Of a DNA stretch of 64,000 nt, positions 1 to 64,000 are shown piece after piece. This DNA is from Desarmillaria ectypa (lineage: Eukaryota; Basidiomycota; Agaricomycetes; Agaricales; Physalacriaceae), in assembly GCA_030407005.1 (NCBI GenBank), contig JAUDYN010000003.1, forward strand, positions 1,674,001 to 1,738,000, read 5' to 3'. The notes beneath the pieces were generated by a model. The model was not told the DNA's origin. It did no database searches and was given only the letters and a program-made list of their open reading frames with translations. Position 1 is the stretch's first letter. Each line of letters starts with the position of its first letter. The position numbers were made by a program, and so were the translations under genes.

Positions 1-2112
<2,112 letters not shown>

Positions 2113-2236
2113 TACGAGTAAGTTACCGAGGAGTCTGACATCACTCCGAGTACGGTGGCCCCAAGGACACAGACGCAAACAAACTAGCCCCTTTCTTGAG
2201 TACGGTCATCGTCAGACGCGCACAGTGACCACGATT
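2113..2236. promoter_or_regulatory. Shared promoter region, SGT1/VMA7 head-to-head pair
   Basis: A gap of 124 bp separates the divergent start codons, so both promoters and 5' leaders must lie here or overlap the genes. No specific factor site was identified. Confidence 0.5.
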
Positions 2237-2802
2237 ATGGCGACGACAACGTCCTTCAAAGACCGGAATCTGATTGCAGTCATCGGAGACGAGGTACAAA
2301 GCCGGCTCTTTTTATTTCCGAATGTCCTTGACCGTGTTTGTAGGACTCCATTACTGGTTTACTTCTCGCTGGCATTGGGCATATAAACGACAAACAGAAG
2401 AAGAACTTTCTGATCGTTGATTCCAGTCAGCCACTGTCATATCTTTCCAGTATTCATATCTAAGGACTGCTGCAGAAACACAGGTGTCGACTATCGAGGC
2501 GGTCTTTCAGGATTTCACAGAACGGAAAGACATTGCCATTCTGTTAATAAACCAACACGTGCGAACTTGACTCTCTATTCTATCTGAGGCTCGCCACTTA
2601 TGCCTTTCAGATTGCTGAGAAAATACGGCCAACAGTTGACAAGTACCAGCAGGCATTCCCAGCACTACTGGAAATACCTTCCAAAGATCATCCTTATGGT
2701 GAGCACCTTATCAGCCCCGTTCAGATTTTCCAGCTGAATATGCTATCAGACCCATCCAAGGACTCAGTCCTTAAACGTGTTCAGAAACTCTTTGGAGAGT
2801 GA
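2237..2802 (+). CDS. VMA7: V-type proton ATPase subunit F
   Basis: Small peripheral V1 subunit of the vacuolar proton pump, on the central stalk that couples ATP hydrolysis to rotation. Splicing five exons gives about 120 aa, the usual size for subunit F. It begins [19 protein letters not shown] and continues with [71 protein letters not shown] and [17 protein letters not shown] before TGA. These blocks are hallmarks of the family and the reading frame is unbroken. Introns follow GDE (2294-2343), the Ser of VDS, NQH and HPY. The gene converges on TIM21, with 93 bp between stop codons. I see nothing unusual and the identity is very secure. Confidence 0.95.
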
Positions 2803-2895
2803 TTGTTGTGATACCCACATACATGGACTTCGATGCATTATAATGATACAGTTCTTCAATCGCTTGCTCAAATCCCGGACTAAAATCGAGAAGCA

Positions 2896-4220
2896 TTATG
2901 TGTACCATCGCCTGACAGGTTCGTTCTCTCTCACGCCCCCAGTTCTCTCAACAAACACTCGTATCGGGTGCTGTTCTCGCGAGTCTACAATCAGGGGTCA
3001 GTTATTAATTCAAAGTATCAGCAAAGGCAAAACGTACTCGGTATATCAACCAAAATATACCGGAACACGAAATACCCGTCATTATTCTAGACCCCGGAGT
3101 CAAGAGTTGAAGTATTAAACCATAGATATGACTGACCATGACAAGCTCAGCGTGAACCTCCCCGTCAGTAAACACCCTACCATCCGCTGGTGGCTCTGTA
3201 TTCCCTCGAGATCGCCGTAAGGAAGAAAACATGCCCGCGAATTGCCACACGGTGCTCTCCTCCTCCTCCTTAGATCCAGCGTTGGCAGATACAAAGACTG
3301 GTTGTGATAAAGGGGGTGCAGGTGCCCCAGTTAGGTATCTGAACATCCGCTTAAATTGCTCGGAAAGATGTATCTTTCGATCCTTCATCCACTCGGTTGC
3401 GCCATCAATTGTCAATTCCGATATATTTGATGAGGCATCACGTATCCAGCCAGTCACAGCCTCGTACTTTGACTCTGACTCGACTTCACCTGGAGGACGT
3501 CCCTGCACGAAGAAATTCAAAAACATGTGTTCCCGACCGGTGGTATCAAGCATGATCTCAGAAGTGACATGGTGATTCCTATGGCGAGGTCTCCCCAGGG
3601 ATGGTGGATTGTTATGGAAGGTCAGTGGTCCATGAAGATATTTTGCGACCTAGTGCGGCAATGAGAACAAGATTATTCAGGGAGACGTTCGTCCAACCTG
3701 AGAAGAGACCTTCAGACGTTCACAAGCATCATTGTGGAGCACTGTGGGTGAATTTTTTGAGAAGAGTTCAGAAGTTAGACAGTACACAAGGACGGCAGAC
3801 AGTCCAGCGCCAAAAAGAATGACGGTCAAATTGGTAGTTCGGGCTGTTGTTCTTTTCACTGCATATTGAAATAAACAAAGATGAAATTTTTCACTTTTGA
3901 CCAAACGCACCTTTGCCTGTGGCACTCAATTCTGACCATTTTTTAACCTTCTCCTCGGATCCGAACGATGACTGCGAGAGGCCAAGCTGGAATGGACCCG
4001 CAGACTCTGCCGGTCGTACACGCTGTCTCCTTGTGTCGAGTGACTGGGATAGGTCTGGAGTATCGCGATGGGTCGCGTAAAACCTGGTGTTGTGCCTCAA
4101 AAACAGAGATTTGATGCTGAACGACGGAGACGCGATCGCCGCTCGACAAGAATGTGAGCGAGCGAGCGAGCCGCAGCAAGATATGTTCATGGTAGTCACT
4201 CCGGCAGCGGGGGCAGCCAT
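2896..4220 (-). CDS. TIM21: Mitochondrial import inner membrane translocase subunit Tim21
   Basis: Tim21 is a TIM23-complex subunit that contacts the TOM complex and respiratory-chain complexes during presequence import. The N-terminus is rich in Ser, Arg and Ala with few acidic residues, as expected for a mitochondrial presequence. One hydrophobic segment, TTNLTVILFGAGLSAVLVYC, is the single inner-membrane span. The intermembrane-space domain follows: FLNFFVQGRPPGE, EVHAELVM, NNDGYFVFRYILVDIP and IRVFVERTGG, ending VRRWYT. Splicing GTCAGT..TCTAG after VM and GTACGT..TGTAG after DIP restores this frame. The start is uncertain: ATGs at 4265, 4220 and 4190 are in frame, and I use 4220. The 3' end faces VMA7. 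Confidence 0.9.
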
Positions 4221-4460
4221 TTGCAGGAGAACGGAGATGGCGTCAGTAAACACCGGTAAACACACAACTTGTCTTCACCACCAAAATGTCGACACACGCC
4301 TCGGCGATAACCAGCATAGGCGGATGCAGCATGCAACAATAAATACTGCATTCAATGGGTGAAACAATGGATGGAGTACACTAATCCACAGACAAATGAT
4401 AAATCAATAAATATACAAATCGACTTGGATGCTCCATCATCCCGACCAAAATCCTCCTGC

Positions 4461-5035
<575 letters not shown>

Positions 5036-5605
5036 TGGAAGATAGTTTAGGTGGCGGTGAGGCTTGAGGACAACCGAGAAACTTGGACGGTTGTGCTGGT
5101 GGTGGTTAATAGAAGAGAGTGTATTGCCAAATCCACGCCCTTTTCAGGACACTCGGTTTGTTTACTGCTAATTTCGCGTTGTTTGTAACATCACGTGTGC
5201 GACGCGTCGTTTCCTTTTCGATCACTCGTCATCCGATGAGAATGTGTAAATATGCGTGCGACCGCGGAAGCCGGTTCCTTTATCATCCGCACCCTCACCT
5301 GATAGTTTACGGAAGTAGTCCGTTTCAAATTCCTTTTGCGTTACTTTTATATTGTGTTCCCTGGGGTGCCTATTGCGTGCTGGAGGGCCTATTTACTGGT
5401 TCAGTTGGTGGGTTTTTTAGGATCTCAAATCGCGGGCATCCATGTGTGTCAACATCACAAAATTTGGTCTCACGTATTTCTACGAATGTTCCTGATTTGT
5501 CCTCTCAACCACCACAGGCCCTTCTCCATGCGTATTACCCATGCTCCCTGAAAGTGATAAGCAAACCCCAGTCCTGACATCCTCTCGTCTCGTTCTCAGA
5601 ACGTC
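5036..5605. other. Intergenic region between H3 and the FAH-family gene
   Basis: About 570 bp that should hold the H3 promoter on the minus strand and the leader of the following gene on the plus strand. Reading frames here (for example 5119-5577) have no recognisable protein features. No H4 gene and no RNA gene were seen. Confidence 0.5.
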
Positions 5606-6710
5606 ATGTTACAATTTTTAGTTCTCGCTGCTTTGTTCCTCCTCGCTGGAGGTGAACGGATCGTTAGATTCATCTCCAGCGATGGGAATATTTACTTTGG
5701 CGACGCCATCTTGCCCGCAAACACTACTGATGCGATTTTCAGTACGCACGCCAGGGTCATTCAAGGTGATATTCTCGGTAACTTTACCGTCACACGCGAA
5801 ATCAGGGCATGTCTCTTAACAACATCACATAAATCTTCGCTAAATAATATGCCTAGGATATCAAAAAGCTACTGGCGCCCCTTCCCAGCGAGAGGGTCAG
5901 AACTGTCCGAATGGTCGGCTTAAATTATGTTTCCCATATTGATGAGGTGAGGCCGATGACCGCATCAGTTGTGGTCAATAAATCTTATGTGCATACAAGG
6001 GAAATATGACGATTCCTCAATGGCCTATCCTTTTCTACAAACCATGGACAGCGCTGAACACGCCAAGCGATCCTATCCCTGTCAGTGCTGGCTTCCAGAC
6101 ACAAGGAAACTTCACGTCCAGCATGGACTGGGAGGGAGAACTTGTTGTCGTCATCAAGAAAGCGGCGTATAATATTACAGACGACGAAGCTCTGGATCAC
6201 GTCCTCGGTTACACGGTTGGACATGATGTCTCTCACCGTGGCTGGCAGATTGATCGAGGCGGAGAGCCTCAGCCTCAGTATTCGATGGGCAAAGGCGCCG
6301 ACGGGTGGGCGCCCTGGGGACCAGCTATCGTGACGACAAATATCATTCCCGATCCCCAGGTTCTCAACCTTCATACGAAGGTTAACGGTGTCACCAAGCA
6401 AAACGCGAGTACCGCAGATATGATATTTGGTGTAAAGTATCTCGTCTCGTTCTTCTCGATGGGCACGACTCTTCTTCCAGGGGACGTCATCTTCACTGGG
6501 ACGTGAGTATTGAGTTCCTTAAGGTGAAGATACTGATATGATCTATGAATATATAGCCCCAGCGGAACAAACCTGGGAAAGGTGGTTCCAGAATATTTGG
6601 TCAATGGAGATGTCGTTGAGGTGGGCTTGGAGAATGTAGGAACCTGCACTAACACGATTCGATACGTCAACACTTCCTCCGATTCTGTCAATAGTTTCTT
6701 CCGACTCTAG
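5606..6710 (+). CDS. Secreted fumarylacetoacetate hydrolase (FAH) family protein
   Basis: Splicing gives 315 aa of FAH-fold protein, a family that includes fumarylacetoacetase, 2-keto-3-deoxy-acid lyases and oxaloacetate decarboxylases. FAH hallmarks are VRMVGLNYVSH, ILFYKPWTAL, MDWEGELVVVI with its metal-binding acidic residues, VLGYTVGHDVSHRGWQ, the Gly-rich KGADGWAPWGPAIV and PGDVIFTGTPSGTNLG near the end. Unusually, the protein begins with a hydrophobic leader, MLQFLVLAALFLLAGGERIV, and has about seven N-x-S/T sequons (NTT, NFT, NMT, NFT, NIT, NAS, NTS), so it probably enters the secretory pathway. Intron 1 (5807-5856) appears to be GC-AG; introns 2 (5947-5999) and 3 (6503-6556) are GT-AG. 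The substrate cannot be told from sequence. Confidence 0.85.
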
Positions 6711-7000
6711 TTTTCTTAGTTTACCAAATGTAAAAACAGTCCTTCCGAATCATGCTCGACTAACTTTGTATAAGGAAGAAAAGACTCGATTCGTTTCAGC
6801 TGACTTGCGCGCAAACATAAACAATTGTATAATTGTCAATTCTGGTGGGCTAACCTATCCATGGGCCTATCCAGGAAGCCGGCATGCGTGTGAATACTAC
6901 TGCTCATGATGTCATGTAACCCTGGTCACTTCTTGTCAATGTTCTAGCTTGCTCTGCTACCATCATCATCCAGCAGTTACCTCACGGCTAGCTGTACGCC

Positions 7001-8916
7001 ATGGATTTCCACTTTACACCAAGTCTTGGTCAGAGTGTGCACGTACCTATTTCTCACCTGTACACGACCACTGCGGAATTGTGCTTTTCCGCAATCGTCG
7101 ATTCTAATGACCACGAGCAACTCCAACGAGACCAAGGAAAAGTACAGCTCTGGTCGGATCTTCCCGTAAATGGTAGAAAGGCTGGAGATTGGGGTGAAAT
7201 CGCTTTCCAGGAATCTATTCCACTCGAGGACGACGACCTGCCGTTGGGCTTGGACGAGGAGAAAGGCGATAAGCACGTTCTGTCCCTCGTGGTGCCCATA
7301 CCTTATACTGCATACATCCATCGCCAATTCTCCTTCACGTATAGAGTTGCGTATCCTTCAGGAGATATCAAGTGGCTGGGCTCGTTTGGTCACAACGGTT
7401 CTCTTGTTATTGAGGACACACAGTCAGACGAGCGCGTCGGCTTATTAGGCGAAGGTTGGAGTCGTAATGATGAGGGTGCACATGTATGGAACGCTGGTGA
7501 CAACGTTACGGAGAGCGTTCTGATAGCCAAAGCTTTCTATCCCAAGCATTGGAGTGTGTGGGCGGTGGGAGCAGATTCGTGGGTCTCTTTGTTGCCTTTT
7601 AGGCGTATGCATTCCTTATTCTTTGTGTTAGGCTTCTTTCTGTGCCCCAGAATGCCTGTCTACTATTTCTCGTTCCAGTCATTCATGAGTCGCCCATCCT
7701 TCTTCCTCAAACATTCATTCTTAGTGCCTCTCAAGGTACTACTATCGCATTTACTCCTACCGGCGATATCACGGCTTCTGGAAGTGGTTCTGTTCATCTC
7801 GAATGCTTTGATAGATACGATTCAAGTGTGGCGGATTTCGTACACCGAGCCTTTGCGTATTGCTCTTTGACAAAGTGTCAGCTCTTGAGCACATCGGACC
7901 GACATGCAGTCATTGCTTCTCCTCTCGGTCAATATCCCGTCATTGCTGATGTTGTACCACTCAGTACATCAATCCTAAATTCTCAGGTATCCATAGAGTG
8001 GACTGAATTCACACCTTTGACCGCCGAACTCCCGCTCTCTCTTTTCTTACCTAGCACCTCCAGAGTACGCTTCTACGATTCTGCTGACCAGCATCCCGAG
8101 AACATCCGCTTCTTGGTCCCTCCTACAGGCGGCCAATTCATTCTGACACCACTCTATACTCTCGAAACCAAAAATTCACAGGAGTGTCAATTGGCCATCC
8201 TACAATCCCATCTATTGATTCCCTCTTCTTCGTACCGCGATCGACAAATCCTTCCTACTCCTCCACCATCTCCTCTTCTGCACCCCATCGCCCATCTCTC
8301 TTCAATTGAATCTCGGCTCAATGCTTCAAGCAATTCGATTTCTGAAATGGGTATCAGCAGCAGCGGACGAGGCACTCCTGATGCTTCCGATCTAGAAGCG
8401 ACTGATGATGGCATTTCGGTCAGCACAGGGCAGGGTATTATGGCATCGATAAAACATGTCTTAGCGGCCATCGGTCTGTTCTTTTCGCTGCTGTTCCGCA
8501 AATTACTTGGTCGTAGCCCCCCGAGTACGCAGCCAACAGGCGGTGTCACCGGGGTAGAAGAGCAGAGCCACTTTATCGATGAAACGACTCCCCTGTTGAA
8601 CGACCGTAGTCACGGTCAGGCACCAAGCAGTGTGGAAAGTTCTACGGTTGAAACTACGGTGACAGCACGCCATACCCCACCTTCACCTCTTGCATCAATA
8701 TTTGTCGATTTTCTTGGCAGCGGAACAATCTCTTGCATTTTGCGAGATCCTATTGCGTCCACGGTAGGCTTGTCGTTGTACAAGGATATTTCAATCCGGT
8801 TAGGTGGAAAATCCATTGAACCCCAGAATGTCCGAACGCTTCATGATGGAACTGTACTGTTTGACCTAGAAACAGACGCTACAAAATCGGGGCTTGCAGT
8901 TTTTACGACCATCTAA
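7001..8916 (+). CDS. Conserved-looking protein of unknown function with acidic dileucine motif
   Basis: I do not recognise this gene. One intron (7605-7678) joins two long reading frames into 613 aa, ending GLAVFTTI before TAA. Residues 1-200 look like a globular beta-rich domain (for example HRQFSFTYRVAYPSG and WSVWAVGADSWVSLL). The middle of the second exon is also globular. A Pro/Ser-rich linker, TPPPSPLLHPIAHLSSIESR, precedes a short hydrophobic segment, HVLAAIGLFFSLLFRKLLGR, which is either a weak membrane anchor or an amphipathic helix. Directly after it comes HFIDETTPLLND, which fits the [DE]xxxL[LI] sorting motif of vacuolar and endosomal proteins. The C-terminal 100 residues look folded again. 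It follows the FAH gene in tandem and converges on the TRAX gene (111 bp between stops). Confidence 0.75.
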
Positions 8917-9027
8917 CATCTACAATGTCTATAGTATCGTTCGTTGCAATGTTGTTTGTACTGGTTACACAAATTGTATCATCAGTTCCTTGTTATACAC
9001 AAAAATTAGCGGCTTCATACACAAAGT

Positions 9028-10038
9028 TTACATCGCTTCATCGTCAAACTCGTCCTCACTATTAGCATTCCTTCTTCTACCACTTCTTCGGTAACTAGCA
9101 GAATCGGAAAACGTATGAGAAACAATGTCATCCAGCATCTCCTGAGGCAGATCGTATTCGGAGCTACGAACTACGATGGCATATACAGCTAAAACCACGT
9201 CAGTACACACCGATAATAGCGTATTTTTTACTAACCGTCTTCGATTTTTTGAAGTGATTGTGTTGTCACAGATTGCTTCTTTGACAAAAATCTGACATAC
9301 GGTGTGAAGCCTTCAAAATCTATTGTGATATGCTAAGAATGACTACGAGGCAGCCTGTGTCCCATTTACTCACCAGCTTTGCAGTTCCTGACGAAACCTA
9401 GCGTATCCATAGCTTGCAATCGTCCGCCCCGTTTAGTCAAGCCCGAGATAGAATACCGCATGAGTTCGCCTGTCAAGTCAGACAGGCCAAGCATATAATC
9501 TGATATGGTCAGAGGAAAATACTGAAATAAAAGTCAGAGAGACAATGATAGTTCCACAAGTCGCACTACATACGCACAGGTGCTCCCTCGGAATCACAGA
9601 GAGTCTGTTGCACCTGATCAAAGGTGATCAAAGTTCTATGCTCGAGAAAATGCGAGAAGCTGAGCGCCTCGATGTATTCCTGTAGACCGGGCGAGACCTG
9701 ACGCTGATACCGCCAGAACCTATCACCGACAAGCTCCTCCTTCATATTGGCGTAGATTTGCATGACCTGGCGAAGATTTTCATTGCCCCGTTTCGCTGCG
9801 CGTAGAGCGGGCGTTAGGCCCTCCGATGCAGGAGCGTCTTCAAGGACAGTACGATGAAGGAGAAAAATGGCCTTTTTTGAAATATTAGTGACATCACGGC
9901 TAGCCTGAGACGAATATTAGGTGCAGTTACGGCAGAGGTAGAGGAGCCAACTACCTTGATGAGACGCTCTCGCCGGTCGTTGTGCTCGTCGAGGTCCTGC
10001 CTGAAGGCGTCGAAGATGACGGTGGTGGTGCTGGTCAT
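9028..10038 (-). CDS. Translin-associated factor X (TRAX)-like protein
   Basis: Translin-superfamily protein. In animals and Neurospora, TRAX is the catalytic subunit of the translin/TRAX (C3PO) ribonuclease, which acts in RNA silencing and tRNA processing. The first exon is MTSTTTVIFDAFRQDLDEHN followed by DRRERLIK. Later exons give ASRDVTNISKKAIFLLHR, FWRYQRQVSPGLQEYIEALS, FSHFLEHRTLITFDQVQQTL, YMLGLSDLTGELMRYSISGL and YAIVVRSSEYDLPQEMLDDI. The YIEALSF and DLTGELMR blocks favour TRAX over translin. The tail is basic then acidic (RRSGRRRNANSEDEFDDEAM). At least five short introns are present. The gene is head to head with the HIT gene, only 67 bp between start codons. No translin partner is in this window. 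Confidence 0.85.
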
Positions 10039-10105
10039 GACGGTACCGGCAACCTACCGGATGTTTGTTATTTGGCCATTTCCCTGAATTTCACCTCTGA
10101 CCACC
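10039..10105. promoter_or_regulatory. Very short shared promoter, TRAX/HIT pair
   Basis: Only 67 bp lie between the divergent ATGs at 10038 and 10106. Promoter elements probably overlap the leaders or first exons. No named site was identified. Confidence 0.45.
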
Positions 10106-11016
10106 ATGGCCTTTGCGCCGAAGACTGGCTGCCCACTGTGTGGCATAGTGAGCTCTGCAGTGCACGACCCTCTCATCTCGCCGCGCTCTCCCAGCTCTGT
10201 TCACGAAACGAATGAGCCAGAGATTCTGTGGAGAGACGACAACTTCACCGTGTATCGTGAAAAGGCGAATCCAGTGTCGAGCACCGGACATGTAATAATC
10301 GCCTTCAAGTACGTTGTAGTTCTTCATGCTGGCTACAGGAGGTTCACGACAACTGCAGTCTCCACGTACCCTCAATATATACCCTTGTATGTCGTGGTCC
10401 GACCCACTGCAGACGCTGTACTCATTCTCCCAGTCATCCTCAGATCTACCCCTCCTGGTGAACCTCAAAAGTATAGCCACGCGATTCCTCAACTCTATGC
10501 TACCCGTGTCGTCGCCAGCAACGTCGCCGACAGGCGCAACCCCCCTGCGCATGACCTCGACCAACTTTCGCATCGGATTCATCACGCCTCCATTCAGAGA
10601 TGCCAAGATCCCAGTGACAGACCATCTTCACGCCCATGCATACCTTGTGCCTGCTGATCTTATGGGCTGGTGGCGCGGCGTGGCATACGGTCCACTCGCC
10701 TGGTACGCTATAGATGACCTCATTGCAGAAATAAGGTATGTGGCCCACAAATTCTTCGTCTTGGTTTTCATCGTCCTCTAGAGAGTCTACCTCGAACAAC
10801 CGCGTCAAGTCTGGCTACGATAATCGCAGAGTTGCTCCCATTGATTTCGTACCCTCAGCTGGATCTAGAACAGGTACCGCCAATGGCATCGAAACTACAG
10901 TTCAGGGTTTAGGTCGCCTGGATGCTGAGCTGGAAGCGGGCGAGGCATCTTCTCTGAACCTCTTACCACAGGTCTCGTCCTCTCCCCATAGTTTGCCTTC
11001 GCCCCTTCATGTCTAG
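10106..11016 (+). CDS. HIT (histidine triad) domain protein
   Basis: Histidine-triad proteins hydrolyse or transfer nucleotidyl groups. Exon 1 has a Cys pair (TGCPLCGIV), then EILWRDDNFTVYREK and STGHVIIAF, the usual first half of a HIT domain. Splicing GTACGT..CTGCAG and then GTATGT..CCCAG gives FNLHVPSIYTLSSSDLPLLV, and the same exon carries TNFRIGFITPPF and then DHLHAHAYL. That last block fits the H-x-H-x-H-x-x triad, with the middle histidine as the nucleophile. A last intron after AEIR leads to a Ser/Gly-rich tail ending SLPSPLHV. The protein is about 230 aa. It resembles aprataxin-like or other fungal HIT proteins, but no other domain is attached, so the substrate is unknown. It converges on the first Blm10 gene. 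Confidence 0.82.
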
Positions 11017-11211
11017 GTCTCTCATTGTCATTTGTACATTTCCTTGATACCATTGCTATTCACTTATTAGTTTCCAGGCCTTTGTGTTTCTTGAGGAATA
11101 GCATTTCTTGTACTAGATGATACGATACATGGACCTAGCTTTGTACGTTCTAATACAAGAAATTACATAAATTATGTATATGAGCACATGGGATGTTAGA
11201 TTCATAGCATA

Positions 11212-14200
11212 TCATGCGTCTGTTGAACGGAAGGTTAGTTCATGCTTAAAAATGCGCGAAGACATCTACGAACAGTAAGAGGATCCTGTCAGCAACGTCG
11301 ACAGGGCGGATAGTTGATCCTCATCAAATCGTTTCGAGTCTTCATGCCAGGTATCTTGATGTGTCCGCTTGAAATTACTGGCACATTTGCGGACAGTAGT
11401 AGATATGGGTATCTACACGCAGTTAGAACATAATCATCATCAAGTCATGGACAAGGCACCGACAGGATCATATGTGTGTTCAGCCAGAATAGTAGTCAAC
11501 AGATCAGGCATCCACTTTTCGACGGTGTAAGGGTAGCTATCCACCAATGCACATATTCCAAGGATGGCCGCATGCCGTCGACGTATCGCTGAGTTGTATT
11601 CGGGGTCCTGTCTACTTGGAATCCGACTATTCCTGGCTAGCTTGACGAAGCGATCCTACAGAGTGAAATGTCGGAGTAGACCGGTGAAAGGCACAACGAT
11701 TCACATACCTTCAAGATGAGCACACTCCTTCTAGGTGACAGTCGAAGGATACCAGACAGCGTGCTAAGAATGAAACATTCAGCTGGGTTCATCAAAATCG
11801 AACCCGTTGTACATACGTAGCGGCCATCTCACGCACTTCCACCACTTCATCGTCCAAACATTGACAGAGAACCTGATGTTAAATTAATGTTTACTCGAGC
11901 TCTAAGTTAGGAAGACCCACCTCAAGAATTTCGACTACCTTGGCTTCGCTGATCAGAGGAACCTGGCGGAAATAGAATACTGAAAAACACTATGTTTCAT
12001 TTCCCCGTGTAAAACGCATGAATTACATACACACCTTGGACGAGAGGCAGAGCTTTCAGTCGAACTTTCCAGGACTAGAAACTGTCAATATCTGCCACAA
12101 GACGAGATAAAGGTATGCTGACCGGTGATGCCTGGATAGCTTCAAATATAGCATCCAATATAGGATTTATCAGTGCCCTTGGCGGTGTCACACCGCACAT
12201 TCTCACAAGAAGAACGTGTGCCCGGTTTGCAAGCTCATCGTTGTCATTCACTAGCAACGGAATGAGTACCAACAGATCATCATTTCGACTACACATCCTT
12301 ACCTTCGGTGAAACAGAAGAGCTCATGCTAGGAAACGAAATTAAGCGTGATGGCCTGCACTCGCAGTGAAACATACCATGAGTGGTAGGATGTAATCGAA
12401 GACGGAGATCGCATGTGTGTCGTGAACCGACTCGAACAGCCACTTGCATACCATAACGCCTACTCGGTCATATTTGGACTGGAATGCACGAACTCCGGGA
12501 ATTCGTTCCTCTCGCCAAACTTTGAAGCTGTCCACAAGCTCCAGGATCCGCCCTTTATGATATGTGCCTCGCATGCCCATAATGTCATAGTCTACTGGAA
12601 GCATCCGACATTCTTTGACAAATACTTGGGTTGTGGGTATGGTGGGCCGAGGAGTACACTGCGTACGAGATTAGGTCTGGAGATCAAGGATACACCAGGT
12701 CTGCTCACCTTGATCTTATCTGCGAAACAGAGAACTTCGGCGATATATGTGCGGACGTCGTCATGTTCGCTGTATATTTCCTTCCAACATCGCTGAAGCA
12801 CCTCGTCTATCCATGCGGAGAACTTCCAGCCAAGCTCTTCATAGCATGTCCTGAACAAGGATAGAATTTTGACAACATCGAAGGACAGTTCAGCATTGTA
12901 GTCCATCGTTTTAAATGACTCTAAGAGGTAGTCAAAAATGGGCTGCACTCGTCGGGGATCCTTTTTGTAAAATATGTACTAGGAAACATGAGTACAAGGA
13001 TACAGTTTTTTTTGGATGATGCATACCTCCAAAAATGAAGTCCAGACAAGGAGGGTATCGGATTTCAGGTTTGTGTTGATGATTTGCCTGAACAGTGGCT
13101 TAAACCAAGCCCATAAAATCTTCTGCTTGTTCAACGACCAATGTTTCGAACCTGGGATTGGCTTTAACAAACGAAGGAAAGAGCGGTGTTACTACATGCC
13201 TCCAAGCACTCCAGCAACCAACTCCGCGGCAGCTCGCTGCTTGTCTGGCTCCGGATCACCAATCAGAGCTTCCAACGTAGGTTTCAAGGCGGGAAAAGGG
13301 GCGTCCTCAAGTACTTGGACTAGAAGATTGTTCAGTGAAAGCACAGACAAGATACGCTCCAAACGCACATATTGACTTAACGCAAGAGACATTGTCTTGA
13401 GTTAATGAGACCTCGTGATTTTCTTCTGAGAAGTATGTTGAAAGGTTCTTCCAGTATGATGGATCTATAGTCACTGCTCTCAGTGCTTTGATGGCCTCTT
13501 GGCTAGAAGGATCCCATGACTGAAACGTCGACTTTACAGCATCTGGTGGTCTGTAGAGACCAATACTTGTACTCCAAGCCACCCAGCCTTGAAAGAACGT
13601 GTCCAGAAATATCCTAACACGAGAATGAGTGTGGAACTTGCAGCGCTACAATAAATCTTACGGTTGCTTTTGGTTCCACTTAAACGGAACTTTGTAAGCG
13701 GCCAGAAACTTTGACGTTAAAGCCTGGGATGGATGAACGACTATCTTATCTTTCAATGGATTTGTGCTTCTAGCCAGGAACAGGTCTACTGGATTAGGAC
13801 ACAAGGTGCGCAATTTGAGGTTCCTCAAGCTCTTCATGACAGAACGTTGAGCATACTAATTGAAGGTCAGTAAAGCTTTTGGCCATGGCCGACTTGACAT
13901 ACGTAGCGCTGTAAACAATAGATAGTTAGTATACTGTATTTTGAAGAAGGCAATGAAACATACGACGCTCGGATGACTATGATGAGTTCGCTCTACAAAG
14001 AAACGGATTTGCTCTGGAGTCAAGGGCATGTCACGCCTGAGGAGTGTGCGCAAACATCGGATGGCTGCGATTTCATATCGCCAATGTGTCTTGGGAGAAG
14101 TGGCAATTTTCATGACTTCCGAAGTCTGAAGATGTCAACGGGACTCTAAGAAATGTAACAAAAAGTGTAGCGTACTGTATGCTCAGCTGCTTCATTCATG

Positions 14201-17200
14201 AGGCGAACTCGCTTTATTCTAGCTTGCCGACAACGGTTTGTGATGTCTACCTCCTTGGCATCATATGGTACCATGGATTTGACGCATTTGATGGCTCTTT
14301 CCAATGCTGGGCAGGAAACGTCGTAAACAAGGTAGCAGGGCTCGACAAAACTTGTGATGCCTGCACAATGTTGAATTTGCTACCCCTGACGAAGTTGCAT
14401 CTAAGGGACTCACAATTCTCAGAAACTGCTGAGACGCAGTCTTGGATAGAAGGCTACACCAAACCTGGTTAAGAGACAGCTGATGAACGTCTGGAAGGAT
14501 TAACCTTTTCATTATGTTGGCAGCTTAAAAGCTTCGGCACTAAAGTAGCAGCTAGGATCGGCTCTGGATCAAGATATCAACGTTAATCTGGGAACGGCAA
14601 TGCATGACTAACCAGAAATGGCGTATCGGCCAAAGGAAGGGAAATTCAAAGTCCAAAGAGCTCCCTTCATTCGGTCATCGTCGGTACCGGGCTCTAATGA
14701 CTTGTAGAGCGCCGGAAGGGCTCGTCGACGGACACCATCGTAGAGCTGTTAATGGTTACAAACATTATCTATTATGGTAAACAGGCAGCATACCCCACAC
14801 ATGCTTTCCAGCAAATTCTGGCTTGCCCTGACCCAACTCATTAATCAGTCCTACCGAAGAAAAGCCGCGTGACTCACTCTCTTATGACTGCGTAATGCCA
14901 AACAGACCATTCAACAAGGTCATCGATTAAGCTATCTTCGAGGGGGCCTCTGAGACGTTCCAATGAATTCCAACGTAGCCTCGCGGCGTGCTGATACCTA
15001 TATTCAAGTCGAGTCATTAATGACGTATATAAACAAGGGCGGTGTAAGTCTGACCTAGCCTTGCGAACATAAACTGCCCGAGGCCACACTTTTTGTCTTG
15101 CATACTGACGGGAGACGTTCTTTTCCGAATTGAACTGATCTTCGTTCAGAAAGAAGCTGCAAGGGAGAACATGAGGCTATCATTGCCGGTCGATGATGAT
15201 GCAAGTCACCTGTCTCTACTGTCTCCATATTCAAGCAGATAGGCCCGGAAACCTTGTATCTGTTGGGATGTCAGCTCTGTGAGGCGAGTATTGGGGCAAG
15301 ACATACAAGCGTGTGAACAGCATCAACACTATTCTCCTCCCCTTGCTGACGTAGAGATATGGACGCATTGTGCAAGAAGACCCCGAATCTGTGTCTGAAA
15401 CCACGAACATACTTATAACGAGGGTCGCTGGGATTTGTCAAGCAAAACCCAGCATTCTTTGGTTCTACCGACGCCAACATCTCGGGGATCTCATTTCTAC
15501 CCGAAGGTCAAACAATGTATGCGGATGGGCGATATTGACACCTACAGAATATCGCTTGTTTGCCAAGAAGCCCGAATATCATCCTCGGAGAGGTATTCCT
15601 TTGCTATAGTGGGCACCCCTGAAAAGGCGTTCCGAATGAGAACAAGGTGGCTATTATTGAGTTTAGAATACATGTCATGGCCTCTGTAAAATGCGAACTA
15701 ACCGACAAAAGTCGTTACGCCACACGGCATCACGAGGGACTTCCGGCAGCAACAGTTCTTCAAGACGCGACAAAGCAGGCTCGATCAGTTCTCGGAAAAT
15801 TTGAAGGGCGAAGTCGATTTCCTCCGCGTTCGGAACATGCCATGACACCTCCAGAAACGTGTGAATGATGACGGAGTGGCCCTGACAACATGTAAACGCA
15901 CCTCAATCTCCTCGGGTTTGTAGAGTTTGCCCCAGTGACGATGGTGGTTCCACCGAAATTCTACCAAGAACAGTCATCAGAATCGATAAATATACCGCAA
16001 CAGCGTTTGAGAATGTACCGTCACTCTTCCATTCATCTGGATTTACAAATTTGTTCTCCAAAGGATATGTGTGGGTGAGTGTTAAAAGCATGCTTGACAA
16101 CATTTTTCCCAGCCAAGAGTAGCCGCGTTTTGAGTACGTCTTCGAATGCAACAATTGAAGTAAAGACATCAATTCATCCTTATATTTCAATATCTGTAAC
16201 GGTTAAAGGTAGGTTTTAGAGAGGAAACTAACTGTGAACCGACGCTTACCGCCTTGCCGTCACTGGAAATCATTCATGAGTGCAAATGAATCATAAAGCA
16301 CGCAGCGACCCACTTGTACACAGTACCCCGCAAAATGGCCAAATCTAGATCGATTAGCTCATGTTAAATATGCCATCGTCGTGAATATTGCTCGACATAC
16401 TCCAATGCAAAGTAGCATCCGAGGGAATAGGCATCGAGTCTGATGTTGTTCTAAGCGACGAGGCACCATTCTCCAACTCCGTCCGGATATTCCGAGAGCA
16501 AAACGGTAGAAACCTCGCCAAAGTCTTGGCGGGATCCGCATTAGCTATGCACTCAACTAACTGATGAATAGCTCGGACGGCGTTGGGTCGCACATTTGTG
16601 CTCGCGTAGTCAAAGACCATATTAAGGACGAGATCAAACAGCGGCTCTGACAGATGAACGCAGATTTGACTGCAAGCGCCGGCGACAGCGTCCACCACCT
16701 GCACTGTAAATAAATGATGAGTTACGGAACAACTCCCAGCTGGAATAAACTAGACCTTCAACAGCCCCTCCAGATGATCCGTTCGGACCTTCTTCGGGCA
16801 GATTCTCAAGCAACTGTATCACACGACGAATAAAGCTTGAAACCCAGTCAGCGAAACTTCCTGTGGTGTCCCTCAACAGTGTATCTTCATCTTCGTTGGA
16901 GAGTCTCAGCTCCTCGTCGACAAGATCGGAAGGTCCACCGTTAGCTAAAGACGGCCGAGTCAAGTTTGTCCGAGTGGGAATAGTGACTTCAATGTCCGGG
17001 GCACTAGACATCTGGTCTTCGCCCATCGTCAGGTCACCGAACTTGATATACTGAGATATTTCCACCAAAAAAGCTGTCGTGCACAGCTGCAATCGTGTGA
17101 AATTTGCATAGTGCATACATTGAAGTTTCATAGGTCTCACCGTTTTCGAAGGATCATTCTACGACAGATTTAAGGTCAGTCCCATGTAGTGATATATGAT

Positions 17201-19505
17201 GGAACGCACCAGATCGATACCAGGGATCAGGAGCTGTAGTATAGGTACGAGGTACTTACCTCCCGGATAGTAGACTTCGCGAGAAACGATAGCCGGCGCA
17301 ACAGCACCCAAGGCTTTTATGACGGCGATCGTCCTTTGGGTCTGACAACGCGTCTGGATGCAGGAAATCCTAAATAACAAGGAAACACACCTCAACGAGC
17401 GCCTCGAGCGAAGGCACTGCACGCTGAAGAACAGGGTGTAATATGAGGTCAGGTTCCATGACACTCATGGACTTCAAACAGCTCTGGATGTTTGAGACAG
17501 TATTGCTATCCTGTGAGAACATTGCCAGAAGGGCTACAGTTCTCAAACACTTGACGAGCTCTCGTTTCATGGTTCTTGTAAGCCTTCGGTTCTGACCCTT
17601 TCGATTGGGATCAGGCGTTCACTGCATTGAAGAGTTACGAACCAATGGAGTTTTGCAATCAGATCGTTGTTCCTCATGCCATCCTGACCACACTATGAGA
17701 CCGAGGGCCGTTGTAGAAAAATATGCTCCTTACGCTTGTTGAAATCGTAGACAATATATTTGATGAAAGCGCTCAGCTAAACAAAGTGTAATCAGCACGA
17801 AATGTACTTTCAAAGACATCATATATGCATGTGGTAATGCGATGAAAGCGTTTAGAGTCAGCGGAATACGTACATCAGTAGTCCATGCCCCAGAGTTTGA
17901 CGGATGGAAGAAGCTTTCAGTCGATGCGATCAATTTGGCTAGAGAATCCAAAGCCTTCGATCCAGCTAGATATGTCTTCCCTTTAGATGGCGCGGTTTTC
18001 CCCAGCGGGACAGAGAGAAATTCTTTCAAAGTGCTAGACTGAATTTGCGGTGTATTCATTCCAGATGGTAGTGGTGTCATCAGAGGCGTAGATACCGTGG
18101 ACGAGGGGCTGGGGAAACCATCCGGAGCCATTGAATAGACAATGATACGAGCCAGAGATGCTGAGATCATTCTTAGCCAAGTACATATAATATCCAAACA
18201 TGACGTACGTATTCTCCAGTTGGCTTTGGGAAGACGGCCTATCTCGAATCCCATCTGATTGTCTGCAGTTGGAGCCGTGCTTAGAGAGCCGGTGTCTGCC
18301 AGAGGTATCTCTATAGTATTTATTAGCGCTGTACCTGAATTGAACACGAAATTCGTACCCATCGACGCAAGACATTTACACATCAGCAGGCCCCACTCAT
18401 GTTCAGTGAATATACCCACATCTTTGTAGAGACCATGCCAGACATCATCTTCCTTTAGGTCTTCTTGTGACCACCTTGGCCGTTGCTCGCCTTCAGACCT
18501 TTCGTCGTCAGGTATCTCCGTAAGCTTACGTGGGTCACTGACTTCAGGTGCAACGTGCATTTCTGTCAATTTCGAAAGAAAATGCAACATCCGTTCATCA
18601 TAGGCGTAGGAGTTTATTGATTCCCACATCCGAAGAAGCATAGGGAGATACGATTGGGGATGGGTTAATGGAAGGAAGGTAAGAAGGTAATATTGCGCAG
18701 ACAATACGCTCTGGAGGGGAATCACAAAGGTGAGTATACGCATAGGAGGAGCTCACGACGATAAACGTACATCCAGGTCAGTCCCGTTGAACTGTGGGAC
18801 GAAAGTGGAAAGCATCTCATCGATAGCGGCGGGATGAAAAAACTTTCGAGAATTCTCTGCCATGTAGCCCATACACCACGACAGTTGCCTAATAACGCGT
18901 CGTCAGTGCTTGCACCCAACTAACAAGGCCCAGACATACGTATACTCGAACTGCCTCCGACTCAAAAAGAGATCTTGCTTCAGTATGTCGTACATTGGCC
19001 TCCACGGTAGACGCATATCCTCAATAGAGATACGTTTCTTAGATTTTGTTAAAAGCTTGAACGCATCTGAACACGTCGCCACCATTTGAGTCGACATGCC
19101 CGGTATCGTGCTAACATAAAAATAGATCTTGGCGAGACGAATCCTTTTCTCCTTGGGAATGGGATACTTGAGCATGGTCCAGCTGAAACACGACATGGAA
19201 TTTATTAGCGGACGCGACAGAAGGTGAGTCAGTACGCACTAATAACTGAGCATACTATCCCACTGCAGGAGCCCAACATCATAGTCTCTCGCCTCTACGC
19301 ATTGCACGATGCGAAGAACGATGAAGTCGAGGAGTTCCATCATGCTTGAGGTCGATTCGATAACATACGGGAGCGATTTTGCGTAGCATTTGAGCTTGTG
19401 AAGGTCATGGTCGCTGAGGACACGGCTGTCAGTAACGTTGCCCGAGAAAGTAGGTCTAGAAGAAGATTTGGTGATATAGAGAGAAGAAACATCTGGCACT
19501 GTCAT
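11212..19505 (-). CDS. Proteasome activator Blm10/PA200, paralogue A
   Basis: Giant HEAT-repeat protein that caps the 20S proteasome and opens its gate. The N-terminus (MTVPDVSSLYITKSS) leads to LLQWDSMLSY, then KYPIPKEKRIRLAKIYFYVS, DMRLPWRPMYDILKQDLF, RMLHFLSKLTEMHV and EHEWGLLMCKCLASM. The middle has LFDLVLNMVFDYASTN and LARFLPFCSRNI. The end is the conserved C-terminal domain (DUF3437 type), with VEVREMAAT, FKRTHQDTWHEDSKRF and FDEDQLSALSTLL. Read straight through, the frame ends Ser-Tyr-Cys-Ser. Splicing a 54-nt intron (11220-11273, branch-like CTAAC) gives Ser-Tyr-Tyr-Ala-stop, the HbYX-type tail used to dock on the proteasome. Some 25 exons are inferred and individual borders may be off. 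The copy at 54.8-62.7 kb is its paralogue. Confidence 0.88.
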
Positions 19506-19721
19506 GGGGAAGATGAAGAAAGAAAATGGGAGGATGCCGCTGAGACGATTGGGGTTACGTCCGCTCTTGGGAATTGGTCAGCGAAGTCTCACTGTCAGAA
19601 ACTTTGCTCAATGTGACATCCGTAAAGCGGCTAGCAGCAATAGATTGACAGAACGGATTTACAACCATTTACTACTAATAACAGCGGAGCAGGCGCAGAA
19701 GTCGAGCAAATCCAGAAAATC

Positions 19722-20822
19722 CTACGGAACCGCCATCAACGCCGCGTCTTGCAATTCTTTCAAGGCTCTCTCCCGTACCATCTGCCAGACTCCATTTCTC
19801 TGGGCCTTGATCTCCCCCAATCCTTCTCGGATCTCCTGCAGACGCTCGACATATTCTCTGCCGTCGTCTTGCAGCTCTCGCAGCACGCCGATGGAGCGTT
19901 CAAGATTATCTTGTTGCGTTTCCGGCGACGCGAAATGTGAGGGCTCGTGCACCGGTGGCTCGCTAGAGTATGAGAACAAGAACAGCTTGTGGATAGGTGG
20001 CGTCAGATCCGGCGCACGAGCGATTCTCCTGACCCTGTCCACATCTTCAGGACTATCGCCATCTTCGTCTTCGCGTTTCGTCACGACAGAGACATCAGTG
20101 GGTCCCGGCTCCGCATCCTCGCTGATGACTTCCCATAAACGACCCAATGCCTTCTTCATGTTTGCCTCGCCTTCAATAAGACTATTTGTAGATTGCTCGA
20201 GTTCTTCGAGGAGGCTGGACCTGAATGTATGTGTCACAGCCTTGTCCATGACAAATGACGAGTAACTATAGTGCTGGGACGTCGGCGGCGGGTAAGGTGA
20301 AGTAAGAGGAGGCGATGAAGAACGTAATAGATGAGGAAGAGTGGGAGGCGATGGTGATCGTTTTGTTTGCGGCACCAATTGCTTTAGACGCTTCCGAGCG
20401 CGCTCTTCCGCCTGTCAAGTAGAAAAATGAAAACGGAATTCCACCCTGAACGTTTCTGTTTGCGTACCTGCCATTCATCCATGCCTGGGCCCCATGCGCT
20501 CAGTTTTCCTCGTCGCACCCATCGTGCACCTTTCACGTCTTTCTTGCCCCAGTTACCTAGAGCCGTGCCTGTAGCCAACTCCTCAGAATCCGAATCGCAT
20601 CTATAAGCGGGATAAAACCAAGCATTTTGATCGCTGAGTGGCAGTAGGTCCTGGGTTCTGCGGCAAGTAATTGAGTGGTGGGACGTATATCAGAGGGACG
20701 GCGTACGAATTGTCTTCTGACGGGCCCAAACGAGGACGTTTGTGTCCGTTAATATTAGGAGGTATATGCTGACTGCTGGCTGGACGCGGCGGTAGATGAT
20801 TTGGATGTGACAAGTCCGACAT
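19722..20822 (-). CDS. RXT2-like protein (probable Rpd3L/Sin3 complex subunit)
   Basis: Splicing gives about 330 aa. The N-terminus MSDLSHPNHLPPRPASS and the stretch VPLIYVPPLNYLPQNPG are low complexity. They are followed by CDSDSEELATGTALGNWG and KKDVKGARWVRRGKLSAWG, which I read as the RXT2 N-terminal domain of the Rpd3L histone-deacetylase complex. Later comes a Ser/Pro-rich linker, an acidic region (EDEDGDSPEDVDRV) and a helical charged tail, ERLQEIREGLGEIKAQRNGV, ending DAALMAVP. The RXT2 call rests on the short N-terminal block only; another chromatin-linked basidiomycete protein is possible. Its start is the ATG at 20822; an upstream in-frame ATG exists near 20882. It lies about 215 bp upstream of Blm10-A, on the same strand. 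Confidence 0.55.
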
Positions 20823-21025
20823 GGCTCTGCTCAACAAGTGCCAAATTCCTTTCACAAGTCCCCGCCGGCAATCGGTCGGCATCTCAATTATTTGCCGACT
20901 CTAATATGAAGCATCGTTTTAAGAAATGGCATCTACTGCAGAAGTTGCAAATATCTAATAATTAGGCTAATGTTACAATAAAAAAACCAATAAATTACAG
21001 ACACAGAACAAAGTCATCCTCCGTT

Positions 21026-22260
21026 TCATGTAAAATATTCGGAGTATGAAGAAGGCGGAAGTTCGCAAGGCCATTCGCCACTTCTAATGCACCCTTCGAA
21101 CACGTCTTCACATGATCTGAAGAGGTCTATAACCGCTCTGGCTGTTTCAAGCTGTGAAATGAAGGAATCAAGGGTCCAGGTCTCTCGCAGCGTAAGGGGA
21201 AGCATACCGAATCCTCGTATTGCAGCCCGATATCGCGTCCCATGAACAAGTTTACAAGCAACGATAGTTCAACGATTGTTGGAGATTTTAGCTTTTGGCG
21301 CAGAGGCAGGAATAGGGCAAGATCTCGTGTTGCAATAGCTGGATGTGTCAGCCCGAGGACCTATCGATTTCGTCAGCTAGAGCAAGACCAGACAAAATGA
21401 TGGAGTACCGATAAGAAGTCCCATAGACGATGTCCTACGATAATTTTATTTCGAACGATGGAGGAGACACGTGTTTGAACCTCTTGTAGAGTAGGTGCTA
21501 TTTGAATGTCAATCAAAAGAACAAGCAGGACTCTGGACGAACTGACCGCCCATGAAGGTCGATGGACTGAAGCCAGTTTCCTCTGTTCTGTAATTTTCTA
21601 CTTGGTGCCTAAATTGTTGTCAGGGCTTGTAGAGTAGAGCATTGAAAGGGCGCCCACGTTGGTCGAACAAGGGTGTCTAAAAGAATTCGGCCCCGATAAT
21701 CCGTAAGGGAAACGCGCCTGATAGTATTGATCAGAAGCAGGAGACCATATGACCCGACTGTTCACATACGCGACCATGGGTATTTGCTTGAGGATGTCCT
21801 GAATTCTAACAGTTCCCATATACACATGGAGTTGTGAAACCGCGACATAACTGCAGGCTATAGCACGAGATAAAACAGGGAAGAATACAAGAAGGTACCT
21901 TTGTGCAGGGAAATAGCGCTGCCTAGATGGCTCAGACACGTCGATGTAACGAACAGCACTAGGCCCGGCTTGCGCATTATGCGAATTGCCTCTCGGAAAC
22001 GAAGACCTTGAACAAGGCAGAAGCAGAGTGTTAAAATGATTAAAGAGACTTTGAGAGCAAGGAGATTGATACATTATACTTCGAAATAGAGATAAGGAGC
22101 ATTACCAGCAAACAAGAAAGAGGGTCCATCAACAACAAGCTGTATCTTTGAGCATTTGAAAACGAGTACATCAAGCAAGATTTCACGCCAGCGATGGGGA
22201 TTGGAGCAAGAAGTAAAGAACCATCGTTTGACGGACCTGACGTGACACCAACTGGAGAAT
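21026..22260 (-). CDS. REX-type DEDDh 3'-5' exonuclease-like gene, 5' half uncertain
   Basis: The 3' half is clearly a REX/ISG20-type DEDDh exonuclease. Exons give VSLTDYRGRILLDTLVRPT, VENYRTEETGFSPSTFMG, KIIVGHRLWDFLSVLGLTHP with Exo II residues, AIATRDLALFLPLRQKL and SLETARAVIDLFRSCEDVF (Exo III region), ending SYSEYFT before TGA at 21026-21028. Upstream exons read IQLVVDGPSFLFAG and FREAIRIMRKPGLVLFVTS, which I cannot place in a family. I could not find the catalytic Exo I block (ALDCEM type) in any frame that connects the two halves; around 21760-21790 frames are interrupted by stops. So the gene may be degenerate, or contain an unusual splice. The coordinates of the start are approximate. 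Confidence 0.55.
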
Positions 22261-22742
22261 GAGCCCTTCATCAAAAGTCGCGTACTAGGGAGTCTGGCTA
22301 GGTCATATTCAGGGGATCGATATCCAACTCATGCCAGGAACAAAATGAGGCAGCAGGTAGATTAGGGGTTCCGGTTTTCAGTCACGTCGCTTCCGGACAT
22401 TCGAACGGTGCTTGACTATGCCATATACAAGCAGTATTAGGTCCCTTCAACGTTTTGACAGGTATAAGAAGTCAAGAAATAGAAGGGACGCTTCAACTGA
22501 TGGAGGCAATACAGAATCTTTTTGCTTCATCTCAATTGGTGTCCAAGATGCGCTCCCGCCAAACGATCTTGAGCCAACCACCACATAATACATTGACATC
22601 TAATGGTAAACACATACATTTATTCATAATCAACTTGGCGTACATTCTCCGTCCGTTCTTCAATGACGTGAACGTTCATCTACATACAAGCAATCAATGC
22701 GGCGAAATGGATATATGTCGCTGGAATCGACTCACCATCTAA
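22261..22742. other. Intergenic region
   Basis: About 480 bp between the exonuclease-like gene and the 3' end of biotin synthase. No recognisable coding block, repeat or RNA was seen. Confidence 0.4.
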
Positions 22743-24308
22743 TTATGCTGAAGCCCCCAGATCTGCTTCTTTCGAGCGCCTGAATTCAGCTCGGTCCGGG
22801 ATTTCAATTTGGGCACCTTCTTTCCGGGCAACGCTAACCTGTTCGAAGCTCCGCATACCTTCCAGACCCCAGCGATCCATCATTGCTTTGTCCTGTTTGA
22901 CTTATCGTTAAAATAGGCCGCTCACCTTCAGCGTAGAACTTACCTCGTCCCATGGAGAACCTGCCAACCGTGTGAGTGCGGTTTCCAATTCTTCGATCAT
23001 ATCGACTTACAGGGGGTAGTCAGCATCTGTTCGCCCGTAAACACCGCATTTGCGCCGGCCATGAAACACATTGCTTGCTCTGCTTCAGTAAGCGTGTTTC
23101 TACCGGCTGAGAGTCTGATGATAGTGGCTGGGAGAACCATCCGTGCTGTAGCAATCGTCCGAACAAGAGTCTGATGGGAAACAGGCTATAACAACTATGA
23201 GAATAGAACCTTGGTGAAAAGAAAACAATCTACTTCATTGTTCTCAAGAGGAGTTCCTGGAATGGGCACCAAAGCATTGACAGGGAAGGATTCCGGGTGT
23301 TCAGGCATCCTACAATCCGCCGTTTAATGGGGTCTCAAGACGTACTGGTGACATACCTTGAAACCTCCCAGATGAGCCCGACTCTGTCTGCGTCTTTTTC
23401 ACCAAGGCCTAATATGCCTCCAGAGCACACACTAATACCAGCCTGACGGACTGCCTCTATGGTGTCTAAACGGTCATCATAAGTCCGAGATGTAATGACC
23501 TAAAAAGATACTGAGAAAGCAGTCCATCATTTAACGAGCGAAGGAAGGCACTTCAGGGTAGAACTCTCGCGAAGTGTCGAGGTTGTGATTGTACGCAGTC
23601 AAACCACTGACAGGACTCCTTTAATTTCCCGTGCAAAGCAGATACAAGAAAAGTAGTCCTTACGCCTCTTTGAGTTGCCGAGCCTGCTCTGGGGACAACA
23701 TACCAAGGGTGGTACAGACTTCCATCCCCATGCCGCGGACCTCTCGGACCATCTCCAGGATTCTTTCAAAGCCTCTTTTACGTCCAGAAAGATCGCGCCA
23801 TGCAGCACCCATGCAGAAGCGGGTACTGCCATTTTCCTTTGCCTTGCGAGCGGCCTCTATCACGGGCTCGACATCGAGGAGACGAGAAGCTTTAGTGCTA
23901 GTATCGTGCTGGGACGATTGGGAGCAGTAAGAGCCTTATGGTGTGGTTCATACCGGACTTGGACTGACAGCGAACGCACTTACAGTCTTCAGAACATCCT
24001 CCAGCTTCATAAAGCGAGGTTCATATGGATATATTTAGTCAATGAATTGGGGGAGATAGCGCGGACCACGACTTACTTTTGATGCTCATGAGAGTGCAGA
24101 GCTGTATTTTGTTGGGATCATGATGCTGTCTGTGCACCGAAGCAGAACGGAAGACGAGATCGAGCAGAGGAGAATCGTAAATCTGCTGGATTTCTTGTTT
24201 CGTCCAGTCGTGTCGCGTCACCCGGGTGGACGGGAAGGATGCTGGGGAAGCATGGGTCGCCAGTGTTCTTGTCGACGTGAGTGATATCCTGGCAGCAGAG
24301 CGAAACAT
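22743..24308 (-). CDS. BIO2: Biotin synthase (radical SAM, mitochondrial)
   Basis: Converts dethiobiotin to biotin using radical SAM chemistry and two iron-sulfur clusters. The N-terminus [20 protein letters not shown] is a typical mitochondrial presequence, followed by [20 protein letters not shown] and [13 protein letters not shown] 21-nt micro-exon (23984-24004) supplies TGGCSED. Splicing on gives CSEDCSYCSQSS, with the CxxxCxxC cluster ligands. Further blocks are [87 protein letters not shown] and [20 protein letters not shown]. The C-terminus is [14 protein letters not shown]. The protein is about 380 aa, as expected. No other biotin-pathway gene is in the window. Confidence 0.95.
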
Positions 24309-24915
24309 TTCGACGGTATATAGACGATTTCGGGTGCTGACGGTAAGCAGGCAAAGCAGGTCGTGGTCGGAGGACAGAAGGCGACAAGAAATTGGGGAGA
24401 TCGGAAGCCCAAATCTGATTCCGATCGCATCACTGCACGTGAGGCAGGTAACCCCTATTTTTCCTTACTTCGACCCGTCTGGGTCCCATTCCGTCTTCCT
24501 CGTATTCATTTCAAGTAATCCAATGACGGCGCATGCAGTCGCTATTCGACAACCTAAACGTCTTGGAACTTCCACTCCCACCGCGACACCTGGAACATTG
24601 ACTGCTTACTTTATCGCGGATCAGGAGTGGATGTCCGTGTCGTGATTTCATCTCCGAGGTTCAAACGTTCACGTCCGGCAGATAGACAATTGCAAAAAAA
24701 AACACCAATGTACATGTACCGGGGGATGTCAGCGATACAAGTATACAGCAAAAGCCACCAAAATCCGACTCATTTTTAGAAGGACCCTGATTAGGTAACC
24801 CCACGGGTTTTTTGGTCACCAAAGTGAAGATATGGACATAATAATGATATTTGACGAGCCGATTTGCCGTAGCGCGAGTTTGACCAAAAATCTTCCAAAA
24901 AATTTGGCGGACCGC

Positions 24916-24932
24916 GGGAAAAACTTCGGAGG
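24916..24932 (+). repeat. 17-nt direct repeat, copy 1
   Basis: GGGAAAAACTTCGGAGG, identical to positions 26120-26136, with poly-A/T-rich flanks and a nearby GACCAAAA/GGTCCAAAA-like stretch at both sites. It may mark copies or ends of an old repeat. Confidence 0.55.
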
Positions 24933-25484
24933 TAGCGCATTCGACTACTTTTCAAAATCTGCAATGATATTAAGGTAGGGCTAATAATTCACGGTCATGT
25001 TAATAACATTTTATTTAACATCTAGTCGCGAGAGGGTATTCATCCACTACCTTATTAACAGTTGATAATTTTTTCGTGAAATAATTTTAATAATATGCAA
25101 AAAAGGCATTTTTTAATGAGTTAATAACAAAATGTTGGTTAAAATTCTGAACCGCGGCTCAACTAACCTTGTCTAGTCTCTCTCAACGCGTCTCTCAATA
25201 CTGTTTATAAGTATCAATACAGTTTTCATCCCTGCCAACTCTTCAAATGCTGGTGCAGCACCTACATCTGAGGCAGGCCGCAGAAGATTCCTTTTTGCGT
25301 GAAGGTTAGTTGTCTCCAAGTTCGAGCATGTAGCTAAGTATGGTGAGGAGGGGGAAATTTTCTGTGCTTGGAGGTTGGCAGGGTGTTATGGATCTAGAAC
25401 ACGTCGGCAGAGCAGCCATAGCCCCAGCAAAGTGCTTGATTTATTCACATTTATTCGCAAGGTGCATGCCCTGTTATTAAACAA

Positions 25485-25504
25485 GTTATTAACATGTTAA
25501 TAAC
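25485..25504. repeat. 20-bp perfect palindrome
   Basis: GTTATTAACATGTTAATAAC equals its own reverse complement. It is made of two inverted 9-mers, GTTATTAAC and GTTAATAAC, around a central AT. The same 9-mer occurs at 24999-25007 and 25120-25128. Confidence 0.8.
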
Positions 25505-26119
25505 AGTATTAATAAATCGATGTTAATAAACACCCATTATTTAGCTTGAGCTTAATCTACATCTGATGGCGTTGAAATCATAGAATTTTATCGAGCTGTT
25601 CATCCACAAACTGGTCATTATAGGAGCCAGGGGCAGGCCTTCAACGCACATGAATCACAATATCCGGGCTCCGAAATTGTGTTGCCCAGTGCCGAGTTAC
25701 TGCCTGTAAAAATTAGAGAGCCAGACACCGGGACCGAGAACAAGGAAGAACTTGACAGCCAGCAGAAACGGCTCTAAATAGTGTTTTCATCTAGAGATGT
25801 TCTCTGAAGCATCTCCATCAATATGAGCAACCTGTGACACTCGGCAGCCATTCGAGTCGGGGGCTGGTGTAAATATTGATGTTAATAATAAATTCTGCAG
25901 ATGATGTTGCCGAGTCAATAGGCTCTTCGGAGATTCAATTGATTGGTTTATAAGCGCTTCCAGAGAAAATTTGATCATTTCGCATAGTTTTCAGCCGGGA
26001 ATGACGATTGAGGCTGTGTTGACTGACTAGATGACGTATGACTCTACGCTGGAGAGGCCAAAAGAGGTACACATAAATCGATTTTTTGGTCCAAAATTTT
26101 CGCGCTGCAAAAATGTCGT

Positions 26120-26136
26120 GGGAAAAACTTCGGAGG
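26120..26136 (+). repeat. 17-nt direct repeat, copy 2
   Basis: Same 17-mer as 24916-24932, followed by a run of 14 T. The spacing of about 1.2 kb brackets the GTTAATAAC cluster. Confidence 0.55.
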
Positions 26137-26533
26137 GTTTTTTTTTTTTTGGACGGCTTTCGCCCTCTGGCGTTCTGAATCTGAACTTACATTTAGCCCA
26201 GAAAATCTGATTTTGCCGGAAATTAATTAGTTGCCTTTGCTTGTCCACAACTGTACGACTGGCCAGTGCACTAGCATGGAGCAGACGAGAATAAGTCATA
26301 TATGCTACAAGAATCGCTTTGGGGATGTAGATTCAACCCTACTATTGGGAGGTAAGTCAACCTTCCTCGTCAAGATAACAGATATATATTGACACCTTGT
26401 CAACAGCCGTGTTGACCTTCAGACGCGCCCCGGCCGTTGTCCAATGATAATTTTGCAAAATCCACCTGTAGGACTTGGATACCTTAAGCCCTAATTAATG
26501 TCACCATTTTGATTGAAAAACATGAATCGCTGT

Positions 26534-26755
26534 CTAACCATGGTTCCGACGACTCCGCCTGGACTGCCGTATGCCAGTCTCCTGCGTTGGCGTAGTGTCG
26601 GCTGACGGCAATCTCTGTAATAGTAGCGGGGGGCTTTCCCTCTTCCTAGAACTCTCCTCTTGTCTTTCACGAAGGTTGCTCCATTGCCGGAGCGTGTATT
26701 TTACCAACTGGCGAGAGTATATCTGCTTTTTTTCCTCGAGTGTGAGAGCAGTCAT
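26534..26755 (-). CDS. Small basic ORF, doubtful
   Basis: A 73-codon frame beginning MTALTLEEKKQIYSRQLVKY, followed by TLRQWSNLRERQEESSRKRE. The first 40 residues look like a charged helix of a real protein, and the start has good context. I do not recognise a family. It stands alone in gene-poor DNA, so it could be a first exon, a small gene or chance. Confidence 0.25.
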   Translation of the reverse strand: MTALTLEEKKQIYSRQLVKYTLRQWSNLRERQEESSRKRESPPLLLQRLPSADTTPTQETGIRQSRRSRRNHG

Positions 26756-27827
26756 GAGTGGCGAATAGAATTAGCGAGTGCGGGTATGGATATCGGAGGG
26801 ACGCATCCACCCTTTTATATACAATTCCAGAGTTTTCCCAGATGCACCGAGAAAATACGTATTGTGCTCCATCGACTGAATGATGACGTTCGTAGTTGCC
26901 ACAACCGTCGGACCTCGTTTTTAATCCTACAGTTTTATTCCCTATTCAATAGAAGTACGGCTGCGGCACAACCAACGACTGTTCAAAACTATCCAAATGA
27001 CGTACACGGTACGAGGGACGTTTCTCACTGGCTGAGACAATCGTTGAACTCGTCAAGCAGTAATTATTGGAAACGGATGACGCGGCTGGTGGGTCACAGT
27101 GGAGTTAGTTGACATCTGACAATCGAGTCCGACTGCCTCAGGCTACAGGGCTCAAGCTCAAGTTCAAAGTTTGGCTTCGTCGATACCCGCAGGTACACGC
27201 CAAGAATTTAACGGATCGTTCAATTGACCACTACGTCATTCGGACATCCGACGGGGTGGGGCCTCCATATAAAGTAAACGCGCCAACTCCCTCGGCCACC
27301 TAGTATGAATACCGGTTTTTATCCTGGCCGGCATACATCAACTTCTTTCGCTCGCATGGGCATTACTGAAATAGGACGATTGGTCAGGTTTCTTTGATTT
27401 GAATCACCGCTCTTGCTACAGCAAGATAGGCCGACCAACGCGGCGGTAGGTAGCATACAACAACTAAGGAGTACAAGGTAGTAGCCAAGTCATCGTAAAG
27501 CAACACAAATTATTGTAAGTAGTAGACAAGGCCATCCACCGATAATATAGTAAAATCCAAAGAGTTAAAAAGACTTATACGACAAAGGGAGTTAGACGCT
27601 ACACATTCATGAGAACAGACAAAATAAAGAGAAGATGCAATAATGTAGTGTTCAATAGAGACGTGAGAATGTCCAACGTGTCGTCGAAGATCGAGAGTGG
27701 ATATCTTTTCGTGAAACTGCGTCGAAGTGAAGGTATAGAATGAGCGTGGGGATTGCACGTCAAGCAAAGTCGTCAAGCAAGCATCGAAATGTACAACATT
27801 ATCGGTGAAACGTCATGGTTTGTTCTT
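26756..27827. other. Intergenic region
   Basis: About 1.07 kb with no recognisable gene, RNA or repeat. A plus-strand frame at 27109-27303 (64 codons) has no family features. Confidence 0.4.
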
Positions 27828-28773
27828 TCAAACGCGAACGGTACGCCAGTAGCCGGTAGGCGCTTTGCTAGAGGGCTTCTTTGCCTTGGATGAGGGCGAA
27901 CCGCCAAGCATAACACCACCGGTGAGAACGGTGGTCTTCCCACCATCGTACGGGGTCACCTCTGTCCTAGAGGTGTCCACAAAAACACGGGCAGTCCTTG
28001 CCTTCTCACGCCTTGACTGCGAGGACTTAGATGTGGGCGTAGATGAGCCCGACGAATCCGAGCCAACCGAGTCAGATGATGAAAAGGAGTAGCTCGAGCT
28101 CGAGTTGGACGAGCGGGAACTGCAACGCGAGTGGCTGGAGATAGAAGACAAGGGAGAGGTAGACCGGGGGATGGGAAAATGGGGAACGATGGGGGTCATC
28201 CAGGTAGGATCGTTCATTTCATCTGCGATCATGTTGAAGACCCGCTCATCAGTATCGCAGTCCTCTTCCAGGAGCTGCTGTGCAACAGTCTTGGTGTTCT
28301 ACAGTTACAGACACGTAAATACAAGTGATGCAACAGAGAGAAAGACATGAGCTTACCGCGACGCTAATGGACGGTACCATAGGGGAAGGACCTTCAGAGG
28401 CCCAAATAGTGACAGTCTCATTGCTGCCTCCTATACGCATGTAGACGCAGCCGGGGTCGACAAAGAAGTCGAACTCGCGGCCGCCAAGACGAGCGATCCA
28501 ATCAAACCATTGAATACCCGTAGCAAGACATGCAGAGTACACAACGCGAGGGGGAAGGCAGCCTGGGCTGAGGGTGAGGCAGCGACGACCTGAGCCGCTA
28601 AGAGGCTCGAAGGGGATCCAGGACGGCGCGTAATGGGCCGTGAGGTTGGCCTCGAGGACAAGCTGCAGCTTGATAATAGTCGTCGCTGGGTAGGCGGTCA
28701 TCAAGGGACGCGTAAGGAAGGAGACGGCGTGGGCAACAGCGACAGAGACACTGATAGAGGAAGAAATGGCCAT
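27828..28773 (-). CDS. BTG/Tob-type anti-proliferative domain protein
   Basis: Fungal member of the BTG/Tob family, whose animal members bind the CCR4-NOT deadenylase subunit Caf1 and slow proliferation. The first exon carries the domain: SVAVAHAVSFLTRPLMTAYP, LEANLTAHYAPSWIPFEPLS, GSGRRCLTLSPGCLPPRVVY, CLATGIQWFDWIARLGGREF and DFFVDPGCVYMRIGGS. One intron (about 28303-28351, donor GTAAGC) leads to NTKTVAQQLLEEDCDTDERV, then a long Ser-rich, low-complexity stretch (SRCSSRSSNSSSSYSFSSSD) and a basic tail ending GYWRTVRV. The length is about 295 aa. The domain call is good. A role in mRNA decay is inferred from the family. Confidence 0.8.
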
Positions 28774-29953
28774 GACGAATTAAGAGGATATAGGTTGCTT
28801 GAGCGAATTAAGACTTGAGGGAATGCAAAGGTATCGTCCGGCGATGAGAAATGCGGGTAGATGCACGCGTAAGGATAAAGAAGGACAAAAGATTAAACGT
28901 TATAAACGTCGAAGAAAGTGTAGCAGAAGTCTATCACAGCAGTCAGCAGCGAGCAAAGACTGCAACGGAATACAACGCACCTAACGGAAGCCTAAGAGCG
29001 AAATGAAAAGGATCCGTCAACGAATGCCTTAGTACCGGGAAGGAAACCGACCTTGGTCGTACAAGAAAACAAGCGGGGAGCTGGGAAGACAAGGCAACGC
29101 ATGGCAGGTCTTTATATGAATGGACATATTTCATTATTCGTACAATGCACAATGGAATACCACAGACAACAAAAGCGATTCCTTTCTTGGCTTCTCGACC
29201 ACGTGCGAGAACAAAAGATCTTCTTTCTATTGTTTTGCTTCCGTCCGTAAAGGCAATCCTTGTACTGTTTACTGGATAGCTTCGTGTTCCGTAGCATCCC
29301 CTGTACCTTTTGCTTTTTGTACTTTGTAGTCTGGCTCATGCTAACCTGTAGCAATACGTACACGTCTCTAGGCCAAGGGCAATGTTTGTGCTACAGGATC
29401 AATATTTCGGCCGCCTTTAACAAGAAACACTATATTTGATGCTCCTCCGCTCTTTTCCCGCCAGCAGGTTCTGATACGAGTTTATTGTTTTATTGTGGCG
29501 TTCGTTGGCAGCCCTCGGGGTCATATAACATCGCAACCCGCGATGACAGCGAAGGCGCAGTAAATACGCTATGAGGATGCCCAATAGCGTATACAAGCGC
29601 TCATGGGCATGGAAACGATTCGTAAGCAGAGAACCGGCAATACCCGCGATGCCGAGACAGAATTTTAAAGTCCGAAAGTCCGTGCTCGTAAGTGGGCCTA
29701 TTGTGCAGAAGGGAATTCGTTTCAATCCATGTCCATAGCAAAGGACATCAGGCAGCATATTACAGGACAAAAGCATGATTTTTTTGAACCTCAACAAAGG
29801 GTGAATCGTCGAGTAAACGGGTCGCACGTGATGCAGTTCTAGGAATAAGGTTCAATCTCCAATTCAAATGTTAGACTGTAGGACGGAATCAGTCCTCGCC
29901 GCCGCGCACTCCAAAAAAAAAAGCGAGTCCTTCCGTTCTCTTGCTGCTTCACG
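28774..29953. other. Intergenic region
   Basis: About 1.2 kb holding the upstream regions of the BTG/Tob gene (minus) and of eS27 (plus). Frames such as 29417-29827 on the minus strand have no protein-family features. No RNA gene was recognised. Confidence 0.4.
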
Positions 29954-30357
29954 ATGGTACGTATTTTCCAGCATTTCTATGATATCTCTGAATGTATATG
30001 TCTGCAGACTCTTGCCGTCGATCTCCTCAACCCTTCCCCCGAACTCGAAAAACGCCAACACAAACTCAAGCGGCTCGTGCAGTCACCTAACAGCTACTTC
30101 ATGGACGTCAAGTGCCCCGGTACGTATTCTTGAAGCCTCGCCGAGCGAGTTACTTATACTTGCATAGGATGCTTTGCTATCACCACCGTATTCTCGCACG
30201 CTCAGACAGTCGTCGTCTGCGCCTCGTGTGCCAGCATTCTATGCCAGCCAACTGGAGGTCGGGCTCGTCTGACGGAGGGTGTGTTTCCCTTGAATATATT
30301 CTGTCGTATATCCCGCTAAATGTATTTGCAGGTTGCTCTTTCCGTAAAAAGAACTAA
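29954..30357 (+). CDS. RPS27: 40S ribosomal protein S27 (eS27)
   Basis: Zinc-finger protein of the small ribosomal subunit. The first coding exon is only the start codon ATG; the intron starts directly after it (GTACGT..CTGCAG). Exon 2 gives [20 protein letters not shown] and [14 protein letters not shown]. Exon 3 gives [20 protein letters not shown] and [15 protein letters not shown]. Exon 4 gives CSFRKKN and TAA. The four zinc ligands are the Cys pairs in CPGC and CASC. The length of 83 aa is normal. An intron at the start codon is common in ribosomal-protein genes and can host expression control, which I infer only. Confidence 0.96.
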
Positions 30358-30931
30358 ATGCATACTTTCTCATTCATATTTGCTCCCCGCATCTTTACAG
30401 CATTCCACCATGATATTTTGTTGCTTTTCCTTGTACCCATCACTCGTGTATGCTTGAACACATGCCTATAATGCTTTGGTACCAGGAGTAATCAATTTCA
30501 GCCTGATATATGAATGTTAGCTGTTGTGCTGTCTTGTTCCAACAATTGGTTCAGCAGGATCTCAATTTTACTGGTAAAAATGACTTGAGAAGGGAAATCA
30601 TTATTACGCGTTGGCTTCTGCCGCTGATAATTGAAGAACATGTGCGATGCGAATGAATAACAGGGATGTACTACGATGATTCTACGTGCTGCGCCCGCCA
30701 AGTTTGACTCGCCTTCACCTGCCTAAAATTCGGTACCGGATGCAAGACGCTGCCTGTTGACTCGAACTTAATTCTTTTGGCGAGGGGACTACTACTTTGG
30801 ACTTCCAGAATCCAGATGACCTCTAACCTCCAATGACTCGTACATTCGGTCCTGCAAATGAATATATACCAGCCTTCACTGCCATTCCTCCCAGGTTCAA
30901 TACATCAATTACAATTTACTTACTGCTCATA
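30358..30931. other. Intergenic region
   Basis: About 570 bp between eS27 and the PAH-domain ORF. A frame from 30833 reads into the PAH ORF and may be part of its leader. Nothing else was recognised. Confidence 0.4.
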
Positions 30932-31222
30932 ATGCCCTTTCTCAGCGGTCGTGGATACACCTCAGAATTAAAGACCGCCCAGCTCAACGCCGCAGTTGCT
31001 TACCTCCAGGCCGTCAAAGAGACCTTCCACGCTGTGTACACCCATTTTTCGGCGCTGTTGCAAAATTCGTCAGTCGTAATCCATTGTCATTTCCTGCGAC
31101 CGACAGCTCTCCAAAGTGAGGATCATGAACTCATCATGTCGACAGCAGCGACACTATTTCGTGGCTATCCTCACCTCATTGAAGCATTGAACTCTTACCT
31201 TCGATCACCTTGTAATTACTAG
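30932..31222 (+). CDS. Mini-protein consisting of one PAH (Sin3-type) domain
   Basis: A frame of 96 codons with no intron needed. It begins MPFLSGRGYTSELKTAQLNA, then AVAYLQAVKETFHAVYTHFS, and ends ATLFRGYPHLIEALNSYL. This matches the paired amphipathic helix pattern of Sin3: alternating hydrophobics, a Y-x-x-F spacing and the late G-x-P-x-L-I-x-x-x-N-x-x-L helix. Sin3 itself is over 1000 aa, so this is a stand-alone PAH domain. Such proteins could bind the same transcription-factor helices as Sin3 without the deacetylase scaffold, which is inference. The ORF is open upstream to an ATG at 30833, so the start is not settled. Confidence 0.6.
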   Translation: MPFLSGRGYTSELKTAQLNAAVAYLQAVKETFHAVYTHFSALLQNSSVVIHCHFLRPTALQSEDHELIMSTAATLFRGYPHLIEALNSYLRSPCNY

Positions 31223-31383
31223 CTCCAGTGGTGTAAAATACTAAATTTGTGGTAAGGTCTTTTACAAGTCCGTGTATACCTTCCAGTGAATGATTGATAA
31301 GGCTACATTTCCATCCAGTACATACGATAATGTATAATTCTACAATAGTGTCCATCTTGAGTCGTCATTTGGTCGTAAAAGAA

Positions 31384-32927
31384 CTAGCGCCCAAAGAGGT
31401 AACCCATGCCGGTAGTAACGGGCGATTCATAGTTTTCGTCTGTGCTGCTATCCTCGCTGTCCAATATTAGAATGGCTCGTACGCGGTGCCGTTTGTCCTC
31501 CTGCAGCTTCGATTTCCATTTCCTGCCAAACCCCGGAATTTATGAAAAGGAAACAAACCACATGTAACCAGTCGGAAAACTTACTTCTTCCTGGCCTCTC
31601 TCTCGGCGTGTTTGCTTCCACCACGCTTCCATTCTTGATTACCTCCTGTACGAGCGAGTTGTTCGAGATGTGTTTCCACCAGATTGTTTAGACCGACATT
31701 GGGCACCATTCGAAGGGAATTGAGTCTGCCGCGACACGAAGGGCAATTCCTCTAGGTTGCCGAATCACATAGGACCAGTAATTTGATAAAAATACCAAGC
31801 TCACCTTGACTTGGACCCATTGACTGAGACACTCGCCGCAGAAACTGTGGCCGCAAGGTACACATACATGTGCCGCGACCCTAATCATAACGAAAGACTC
31901 AACGCGCAACCCCACCTGATTCGGAGGAACATACAAGAAATCTTGACAGCTAAGCCACATCGAAGATCCATTTTAAGATGACGTGAATATACATTGGAAA
32001 TTCGAATTACTCACATTGGACATTCTAGGTCTGCGTGATACGCTTTTAGAAAACTGTTCAACACCTCGGGTGTGCTGTGGGCCTTCATTTTCCCTTTTTT
32101 GCGTGGCGATCGTGATTGAGAATCATGGCGAGGACGCTTGCCTTTTCCACTTTGAAGCGAGTCTGTAGAGGAGTCGGTATTGAGGTCACGCTGGGAGAGC
32201 GGCAGGGCTGTGGTCGCGGTGAGAACTTTGTAGATTATTATAACATGTCAGGCTGTTCCTACCGTTGGTCCGGACGACAGGACACGCCACATTAGCAGGT
32301 TTATTTTCGGCTAACACGATGAGCCGACATGACTAAAAACAACTATAAGAATCAGATAAAGATGGAAAAGAATATTCACCACGAATCAATGTTGTTGTGA
32401 TCAACAGATAGTCGAAGACGTGAGATATTGACCGGAATGAAACCTGTTTCACTTACACAAGGAATGGAGTGTTGGCAAGTGTATTGAAGGGCCCGGTACT
32501 GAGGGAACGCCGTGACAATTAAAATATTCTGAACGGATGCCGGACAACTCACCTGGCTGCACTAGTGGAACATTCTGTTGATTTAAGCGCGAAGGTCCTG
32601 CCACTTTAACGACTATATATAAACTTTATTCTTATACTTTGGTGAGCGGGCGGACTGACCTGGCTGAATCTGGGCTTGAGGTCTCTCATATCCTATTCTC
32701 GTCTGTTCATCTAACAGGTTCCAAGCGGCCTCATCAAAATCCGAAAAGTCGTCTTCAGTATAAAAAGAGCTGTCCCGTTGTTGTAGCGGTTGTGGACCTT
32801 GTGGTTGAGGCTGTGGAACTATTGACTGCTGCTGTTGGGTTCGAACGATTGAAGCATCAAATTCAGCCCATGCTGACTCGCTGATATTGTAGAGTGCATC
32901 ATCGCTGCTGAACTCTTCGTCGGACAT
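31384..32927 (-). CDS. RING-type E3 ligase-like protein
   Basis: A RING finger is read from LECPMCQDFLYVPPNQ, then VCVPCGHSFCGECLSQW, and after an intron RNCPSCRGRLNSLRM, giving the eight ligands of a C3HC4 RING. The 3' end encodes GGNQEWKRGGSKHAEREARK and DSEDSSTDENYESP, ending MGYLFGR before TAG. Upstream, a basic linker (GKRPRHDSQSRSPRKKGK) precedes the RING. The acidic N-terminus MSDEEFSSDDALYNISESAW and FYTEDDFSDFDEAAWNLLDE joins by clean splices to IQPGPSRLNQQNVPLVQP. One junction around 32330-32460 is unresolved, so the N-terminal exons could be a separate gene. RING proteins usually recruit ubiquitin-loaded E2 enzymes. The substrate is unknown. Confidence 0.65.
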
Positions 32928-33529
32928 GGTGGTAGAAGAGACAACCAATAATGAGTCACACTCAAAATTTTCAAGTTCCGAAACTTGACGCGTTTGCCAC
33001 GTGAGAGGAACTTTTGTTTATATAAGCGATCAGCCATAAGTAGATGCGAATGTTACACAATGTTACATGATGTAACCTGTAATACCCGACATTGGATGTA
33101 GTACAGCGTTCAATGATAGCTGTATAAAATAAAGCCACGGATGAGTTTGTAATATTTTGAATGGTGAAACGCCAAGGCGGTAGGTACATACCGAGGTCAG
33201 CAGGGGTGCCTAGATGACCTATATTTAACTTATCCAAGAATATCTGGGGCGACTTGAAGGCGGGCGGTTGCCAAAGATAGATGATGCCAAGCCTTCTTGG
33301 CCTGTTCTGAGTTTCAATATAGTCTCTTGGCGCTCTATTTTTAGATCATGGGAAGTCCTTCCAAGAATACTCAGCGAAATTTTTGCGCAGTATCTTTGTG
33401 AGGAGGAATATCATGGAGACGTAGCTGTAGTGATAGCAATATGTACAATATCGGTACAGTATGAGGAATAAATAAAAATGATCCTGCGATAAATATCAAG
33501 TTACACAGTAATAGAAGGTGAAACGAATA
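32928..33529. other. Intergenic region
   Basis: About 600 bp between the 5' end of the RING gene and the 3' end of the next minus-strand gene. No recognisable feature. Confidence 0.4.
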
Positions 33530-34198
33530 TCAAGACTTGGTCATGGGGTAATCTCGGGACTTGGATCTTTCGTCAGAAATATCGCTGAGCTGTTTGATAT
33601 CTCGTTCGACCTCTGGAACGCGGCCGTTGGAGAGGAGAGCACCTATGGCCATTGATGGCCGGATGGCACGAGGGGAATAATCTGCTGCAGATGAGGAAGA
33701 AGAAATCGGGGAATAAGGCGATGGGGGATGTCTTGGCGGCGACTGGGACATACCGCGGTGCCTTTTGTGAGCACGCGTGTTTTCCATTGGGGGCAAAGTG
33801 TACGGCGAATGGCTCCGCTGGTGGCGAGACTGGCGCTGAGGAACAGATAAATGATGCTGTTGAGGGGGTGAATGCGACGTCGACGGCGTTGGGTAATGTG
33901 ACATGGGTGGCGACGGCGGGTAGGATGTGTGCCGCTGGACGTCGATCAGGGTACGTAGAAGGGCGGCCCGCTCTCCCTGACTTTGTTCTTCAGCTGTCTT
34001 TGCCTTGAGCATCGCAAGCAGCATATCGCGGTCACCATCCCCCTTTGCACGATATGCCCCGAGAATTTCTCGCAGGGTAGGAGGAGGAGGCTAAAGGAAA
34101 ACATATAAGTACACAGGACCTTTAAGCCCGAAATATAAAGACTTGCCTGACTGAGGGACTCGCGGGCGACGGTGAAAAGTTCGAGTTGGGAAGCCATG
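33530..34198 (-). CDS. Low-complexity Pro/Ser/His-rich protein of unknown function
   Basis: Two exons encode about 203 aa. Exon 1 is MASQLELFTVARESLSQ. Exon 2 starts PPPPTLREILGAYRAKGDGD and runs through RDMLLAMLKAKTAEEQSQGE, a charged helix. It then becomes low complexity: Pro/Ser/His/Gln-rich (SPPQQHHLSVPQRQSRHQRS) with a basic patch, ENTRAHKRHRGMSQ. The tail is VPEVERDIKQLSDISDERSK and ends DYPMTKS. The intron (34091-34147) has a GC donor (GCAAGT). The pattern suggests a short helical interaction segment and a disordered nuclear-type tail, but I do not recognise a family. It is head to head with the exonuclease gene, 197 bp apart. Confidence 0.7.
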
Positions 34199-34395
34199 AG
34201 AGGGAGAGGGAGCAGGAGAACCGACGGTGGAATATAAATCATAATTTTGTCTTGGCAGCTTTCTATTTTTAAGGCCAAGTAAACTCGACATGCTCTGTGC
34301 TATTTTTGCTGCTTTTGGTTGCCCCCGACCATCGGTACACACGTGACCCATATCTCCCACCAGGTAATCGTCACATCTTTCTGTCACGACTCGCG
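34199..34395. promoter_or_regulatory. Shared promoter region, 34.2 kb head-to-head pair
   Basis: 197 bp separate the ATG of the low-complexity gene (34198) from that of the WRN-type exonuclease (34396). No specific site was identified. Confidence 0.45.
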
Positions 34396-35410
34396 ATGTC
34401 GCATACACCCATGTACGACTGGAGCTCCGGCTCTCAGCCTTACTATATCACTAACGTTGCCGCCGCTGATACCCTCATCGCTCGCCATCTCGAGCACTAC
34501 ATTGGCCATGTTGGCTTCGACCTTGAATGGAAGCCCTCTTTTGTTCGCGGCGCCCGCGAGAATCCAGTCGCACTCGTCCAGATCGCTACAGCAACCCAAG
34601 TCTTTATCTTCCAGCTCTCTTCCATGTCTGCCGTACCATATTCTTTAAAACAGCTCCTCGAGAATAGTGCAATCACCAAGGTAGGCGTCGGTATTCAAAG
34701 TCCGTAGTTTCCTTCAGTTCTGCTCATCTCTTGCTAAGCATTTCCTTTACAGATGACGTTAAAAAGCTGTATAATGACCATAGATTTTCAGTTCTATCTT
34801 GCGTAGACCTTAGCATGTTCGCAAGGTCTGTTGACAACGCCTCATGGAAAGGCCCGTTCAAGAATCCCATCGGTCTTTCCAGGCTCGTCTCCACTTATCT
34901 TGGTTCCACACTTTCCAAAGGTTTTATCACGAGGAGCAATTGGGAGGCCTGCCCACTCTCTTTAGCGCAAATGCAATGTAAGCTTTTCTACCCCTTCTCG
35001 TTGTCAAAGCTAACTCGATATAATCAGATGCCGCCAACGATGCACACGCAGGTTATGCAGTCTATTCCCACCTTCGCGCCCTAGATATTGAACGAGAAAC
35101 TCTCGTCAAGCAGTCATACTACTCTTTCCATGCCATTCGCGGACGTCTGTACCATATTCCCATCCCTTCATCCCACGACGATCTCTGGGGCCTTAGTGCC
35201 ACCTCGCATCTCGTCGAGTGGTTTCCCAGAAATCCAGAATATGATCCCGGTCCCCCTCCCCCTCCTAAGGTACCCAAGACTCCGGAAGAACATGCGGGTT
35301 CGTCAAAGGACACCACCGCAGAACCTCCCGAAAATTCTTCTCCCTCGCAGGACAAAAGTAAGCATAAACGAACGCGTACTAGACATCGCTCTGCTCCGCT
35401 TCTGGTGTAG
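34396..35410 (+). CDS. WRN-type DEDDy 3'-5' exonuclease domain protein
   Basis: The reading frame begins MSHTPMYDWSSGSQPYYITN. Exo I is HVGFDLEWKPSF with the catalytic D-x-E, followed by NPVALVQIATATQVFIFQLS. The first intron (donor GTCCGT) splices VGVGIQ to NDVKKLY, which holds the Exo II Asp. Exon 2 has FKNPIGLSRLVSTYLG and ITRSNWEACPLSLAQMQ. The last intron leads to YAANDAHAGYAVYSHL, the Y-x3-D Exo III motif that marks the DEDDy class (Werner, RNase D, Rrp6). The C-terminus is Pro- and charge-rich (PGPPPPPKVPKTPEEH) and ends RHRSAPLLV. At about 300 aa the protein has no helicase or HRDC domain, like fungal and plant WRN-exonuclease proteins. A DNA-repair or RNA role is inferred. Confidence 0.87.
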
Positions 35411-36045
35411 CTACTACTACTTACTTAGTATGTCTGCTGGTGGCTCGAATCTTATGAATCGGACCTTGGCGCTTCCCTCTGGTCATTGTTTAAGCCCTCC
35501 CATCGTGCATATGCGTGCAAGGTTCAGAGGCAATAACTCGGTGTATTTATTGGTCTCCAACCCATGGCCATCAGTTCGCTAGCCATGACAGGCATACGTA
35601 CAAAGCTGCTAAGTAAAACATCCTTAAGGGCTTGGCTGTACCAATTCGGACAAGCTGACACTGCTCTGATTTTCATAACCGTTTCTCGTCATGTTTGTGC
35701 CTTCGTCAGTTACTCCGGGCCATTTTACAGTCCAGGTCGTTCGGTCTGATTCGCGCAGCACTGATACCATTGCCCTGGAACTATGTATACCCACGTCGCC
35801 GTATATGAATTTAGCGAAAGCCTAAGGCTATCATTGCATCGCGAGGGGTGCACACGTAACGGAATCTACATTCTATCATCCATGTCCCTGTTTCTATTCT
35901 ATGCCCTCTCGCATAAGTGGGTGCAGCACGGCCGGTTTCTCCAACAAGCAGCAAACGAATACGAAGAATCAAAAACGGACTCCTCATCTAAATTGTAATA
36001 TATGCCATCATATCTATGATTCTAGAGGTCTTCCCACCTTAGCTC
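35411..36045. other. Intergenic region
   Basis: About 635 bp between two convergent genes (exonuclease and chitinase). No recognisable gene or RNA. Confidence 0.4.
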
Positions 36046-38394
36046 CTACAAGGCATCATCCTGCGAAAAGTGGCCTGACCCTCGAGCACCTGTCGAGGTG
36101 GGCTTGGGTGCCGCTGTGACTTTCCTCGACGACACACATGCACCTTGATCAACCCAAACGCCCACGGACCCTGCACACACAAGATGGGTTCTATCAATAC
36201 CTACAGATGCACCACTGTCAACTCACCTCCAGGAGTATCACCCTGCGTCCACCACTTCGCGACCCAAAAATGGGAACTAGTTGTGATGTCCGTCAGCTTC
36301 GCGGAGTAGACGATAGAATCCGAATCAAGGTACGAACTTGTGTACGACTTGATCACCACCAACGTAAACTGTAGTGACTTCCCATTCCTCTACGCCCGTA
36401 CAGGCTCCTTCAGAGGTAGGGGTGCTTCCAGCGGAGGTTGTAGTCGTTGTAGTCGTTGTGGGGTCCCCTCCATTTGGACCAGACCCAGAACAGGCGCTAA
36501 CTGGAAGTAACCGCTGTATTGTATAGATTGGACAGATGCAAGTGGGAGAGACGCACTAGCATTCCAATCTCCATTAGGACTGCTTGCAGGCACCGACTGA
36601 GTCCACCACTTTGCCTACGAATTAATGCGTATTATTTACGTCCAGGGAATGAGAGATAACGCGTTCACGTACCTTCCATATATATCTATAAATGGGATGC
36701 TTAGTCCATGCAACTAACACGATACGGAGGAACTTACCCGTTGTAGGAGACCGTCGAGGAGGCTATATAGATGCTTCCAGCGGAGTAATTGGTGGCAGAA
36801 CAAGCAGGATAAGTGAATCCTACTCCGCCGGCTGCGGCAAGGGCCCCCTTTATGGTCAAATCGTAGCGATCATTCGCTGTTTGATATCAAGATCAAGTCA
36901 AGCAGAGTACCATAGAGGATGGAGAACCGACCATAAGCTTGTGAAGCATCCCAGAGCATCACGCCTCCGAAAGACGGGAAACTGTTCCGCATCTGCACTG
37001 CAATGCTGCTAAGACTTCCGATGTCGACGTATCCTGATCCAGCAGCAGTCGACGAAGCCGGCGCACCAATATAGATCTTCACATCGGGGTTGATACTCGC
37101 GTTACGGGCCCAATGATCCCTGTTGATGTCATATATTAATATCGCTGAAGACTGAGCGCCAAATCCGGCCGATTCACCAGATTCCAAAGTTCCAATTCTG
37201 CAAAGGCCTACATGAGATGCGCTCAAGGTGTAGGAAATACGGACATATCCTACCGAGGCTTGCCCAAAGTTCGTCAAACCACAAGGATTGTTGTAAAACT
37301 GTGCATCATAACGTCTATGTAAGTACCCTTGATGGTGTTCTGCTAATACCTCACGTACCTGGACTGCAGAATGATCAAAAAACAAATTAGCACCCGGGGA
37401 ATAACAAAATGACAAACGCGCGCACCATAAATTGCATCGAAGCTAGCAGCATTGAGAACACCGCTCAGCGCAGCATCCGGAAAAACGCATTGTGGCGCAG
37501 CTGTAATGTAATACCTTCGCTACTCTAAATCTGAGGCAATACAACGAATAATTAGAACTCACCGCTTCGACGCGCTGGAAGCTAATGCCCTCAATTCATT
37601 CACAAACATTGAATAACTTGAAGACGTCCCGCCTTCGATGTCCAGGTCGACACTACGCCACATGGTTGTCAGACTCATTTATCACGTCAAAAAGGTGAGT
37701 TTCACACCCATCTAAAATTGCACTGCCAAAAGGCCGAGCGTCTGAAGTGCCTCCAAGGAACAAGTTCCAGATCGTGTTGGCGAATTGAACGGCCTGGGCA
37801 TCAGAGCTGAATCCTACGGAGCCAGTTGTTCCACCTAGACTGAGAGTTACGATCTTTCCTTTTGCTTGGCAAGTGGTAATGTCTGTGGCCAGCAAAGAAC
37901 AGTCGGGCAAAGCCGTCCCAGGGAATGTGGTGTTATCGACGATATTACAGGTCTACATCGGATCAGCTTACATGAAGCTGTGTAGGACGGATATGGCGTA
38001 CGTTCGCAAGGTTGATTGAGGGTAGTCCACCTGTTGCAAAGAATACGTTGAGGAAGGCCAATGGAAAAACATCTATCGCGTCATCCTTAAGAGATTGGGT
38101 TAATAGGATACTGTAGGAACTGTAGGATAAACACACGTTGCAATAAAAAGACAGCCTTTGCTGATAGTTTGCTGTATCAGAGTGAGTTGCACCGTACGAG
38201 TTCTGGCCCCAGTACCTGGCGAGGAGTTTAGTGAAAGGTTATAGAGGTTTCGGAGTCATACACAACGGTCTAATGAAACATTAACGAGTAAAACTTTACA
38301 ACGGAGTGTGTCGGCGTACATTATCGTATCGTGAATTATCAAACGCCAGGACGACGGATATTCCAGCGACAGCGAGAAGCGCGGGTAGTAGCAT
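36046..38394 (-). CDS. Secreted GH18 (class III type) chitinase with two CBM5/12-like modules
   Basis: Hydrolyses chitin beta-1,4 bonds outside the cell. The signal peptide is MLLPALLAVAGISVVLAF. The catalytic domain follows: YWGQNSYGATHS, DVFPLAFLNVFF, KIVTLSLGGTTGSVGF and, after splicing at GG|GTGTGA..GTAG, DGVDLDIEGG with the DxxDxE catalytic Glu. Then come YYITAAPQCVFPDAAL, AIYVQFYNNPCG, KIYIGAPASSTAAGSGYV and SFGGVMLWDAS. Two C-terminal carbohydrate-binding modules follow: SYNGYIWKAKWWTQS and, after a Thr-rich linker, TTVYVGGDQVVHNSHFWVAK then WWTQGDTPGGSVGVWVDQGA. A 13-nt micro-exon (36673-36685) carries part of the first module. The stop is at 36046-36048. Genes of this type remodel fungal walls or feed on chitin; which applies here is unknown. 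Confidence 0.88.
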
Positions 38395-38898
38395 CCTGAG
38401 CGTTGAGATAGAGTGAGCAGTAAGAGAACTAGGGTGACAAAACGTTGCATTTTACCATGCTGCTACGTCCATTTTATAAAAAAACGCCTGTCCATCGTAT
38501 CACAGCGACACATCGTATCAATGTAAGGTAGCCTCAGAGCCTTCAACGCGTCAGTCTCATTGACGCTTCCTTATCTGTGAGCACAAGGGTGTCGAGTTAA
38601 CGCAGATTACTCATGGAGTGCATGGTTAGAGTGTGAGCTTTTTAGGTTAGAATAGGTAGTTAGTGCATATGGTTTCTGCTGATAGTCATTAAGCACATCT
38701 TACCACACGGAAGAGAATGGTGGAGTACCCAGATGTACTAGAAACCACTTATGTGTGGCGAGCATGAATATCTAGCAGCTGCGCAAGAGACATTGAGTCT
38801 GACATCGCGTGAGTGGGAGATACAAAGAGGCAAAATTTAGAACGATCTATATACATAAGCAGACACAACAACAGAGATAAAGCGTATTAGAGCAATAA
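38395..38898. other. Intergenic region
   Basis: About 500 bp between the chitinase start and the CK2 alpha stop. An ATG at 38450 in another frame (MQRFVTLVLLLL) overlaps the chitinase leader and is not used in my model. Nothing else was recognised. Confidence 0.4.
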
Positions 38899-40302
<1,404 letters not shown>

Positions 40303-40375
40303 TAAGATGACGGAGGAAGAAGGAAAGTGAGCTGATGCGTTGCAGCAATGAGGTCCGTCGTCAGAAATTCCCACG
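40303..40375. promoter_or_regulatory. Shared promoter, CK2 alpha/SET-domain pair
   Basis: Only 73 bp separate the divergent ATGs at 40302 and 40376. Regulatory sites presumably overlap transcribed leaders. No named site was identified. Confidence 0.45.
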
Positions 40376-40963
40376 GTGATGTCCAGGTCATCGCTTCCCC
40401 ATTGGCCCAAAGACGTAGTCTACCTGAATTCCCCCGCCTACCATGCTTCTGTATCACCGGATGCAAGGAAATTCATAGAGCCTAGCCCAGTAAAAAAGAG
40501 TGCATGGGGGAAATCATCCGCTGTTATTATTCGTCGCATCTCGAGGCCCGAGCATCCGGCATTCGGACAACTGGGACTATTTGCTGCAAAGAAAATACCG
40601 CCAAAGACACACATTGTTGACTATATTGGTATGTACTTGCTACGATGACACGACGAGGAAATTAAAAGGGAAGCAGGAGAAATACACTGTGAAAATCGGC
40701 TGGACTCGGACTATGACCTATGTCTGCATCGATTTGAAGATGAGAACTGCATTGGGATCGACGCGGGCAGGATGGGCAACGAGGCGCGATTTGTTAATGA
40801 TTTTCGCGGAATAAAGGATAAGCCAAATGCAGTTTTCGTGGACAGGCGTAGTGAATTTGGGGACCTGCGGATGGGAATTTGGTCTTCGCATGAGGGCATC
40901 AAAAAGGGCGACGAAATTGTTGTATCGTATGGTAAAGCATGGTGGCATGCCCGAACAAAATGA
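40376..40963 (+). CDS. Small SET-domain protein
   Basis: Splicing one intron (donor GTATGT after YIG) gives about 179 aa. The SET-domain blocks are FGQLGLFAAKKIPPKTHIVD, YIGEIHCENRLDSDYDLCL, then IGIDAGRMGNEARFVNDFRG (the N-x-x-R version of the RFxNH motif) with KPNAVF, and GDEIVVSYGKAWWHAR at the end, which supplies the catalytic-type Tyr. SET proteins methylate lysines of histones or other proteins. No pre-SET or post-SET Cys cluster is present, and the protein is shorter than histone methylases. It could be a non-histone methylase or a fungal lineage-specific group. It shares a promoter region with CK2 alpha. Confidence 0.8.
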
Positions 40964-41331
40964 CAAGCATGGCGGCAACTTGGAAAACTTTGGGCCGTCT
41001 TCAAAATAAGCCAGCAAGGACCAACGCAGCGGCGTTCGACACAATAATTGAATGACGGGAGATCTTCGGTAGACCCACGGAAAGAAAAAACGTTGCAAAA
41101 AAACGATACGAAAAACTTAAGGGTGGCAACAGAAAAGCAAATATGCGGCGACTAGGAAATACGGGTCTTCAAAGAGGCGAAAGAAATAAATTTCTTTAGA
41201 AAGAGTCGTATAGGCACGTGGTATCCTGTTATAGAAACATCGGCACGTGTTGAACAAAAGCACCGGAAACAAACAGGCAAAATTTCGACGAAGACGGTCA
41301 TTCTGTCTTTCGCAGATTCTCCCGTTGCCTC
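40964..41331. other. Intergenic region
   Basis: About 370 bp between the SET-domain gene and the DnaJ gene. No recognisable features. Confidence 0.4.
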
Positions 41332-43090
41332 ATGCGCCCGTGTATCCCAGCAAAAGGTGTCTCGTCCTTTATTGCCTTTTACTCTTGTTCTAGGCCCGTC
41401 CAACGGTCTGGCACTTCCTCGCTCTCCTTCTACCGATCAAGATGTCTTCACAATCTACCCAATTCTGCCCACCGTTTACCCTGTCCGAGGCGCATTGCTG
41501 AACGGGTACGTTCTGCCCATTGCTTACAGTTCACCATTCTCACCGCTCTGTAGCGGTATTTCCATGCTTCGCCAGTATCAGCAGCCCCCAAGGATCCATA
41601 CTCAGTTCTCGGTGTGAATAAGGATGCAACAGCTGGTGAAATCAAGAAAGTCTACTTCTCCGTACGCCCGCTATCGTGTCTCATACTTTCACCTTGCTCA
41701 ATATATGCAGCTGGCTCGGAAATACCACCCAGATACTAATCCCGACGCGAATGCACGGGACAAGTTCGTCGAAATTCAGGAAGCCTATGATGTCAGCCTA
41801 ATTTACTTGACCATCTACTTCACGCTCAGTCCACTGCAAACAGATCCTGAAAGATGAAAAGAAACGAGCTGCCTATGACCAGTATGGCTCCACATCGCAG
41901 CAGCCAGGTTTCGATCCAAACTCGTTCTCTCAAGCCTTCCGTAATGGTCAAGGTTTCGGTGGTTTCAAGGACTTTTCTTCTGCCTTCGGTCCCGATGTCG
42001 GTGGCGGATCTAGTTTCTTCGAGTCCCTGTTCGGCGCTTTAAATAATGGCCCTGGGAGTCGACAACGGTCCCGCGGAGAGGATTTAGAGGTCTCAGTCGG
42101 TATAACCTTCATGGAATCATGTAAAGGGACAAAACGCAACGTCAAAATTTCCCCTGTTGTCGATTGTCTAACTTGTTCCGGCATCGGTCTAAAGCCAGGT
42201 GCGAAACGTACAACATGTACAGCTTGCAGTGGCTCCGGTACCCGGACTTTTGTCATCGACAGTGGTTTCCAGATGGCCAGCACATGTCCGTCTTGCTCTG
42301 GTGTTGGAAGTACGATACCTCGAGGTAGTCAGTGTGGCTCTTGCGGAGGCGTGGGCAAGGTCAGAGCACCTCAGACTATTGAAGTCGATATACCACCAGG
42401 TACGTCGCATGTTGATGAAGTTTCCATGCTTCTTTGTCGTTACCTTCTTGTCAGGCGTCGAGGACGGAATGACGATCCGCGTTCCGAAAGCGGGAGATGC
42501 GCCAGTAACTGGAAAGGGAACGCCTGGTGACTTGTTTGTGCGCGTCAGCGTTGCCCCGTCAAAACAATTTACACGACAAGGAGCCAACCTCTTCCATGAG
42601 GTCAAAGTGCCCTTCCACACCGCGCTTCTCGGCGGTCGGGTACGAGTACCTACTATCGATGGTGAAGTGGATGTCCGACTACCTGGCGGCACTCAGCAAG
42701 GAGAGGAGATGGTATTAAAAGGACGTGGTGTTCCAGAAGTTCGAAATGGTCTTAGTGGGGACTTATATGTTACCTTCTCGGTGGTCCTTCCTAGGTAAGC
42801 CTCACGGTCCTCGTATGTTCGCTGACTTTGATATCGCATCTTTAACCAGATCTCTCTCAAAACGACAACGCCAACTGTTACAAGAATACGCGGATGATGT
42901 TGAAGGTCGATCAACATCTAACGACAGCAAGGGAGGCAATAAGGCTTCTCAGTCTTCAAGTCCGTCACAAGGAAAAGGGACGGGTGGTGGTCATGATAAC
43001 GGTATGCCTTCTTTTACACATCAGTCACCCTCACAAGGTGGCTTGGTGTTTCGTATGTGGCAAAAATTACGAGGACTCATTGGGTTTTGA
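41332..43090 (+). CDS. MDJ1: Mitochondrial DnaJ-type co-chaperone (Mdj1-like)
   Basis: Type I Hsp40 that stimulates mitochondrial Hsp70 in protein folding. The presequence-like N-terminus (MRPCIPAKGVSSFIAFYSCS and more Arg-rich sequence) joins by GTACGT..TGTAG to RYFHASPVSAAPKDPYSVLG. The J domain follows, with KYHPDTNPDANARDKFVEIQ and its HPD motif. A Gly/Phe-rich part (QGFGGFKDFSSAFG) leads to four zinc repeats, CLTCSGIG, CTACSGSG, CPSCSGVG and CGSCGGVG. The substrate-binding part has IPPGVEDGMTIRVPKAGD and KVPFHTALLGGRVRVPTIDG. The end is RMWQKLRGLIGF. Several short introns split it; the protein is about 510 aa. The start at 41332 is my choice and not proven. Confidence 0.9.
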
Positions 43091-43938
43091 TTTTTTTACT
43101 GGCATGTCTTCTATCCTTTGCCAACGCTCAACTTCGTGTTCTTATCTGCATTCATACGCTAGTCGCTGCCGGGGACACTCCCAAAGAGGTAGAGAAAGAG
43201 GCCAAGGAGGACCAGGATGAAGATCAGGAAAAGGAGAGGGCGACGGCATGATAATTAAAATTTTAGATTCGTATTGCATATACAAGCCATCTACTAATTA
43301 TTATTGTATGTACCGACATGAACAGACGCGCCACCTCTCAACCGGACTGACGATCCCTCGCGGAGTTGAAATAATAGGCTGTGCCGCTTCTTTCTTTTAC
43401 CACGATGGCTCGTTATTTGATCAACAAGGCTCTGCGGTACTAATTATTTCGTTTGGATAATTCTTCAGCATTGCCAATTGGTGACCCAAGTTTCCCGTCT
43501 CGTTTCTACGGAATTCTCTTGGTTTGAAATGGTTCGGGCCAGGCTTTCCGGTTTCCGCTCTCAGTACGCAGTTCATCAATTCAAGTTTCTCTTGAGAAGC
43601 GGCACTACTTGCTCGATCACCCGTTCAGGTTAGAGGGGATGCTCTTCGGTAATGAAAACCCTTGCGAGACCAATTACTTTTATGTATTGAAAGCCAATTT
43701 CTTTGGGAGATCAAATCTGCCAGGTCGTATTCATATCTCTAGGTTCCATGAGCATGGTCTTCTCTCCGCGAGTCCAGTTCCATCCCCGTCTTACTCAAAG
43801 CTGATTACCCCCGACCAGGTACTCATATAGTTCCGACTATAAAATGCCCCTCGGAAAATATGAGATTTATTTCTCCTCCGAGAAGGAGCTTCCCTCCTCT
43901 CTAGTTTCGCACAAGCCCGCCCTACTTCTTCTGGTACC
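43091..43938. other. Intergenic region
   Basis: About 850 bp downstream of the DnaJ gene. A frame at 43057-43251 has a signal-peptide-like start but overlaps the DnaJ 3' end and is unsupported. No repeat or RNA was recognised. Confidence 0.4.
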
Positions 43939-46526
43939 ATGGTCCGACAGACGCCCAGCTCCGACCTTGACGATGTCTTCTCTACGACTCACGACCGTAC
44001 TACAGTGGACGAAAAGTCCATTTCACATCCTTCAGATTCTTCTTCAAGATACAGTACCGGCGATGTGGGGACGCCTTCTATCCTCACATTAGACTCTTCC
44101 TCTTCGACGGTTCTTGATAAAAATGACCAAGTACCTCAGCATCTCTCAACGTTCCGAGTTCTCATGGTCCATATCGGGTGAGTCCTAGTAGACTGGTCGG
44201 CGCGTATCATTTTTGACCGTTCCTACGTAATTTCACCAGGGCTGCTTTAACGCTGTTTCTTGCGACGACGGATGCCGTAGGTTGTCCTTGATCTTCGAGA
44301 AGACCTAACTTAGAGACCGATCAGAATATTGTTTCGACGAGTTTGCCAACGATATCGGATGACCTTGAAGCCTCACAATCCGAGTATACCTGGGTCGGTG
44401 TTGCATACATGTTGACCCAGACTGCATTTCAACCCCTCTACGGGAGGATATCCGATGTTGTGGGCCGAAAGGTGCAAGATCCGCGGTCGACCCAGATTGT
44501 GATACTGATCTCACTAGTGTTTGTTATTTGCGAGCGTGATTATTTTTGCCCTTGGAAATTTAGTATGTGGAGCCAGCAATGTATGTGTTGCGATTTAATC
44601 TGTTTCCTATGCTCACCCGTCGTGTCCGAGGAAGAGTATCACCATGTAAAATATATAAATTTAGCATCACTGCATCGAATTCTGCTGATACACGCGATTT
44701 TTTTTGTATAGGCTCATTGGGTCTCGTGCTCTAGCAGGAGTTGGTGGCGGCGGTATCGTGAGTTCGGTATGGGTCATCACAGCTGAAATCGTCGAGGTAC
44801 GACATCGAGCCAAGTGGTCACAGGCCTTGAGTATTACATGGAGTTGCTCGGCCGTTGCGGGACCTCTATTGGGAGGCCTTTTCAGCGGTGCGCATTTGCT
44901 CCACTCCAATATCGTGATTATATCTGAGAAGGATCTGTTCAGGCCACACGGACTCAATACTGAGCTGGAGGTGGGGATGTGAGTACCGACAATAAGTGTC
45001 TTTCCTGAAAAATGACCTCACACATACCATACAGTTTACCTCAATCTACCTATATGCGCGGTCGCTATGCTGGTACTTGCCTGTTCCCTCCACGGGGTCA
45101 CCTTACAGAAGTCCAGTGATTATTCTTTGCGTACCATACTTCAGCGATTCGATTTTGGGGGCTTGTAGGTTTCGGCCGATGGTCTATTTGATTCAGATGT
45201 TGTGTCTTACGCTACTATGACCAGGATTCTTTTCATGACAGGGACATCTTTTATTGTCGTGGGATTCAGCTTTGCGGATGAGAACGGTTGTGAGTTTTCT
45301 CCGTGGTCACCGTCTTCGAATCATCGGAACCGTCTCTAGGGAAATCTGCGACGACGATAACGATGTTGGTACTCGGTCTCCTCATTCTCATTGGCGGTGG
45401 AGTTTATGAGACGTATACCGGCCGGGATTGCCTGTTTCCAACAACAGTATTCACTGATCGTTCTGCGAGTATGTGTTCCCCGAGGACGATGTGTTTGACT
45501 ACTGACTCGGCCCCTGCGCAGTCATAATCCTTATTGTTACCTTCGTTCATAACTTTGCGTACAATGCCGGGCTATTTTACCTCGCGTTCTTCTTCCAGGT
45601 ATGTTTTCAGGTACCTATGAATATCACATAGCTCACACCAGCAGTCGGTTGACAACTATACGCCCCTGCAAGCTGGTATCAGACTCCTTCCGTTTTCTCT
45701 AGGATCTTCGCTTGCATCGATGCCGGCTGCCTGGTTCATTGCTTACTGGCAGTCTCGCCGTCGGGACCTAAGCGGCCAGAACTGGATCATGTCGCTCGGT
45801 CTGCTTATTTCGACCGTTGGCTTCGGTTAAATCTCTATTACTTACGACATATACCATACTCATTTCTCATAAACCAGGACTCCTCATCCTCTTGAAAGCA
45901 GAAGCGTCAGACGCACTGGAAGTCTTGTTCCCACTCATCTGTGGGATTGGGATGGGGGTGATGTTACATGCACCCTACCAGATTTTTGTGAGGACGCTTA
46001 AGTCACAAGAGCTAGCGACGGGCACGAGTGCGTTCTTCCTGGTCCGCTTTACCGGGGCAACAGTCGGGCTCGTAAGTATTACTTGATTTTCCTTGAATTG
46101 ATTCCGATTCTGTTTGCCAAGGCTGTCGCAGGTAGCATCTTTTACGCTCAAGTATCAAACCGTTTGCCATCGGACCTGCCAATAGAAATCCAAGGTTCAT
46201 CTCTGGACTTTAGTAGGCTCAGCTCGATCGAGCCCGTATCATTACGGTGGGAGGTTTTGAACATTGTCGCGACTTCTGTTCAGGTACGCCATCTCCTTGA
46301 TAAAGATTTCCGTCTTTCCGACGGTCTTTAGACCATCTGGGTCGTTTGTACACCCTGTTTGGGGCTTGCTTTCCTGGTAAGGCTCTCTGTTTCATTCATA
46401 TGACCCGGCGCTGATGAACTACAGCTGTCTCTGTTGGTACGAAAGCTGCCGATTGACCGGACACCAGAAGGTGATTCGGAAAAACACGCATCCACGGGGA
46501 GTACTGCACGAAGTGTGGACGTATGA
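43939..46526 (+). CDS. Major facilitator superfamily transporter, DHA2-like (14 membrane spans)
   Basis: The cytoplasmic N-terminus is Ser/Thr-rich (SISHPSDSSSRYSTGDV). The first span begins near FRVLMVHIGAALTLFLATTD, and exon 2-3 give QNIVSTSLPTISDDLEASQS then YTWVGVAYMLTQTAFQPLYG. Motif A is GRISDVVGRK. A later exon gives RALAGVGGGGIVSSVWVITA and CSAVAGPLLGGLFSG (motif C, typical of antiporters). The exon with WRWGFYLNLPI-like sequence follows, and after an intron ENG joins GKSATTITMLVLGLLILIGG. The C-terminal half has FVHNFAYNAGLFYLAFFFQ and GIGMGVMLHAPYQIFVRTLK. It ends STARSVDV. About ten introns are used. Proteins of this type export drugs, toxins or organic acids; the substrate here is unknown. 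Confidence 0.85.
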
Positions 46527-47524
46527 GAAGCCAATGGACTAGAAGTACTTTATAGCCGTATATATATTTGTATGTTGGGTTTTCTTTTTCCCAGTGCATT
46601 ATAATAAAAATATAGATAGATATGTAGATGAATCTAAACGATCTCTACTTAATTCCATATAGCACTGTATCGATTGGCGCCCGTATTGAAGAATGCCAGC
46701 CGCTGAATGACATAGGCTCTCCCAGCCTCGTTTCTGATGCAATCTCATCCCCGAATCCACATGCCTTTTAATGGCAATGCAAAATGACGACGAATGGCGC
46801 TAGAAGTCCGTTCCTATGACCCAACGGATGTTGCTGTCTGTTGTTGGGAGATCGTTATACACTCGGAGATACGGACGCGAAGGAGGACTTTCTCACCAGA
46901 TGAGGGCAACTGTCTAGACTAGGATATGGAGAGAGATGATAACACGGAGAAGTCGTATCGCAGACGATACGTCTAGAAAACGAACCCTTACCTGAAGGTG
47001 AGAGAACGGTGTGTGCTGCCAAAACAACGGTGACACATTATGTGTGTCCGGTACTATTAAAATGAAAAACCGATCTGCAAAGCAGTCCTGGAGGAACAAG
47101 ATTTAGGTAAGATTGTGTTTTAACTTTCTTTTTAGTACCCAGCCGCGGTGATCGTGCCAGGAAATCGGGCACAATACATTTAGTAAATTAAATATTAGAG
47201 ACGAGGTTCGGTTGCTGCGCAGAGACGAACTGATTCGATGGTTCACCATTGACTTGGCACAAATACTGCTGGGGTGAAGGGGTTAGATTCCGAGAAAGGG
47301 TCCTTGTACAGGGCTGGCGCTGAGCAGCTGCAGGAATAGTAAATTGAGAGGATATCGGGTAGTGCCATTTCGGAGCACACGACCATAAATTAAGCGCCGA
47401 AATGAATATATGCCGACCCAAAATGAAACATTCTTATCTTTATGTCCATCGCCGGTGTGGCCCTTGTGTACTCTTCCATTCTTTATCTCGAATCACCACG
47501 TTCACCTCTTCATCGTCGCCCACA
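46527..47524. other. Intergenic region
   Basis: About 1 kb between the MFS gene and choline kinase. No recognisable gene or repeat. An in-frame ATG for the choline kinase leader lies at 47402. Confidence 0.4.
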
Positions 47525-49055
47525 ATGCCCAACTGCTCTCCCATTATCTCGCCAGCGCTCTCACCATCGTCCAGCACACCTTCTTTGATCAAGCGTCTGT
47601 CGGCTAGGTCCGTCCAGAGTTTGGCGGAGCTCATCGTTGGCAGCTCATCAAGCTCTATCCAGCTCGCACCAGAGGACGTGCATGTCGCCACCGAGGATGG
47701 CCTGCGACATACAAATATCACATTGGAAGCAAGGTGAGATATTTCTTCCTCAAAGAACTCGGACTATCCTTGGCAAGAATAGATAACCTTGTTCACGGTC
47801 TGCCGTCGTCGCTTTCATGGCTTTACCGGAGCTGACCCTTACCTTCTCTTCATGTCATAGACACCACAAAACCGAAAAGTTTGCCATACAATTGCTCGCA
47901 TGTATCAAAACCTTGCATGTTCCTTCCTGGTCTGACCCCGCCATCACGCCACAAGAAATAAAGATCCAGAAAGTCTCTGGTTCTATGACAAACGCCGTCT
48001 TTTTTGTCTCTTATTCAAGATCCTCCGAGATCCCTACTCTTTTGCTCCGGATCTATGGGCCATCATCTGGTTCACTCATCTCCCGTCCTCGTGAACTCCA
48101 CACCCTTCACATCCTTTCCTCAAAGTACCACTTAGGCCCAAAAGTGTACGGAACATTTGAGAATGGCAGGCTTGAGGAGTTTTTTGAGTCCACAACGCTG
48201 AGCTCAACTGATATGAGGGACAGAACCATCAGTGCATGGATTGGAGCACGAATGGCTGAGCTCCATTCTGTTGACATAGAAGTCGTTGAAGAAACTTCGC
48301 CAGAGACCAGAGGCGAAGGTAAAGGCTGGGAACTCAGTGTCAAGGTGAACGTCAAATCTTGGTTACCACTCGCCCAAGCTGTCTTGGCACTCCCTAACGT
48401 CTCTGAATCGCTGCGCAACGAGATAGATTTGGAGAGATTCAGCAAGGAGTGGAAGGCGTATCTGAAATGGCTGTCCGTGGTAGACGATGTCGAGAATGGC
48501 AGTCGGCGAGTCTTTGCTCACAACGACGCTCAGTACGGGAATCTTCTCAGACTGACAAACATGCCAGGTGAAAGTGCTCCTCATCGCCAAGTCAGTATTT
48601 TCTTCCTTGCGGGAACCGTCTCAGACTGATTCACATCTTAGATCATCGTAGTAGACTTTGAATATGCCGGCCCAAACCCAGCATCGTTCGATATTGCCAA
48701 TCATTTTCAAGAGTGGACCGCAGATTATCATGGTCCGACCCCTCATCTCCTTGACCCTTCGCGTTACCCAAGCGAAGAAGAACAGGCCAGTTTTTGTGCA
48801 TCGTACATTCAACATTCAATCCCGACGCCGCTTGGGAAGTCGGAGATCAAAGCCGCAGTTAATAAGCTCAAGGATCAGGTCCGTTACTGGAGTCCTGCAT
48901 CGGCTGCGATGTGGGCTGTTTGGGGTATTGTCCAGGCGAGGGAGGATGTCGAGGGGGACGTTGTAGAGCCCGAGTTCGACTACTTGGGTTATGCCCTCGT
49001 CCGTTTCAATGGTTTCCGTCGCGAAATCCGAAAACTGGGTGTATCGGTGCCCTAG
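47525..49055 (+). CDS. Choline/ethanolamine kinase
   Basis: Phosphorylates choline or ethanolamine, the first step of the Kennedy pathway to phosphatidylcholine and phosphatidylethanolamine. The Ser-rich N-terminus ends NITLEA and splices (GTGAGA..CATAG) to RHHKTEKFAIQLLACIKTLH. The core has KVSGSMTNAVFFVSY (nucleotide-binding loop), PTLLLRIYGPSSGSLISR, REFLGPKVYG-like and FENGRLEEFFESTTLS. The catalytic Brenner-type motif is VFAHNDAQYGNLLR. After the next intron comes IIVVDFEYAGPNPASFDIAN and HFQEWTADYHGPTPHLLDP, the choline kinase motif. The end is EIRKLGVSVP. The protein is about 460 aa, as usual. An alternative start lies at 47402. Confidence 0.92.
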
Positions 49056-49879
49056 GACGGTATATTCTCCTGATGACTGTCATGTTCTGTAGATGTAGCT
49101 CAATGTTACCTTGCTGGAAAGTAATTCTTGCAAAAAAAATGCGAAACCGCCAAGGGAGCTCTGTCCTATTCGAGGTCAAAAAAAGGCATCTCTCTCTCTT
49201 CAAGTTCCGGCCCTATATATCAGACTTGTCTGTTACTGGCTAGTAACAAGCTCTCCAATTTCCGTTACATGTAAGGTACTGCCGGATGTTCTTGTAAGTT
49301 GTTCAGTCCTCTCAAACTCCTAGATAAGGAGCATCGCTGGTCCTGCTGGTATTCTTGGCTTGCAAGTCCCAGTAAAGCCAGCAAGGTACTGGGTGCTGGC
49401 ACGAAGACACTTGTTCATTACAGATCTCTTCATTGTATCACTGACTCCGCATGCATCTATGTAGTCTTATTTTACCCTTTTGGTTATATCCTTCATACTC
49501 TTCATACTTCCATTCCCTGATCATGCAGAATAACAAGATTTATATTGAATGAGATGAATAAAAACATGTTGCTGTGACGACGATAATGCTATGCAAACTG
49601 GGTGAGATAAAGTATAGCCCTAGTATTGACGACAAGAGAAATCAAACGCGGGGAGAAGTTGCTATGTGGTTTTCAGTACGAAGAGGATTGACACGAACAA
49701 GCGTATGTATGTAGAGATCCGGCAAGGCGAAAAGGGAAGTAGTGTAACAGGTGTTTGAGATCAGAGAGGAGTATTGTCCGATCCTGCACGGCAGTCATAA
49801 TCAAGAGAGGAAATTAATCGAAAGAAACAGTCAAAGGCATGTCCGAGACCGTGCGCCGCACGGATGCTAATGCACGATT
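49056..49879. other. Intergenic region
   Basis: About 820 bp between two convergent genes (choline kinase and the CCCH gene). It presumably holds both 3' UTRs. No recognisable gene or RNA. Confidence 0.4.
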
Positions 49880-52666
49880 TCAAGCCCAAGCTTTCTCGTG
49901 AAGCCTGGATGTGCCCATCGTCAGCTCCGTTGTTGACCAAGGCGAATTGATCGATGCTTCGCCAGCCGCAGTAGGCGCGTGTGAGTACGATGCCGACGAC
50001 AAGTGGTTGCTTCGAGCAAAGCTTCCCCAATTGCCTGCACTGCCTGCCCGAACATGGCCATTTCCTCGCGACGGCTGTTGCGATGAAGACATTGTGTTCT
50101 CACCGGATGACAAAGTATACGAGTGTCCCGGAACAGGCTGCGACGCGGTGAAAGAAGCGTCCTCGCTGCCGTTGAACGAATGTCGGACATTAACATTGGA
50201 AGGGGGTGTACCATTCTGATTTATGCGCTATAGGTTTTGGTTATATAAATCCAGTTCTACGATTGGCGGACATACCTGATTGTAACCTACTATCTCGATT
50301 CGTGCATTGTTGTGTCTGCCGAGGTCCGGACCTGCAGTCACAGGTGCGGGCGACTTGGTGCCTCGGCTGTGATCAGCACTGGGTAGAAGAACACCGTTAC
50401 TCGCAAATGCCGGATACGCGGACTTGTTCTGTTTGATCGTAGGTGCATCCAGTGCAGTGTCGACCCTGAGGGAACCCGTCGGCGGGCGCGTAAATTGGTA
50501 CCCGTTAGTGGAGCTAACGTCAATGGGGGTAGAGCTGTTCGTTGGTGGTTCTTGATTACGTTTGGCAGAGATACGAGCAAGAATGGACACGGGCTCTGCT
50601 GGATCACTGTTAGTGCTCATTGAGCGGGCACGACCATCGGGGCGAGCTGAGGGAGGAGCATTCTCCGAAGTGCCACCAGGAACGGCAGCGGCGCCAGACG
50701 TTGGAAGCTCCGTATGGATAAAGCAGCATCGTTTACCGTATGGACAGGAGCCAGAAACCCAAAAGGTCTATCGTGACATTTAGCATTCACCCATCTGGAA
50801 ATCAGAATATGCTTACCCTGCAGATTTCGGTTTTATACTAGAAATAAGGTTCAGCACACGAAGTGAATTGAAAACAGATTAAGGGCTAACCTTCGGATGC
50901 CGTGACACCTTTCTCAGTTCTTCCTCACCATGAGCAAACTGGCACTTAGCGCCGTATCGACACGTCCCTTTCTCCTCCCAACTGCGGCAAAGCTCCGTCT
51001 TATAGAGACCCAATTTCCTGTTGTTGGCGCTAGGCCCATTCTGCCCTCCGCTAGTGGCGCTACTCGGACTGTGAAGACCACTGTCCATCTGCGGCGGGAT
51101 AATTCCATAAGGACCACTATATTGCGGCTGTAGTCTTGCCATGACTTGGGCATCCTGTCGGGCATATGTATCTTGTCCATAGAACTGGTTAGGATACAAA
51201 GCCATTGTAGGCGGAGGCGCACCCATGCCTGGTGGGAACAAGCCCGGGGCATAAGGCTGCATGTTACCGCCCATCAAGGGAAGTTGCGATGGATCTCGAA
51301 GCGCTGATGGGTCAGAGGCTGAGTGATGGTGCGCGCCTCGGAAGATGTTATGCTGTTGTTGGACTCTAGACACCGCAGGATGGTCTTGAGGAGGGCCCGT
51401 TAACATCATGTCGTAGAGCTGCTGGGAGTTACCCAGCGACATGTGAGCAGTATGACCAGGGTATGGCATGCCTGGAGGACTTGGGATGAGGCCTTGCTGC
51501 TGGGGATATCCGCGAGGAGGCTGGCGATACTGAATGGGGACGGTGTTGTTAGGTCTATTCGGCGCATATGGCGGCGCGCCAGGAGCGGCGGTACCCATGC
51601 TTGTGTGCGAAAGAGGACTGAAGTTACGTTGCTGAAGATTGTAATCAATCTGAAGATCATCTCTGCCGGGAATGACTGACTGGGAGGCTGATCGATAGTC
51701 AAAAAGTTGTGGATGGGGCTGTGCCTGGGGACGATGAACGGACACGGTGTTATTTGCCAGTGAAGGGTAAGAGAGCTGCTCTCCAGCAGGTCCCGACTCC
51801 CGATACTGAGGCCACTGCTGCTGCTGTAACTGACCGTCTGTAGCGTCTAAAACAGGGCCTTCTCCAGCATGCTGAAGACGACGCAAGTCCGCACTCGATA
51901 GGCCACCGCTGAATGAATGCGGGCGCTCTTTCAGTTCACCAGGTGGCCCGTCGAGAGGAGAATGAGAGAGCATAGTATTGCTAGCGGCAGAAAGTGCAGA
52001 CTCCTGCGAGCTAGACTCTGTTGTGTCCGTCGATGATCCTCGTGAATGAGAGATGGTGATTTGATGCTCGGAAGAGGGAGGAGAAGAGTTGAGGCTGTCA
52101 GCGGACGAGGTCTCCAGCGGACTTGTTTCCGTCAACTGCACAAGCGTGTTGGGTAATTTGGACTTTGGGGGTGTCCGAATGGGTGCATCGTCTCCCGACT
52201 CCCCAGCGACGTCACCAATGTTCAGCCGAACAATCTCGTCCGCCAAGTCCCAACCGGCTGCACCGGCATCCGAATTGACATCGACAAGCTGGCCATTGGC
52301 ATTGAAGAGCCAGCGGTTGTTACCACCAAGCGCGGAGTCCATGCTGGAAGGGTTGGATTCGGAAAGAGAAGTCATTTTGGAAAAGGTTGATTTTTGTAAA
52401 GTTGTAGAAGGCGCCCGGCGTGTCAACGGCGGAGGGCTACTATCGTTCTGTGGAAGCCAAGTCTAAGAAGAAATGGTTAAAAAGAAGTGAGAGGAAGAGA
52501 TAAGGGAACTTGCCTCTAGCGACACTTCAGAATCAGATTTGTGAGGCCAGGAGGTCGTGTCTGTAGTCTGAGATCTATTCGTGAGGGTGATAGTAGGCAG
52601 TAGATCGTCTGGAGTCTTCGGAAAGTAACTTTTCGGTGTGGAAGAAATCGTTACAACGTCGTGCAT
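49880..52666 (-). CDS. Tandem CCCH zinc-finger protein (tristetraprolin/Zfs1-like)
   Basis: Two CCCH fingers of the CX8CX5CX3H type identify the TTP/TIS11/Zfs1 group, which binds AU-rich mRNA elements and promotes decay. Finger 1 is in [20 protein letters not shown] followed by [14 protein letters not shown] 21-nt micro-exon (50817-50837) encodes YKTEICR. The next exon gives [18 protein letters not shown]. The gene starts at [15 protein letters not shown] (52666). The first intron (52463-52513) has a GC donor. The remainder is low complexity, rich in Gln, Pro and Ser, ending RLHEKAWA. The total is about 780 aa, much longer than animal TTP but in line with fungal ones. The finger call is very secure; the RNA target is inferred. 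Confidence 0.9.
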
Positions 52667-54764
52667 TTAATACTGGAAGAGATGGACGTGTTAGCCGAGG
52701 GAATGGAGGGTAAAAGAAAAGGAAATATACCTATGAGATAATTAAGACGTAGGGTCGCCTCCGATGAATGCGTGATAAAAGATGGGTAACTTTTGGGAAT
52801 AATGAGTAGATGCTGAAAGCGTAAGTGAGCAGATAGATATCGAGGACGAGAGGGACGCCGACGACGGTGATGACGACGACAGCAGGGCGAATTCGGGAAG
52901 CGAGAAAGGGCAGATAGGTATAAAAAGCGTAGGCAGGGTCGTGAGCGGATGGTCGTGGTAGAAAGGAAAGATGGGAACTGAAGGCAAGCGCTGTGACAGA
53001 AATTGGAAGAGCACAGCTGGAGTGTGAGGTTAAGAAGGAAGAAGGCAAGGCAAACGGCTGCCTTCACCTAACGAGTTTGGTCAACGTTTTGATCGCAGAC
53101 AACGTGCCCGGCGTTTGCCAATTATTAATCACGTCCTGCGACTCGGCGCTAGTCCACTGCAGTCGGCAACCTGAATAATCGACAGAACACAACCTCGACG
53201 ACAGGGAGCGACGATGAGCACAACCTCAACGACGGCGAGCAAACTTTTGGGATGGAATGCTGTCCCCCACTCGGAGCTGTCCATCATTTTCACACGTACT
53301 TTTCAAACTCCGACCTGCAAATCGACTCTTTTTGGATATTTTCCCCGTTCAGACTCCGGTATCTGGCTTGGCCCAATTCTCCATTCTTAGGAAATTCACT
53401 CCCAATTCTTCCTTCATTCTCTTGCTCAAACGAATCTTCGTTTGTCACTTCCAACTTTCAACACGTGGTATTCGCGTGCTTTCATACACAACTTCCCTGA
53501 TTCGGATTTCTACCTTGATCGAACCCGAACTTTTTCTTTGCGTTCTCCAACAAGTTAACATCTCGTATAGTCTCCATCGATAGCTCTTTGTTCCTCGTCA
53601 CTGATGCCCCTCTTTCACTGTCAAATGTCATCAGGTCTGTCCTATGAATCCGATATATCTTCAATTCTGATTCAGGAGATACGATTCCCATCCCCCGGCG
53701 GCGCTCTGGCCTTCTGGACTTTGCTTTCCGCACGTTCTCTTCCTGGTAATATTATCCAACCCAAGTTCTCAACACGTTCAGCGCTGATCGATGTCTGATA
53801 TCGTTGTGTCGCCATCTAGCAGATCGGTACAGCAGCGGAGATCTCTTGAACGTTGGGGTAAATCTACTATTGTAATATTTTTCGTCTGGGGCTTGTCTAA
53901 TTTTTGTATCAAGAATCTGGGAATTTGCGAGCATCGAACATTACTTACCAAGTTTGAGTGCCGTCGTTCGAATGGCGGGACACAGCCCCACCCTTCCACC
54001 GATACGGTTACCATGAATGAATGTAGGACCAGCGCTAACAACACTTGATATCGGTATGGACGCAATAACCAAGCGGAGGACTTTGAGAGGCACCATCTAT
54101 TTAGAGAACCGTTGGTTCAAAGTCAGCGAATATGATCGAGAGATCTAAAAATGGCGATGGCCGCTTGGAGGCAAATTTCAACAAGAAATTATATTCTTGG
54201 GTATACAGTCCTCGCCGTCGAAAACTTTTACAAGACTATTTATCTCTCGCTTCTGAAACGAATGGAATCTAGGCGAACATTGATTGGATACGGTCCGCTG
54301 CTTCGCAGTCATCAATTCAGCGGCTAAACGTAGCGCGAGTGAAAGGGTCATTTAAGCCATCAGTGGTGCTATTCACGCAAAGGATAGCTGCCTTGTTGGT
54401 TGACTCCACAATCGACTTGACTGAGCGTTAACCCATTAGCACAAGATTTTATAACCCGACGCGCGCACATACGGACCCGATCATTCAGATTTTCCCCCGC
54501 TTCTTCGCCTCAAAGCTGATAGGGTTGCGATACTTACCGCGGGACCGATTCTATTTCAGGGCGTGGCAAACACGCATTCATCCAACCTCTTTGCGGAGTA
54601 CATAAATCAATGTAAACCCTTGGATTCTCAGGTGGATATTGTGTATTTTCCAGAGTCGTTGCAACCCTGACATTTCGCTGCAGCTCAACAGAAACGTAAG
54701 GAAATTATTACGATTGGGGAATGACTACAGGTACAAAGTTCATAGATGTCAGGGCCAATATAAA
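52667..54764. other. Long gene-poor region with fragments of reading frame
   Basis: About 2.1 kb between the CCCH gene and the second Blm10 gene. From 52,681 to 53,070 the minus-strand frames are probably the leader of the CCCH gene. A plus-strand frame from 53214, interrupted by one TAG, runs to 53558 and is listed separately. A further plus frame at 53791-54048 has no recognised family. No RNA gene or known repeat was seen. Confidence 0.45.
53214..53558 (+). pseudogene. Possible interrupted ORF (one in-frame TAG)
   Basis: Starting at ATG 53214 the frame reads MSTTSTTASKLLGWNAVPHS, then ELSIIFTRTFQTPTCKSTLF and GYFPRSDSGIWLGPILHS. A TAG follows (53388-53390), and the same frame continues for 55 codons (EIHSQFFLHSLAQTNLRLSL...) to TAA at 53556. 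The TTAG could be a splice acceptor, but the nearest donors give introns of 32-44 nt and shift the frame. I do not recognise a family. It may be a decayed gene, a real gene with a different splice, or chance. Confidence 0.25.
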
Positions 54765-57700
54765 TCAAGCATCTAAAGATTTGCATTAGCACGAGCCACA
54801 TTGCTTTCGCGTGATTACTTACAATACGAAGTCCCAACCAGCATGGTTGACAAGCTTTGTAACTGATCTTCATCGAAGGCTTGCTGATCCTTGTGCCAGG
54901 TATCCTGTAACAGAGGTTAGAACACGGGTTGCGGTCAACTAAGTAGCTCTTTGTGATACCTGATGGGTCTACAATGGGGCCGATCAGTAGAGGGCATTGT
55001 GGTAGACAGGAAATCGTTACCTTCTTAAACTCTGACGCGCATTTTCTAATTGTGGTTGAGATGGGAGGAGGGTCAGTAGCATGAGGAGCAAGCACTGTAA
55101 TGGCGATCAACATCTGGCAGATGACTGGGGAAACAAGGTTGTGTAGTCTATACCTTCTGTAAGTGAGGGCAACCATGGCTCCACGGAGTAGGGGAAACTT
55201 TCGATCAGAGCGCACAATCCTAGTATAGCAGAATGCATGGACCGAAGGGAATCGGCATACGAAGGATCCCTGCGTGGAGGCAACTTAACCTTGCGAGTCA
55301 TTGTGATAAATCGATTCTGCGACCCTGTAAGTTCAGTGCCTAGATTTCGTAGAGAAAGTCAACTAACCATCAAGGGGATGATGCTTTGGCGTTGCGAGCA
55401 TCGAACAATCCCTGAAAGTGACTTCGAGGCCATTTCCCGAACTTCGACATTCTCATCGGCTAGACAGTCCATTAACATGTCCATAACTCCGGCTACACCT
55501 TCCGGTGATATCGACAGCAGATTTCGATAGAAGAAAACGACCAGCGGAGGAAGCGCTTGAAGGCGAATGCGCCAGGACTGCATTTACAACTCATAGTCAG
55601 GCAAATTTTCTGATAGCAATAAAAACCCGCTACCGCAGATGATTTGATGGCGACGACAAAGTTGTTCAGAATGGCTCCAATATACTCTACCGGTGGCGTA
55701 AAGGCTGATAGCACATAAAGAACAGCGGTAGAATAGGTTTGGAGTTCCACATTATCATTGAACTCTGTCATCCGCAGGAACTCAGGCCTACGACACCATT
55801 ACTATTCGCTGCAAGACGTGAATATGCCTACTCACATCAAAGCCACAGCATATGGCAAGACTAGAGTCGCCTGTGGACTGTATGACGATACCCATATCCA
55901 CTGAAGGACTTGATGAACCAGCGTCAGGAATGACTACCACGATAAGACGGACTGTACTAACGCGACAATGCTACTTTATCATACTTTTGAAGAGCTTTTA
56001 ATTAGATACGAAACGAATTCTCCATTTGATGACGTACCTCCGATTTGCTGACCCAGGGCGGTGGTAGACGTTGCTCTCGCCATTGAGGCATTTGTACCAG
56101 AATGTCGGTAATTTGATTTTGAAATCGGGCTTGGCTACACTTCCCTTCAATACTACGCAGAGGATTATAGACGTGGGGACTTACCGTATAAATAAGGGAT
56201 CATCTGATTCCTGACAAGCGCGTAAGAAAAGCTCTGTAGACGGGTAAAGAGGTCGCCATTGCATGTTGAGCAAGGTTGTAAGGATTTGAGTGATGAGCCC
56301 CCGTATCTGGGTTTGCGGAAAGAGATTTAGACAAAAGAGGGTAAAAACCAAAAAGGGCCCTCGAACCTCAGCATAATTGGTGTTTGCATTCGTAAAGAAG
56401 AAACTAATGAAATGATCAGCTCTGCGCTGGAATACATACTCCGCTGAATCGGCCAAGATCCCAAATAAACTGAGGGCCTTACTCACTACGTAGACTTAGT
56501 CAGCGCAGCGAACGATAGAAAGGGCAGTGGACTTACTGCCGAACGCGGAATCCCCACTGAAATCGAGAGGTAGAGATAAGATCCAATCAATTAGCGGCTT
56601 ATTACGCCTTGGATCTCGATCTTCTAAGATGCTCTAAATGACGCAAAGTATCGGAAAGGAGGAACGAATACAGCGACAGAAACGCACGGCAAATGAGGTC
56701 TCCCAAAGGGTTAACGTATCGGGCTTAATTTCGGCAAAAATGCGATCCAATCGACTGCGAACCCAAGCCCATAGTTTGTCCGATGCATGTTTGGGCCAGT
56801 GTTTCGCTCCTATAAAGAGCATTGGAGTCACATTATAGGTGCGACAAGAGAAGAGAAACCTACCACGTATGAGGCCAGTCAAAAACTCGCCACCAGCACG
56901 TTGTTTAAATTTATCAGAATCTGATAAAAGCGGGTCCATGATGCTGAGCATAGCATCAAGGACCTCGTGTTCGAACATTTTTACTACACCCCAAAAGTCA
57001 ACATTGCACAGAAGGATAGAATATAGACTACGGGTACCTAGCCTCTTGATGTATGCAACATTCTCTAGCCGGAGATCGATTGTGCTGCCGTTTCTATTGG
57101 ATTCTTGTCCCCACAATGCCGACAGATCTTGGAAGTATTTTTCAGTGGTAACACCCTCACGAATCACGTGAAGCGAAGGCTGCGATGCTGCTTCCCATGC
57201 AAATACTGATGCATCCGTAGTCACAGCCTTATAACCTTGTACCGTCGGTGCCCAAGATACGAACCCCGTACGGATTTTGTCGACGTAAATAAGGCTGTCT
57301 GTCCTTTAGCGGATTGATACACGCAGCGAACACGGGGTACGCACTCAGATGTTTGATCGATAGGGTGCTCGAACCTTTCGAGAAAATTGGGGGCATCCGT
57401 GACGTTTATACTCTGCACCAAAGGATTCTTCCACCGATGAAGCCATAAATCCGATGCATCATCCGAGAAGGACCGGAACTTAACGTAGGTCAGCAAATAA
57501 GCTATCCCTCTGTTCAATAGATCGGTTGAATGATGGAGAACAAAAGTAGATATCTTACATACCGTTGCGCTTCTACGCGGATGGTGGGCTGGGGACTGGT
57601 GGAATACTCGTAGAAGAAACGGGCAATATCAGCTGATACTGGCGTGTCTCGTCGGAGTAAGGCCACCAAAAATCGACACGCCATTTGTACGTATCTCCAC

Positions 57701-60700
57701 TGTGATAAAGTTTCATCAGGCAAGACTTCTATAAAGCGACACGCAACTGACATGAGCTTTGGGCCTCAAAGCAATTTCCAGTATCGATGAGACCTGAACG
57801 CATCATGTGAGACAACAGTGCACGATGCAGGCATAAATCCATACCGTTTGGGCATGGATCTCATTACGGTTTGCAACACGGCGTGGGGTCTTGCTGATGG
57901 CTTCCTGGAGCAGCCTTTGATCGATAAAGGAAGGGAGAAATTCGGTCGCTAGGTCGTCGAGTGCACTTTCGACTGCAGGTACATCAAGAGAATATGCGTC
58001 TGTATGGATCGCATCTTCATGCAGATGCGGCAGACAGTCTACAGCAAGATTGTTCACCAACTTCTGTATGGAGGGCTACAGATCAATGCGCGTGAGTCGG
58101 AGATTCGTACGGCCAGGGATTGCGAGAACCTTTTCCTCGTGTTGACACTCCAGTAGGGACAACAGATAGCGTCCGTGTGCACCTTGGTCTGATCAAGGAT
58201 CAGCAAATATTTTCATCGACTAACCCTGAAGTGGTCAGCCAGACTTACCACCCAAAGCATAAGAAGCTACTCATCCCGTTAGCTTGGATGCTGATAGTCG
58301 TTTAGAGAGACCGTACCAATTCCTTTATTCCACAACACATACAAAGCGCCCTTCATTCGATCGGGATCGTTTCCTTTTGAAAGCGCAGCAAAAAGGGACG
58401 GTAACGTGAAACGAGTAGATCGAACATAATACTGCAGCCAAAATGGAAAAAGATCATGATAGGACTAGCACATTAGACGTACCCCGAAGGTACTGTGTAG
58501 CACAGCTTGAGCCTGTCTACCGATACATAAGCATGAGATAGAATGATCATAGACAGGTTCAAACTTTTCAACTTACCGACGTATTCGCGTATATGGTGAA
58601 AGAGCCATCTCAATCAGTTCTTGTATTAGCTCATCGTCAAGGCGCGATCGACGACGATACAGGGCATGCATGTATACGCGGCCACAATGATACATTTGTG
58701 CGCGCTTCACGAATACCGATCGTGAGTTCTCCTTCTGCCCGTTCCATATGCGGATGCCACTAGAGAAAGTCAGATCGGATAGGTATACGCGATAATAAGC
58801 GAAAGAACACTGCTTACTCTCTTGCAGTCACGTAACTTTTTTGGACAGACTCGTAACCTTCCTTACTTAAGCCATAATCAAGCAAATAGGAATCGATGGC
58901 CTTCACAACGACACTAACAGCATCTATGTGATCTTCTCCCTCCGTATTCTCACGCAAGGTCAGAGCAGCCCTTTTACTGATTTCACCAAATCGGATTCGA
59001 TGGGCAGCGGCTTTTTGGTATCGAAGGTCAGAGGGATCGCAAAGAACGAAACCAGCCTTCATATCAAGCTTGCCCACAAGAAGTTCTTGGCATTCAATAT
59101 CATCGTTTATGCAGGAGTTCGCAACCTCCTTTTCCTGGTCCAGAAGAAAAGTGGGAAGGCCGCCCCAAATCGCTCGGCAGGCATTCAGGTACCTGCCCGG
59201 TCAACTGATTAAAAACCGCGATCTTGATGCCTAGCACACCTACCTGCAGAAGTCATTTCTATCGCTGCTGTTCCAGTTTTTCGTCGTTTGCAGCAACCTT
59301 TCGATATTGTCCAGTAGTGGAGATGCGACTTTGTCGAGAATTTCCAGCACGAAAGCGATTTCATCGTTTGATGGCACTAACCCCAAAAAGCTAAAGAAAG
59401 GGGAACAGATAAAAAAAATAATAGAAGCATACCATGCCATTCAATGGATACATCTTGGGCTTCGTATAGTTTTCCCCAGTGGATATTGTGATCTCTCTCG
59501 AAGTCTGCGTGTTACAATGGTAAGAACTAGCGCTCGCGTAATGACTAGGCTTCATACCTGGACTTGCCCATTCGTCGGCATTTACAAAACGACTGTTGAC
59601 TGGGTACACCCCCACGAGAGTGTGAAGAATGCGGCCAATAAGTCTACCGGCGCTGCTGTATCCGCGTTCGCTCTTTGCTTTGCCAATGAGGAGCACGATA
59701 AGACCAAGTATTCGATCCTTGTGCTTCAACACCTAGGATATTCTGGAATTAAGTCTCGATTAGGTCTAAGGACATGGAAAAGCCTACGATAGAGCCCCCG
59801 TAACCCAAGCATCCCCGCAGAATTGCAATGTCTATAAAACGATTAGATGCCAATCTGGTCACAGAGAAAACAGCCTACGCCAGTGGAAAGTGGTGTCTGA
59901 TGGTACAGCAGCAGTTGGTGCCGTGGTGCGAATACTTGAAGCTCCGTGATGCAATTCATCTTCGATCTGAGAAAGGCAGAACGGCAAAAACTTGGCCAGA
60001 GTCTGCTCCGCCCGAACTCGAGCCAAACAAGCTACCAGTTGCCCGAAGGCTCTGACGGCGTTAGACTTCGCATTGGTAGACGCATAATCAAACACTAGGG
60101 TCAGCACCAGATCAAACAGTTGATCCGACAGATGCAGGCAGACTGCATCCATCATGGCCTTGACGGACTTGAGAACACTCTCTTCTTGTTTGCCACCAGT
60201 GGTGTTTCTCTTACCTCCTTCCTCGGGGAGATTCTCGTAGAGTGCGATAACACGGCGGAACAGCGAGGTAACCCAATCTAATGTTTGATCAGTAGCTGAT
60301 GATAGGAGAGGACACATTATAACTACCTGCAAAAGTAGCAGTGCTGTCGCGCGTAAGTGATCGCTCATCTCCCCTACTGAGTACAGGCGTAGGACTCTCT
60401 ACGCCATCGGGGAAGCGCGTGTCGTCTTGGTCGACTTTCATCATTTCATCACCAAGTATATCATCGGTTAGGGGCGCTCCAGATTGGTGAATAGAGAGAT
60501 CGCCAATCTTCACATGCTGGATAGCAGCAACAATGAACATGGTAGTACAAACAGTCTTGTTGGGATCATTCTGCTAGAAATTAGTACAAAAGATGGAGAG
60601 ACTAAATGATTCAGTTACCAGATCGATACCAGGCAGACATAATTCCAACAACGGAAGCAGGTGCTTTTGTCCACCAAGCCAGATGCTCTCTGTAACGAGC

Positions 60701-62703
60701 GGTCGTGCAATCCCTGATAACATGCTCAGGACAGCAGTGGTCCTATGAGTTTCGTTCACGACCTCTAGACCGCCATATACGCGCTCTAACAATTCGGGCA
60801 TGATCAGTGTAGGCTCTAACAAGGCCATACCACGTAATGCTCCTTGAGCGAATCCTACACATATTGGATCTTTGGAGAAAAGGGCTAGAAGCGCAGGAGT
60901 GCGAAGGATGTTGACAAAAGCCCGCGAAATGCTGGGTGTAAGCCGTTGTGTCTACGAGGAGATGTCATACAAGTTTAATTGTCCATTTGACAATGAGGAC
61001 GTACAACGGGTGTTTTACAGTCCAGTTTCTCTTCCTGCTTCAGGCGCTTGGCGAACTCGGATGTCAGTCGATGTAGGAAGGTCGTTAACTACAAACACCA
61101 GAACTAACCGTTTAGAAAAGATAAAACCTAGATCTTGAGACGCAACGTACCGCGATTGTCCAGGGTCCAGAGTTGGATGGGTGAAAAAAAGATTCCGTGC
61201 TCGTTATGAGACGTTCTAGAGAGTCTAGGGCCTTTGAACCAGCGATGAAACCACTCGGAGACGATTGACTAGATCCTTGCTGCCCGTTGAAACTCTGTCG
61301 CATTAGGCCATCGACAGATATCGAATATACGAAAACCTTCGCAAGAGAATCTGGAATCAATGAAGATAGTGAGAATTGATTATCAACGGCCGAACGGTTG
61401 ACGTACGGTATCTATCGACAACTTTCTTGATCTTGAAAGAGTGTTTATCGGCGAGTGTGTCCGCCTGTCCAGCTGTGGTCGATGCACCCTACGTCAAGGA
61501 AAACGTTCATGATTCTATCGGCAAGGTATACTGATTTCCTTACCCTCGTTGCGCCGACGGGAACATCTGCCCAGCATCAGTGACACGTCTGAAGTGAGTA
61601 CAACGGAGCACTCACTCATAGATGCCAAACCCTTTCCAACCAACATGTTCCATTCTGGCTGAGTCCATATACCAATATCTTTCCACTTGGCTCCGCCGTC
61701 TTCTCCTGCCAAGCCAAATGGACCGGCGACATGCTCCTCTGATAATTCCCCTGACATGTGCAACAGTCTGTCGTCTACCAAAGCCGAATTAATAGCTTCC
61801 CAGAATTTGAAAAGCGAAGGTAAATATAGGTGGCTATGACTTGGTGGAAGGAAAGAGGTCAAAATGGGTATCATGACCAGGTATGTCTGTTGGAGGTATT
61901 CAATGTTATTGTCAAGAGCGAGAGAAATCATTAGGACATGCCTCTTTTGTCACTAAAGGCAAAAAGGTAGAGAGCATGTTGGGAATGTCTTGTCTCGAGA
62001 AATAACGATTGCAGTGTTCTGCCACGTACAGAAGGAGGCTTACAGTTGAACGCCTAAAACATACTATGAACAAGATGAAGAATAAACGACAGGAGAATTC
62101 CATTTACGATGAATCGTGCACGCGAGCTTTGTGCCACAGATGAGTCTGTACGCTATGCCAGAGAGGCTCCCATGGCAAGTCAAGATCACCGTACTCAAGT
62201 TTACGCTTCATCCCAGACTTGTTGGATAGCAAGCGGGTGATCATATCAGCCCAGCTGCGAATGACGCGCGGTTCTATGCCCGGGGTAATACACAACCCGT
62301 AATACAAACGAACTAACTTGGCGCGAATAGATTTGTCCATAGGATATCTCATCAGCAACCAACTGTAGAAGAATAAGAACACGTCGAAGGGGAGAAATGC
62401 TAAATGATTGTACCATTGAAGCATCCCATCCCATGTCGTGAGCACGAGCCAGTTCTTAGCCTTGGCACAAATGAAGATCTTGCCGACTATGTTCTCCAGC
62501 TTCTCCTGCATATCCTCGCACGATTCACACTCGTAGGGCAGAGAATCCAGATACGACTGGAGGTGAGACTTTTGTTGTTCGAGAGACAGTTCCGAAGTGT
62601 CGCCCGGAGAGTCAGATATCGTGTCGTCATCCATATCCAAGAGAGAAGGCTGTGGAAGACCTATTAGGTCGCCAGAAAAAGGTAACTGTATGAGGGGATT
62701 CAT
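54765..62703 (-). CDS. Proteasome activator Blm10/PA200, paralogue B
   Basis: Second giant HEAT-repeat 20S proteasome cap, on the same strand as copy A. The N-terminus is MNPLIQLPFSGDLIGLPQPS, then YLDSLPYECESCEDM, LTTWDGMLQWYNHLAFLPF, LLMRYPMDKSIRAKLVRLYY and GDLDLPWEPLWHSVQTHLW. The middle has LFDLVLTLVFDYASTNAKSN and RFLPFC-like FLPFCLSQIEDELHHGASSI. The end is the conserved C-terminal domain, ENVEVREMASKSLSGIV, HQDTWHKDQQAFDEDQLQSL and STMLVGTS. A naive end reads Tyr-Cys-Lys; a 50-nt intron (54773-54822, GTAAGT..TTTAG) instead gives Tyr-Tyr-Ala-stop. No exon break needing a frameshift was found. An upstream in-frame ATG lies at 62832. The middle block looks roughly 60% identical to A by eye; other parts are more diverged. 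Confidence 0.88.
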
Positions 62704-63262
62704 TTCGATGAGAGCAAAGAGGCGACGTACAATAATGGAAAGTTTATATATGCGGTGGAAGGCTGACGAGTCCCTCGATGACGCGTTCAGGGATGATCGG
62801 TACACGCAAGCGGCTATTATCTTGGGATTCAAGGTCCACTTGATACTGCGGCCGCAGACAGGGAGACTCGATAGGACTTAACTCTGCGAAAGTAACTAAA
62901 CACTGATAATGCTACTTAGCTGCAATATCGGGCGATGGAAGTAAGGGACAAGAGAGAAGTGAGTGGCACAATACCGTGACCTTGACGCGGCGTCGTCAGC
63001 GCACGTGGCAAAAATGACTTCCACTTGTAATGACCTCCATCGATATCTACGACTCACTGTACTAACAACAATGAAAGTATTTGAGCCAATTCCTATATTT
63101 TCAAGTTGAGCGGATAACAACATGACTATTACAGGGTGTAAATCCGGCTTTCAGACCACTCTCCATCTTTCACTGCCTTAATCTCGATATAATGTCGACA
63201 ACTGTTTTGGGCAAAAGTCTATATGGAAGCACTGCGCCAGCTAGAGGTTCAGCAATGCTCTC
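62704..63262. other. Intergenic region
   Basis: About 560 bp between the start of Blm10-B and the 3' end of the right-edge gene. It should hold the promoter of Blm10-B. No named element was recognised. Confidence 0.4.
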
Positions 63263-64000
63263 TCAATCGACGATATATACTACACACGCGTCTAGCTTTT
63301 CCACACTAAAGTTTGTGATACCGCACATACACACAGGACCCAAGGTCTGAATGCCTTTGTCTTGGTAGACCAAAGTTTGAGTACCTTGGTCACCTTTCGG
63401 GACGGAAATTCGCATCTCTTTGCTGCAGTGCAATGGAAGATGTACTGCAGATGGGGTGGGGGGATGGAATGACCGAATAGTCTGGTTCAAGAGGACTCGC
63501 AAGTCCCTCGGATAGTCCCTTCGTAGGTCGGGCCTTGTCGTGGGAGACCTCAAGTCACTTCGAAGAGCCTGGCACTTCTGACGCACCTTTGACTTCTTGG
63601 CTCTTTCCACCCGTTTCCTCTCCATGTTCTTAACCCGCTTATGAAGATTCTTAATACTTTCACCTTCCCTTCGTTCGCAGGCTCGGATCTGCCGTTCAGT
63701 TGGCTTTCAGGGTGCCTCAGGTATGTCAGGGTACTGTTGCCTCAGTTCTGCTTCAGCGACGCTAATTGAGATGATGAGATATATTTGAACCTGTATCCTA
63801 GGAAAGAGACGTACTCAGGGTGTCTACGTTTGTAAGTACTAATAGCGGCCAGTCTTTGGGTTCGAGCTCTCCGCAACTCTGCAACATTACTACCCCCAGG
63901 GTCGCTCGTAGGCTCTCGCGGCGAAGTTTGGCAGGTCTTAGGAACGAGGGTCAGAAGGTCCAATTGATGCTGTGATAGGGGTAGGGAGCCTGGAAGGAGC
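63263..64000 (-). pseudogene. Unknown basic coiled-coil-like gene with in-frame TGA, 5' end outside window
   Basis: I do not recognise the family. From the right edge the frame reads LDLLTLVPKTCQTSPREPTS, then NVAELRRARTQRLAAISTYK. An intron with donor GTACGT (63762-63814) leads to VAEAELRQQYPDIPEAP. A TGA (63707-63709) then interrupts, and the same frame continues KPTERQIRACERREGES, NLHKRVKNMERKRVERAKKS and on, ending VEKLDACVVYIVD before a stop at 63263. The Lys/Arg/Glu-rich stretch looks like a coiled coil. Since the same frame is open on both sides of the TGA, this is either a recent nonsense mutation, a missed exon border, or readthrough. The 5' part is missing. Confidence 0.4.

Follow-up and report, generated by a model that had tools for sequence, protein, structure and literature searches.

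Two Blm10/PA200 genes on one contig

The window, the whole stretch of 64,000 nucleotides of Desarmillaria ectypa DNA analysed here, carries two genes of the Blm10/PA200 family. Both lie on the minus strand, A running from 19505 to 11212 and B from 62703 to 54765, with a gap of ~35.3 kb between them. The genes and their surroundings are as follows.

11212..19505, minus strand: Blm10/PA200 paralogue A, 45 exons, 1,998 aa (spliced alignment to P0121)
54765..62703, minus strand: Blm10/PA200 paralogue B, 41 exons, 1,934 aa (spliced alignment to P0001)
11212..11219, minus strand: last exon of A, completing YYA and the stop (sequence reading and spliced alignment)
54765..54772, minus strand: last exon of B, completing YYA and the stop (sequence reading and spliced alignment)
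19506..54764, no strand given: interval between A and B, ~35 kb, with unrelated genes for choline kinase, DnaJ, SET, protein kinase and MFS proteins (Pfam)
9569..9913, minus strand: translin exon, 3' neighbour of A (PF01997, E=1.3e-25)
50882..52459, minus strand: CCCH zinc-finger ORF, 3' neighbour of B (PF00642, E=3.5e-11)

The initial annotation described two full-length genes of this family on one strand about 35 kb apart, sharing landmarks from end to end and yet clearly diverged, and this description holds: the coordinates were confirmed and the reading frames of both genes are complete. Six-frame comparison of A with B gave collinear matches over the full length, the FDYASTN block and the QDTWH..FDEDQL block near the C terminus among them, and identity was 37.3% across 1,889 aligned residues. 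The pair is therefore not due to chance, to a duplicate created in assembly or to two alleles, and the last two are also excluded by the position of both differing sequences on one contig.

Protein-guided spliced alignment gave 44 introns in A and 40 in B without internal stops. Acceptors are all AG and donors GT, with one GC exception per gene. These splice models are computed predictions guided by related proteins, not transcript-derived, and they supersede ab initio models of 1,862 and 1,865 aa that missed exons. A is 94.5% identical to P0121 of Armillaria borealis (1,888/1,997) and B is 94.8% identical to P0001 (1,811/1,911), with zero stops in both cases. Both predicted proteins end in SYYA, which is reached through an 8-base last exon after a terminal intron with identical alignment column and phase in A and B.

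In a Pfam search of 40 ORF pieces of the window, translin was found next to A and a CCCH zinc finger next to B, and both neighbourhoods recur in other species: an A-type gene model of Fibroporia (P0253) is fused to translin, and CCCH fingers are fused to B-type models from Fibroporia (P0251) and from Tetrapyrgos (P0006). Recent block duplication, which the initial annotation also rejected, is excluded by the 37% identity and by the unrelated genes between and around A and B. A search for a yeast-type PACE promoter element shared by A and B gave no signal (16 matches with one mismatch allowed versus 13.5 expected).

Family membership and copy number

In both A and B, the C-terminal PF11919 and the middle HEAT region (PF16507 and PF23096) score above the family cut-offs. 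Both lengths are inside the full-length range of ~1,800-2,150 aa, and both proteins match the chains of human PSME4 and yeast BLM10 in the PDB along most of their length. A profile built from 24 proteins of the two types matched human PA200/PSME4 (6KWX, 6REY and others) end to end with E=1.2e-192, and the full-length relative Blm10 of Saccharomyces cerevisiae (4V7O, 9D0T) with E=7.1e-106, the latter alignment not extending over the 20S loop region. From these relationships we infer an alpha-solenoid dome fold for A and B. The C-terminal HbYX motif (YYA), present in both predicted proteins through the terminal intron, also ends yeast Blm10 and is the gate-opening tail of human PA200 according to PMC7077846. 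A further likeness to human PA200 is a loop at the position of human Thr562-Lys574, which inserts into 20S. Asn1716, the residue described as crucial in the bromodomain-like region of human PA200, is aligned by eye with Ser in both A and B and gives no distinction between them. Moreover, Guan et al. reported that the bromodomain-like regions of Blm10 and PA200 do not align, so this residue is not family-defining.

Across the whole 40.6 Mb genome, all matches to PF11919 (4), PF16507 (11) and PF23096 (2) lie within A or B. The eukaryote survey by Fort et al. (2015; PMC4453063) gives one PA200 gene with one PF11919 domain per genome, in line with the statement of the initial annotation that the family is usually single-copy. 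This genome departs from that expectation with two PF11919 genes, unlike human PA200 and unlike yeast Blm10, which comes from a lineage reported to have one gene. No sign of a parallel duplication of the 20S core was found in the genome: PF00227 gave 28 exon matches, grouped by hand into 14 loci, there were 6 matches to PF10584, and PA28 was confined to a single locus. With only 14 PF00227 loci, one set of 20S core genes appears to serve two caps.

Distribution of the two types among relatives

The comparison comprised 120 listed relatives of A and 120 of B, giving 121 proteins per type with the window genes. These 240 relatives, together with A and B, split 121/121 with a support of 1.0 and a branch of 1.25. 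Both types occur in at least 63 species names among the matches listed, and hence the pair is not peculiar to the D. ectypa genome. The initial annotation considered that most relatives might share a known ancient pair. Its presence in relatives looks correct, but the pair does not seem to be known, for a literature search for two Blm10/PA200 paralogues in Agaricomycetes found no report. Database entries from Agaricomycetes, many of them named proteasome activator BLM10 or subunit 4, are the same proteins as A and B; their annotations are silent on two clades, and the two-clade split is new here.

Among the matches listed, equal-length contigs carry both types in 51 of the 63 species names, and in 8 pairs with serial locus tags the spacing between A and B is 7-24 tags. 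For listed proteins known only from the source 'lgn', the longest contig has less space beside the coding sequence than introns like those of A and B would take up in 8/10 B-type and 4/7 A-type cases; with too little room for introns, these proteins look like spliced transcripts. YYA stands at the end of 68/121 A-type, 85/121 B-type and 12/27 outgroup models, and its absence from the others probably reflects mainly terminal introns missed by annotators.

Dating the duplication

A and B have 22 introns in common at the same column and phase, whereas random placement in 2,000 trials gave a mean of 0.29 shared introns and a maximum of 3. In rooted trees (FastTree of 65 and ML of 34 sequences), Pucciniomycotina, Ustilaginomycotina and Tremellomycetes diverge ahead of the A/B split, and A and B are sisters with the lineages of single listed copies outside, two alternatives being left by the SH test. 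The PSME4 proteins of Cryptococcus/Kwoniella, Tilletia and Rhodotorula belong to the same family and, unlike A and B, branch before the split. With the exception of Tilletia horrida, each named species among these outgroups is represented by one entry in a length-filtered list that does not by itself prove single copy. That one copy was horizontally acquired, or is a decaying pseudogene, is hardly credible: no supporting point was found, sister position inside Basidiomycota and common introns argue against transfer, and a pseudogene is excluded by two intact frames with close identity to relatives.

The tree of basidiomycete Blm10/PSME4 proteins that the initial annotation proposed thus separates A and B clades and places the duplication in the Agaricomycete stem. 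The ML tree supports a split after Tremellomycetes with UFBoot 99, SH-aLRT 98.7 and AU p=0.982, whereas the support in FastTree is only 0.756. A duplication before Tremellomycetes or earlier, followed by loss of one copy in other lineages, would agree with this lower value and with the SH test, which keeps a sister position of Tremellomycetes to A (p 0.297) or to B (p 0.148). In addition, A is the better-scoring match of the two for all 27 outgroup proteins and for human PSME4, and B is the better-scoring one for yeast BLM10. We nevertheless regard such an early date as rather unlikely, since the AU test rejects both placements at 5% (p 0.036 and 0.024) and strongly rejects a split older than Ustilaginomycotina (2e-6 or less), and the order of outgroups agrees with the species tree, as single-copy orthologues would. 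Taken across tests that support it unevenly, the rooted trees point to a single duplication in the stem of Agaricomycetes, later than the branching of Tremellomycetes.

Reciprocal changes in loop and solenoid

Three features bear on how the copies differ.

16757..16807, minus strand: loop of A aligned with the human 20S-inserting loop, no GGK (alignment to human)
60180..60236, minus strand: counterpart loop of B, basic, with GGK (same alignment)
18420..18509, minus strand: A residues 277-306, within a stretch kept by A and outgroups and absent from B (two alignments)

Among the listed sequences, GGK is present in the loop segment of 119/121 B-type and 25/27 outgroup proteins (where the loop is basic) and of 0/121 A-type proteins. 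Mean net charge of the loop is -1.27 in A (106 measurable) versus +1.06 in B (120 measurable). Complete loss of the basic motif could mean that one copy, most likely A, left the 20S and, while keeping the PA200 fold, now serves some other purpose such as that of a scaffold or an inhibitor. This seems improbable, because YYA is kept in A of this genome and in more than half of the A-type models, the NLPEE stem of the loop is retained in 104/121 of them, and the human PA200 loop is likewise acidic as counted from the alignment. Hence, a basic loop is not required for 20S docking everywhere.

Segments present only in A numbered 18 in the first alignment, and 13 of them, after merging, were rechecked in a second. 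There, A13, A24 and A167 were not gaps in B, and A388 and A635 were weak; we rely on A271-306, A205-209 and A1395-1399. Divergence thus looks reciprocal in the alignments, B having dropped segments still present in A and the outgroups, and A the basic GGK motif.

Retention for redundancy or dosage, with differences due to drift, would fit two clades of similar evolutionary depth (1.00 and 1.07) whose fixed changes are balanced in polarity. Listed A-type and B-type proteins are fixed differently (>=90% in both clades) at 76 sites, of which 14 are A-like, 17 B-like, 5 other and 40 unclear, and substitutions alone therefore mark neither copy as the changed one. We consider this reading unlikely, given so many fixed sites, the clade-wide loss of GGK and deletions common across orders, and the long retention of both copies at 37% identity.

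Two probable caps for one core

Intact genes, shared introns, the tree, and copies and linkage in many species argue for common ancestry and retained proximity. In our preferred explanation, which we hold to be probable, A and B are working 20S caps that arose from one duplication in the Agaricomycete stem, remained linked since, and have divided or changed their work. According to this model, an intron-bearing gene would have been duplicated in the stem lineage and its copies would have stayed near each other. Most likely, one and the same 20S core is bound by either protein, by way of the C-terminal YYA and of a second loop reaching the inside of the alpha ring; by analogy with human PA200 and yeast Blm10, docking would open the gate and admit unfolded proteins via the dome. 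In this model, B kept the ancestral basic 20S-facing loop and trimmed solenoid segments, and A kept the segments and replaced the loop. Both copies would then have been retained because their work was divided or changed. Such reciprocal changes suggest that A and B probably differ in tightness and mode of 20S opening and in the cargo admitted, and we infer that function or 20S specificity differs between them, as the initial annotation had suggested. According to Fort et al. (2015; PMC4453063), 20S substrates of PA200/Blm10 are still debated.

More tentatively, A and B may be two ubiquitin-independent caps that share one 20S core, the basic gate-side loop of the ancestor being kept in B and rebuilt in A. 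They could then set two gate states or substrate classes, possibly with mixed A/B-capped particles, and labour could have been divided class-wide since the stem, an arrangement not known to be described for PA200 elsewhere.

Annotations of 'PSME4' in Agaricomycetes mix two paralogues, and PF11919 is no marker of one-to-one orthology in this class. Agaricomycetes, with a pair of PA200 paralogues that is ancient, linked and reciprocally changed, offer a natural experiment on the roles of the loop and the solenoid.

Two intact Blm10/PA200 genes

The initial annotation was right in placing a pair of Blm10/PA200 genes on this stretch: A and B are both present with intact frames and are collinear end to end in a six-frame comparison. 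Their structures, from spliced alignment to the nearest protein, are as follows.

Gene models and terminal introns
19505 to 11212, minus strand: Blm10/PA200 gene A, 1,998 aa, 44 introns
11220-11273, minus strand: terminal intron of A, leaving an 8-base last exon
62703 to 54765, minus strand: Blm10/PA200 gene B, 1,934 aa, 40 introns
54773-54822, minus strand: terminal intron of B, leaving an 8-base last exon

Neither model contains a stop codon; every acceptor is AG, and every donor is GT apart from one GC per gene. A is 94.5% identical to its relative in Armillaria borealis (P0121), which suggests a genome within Armillaria or close to it. In the genome searched (40.6 Mb, 32 contigs), all matches to the family domains PF11919, PF16507 and PF23096 fell inside A or B. 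Ab initio models of both copies matched PDB chains of human PSME4 and yeast BLM10, and a profile built from 24 proteins of both types gave E=1.2e-192 for human PSME4 and E=7.1e-106 for yeast BLM10. Judged from their sequences by domains, length and tail, A and B are members of the Blm10/PA200 family.

The C-terminus of both proteins is SYYA, and in both genes the final Tyr codon is split by the terminal intron and finished by the last exon. YYA, the HbYX tail, is absent at the end of 52-53 of 121 A-type and 36 of 121 B-type models in the hit tables; so short an exon may hide the motif, and automatic annotation may often miss the tail.

An ancient pair across Agaricomycetes

The best 120 of 292 matches to A and the best 120 of 391 matches to B do not overlap. 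In a FastTree analysis of these 240 relatives with A and B, the two types split 121/121 with support 1.0, separated by a branch 1.25 substitutions per site long. The pair had been read as something other than a recent block duplication, which holds, and as an oddity of one genome, which does not, both types occurring under at least 63 species names among the best 120 matches per copy. Each row of the 63-species table was confirmed by BLAST against A and B. The two types lie on equally long contigs in 51 of these species; the remaining 12, one of them a row merging two Termitomyces isolates, include fragmented or different assemblies, and linkage there is not refuted. In eight species with serial-looking locus tags, 7 to 24 tags separate the two genes (Fibroporia 7, Trametes sanguinea 8, Leucocoprinus 11, Collybiopsis 12, Tephrocybe 13, Tetrapyrgos 15, Tricholomella 15, Hohenbuehelia 24).

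Since relatives are the best 120 per copy, species with one type only are no evidence of loss. Laccaria, four Amanita, Tricholoma matsutake and four Psathyrellaceae including Coprinopsis cinerea are in the A list and not in the B list (P0126, P0141, P0151, P0159, P0161, P0168, P0170, P0190, P0203, P0205); B may have diverged faster or been lost in them, the B list being a best 120. Hymenopellis radicata has two A-type entries (P0152, P0182) on unequal contigs, identical at 1,498 of 1,648 aligned residues, which are alleles or a recent further duplication.

Pfam searches on 40 ORF pieces of the window identified the neighbours.

Neighbouring genes
198-542 and 1783-2178, minus strand: SGT1/ecdysoneless protein pieces
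3008-3649, minus strand: TIM21, weak match
5982-6503, plus strand: FAA hydrolase piece
9569-9913, minus strand: translin, 3' of A
Between A and B: choline kinase, DnaJ, SET, protein kinase and MFS pieces
50882-52459, minus strand: CCCH zinc-finger ORF, 3' of B

In Fibroporia, an A-type model is fused with translin (P0253) and a B-type model with CCCH fingers (P0251), as is the Tetrapyrgos B-type model (P0006). These fusions are probably annotation errors, and they show that the translin and CCCH neighbours recur in Agaricales and Polyporales. Two B-type models of Rhizoctonia solani (P0254, P0264) carry unrelated enzyme domains of haloperoxidase and pyruvate decarboxylase type, and are probably joined gene models.

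Fort et al. 2015 (PMC4453063) give PA200 genes as unique within each genome, with PF11919 once per genome; their main-text passages on this do not name the basidiomycetes surveyed. We found no report of a second fungal Blm10/PA200 copy in the open-access literature searched. Duplicates are not unheard of in the family, since zebrafish has psme4a and psme4b.

Age of the duplication

A third protein search reached Pucciniomycotina, Ustilaginomycotina, Tremellomycetes, Rhizoctonia and Clathrus, the last two of which belong to Cantharellales and Phallales. With Pucciniomycotina as the root of a 65-taxon tree, the remaining outgroups diverge ahead of A and B, Clathrus groups with A and Rhizoctonia with B, and A+B excludes Tremellomycetes with support 0.756. 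Maximum likelihood on 34 taxa and 1,893 columns gave this last grouping SH-aLRT 98.7 and UFBoot 99, with 98.4/99 for Clathrus with A and 100/100 for Rhizoctonia with B. Duplication after the Tremellomycete split had AU p=0.982; joining Tremellomycetes to A (AU p=0.036) or to B (AU p=0.024) is retained by the SH test (0.297 and 0.148), and duplication before Ustilaginomycotina had AU p of 2e-6 or less. From branching order and AU values, the most likely history is thus a single duplication in the stem of Agaricomycetes. A and B have 22 introns in common by column and phase where 0.29 would be expected, which means that these were present in the gene before it duplicated. A very divergent protein of 2,568 aa with PF11919 and PF16507 (P0284; 71 bits to the query) formed a long branch in the 65-taxon tree.

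Divergence of the two copies

Of the 1,836 columns that can be compared, 345 carry one shared residue and 76 carry different residues at a level of >=90% in both clades; by the outgroups, 14 of these differences are A-like, 17 B-like, 5 neither and 40 unclear. Measured from the duplication, the two clades are similarly deep (1.00 for A, 1.07 for B), and crown depth is somewhat greater in B (0.66 vs 0.51). Outgroups mostly have 14 of 18 A-only segments, against one of six B-only segments. A271-306, A207-209 and A1396-1399 are clearly absent from B in a second alignment of fewer taxa, and are also absent from both Rhizoctonia proteins. Three other A-only segments, which that alignment did not uphold, were withdrawn.

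Human PA200 inserts the loop Thr562-Lys574 into the 20S (PMC7077846), and in the profile alignment the loop after ENLPEE sits opposite it. There the basic motif GGK occurs in 119 of 121 B-type proteins, in none of 121 A-type proteins and, among outgroups, in 25 of 27. Rhizoctonia (B-type) has GGK; the A-type Clathrus model lacks it and its sequence is odd at the loop. Over the 14 residues that follow LPEE, net charge averages +1.06 in B-type (120 measurable), +1.8 in outgroups (20) and -1.27 in A-type (106). However, the human loop is acidic too, as counted from the profile alignment, which counts against a simple story.

Implications

Introns total 2,297 bases in A and 2,134 in B. For relatives (best 120 per copy) known only from the source 'lgn', the longest contig has less non-coding space than these introns need in 8 of the 10 B-type cases and in 4 of the 7 that are A-type; P0001, the nearest B relative among the matches listed, leaves 144 non-coding bases. 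Our guess is that 'lgn' denotes transcriptomes, and this would be an indirect sign that both copies are expressed in relatives.

The genome has 14 PF00227 loci (exon matches grouped by hand) and one PA28 locus. By analogy with human PA200 and yeast Blm10, A and B would each cap one end of a single 20S core set, and the gate would be opened by the YYA tail and the loop, both contacting the alpha ring. Differences between the caps would then lie in the gate-side loop of A and in the trimmed segments of B. The interpretation should be widened from a single genome to an ancient, class-wide pair, with function kept cautious.
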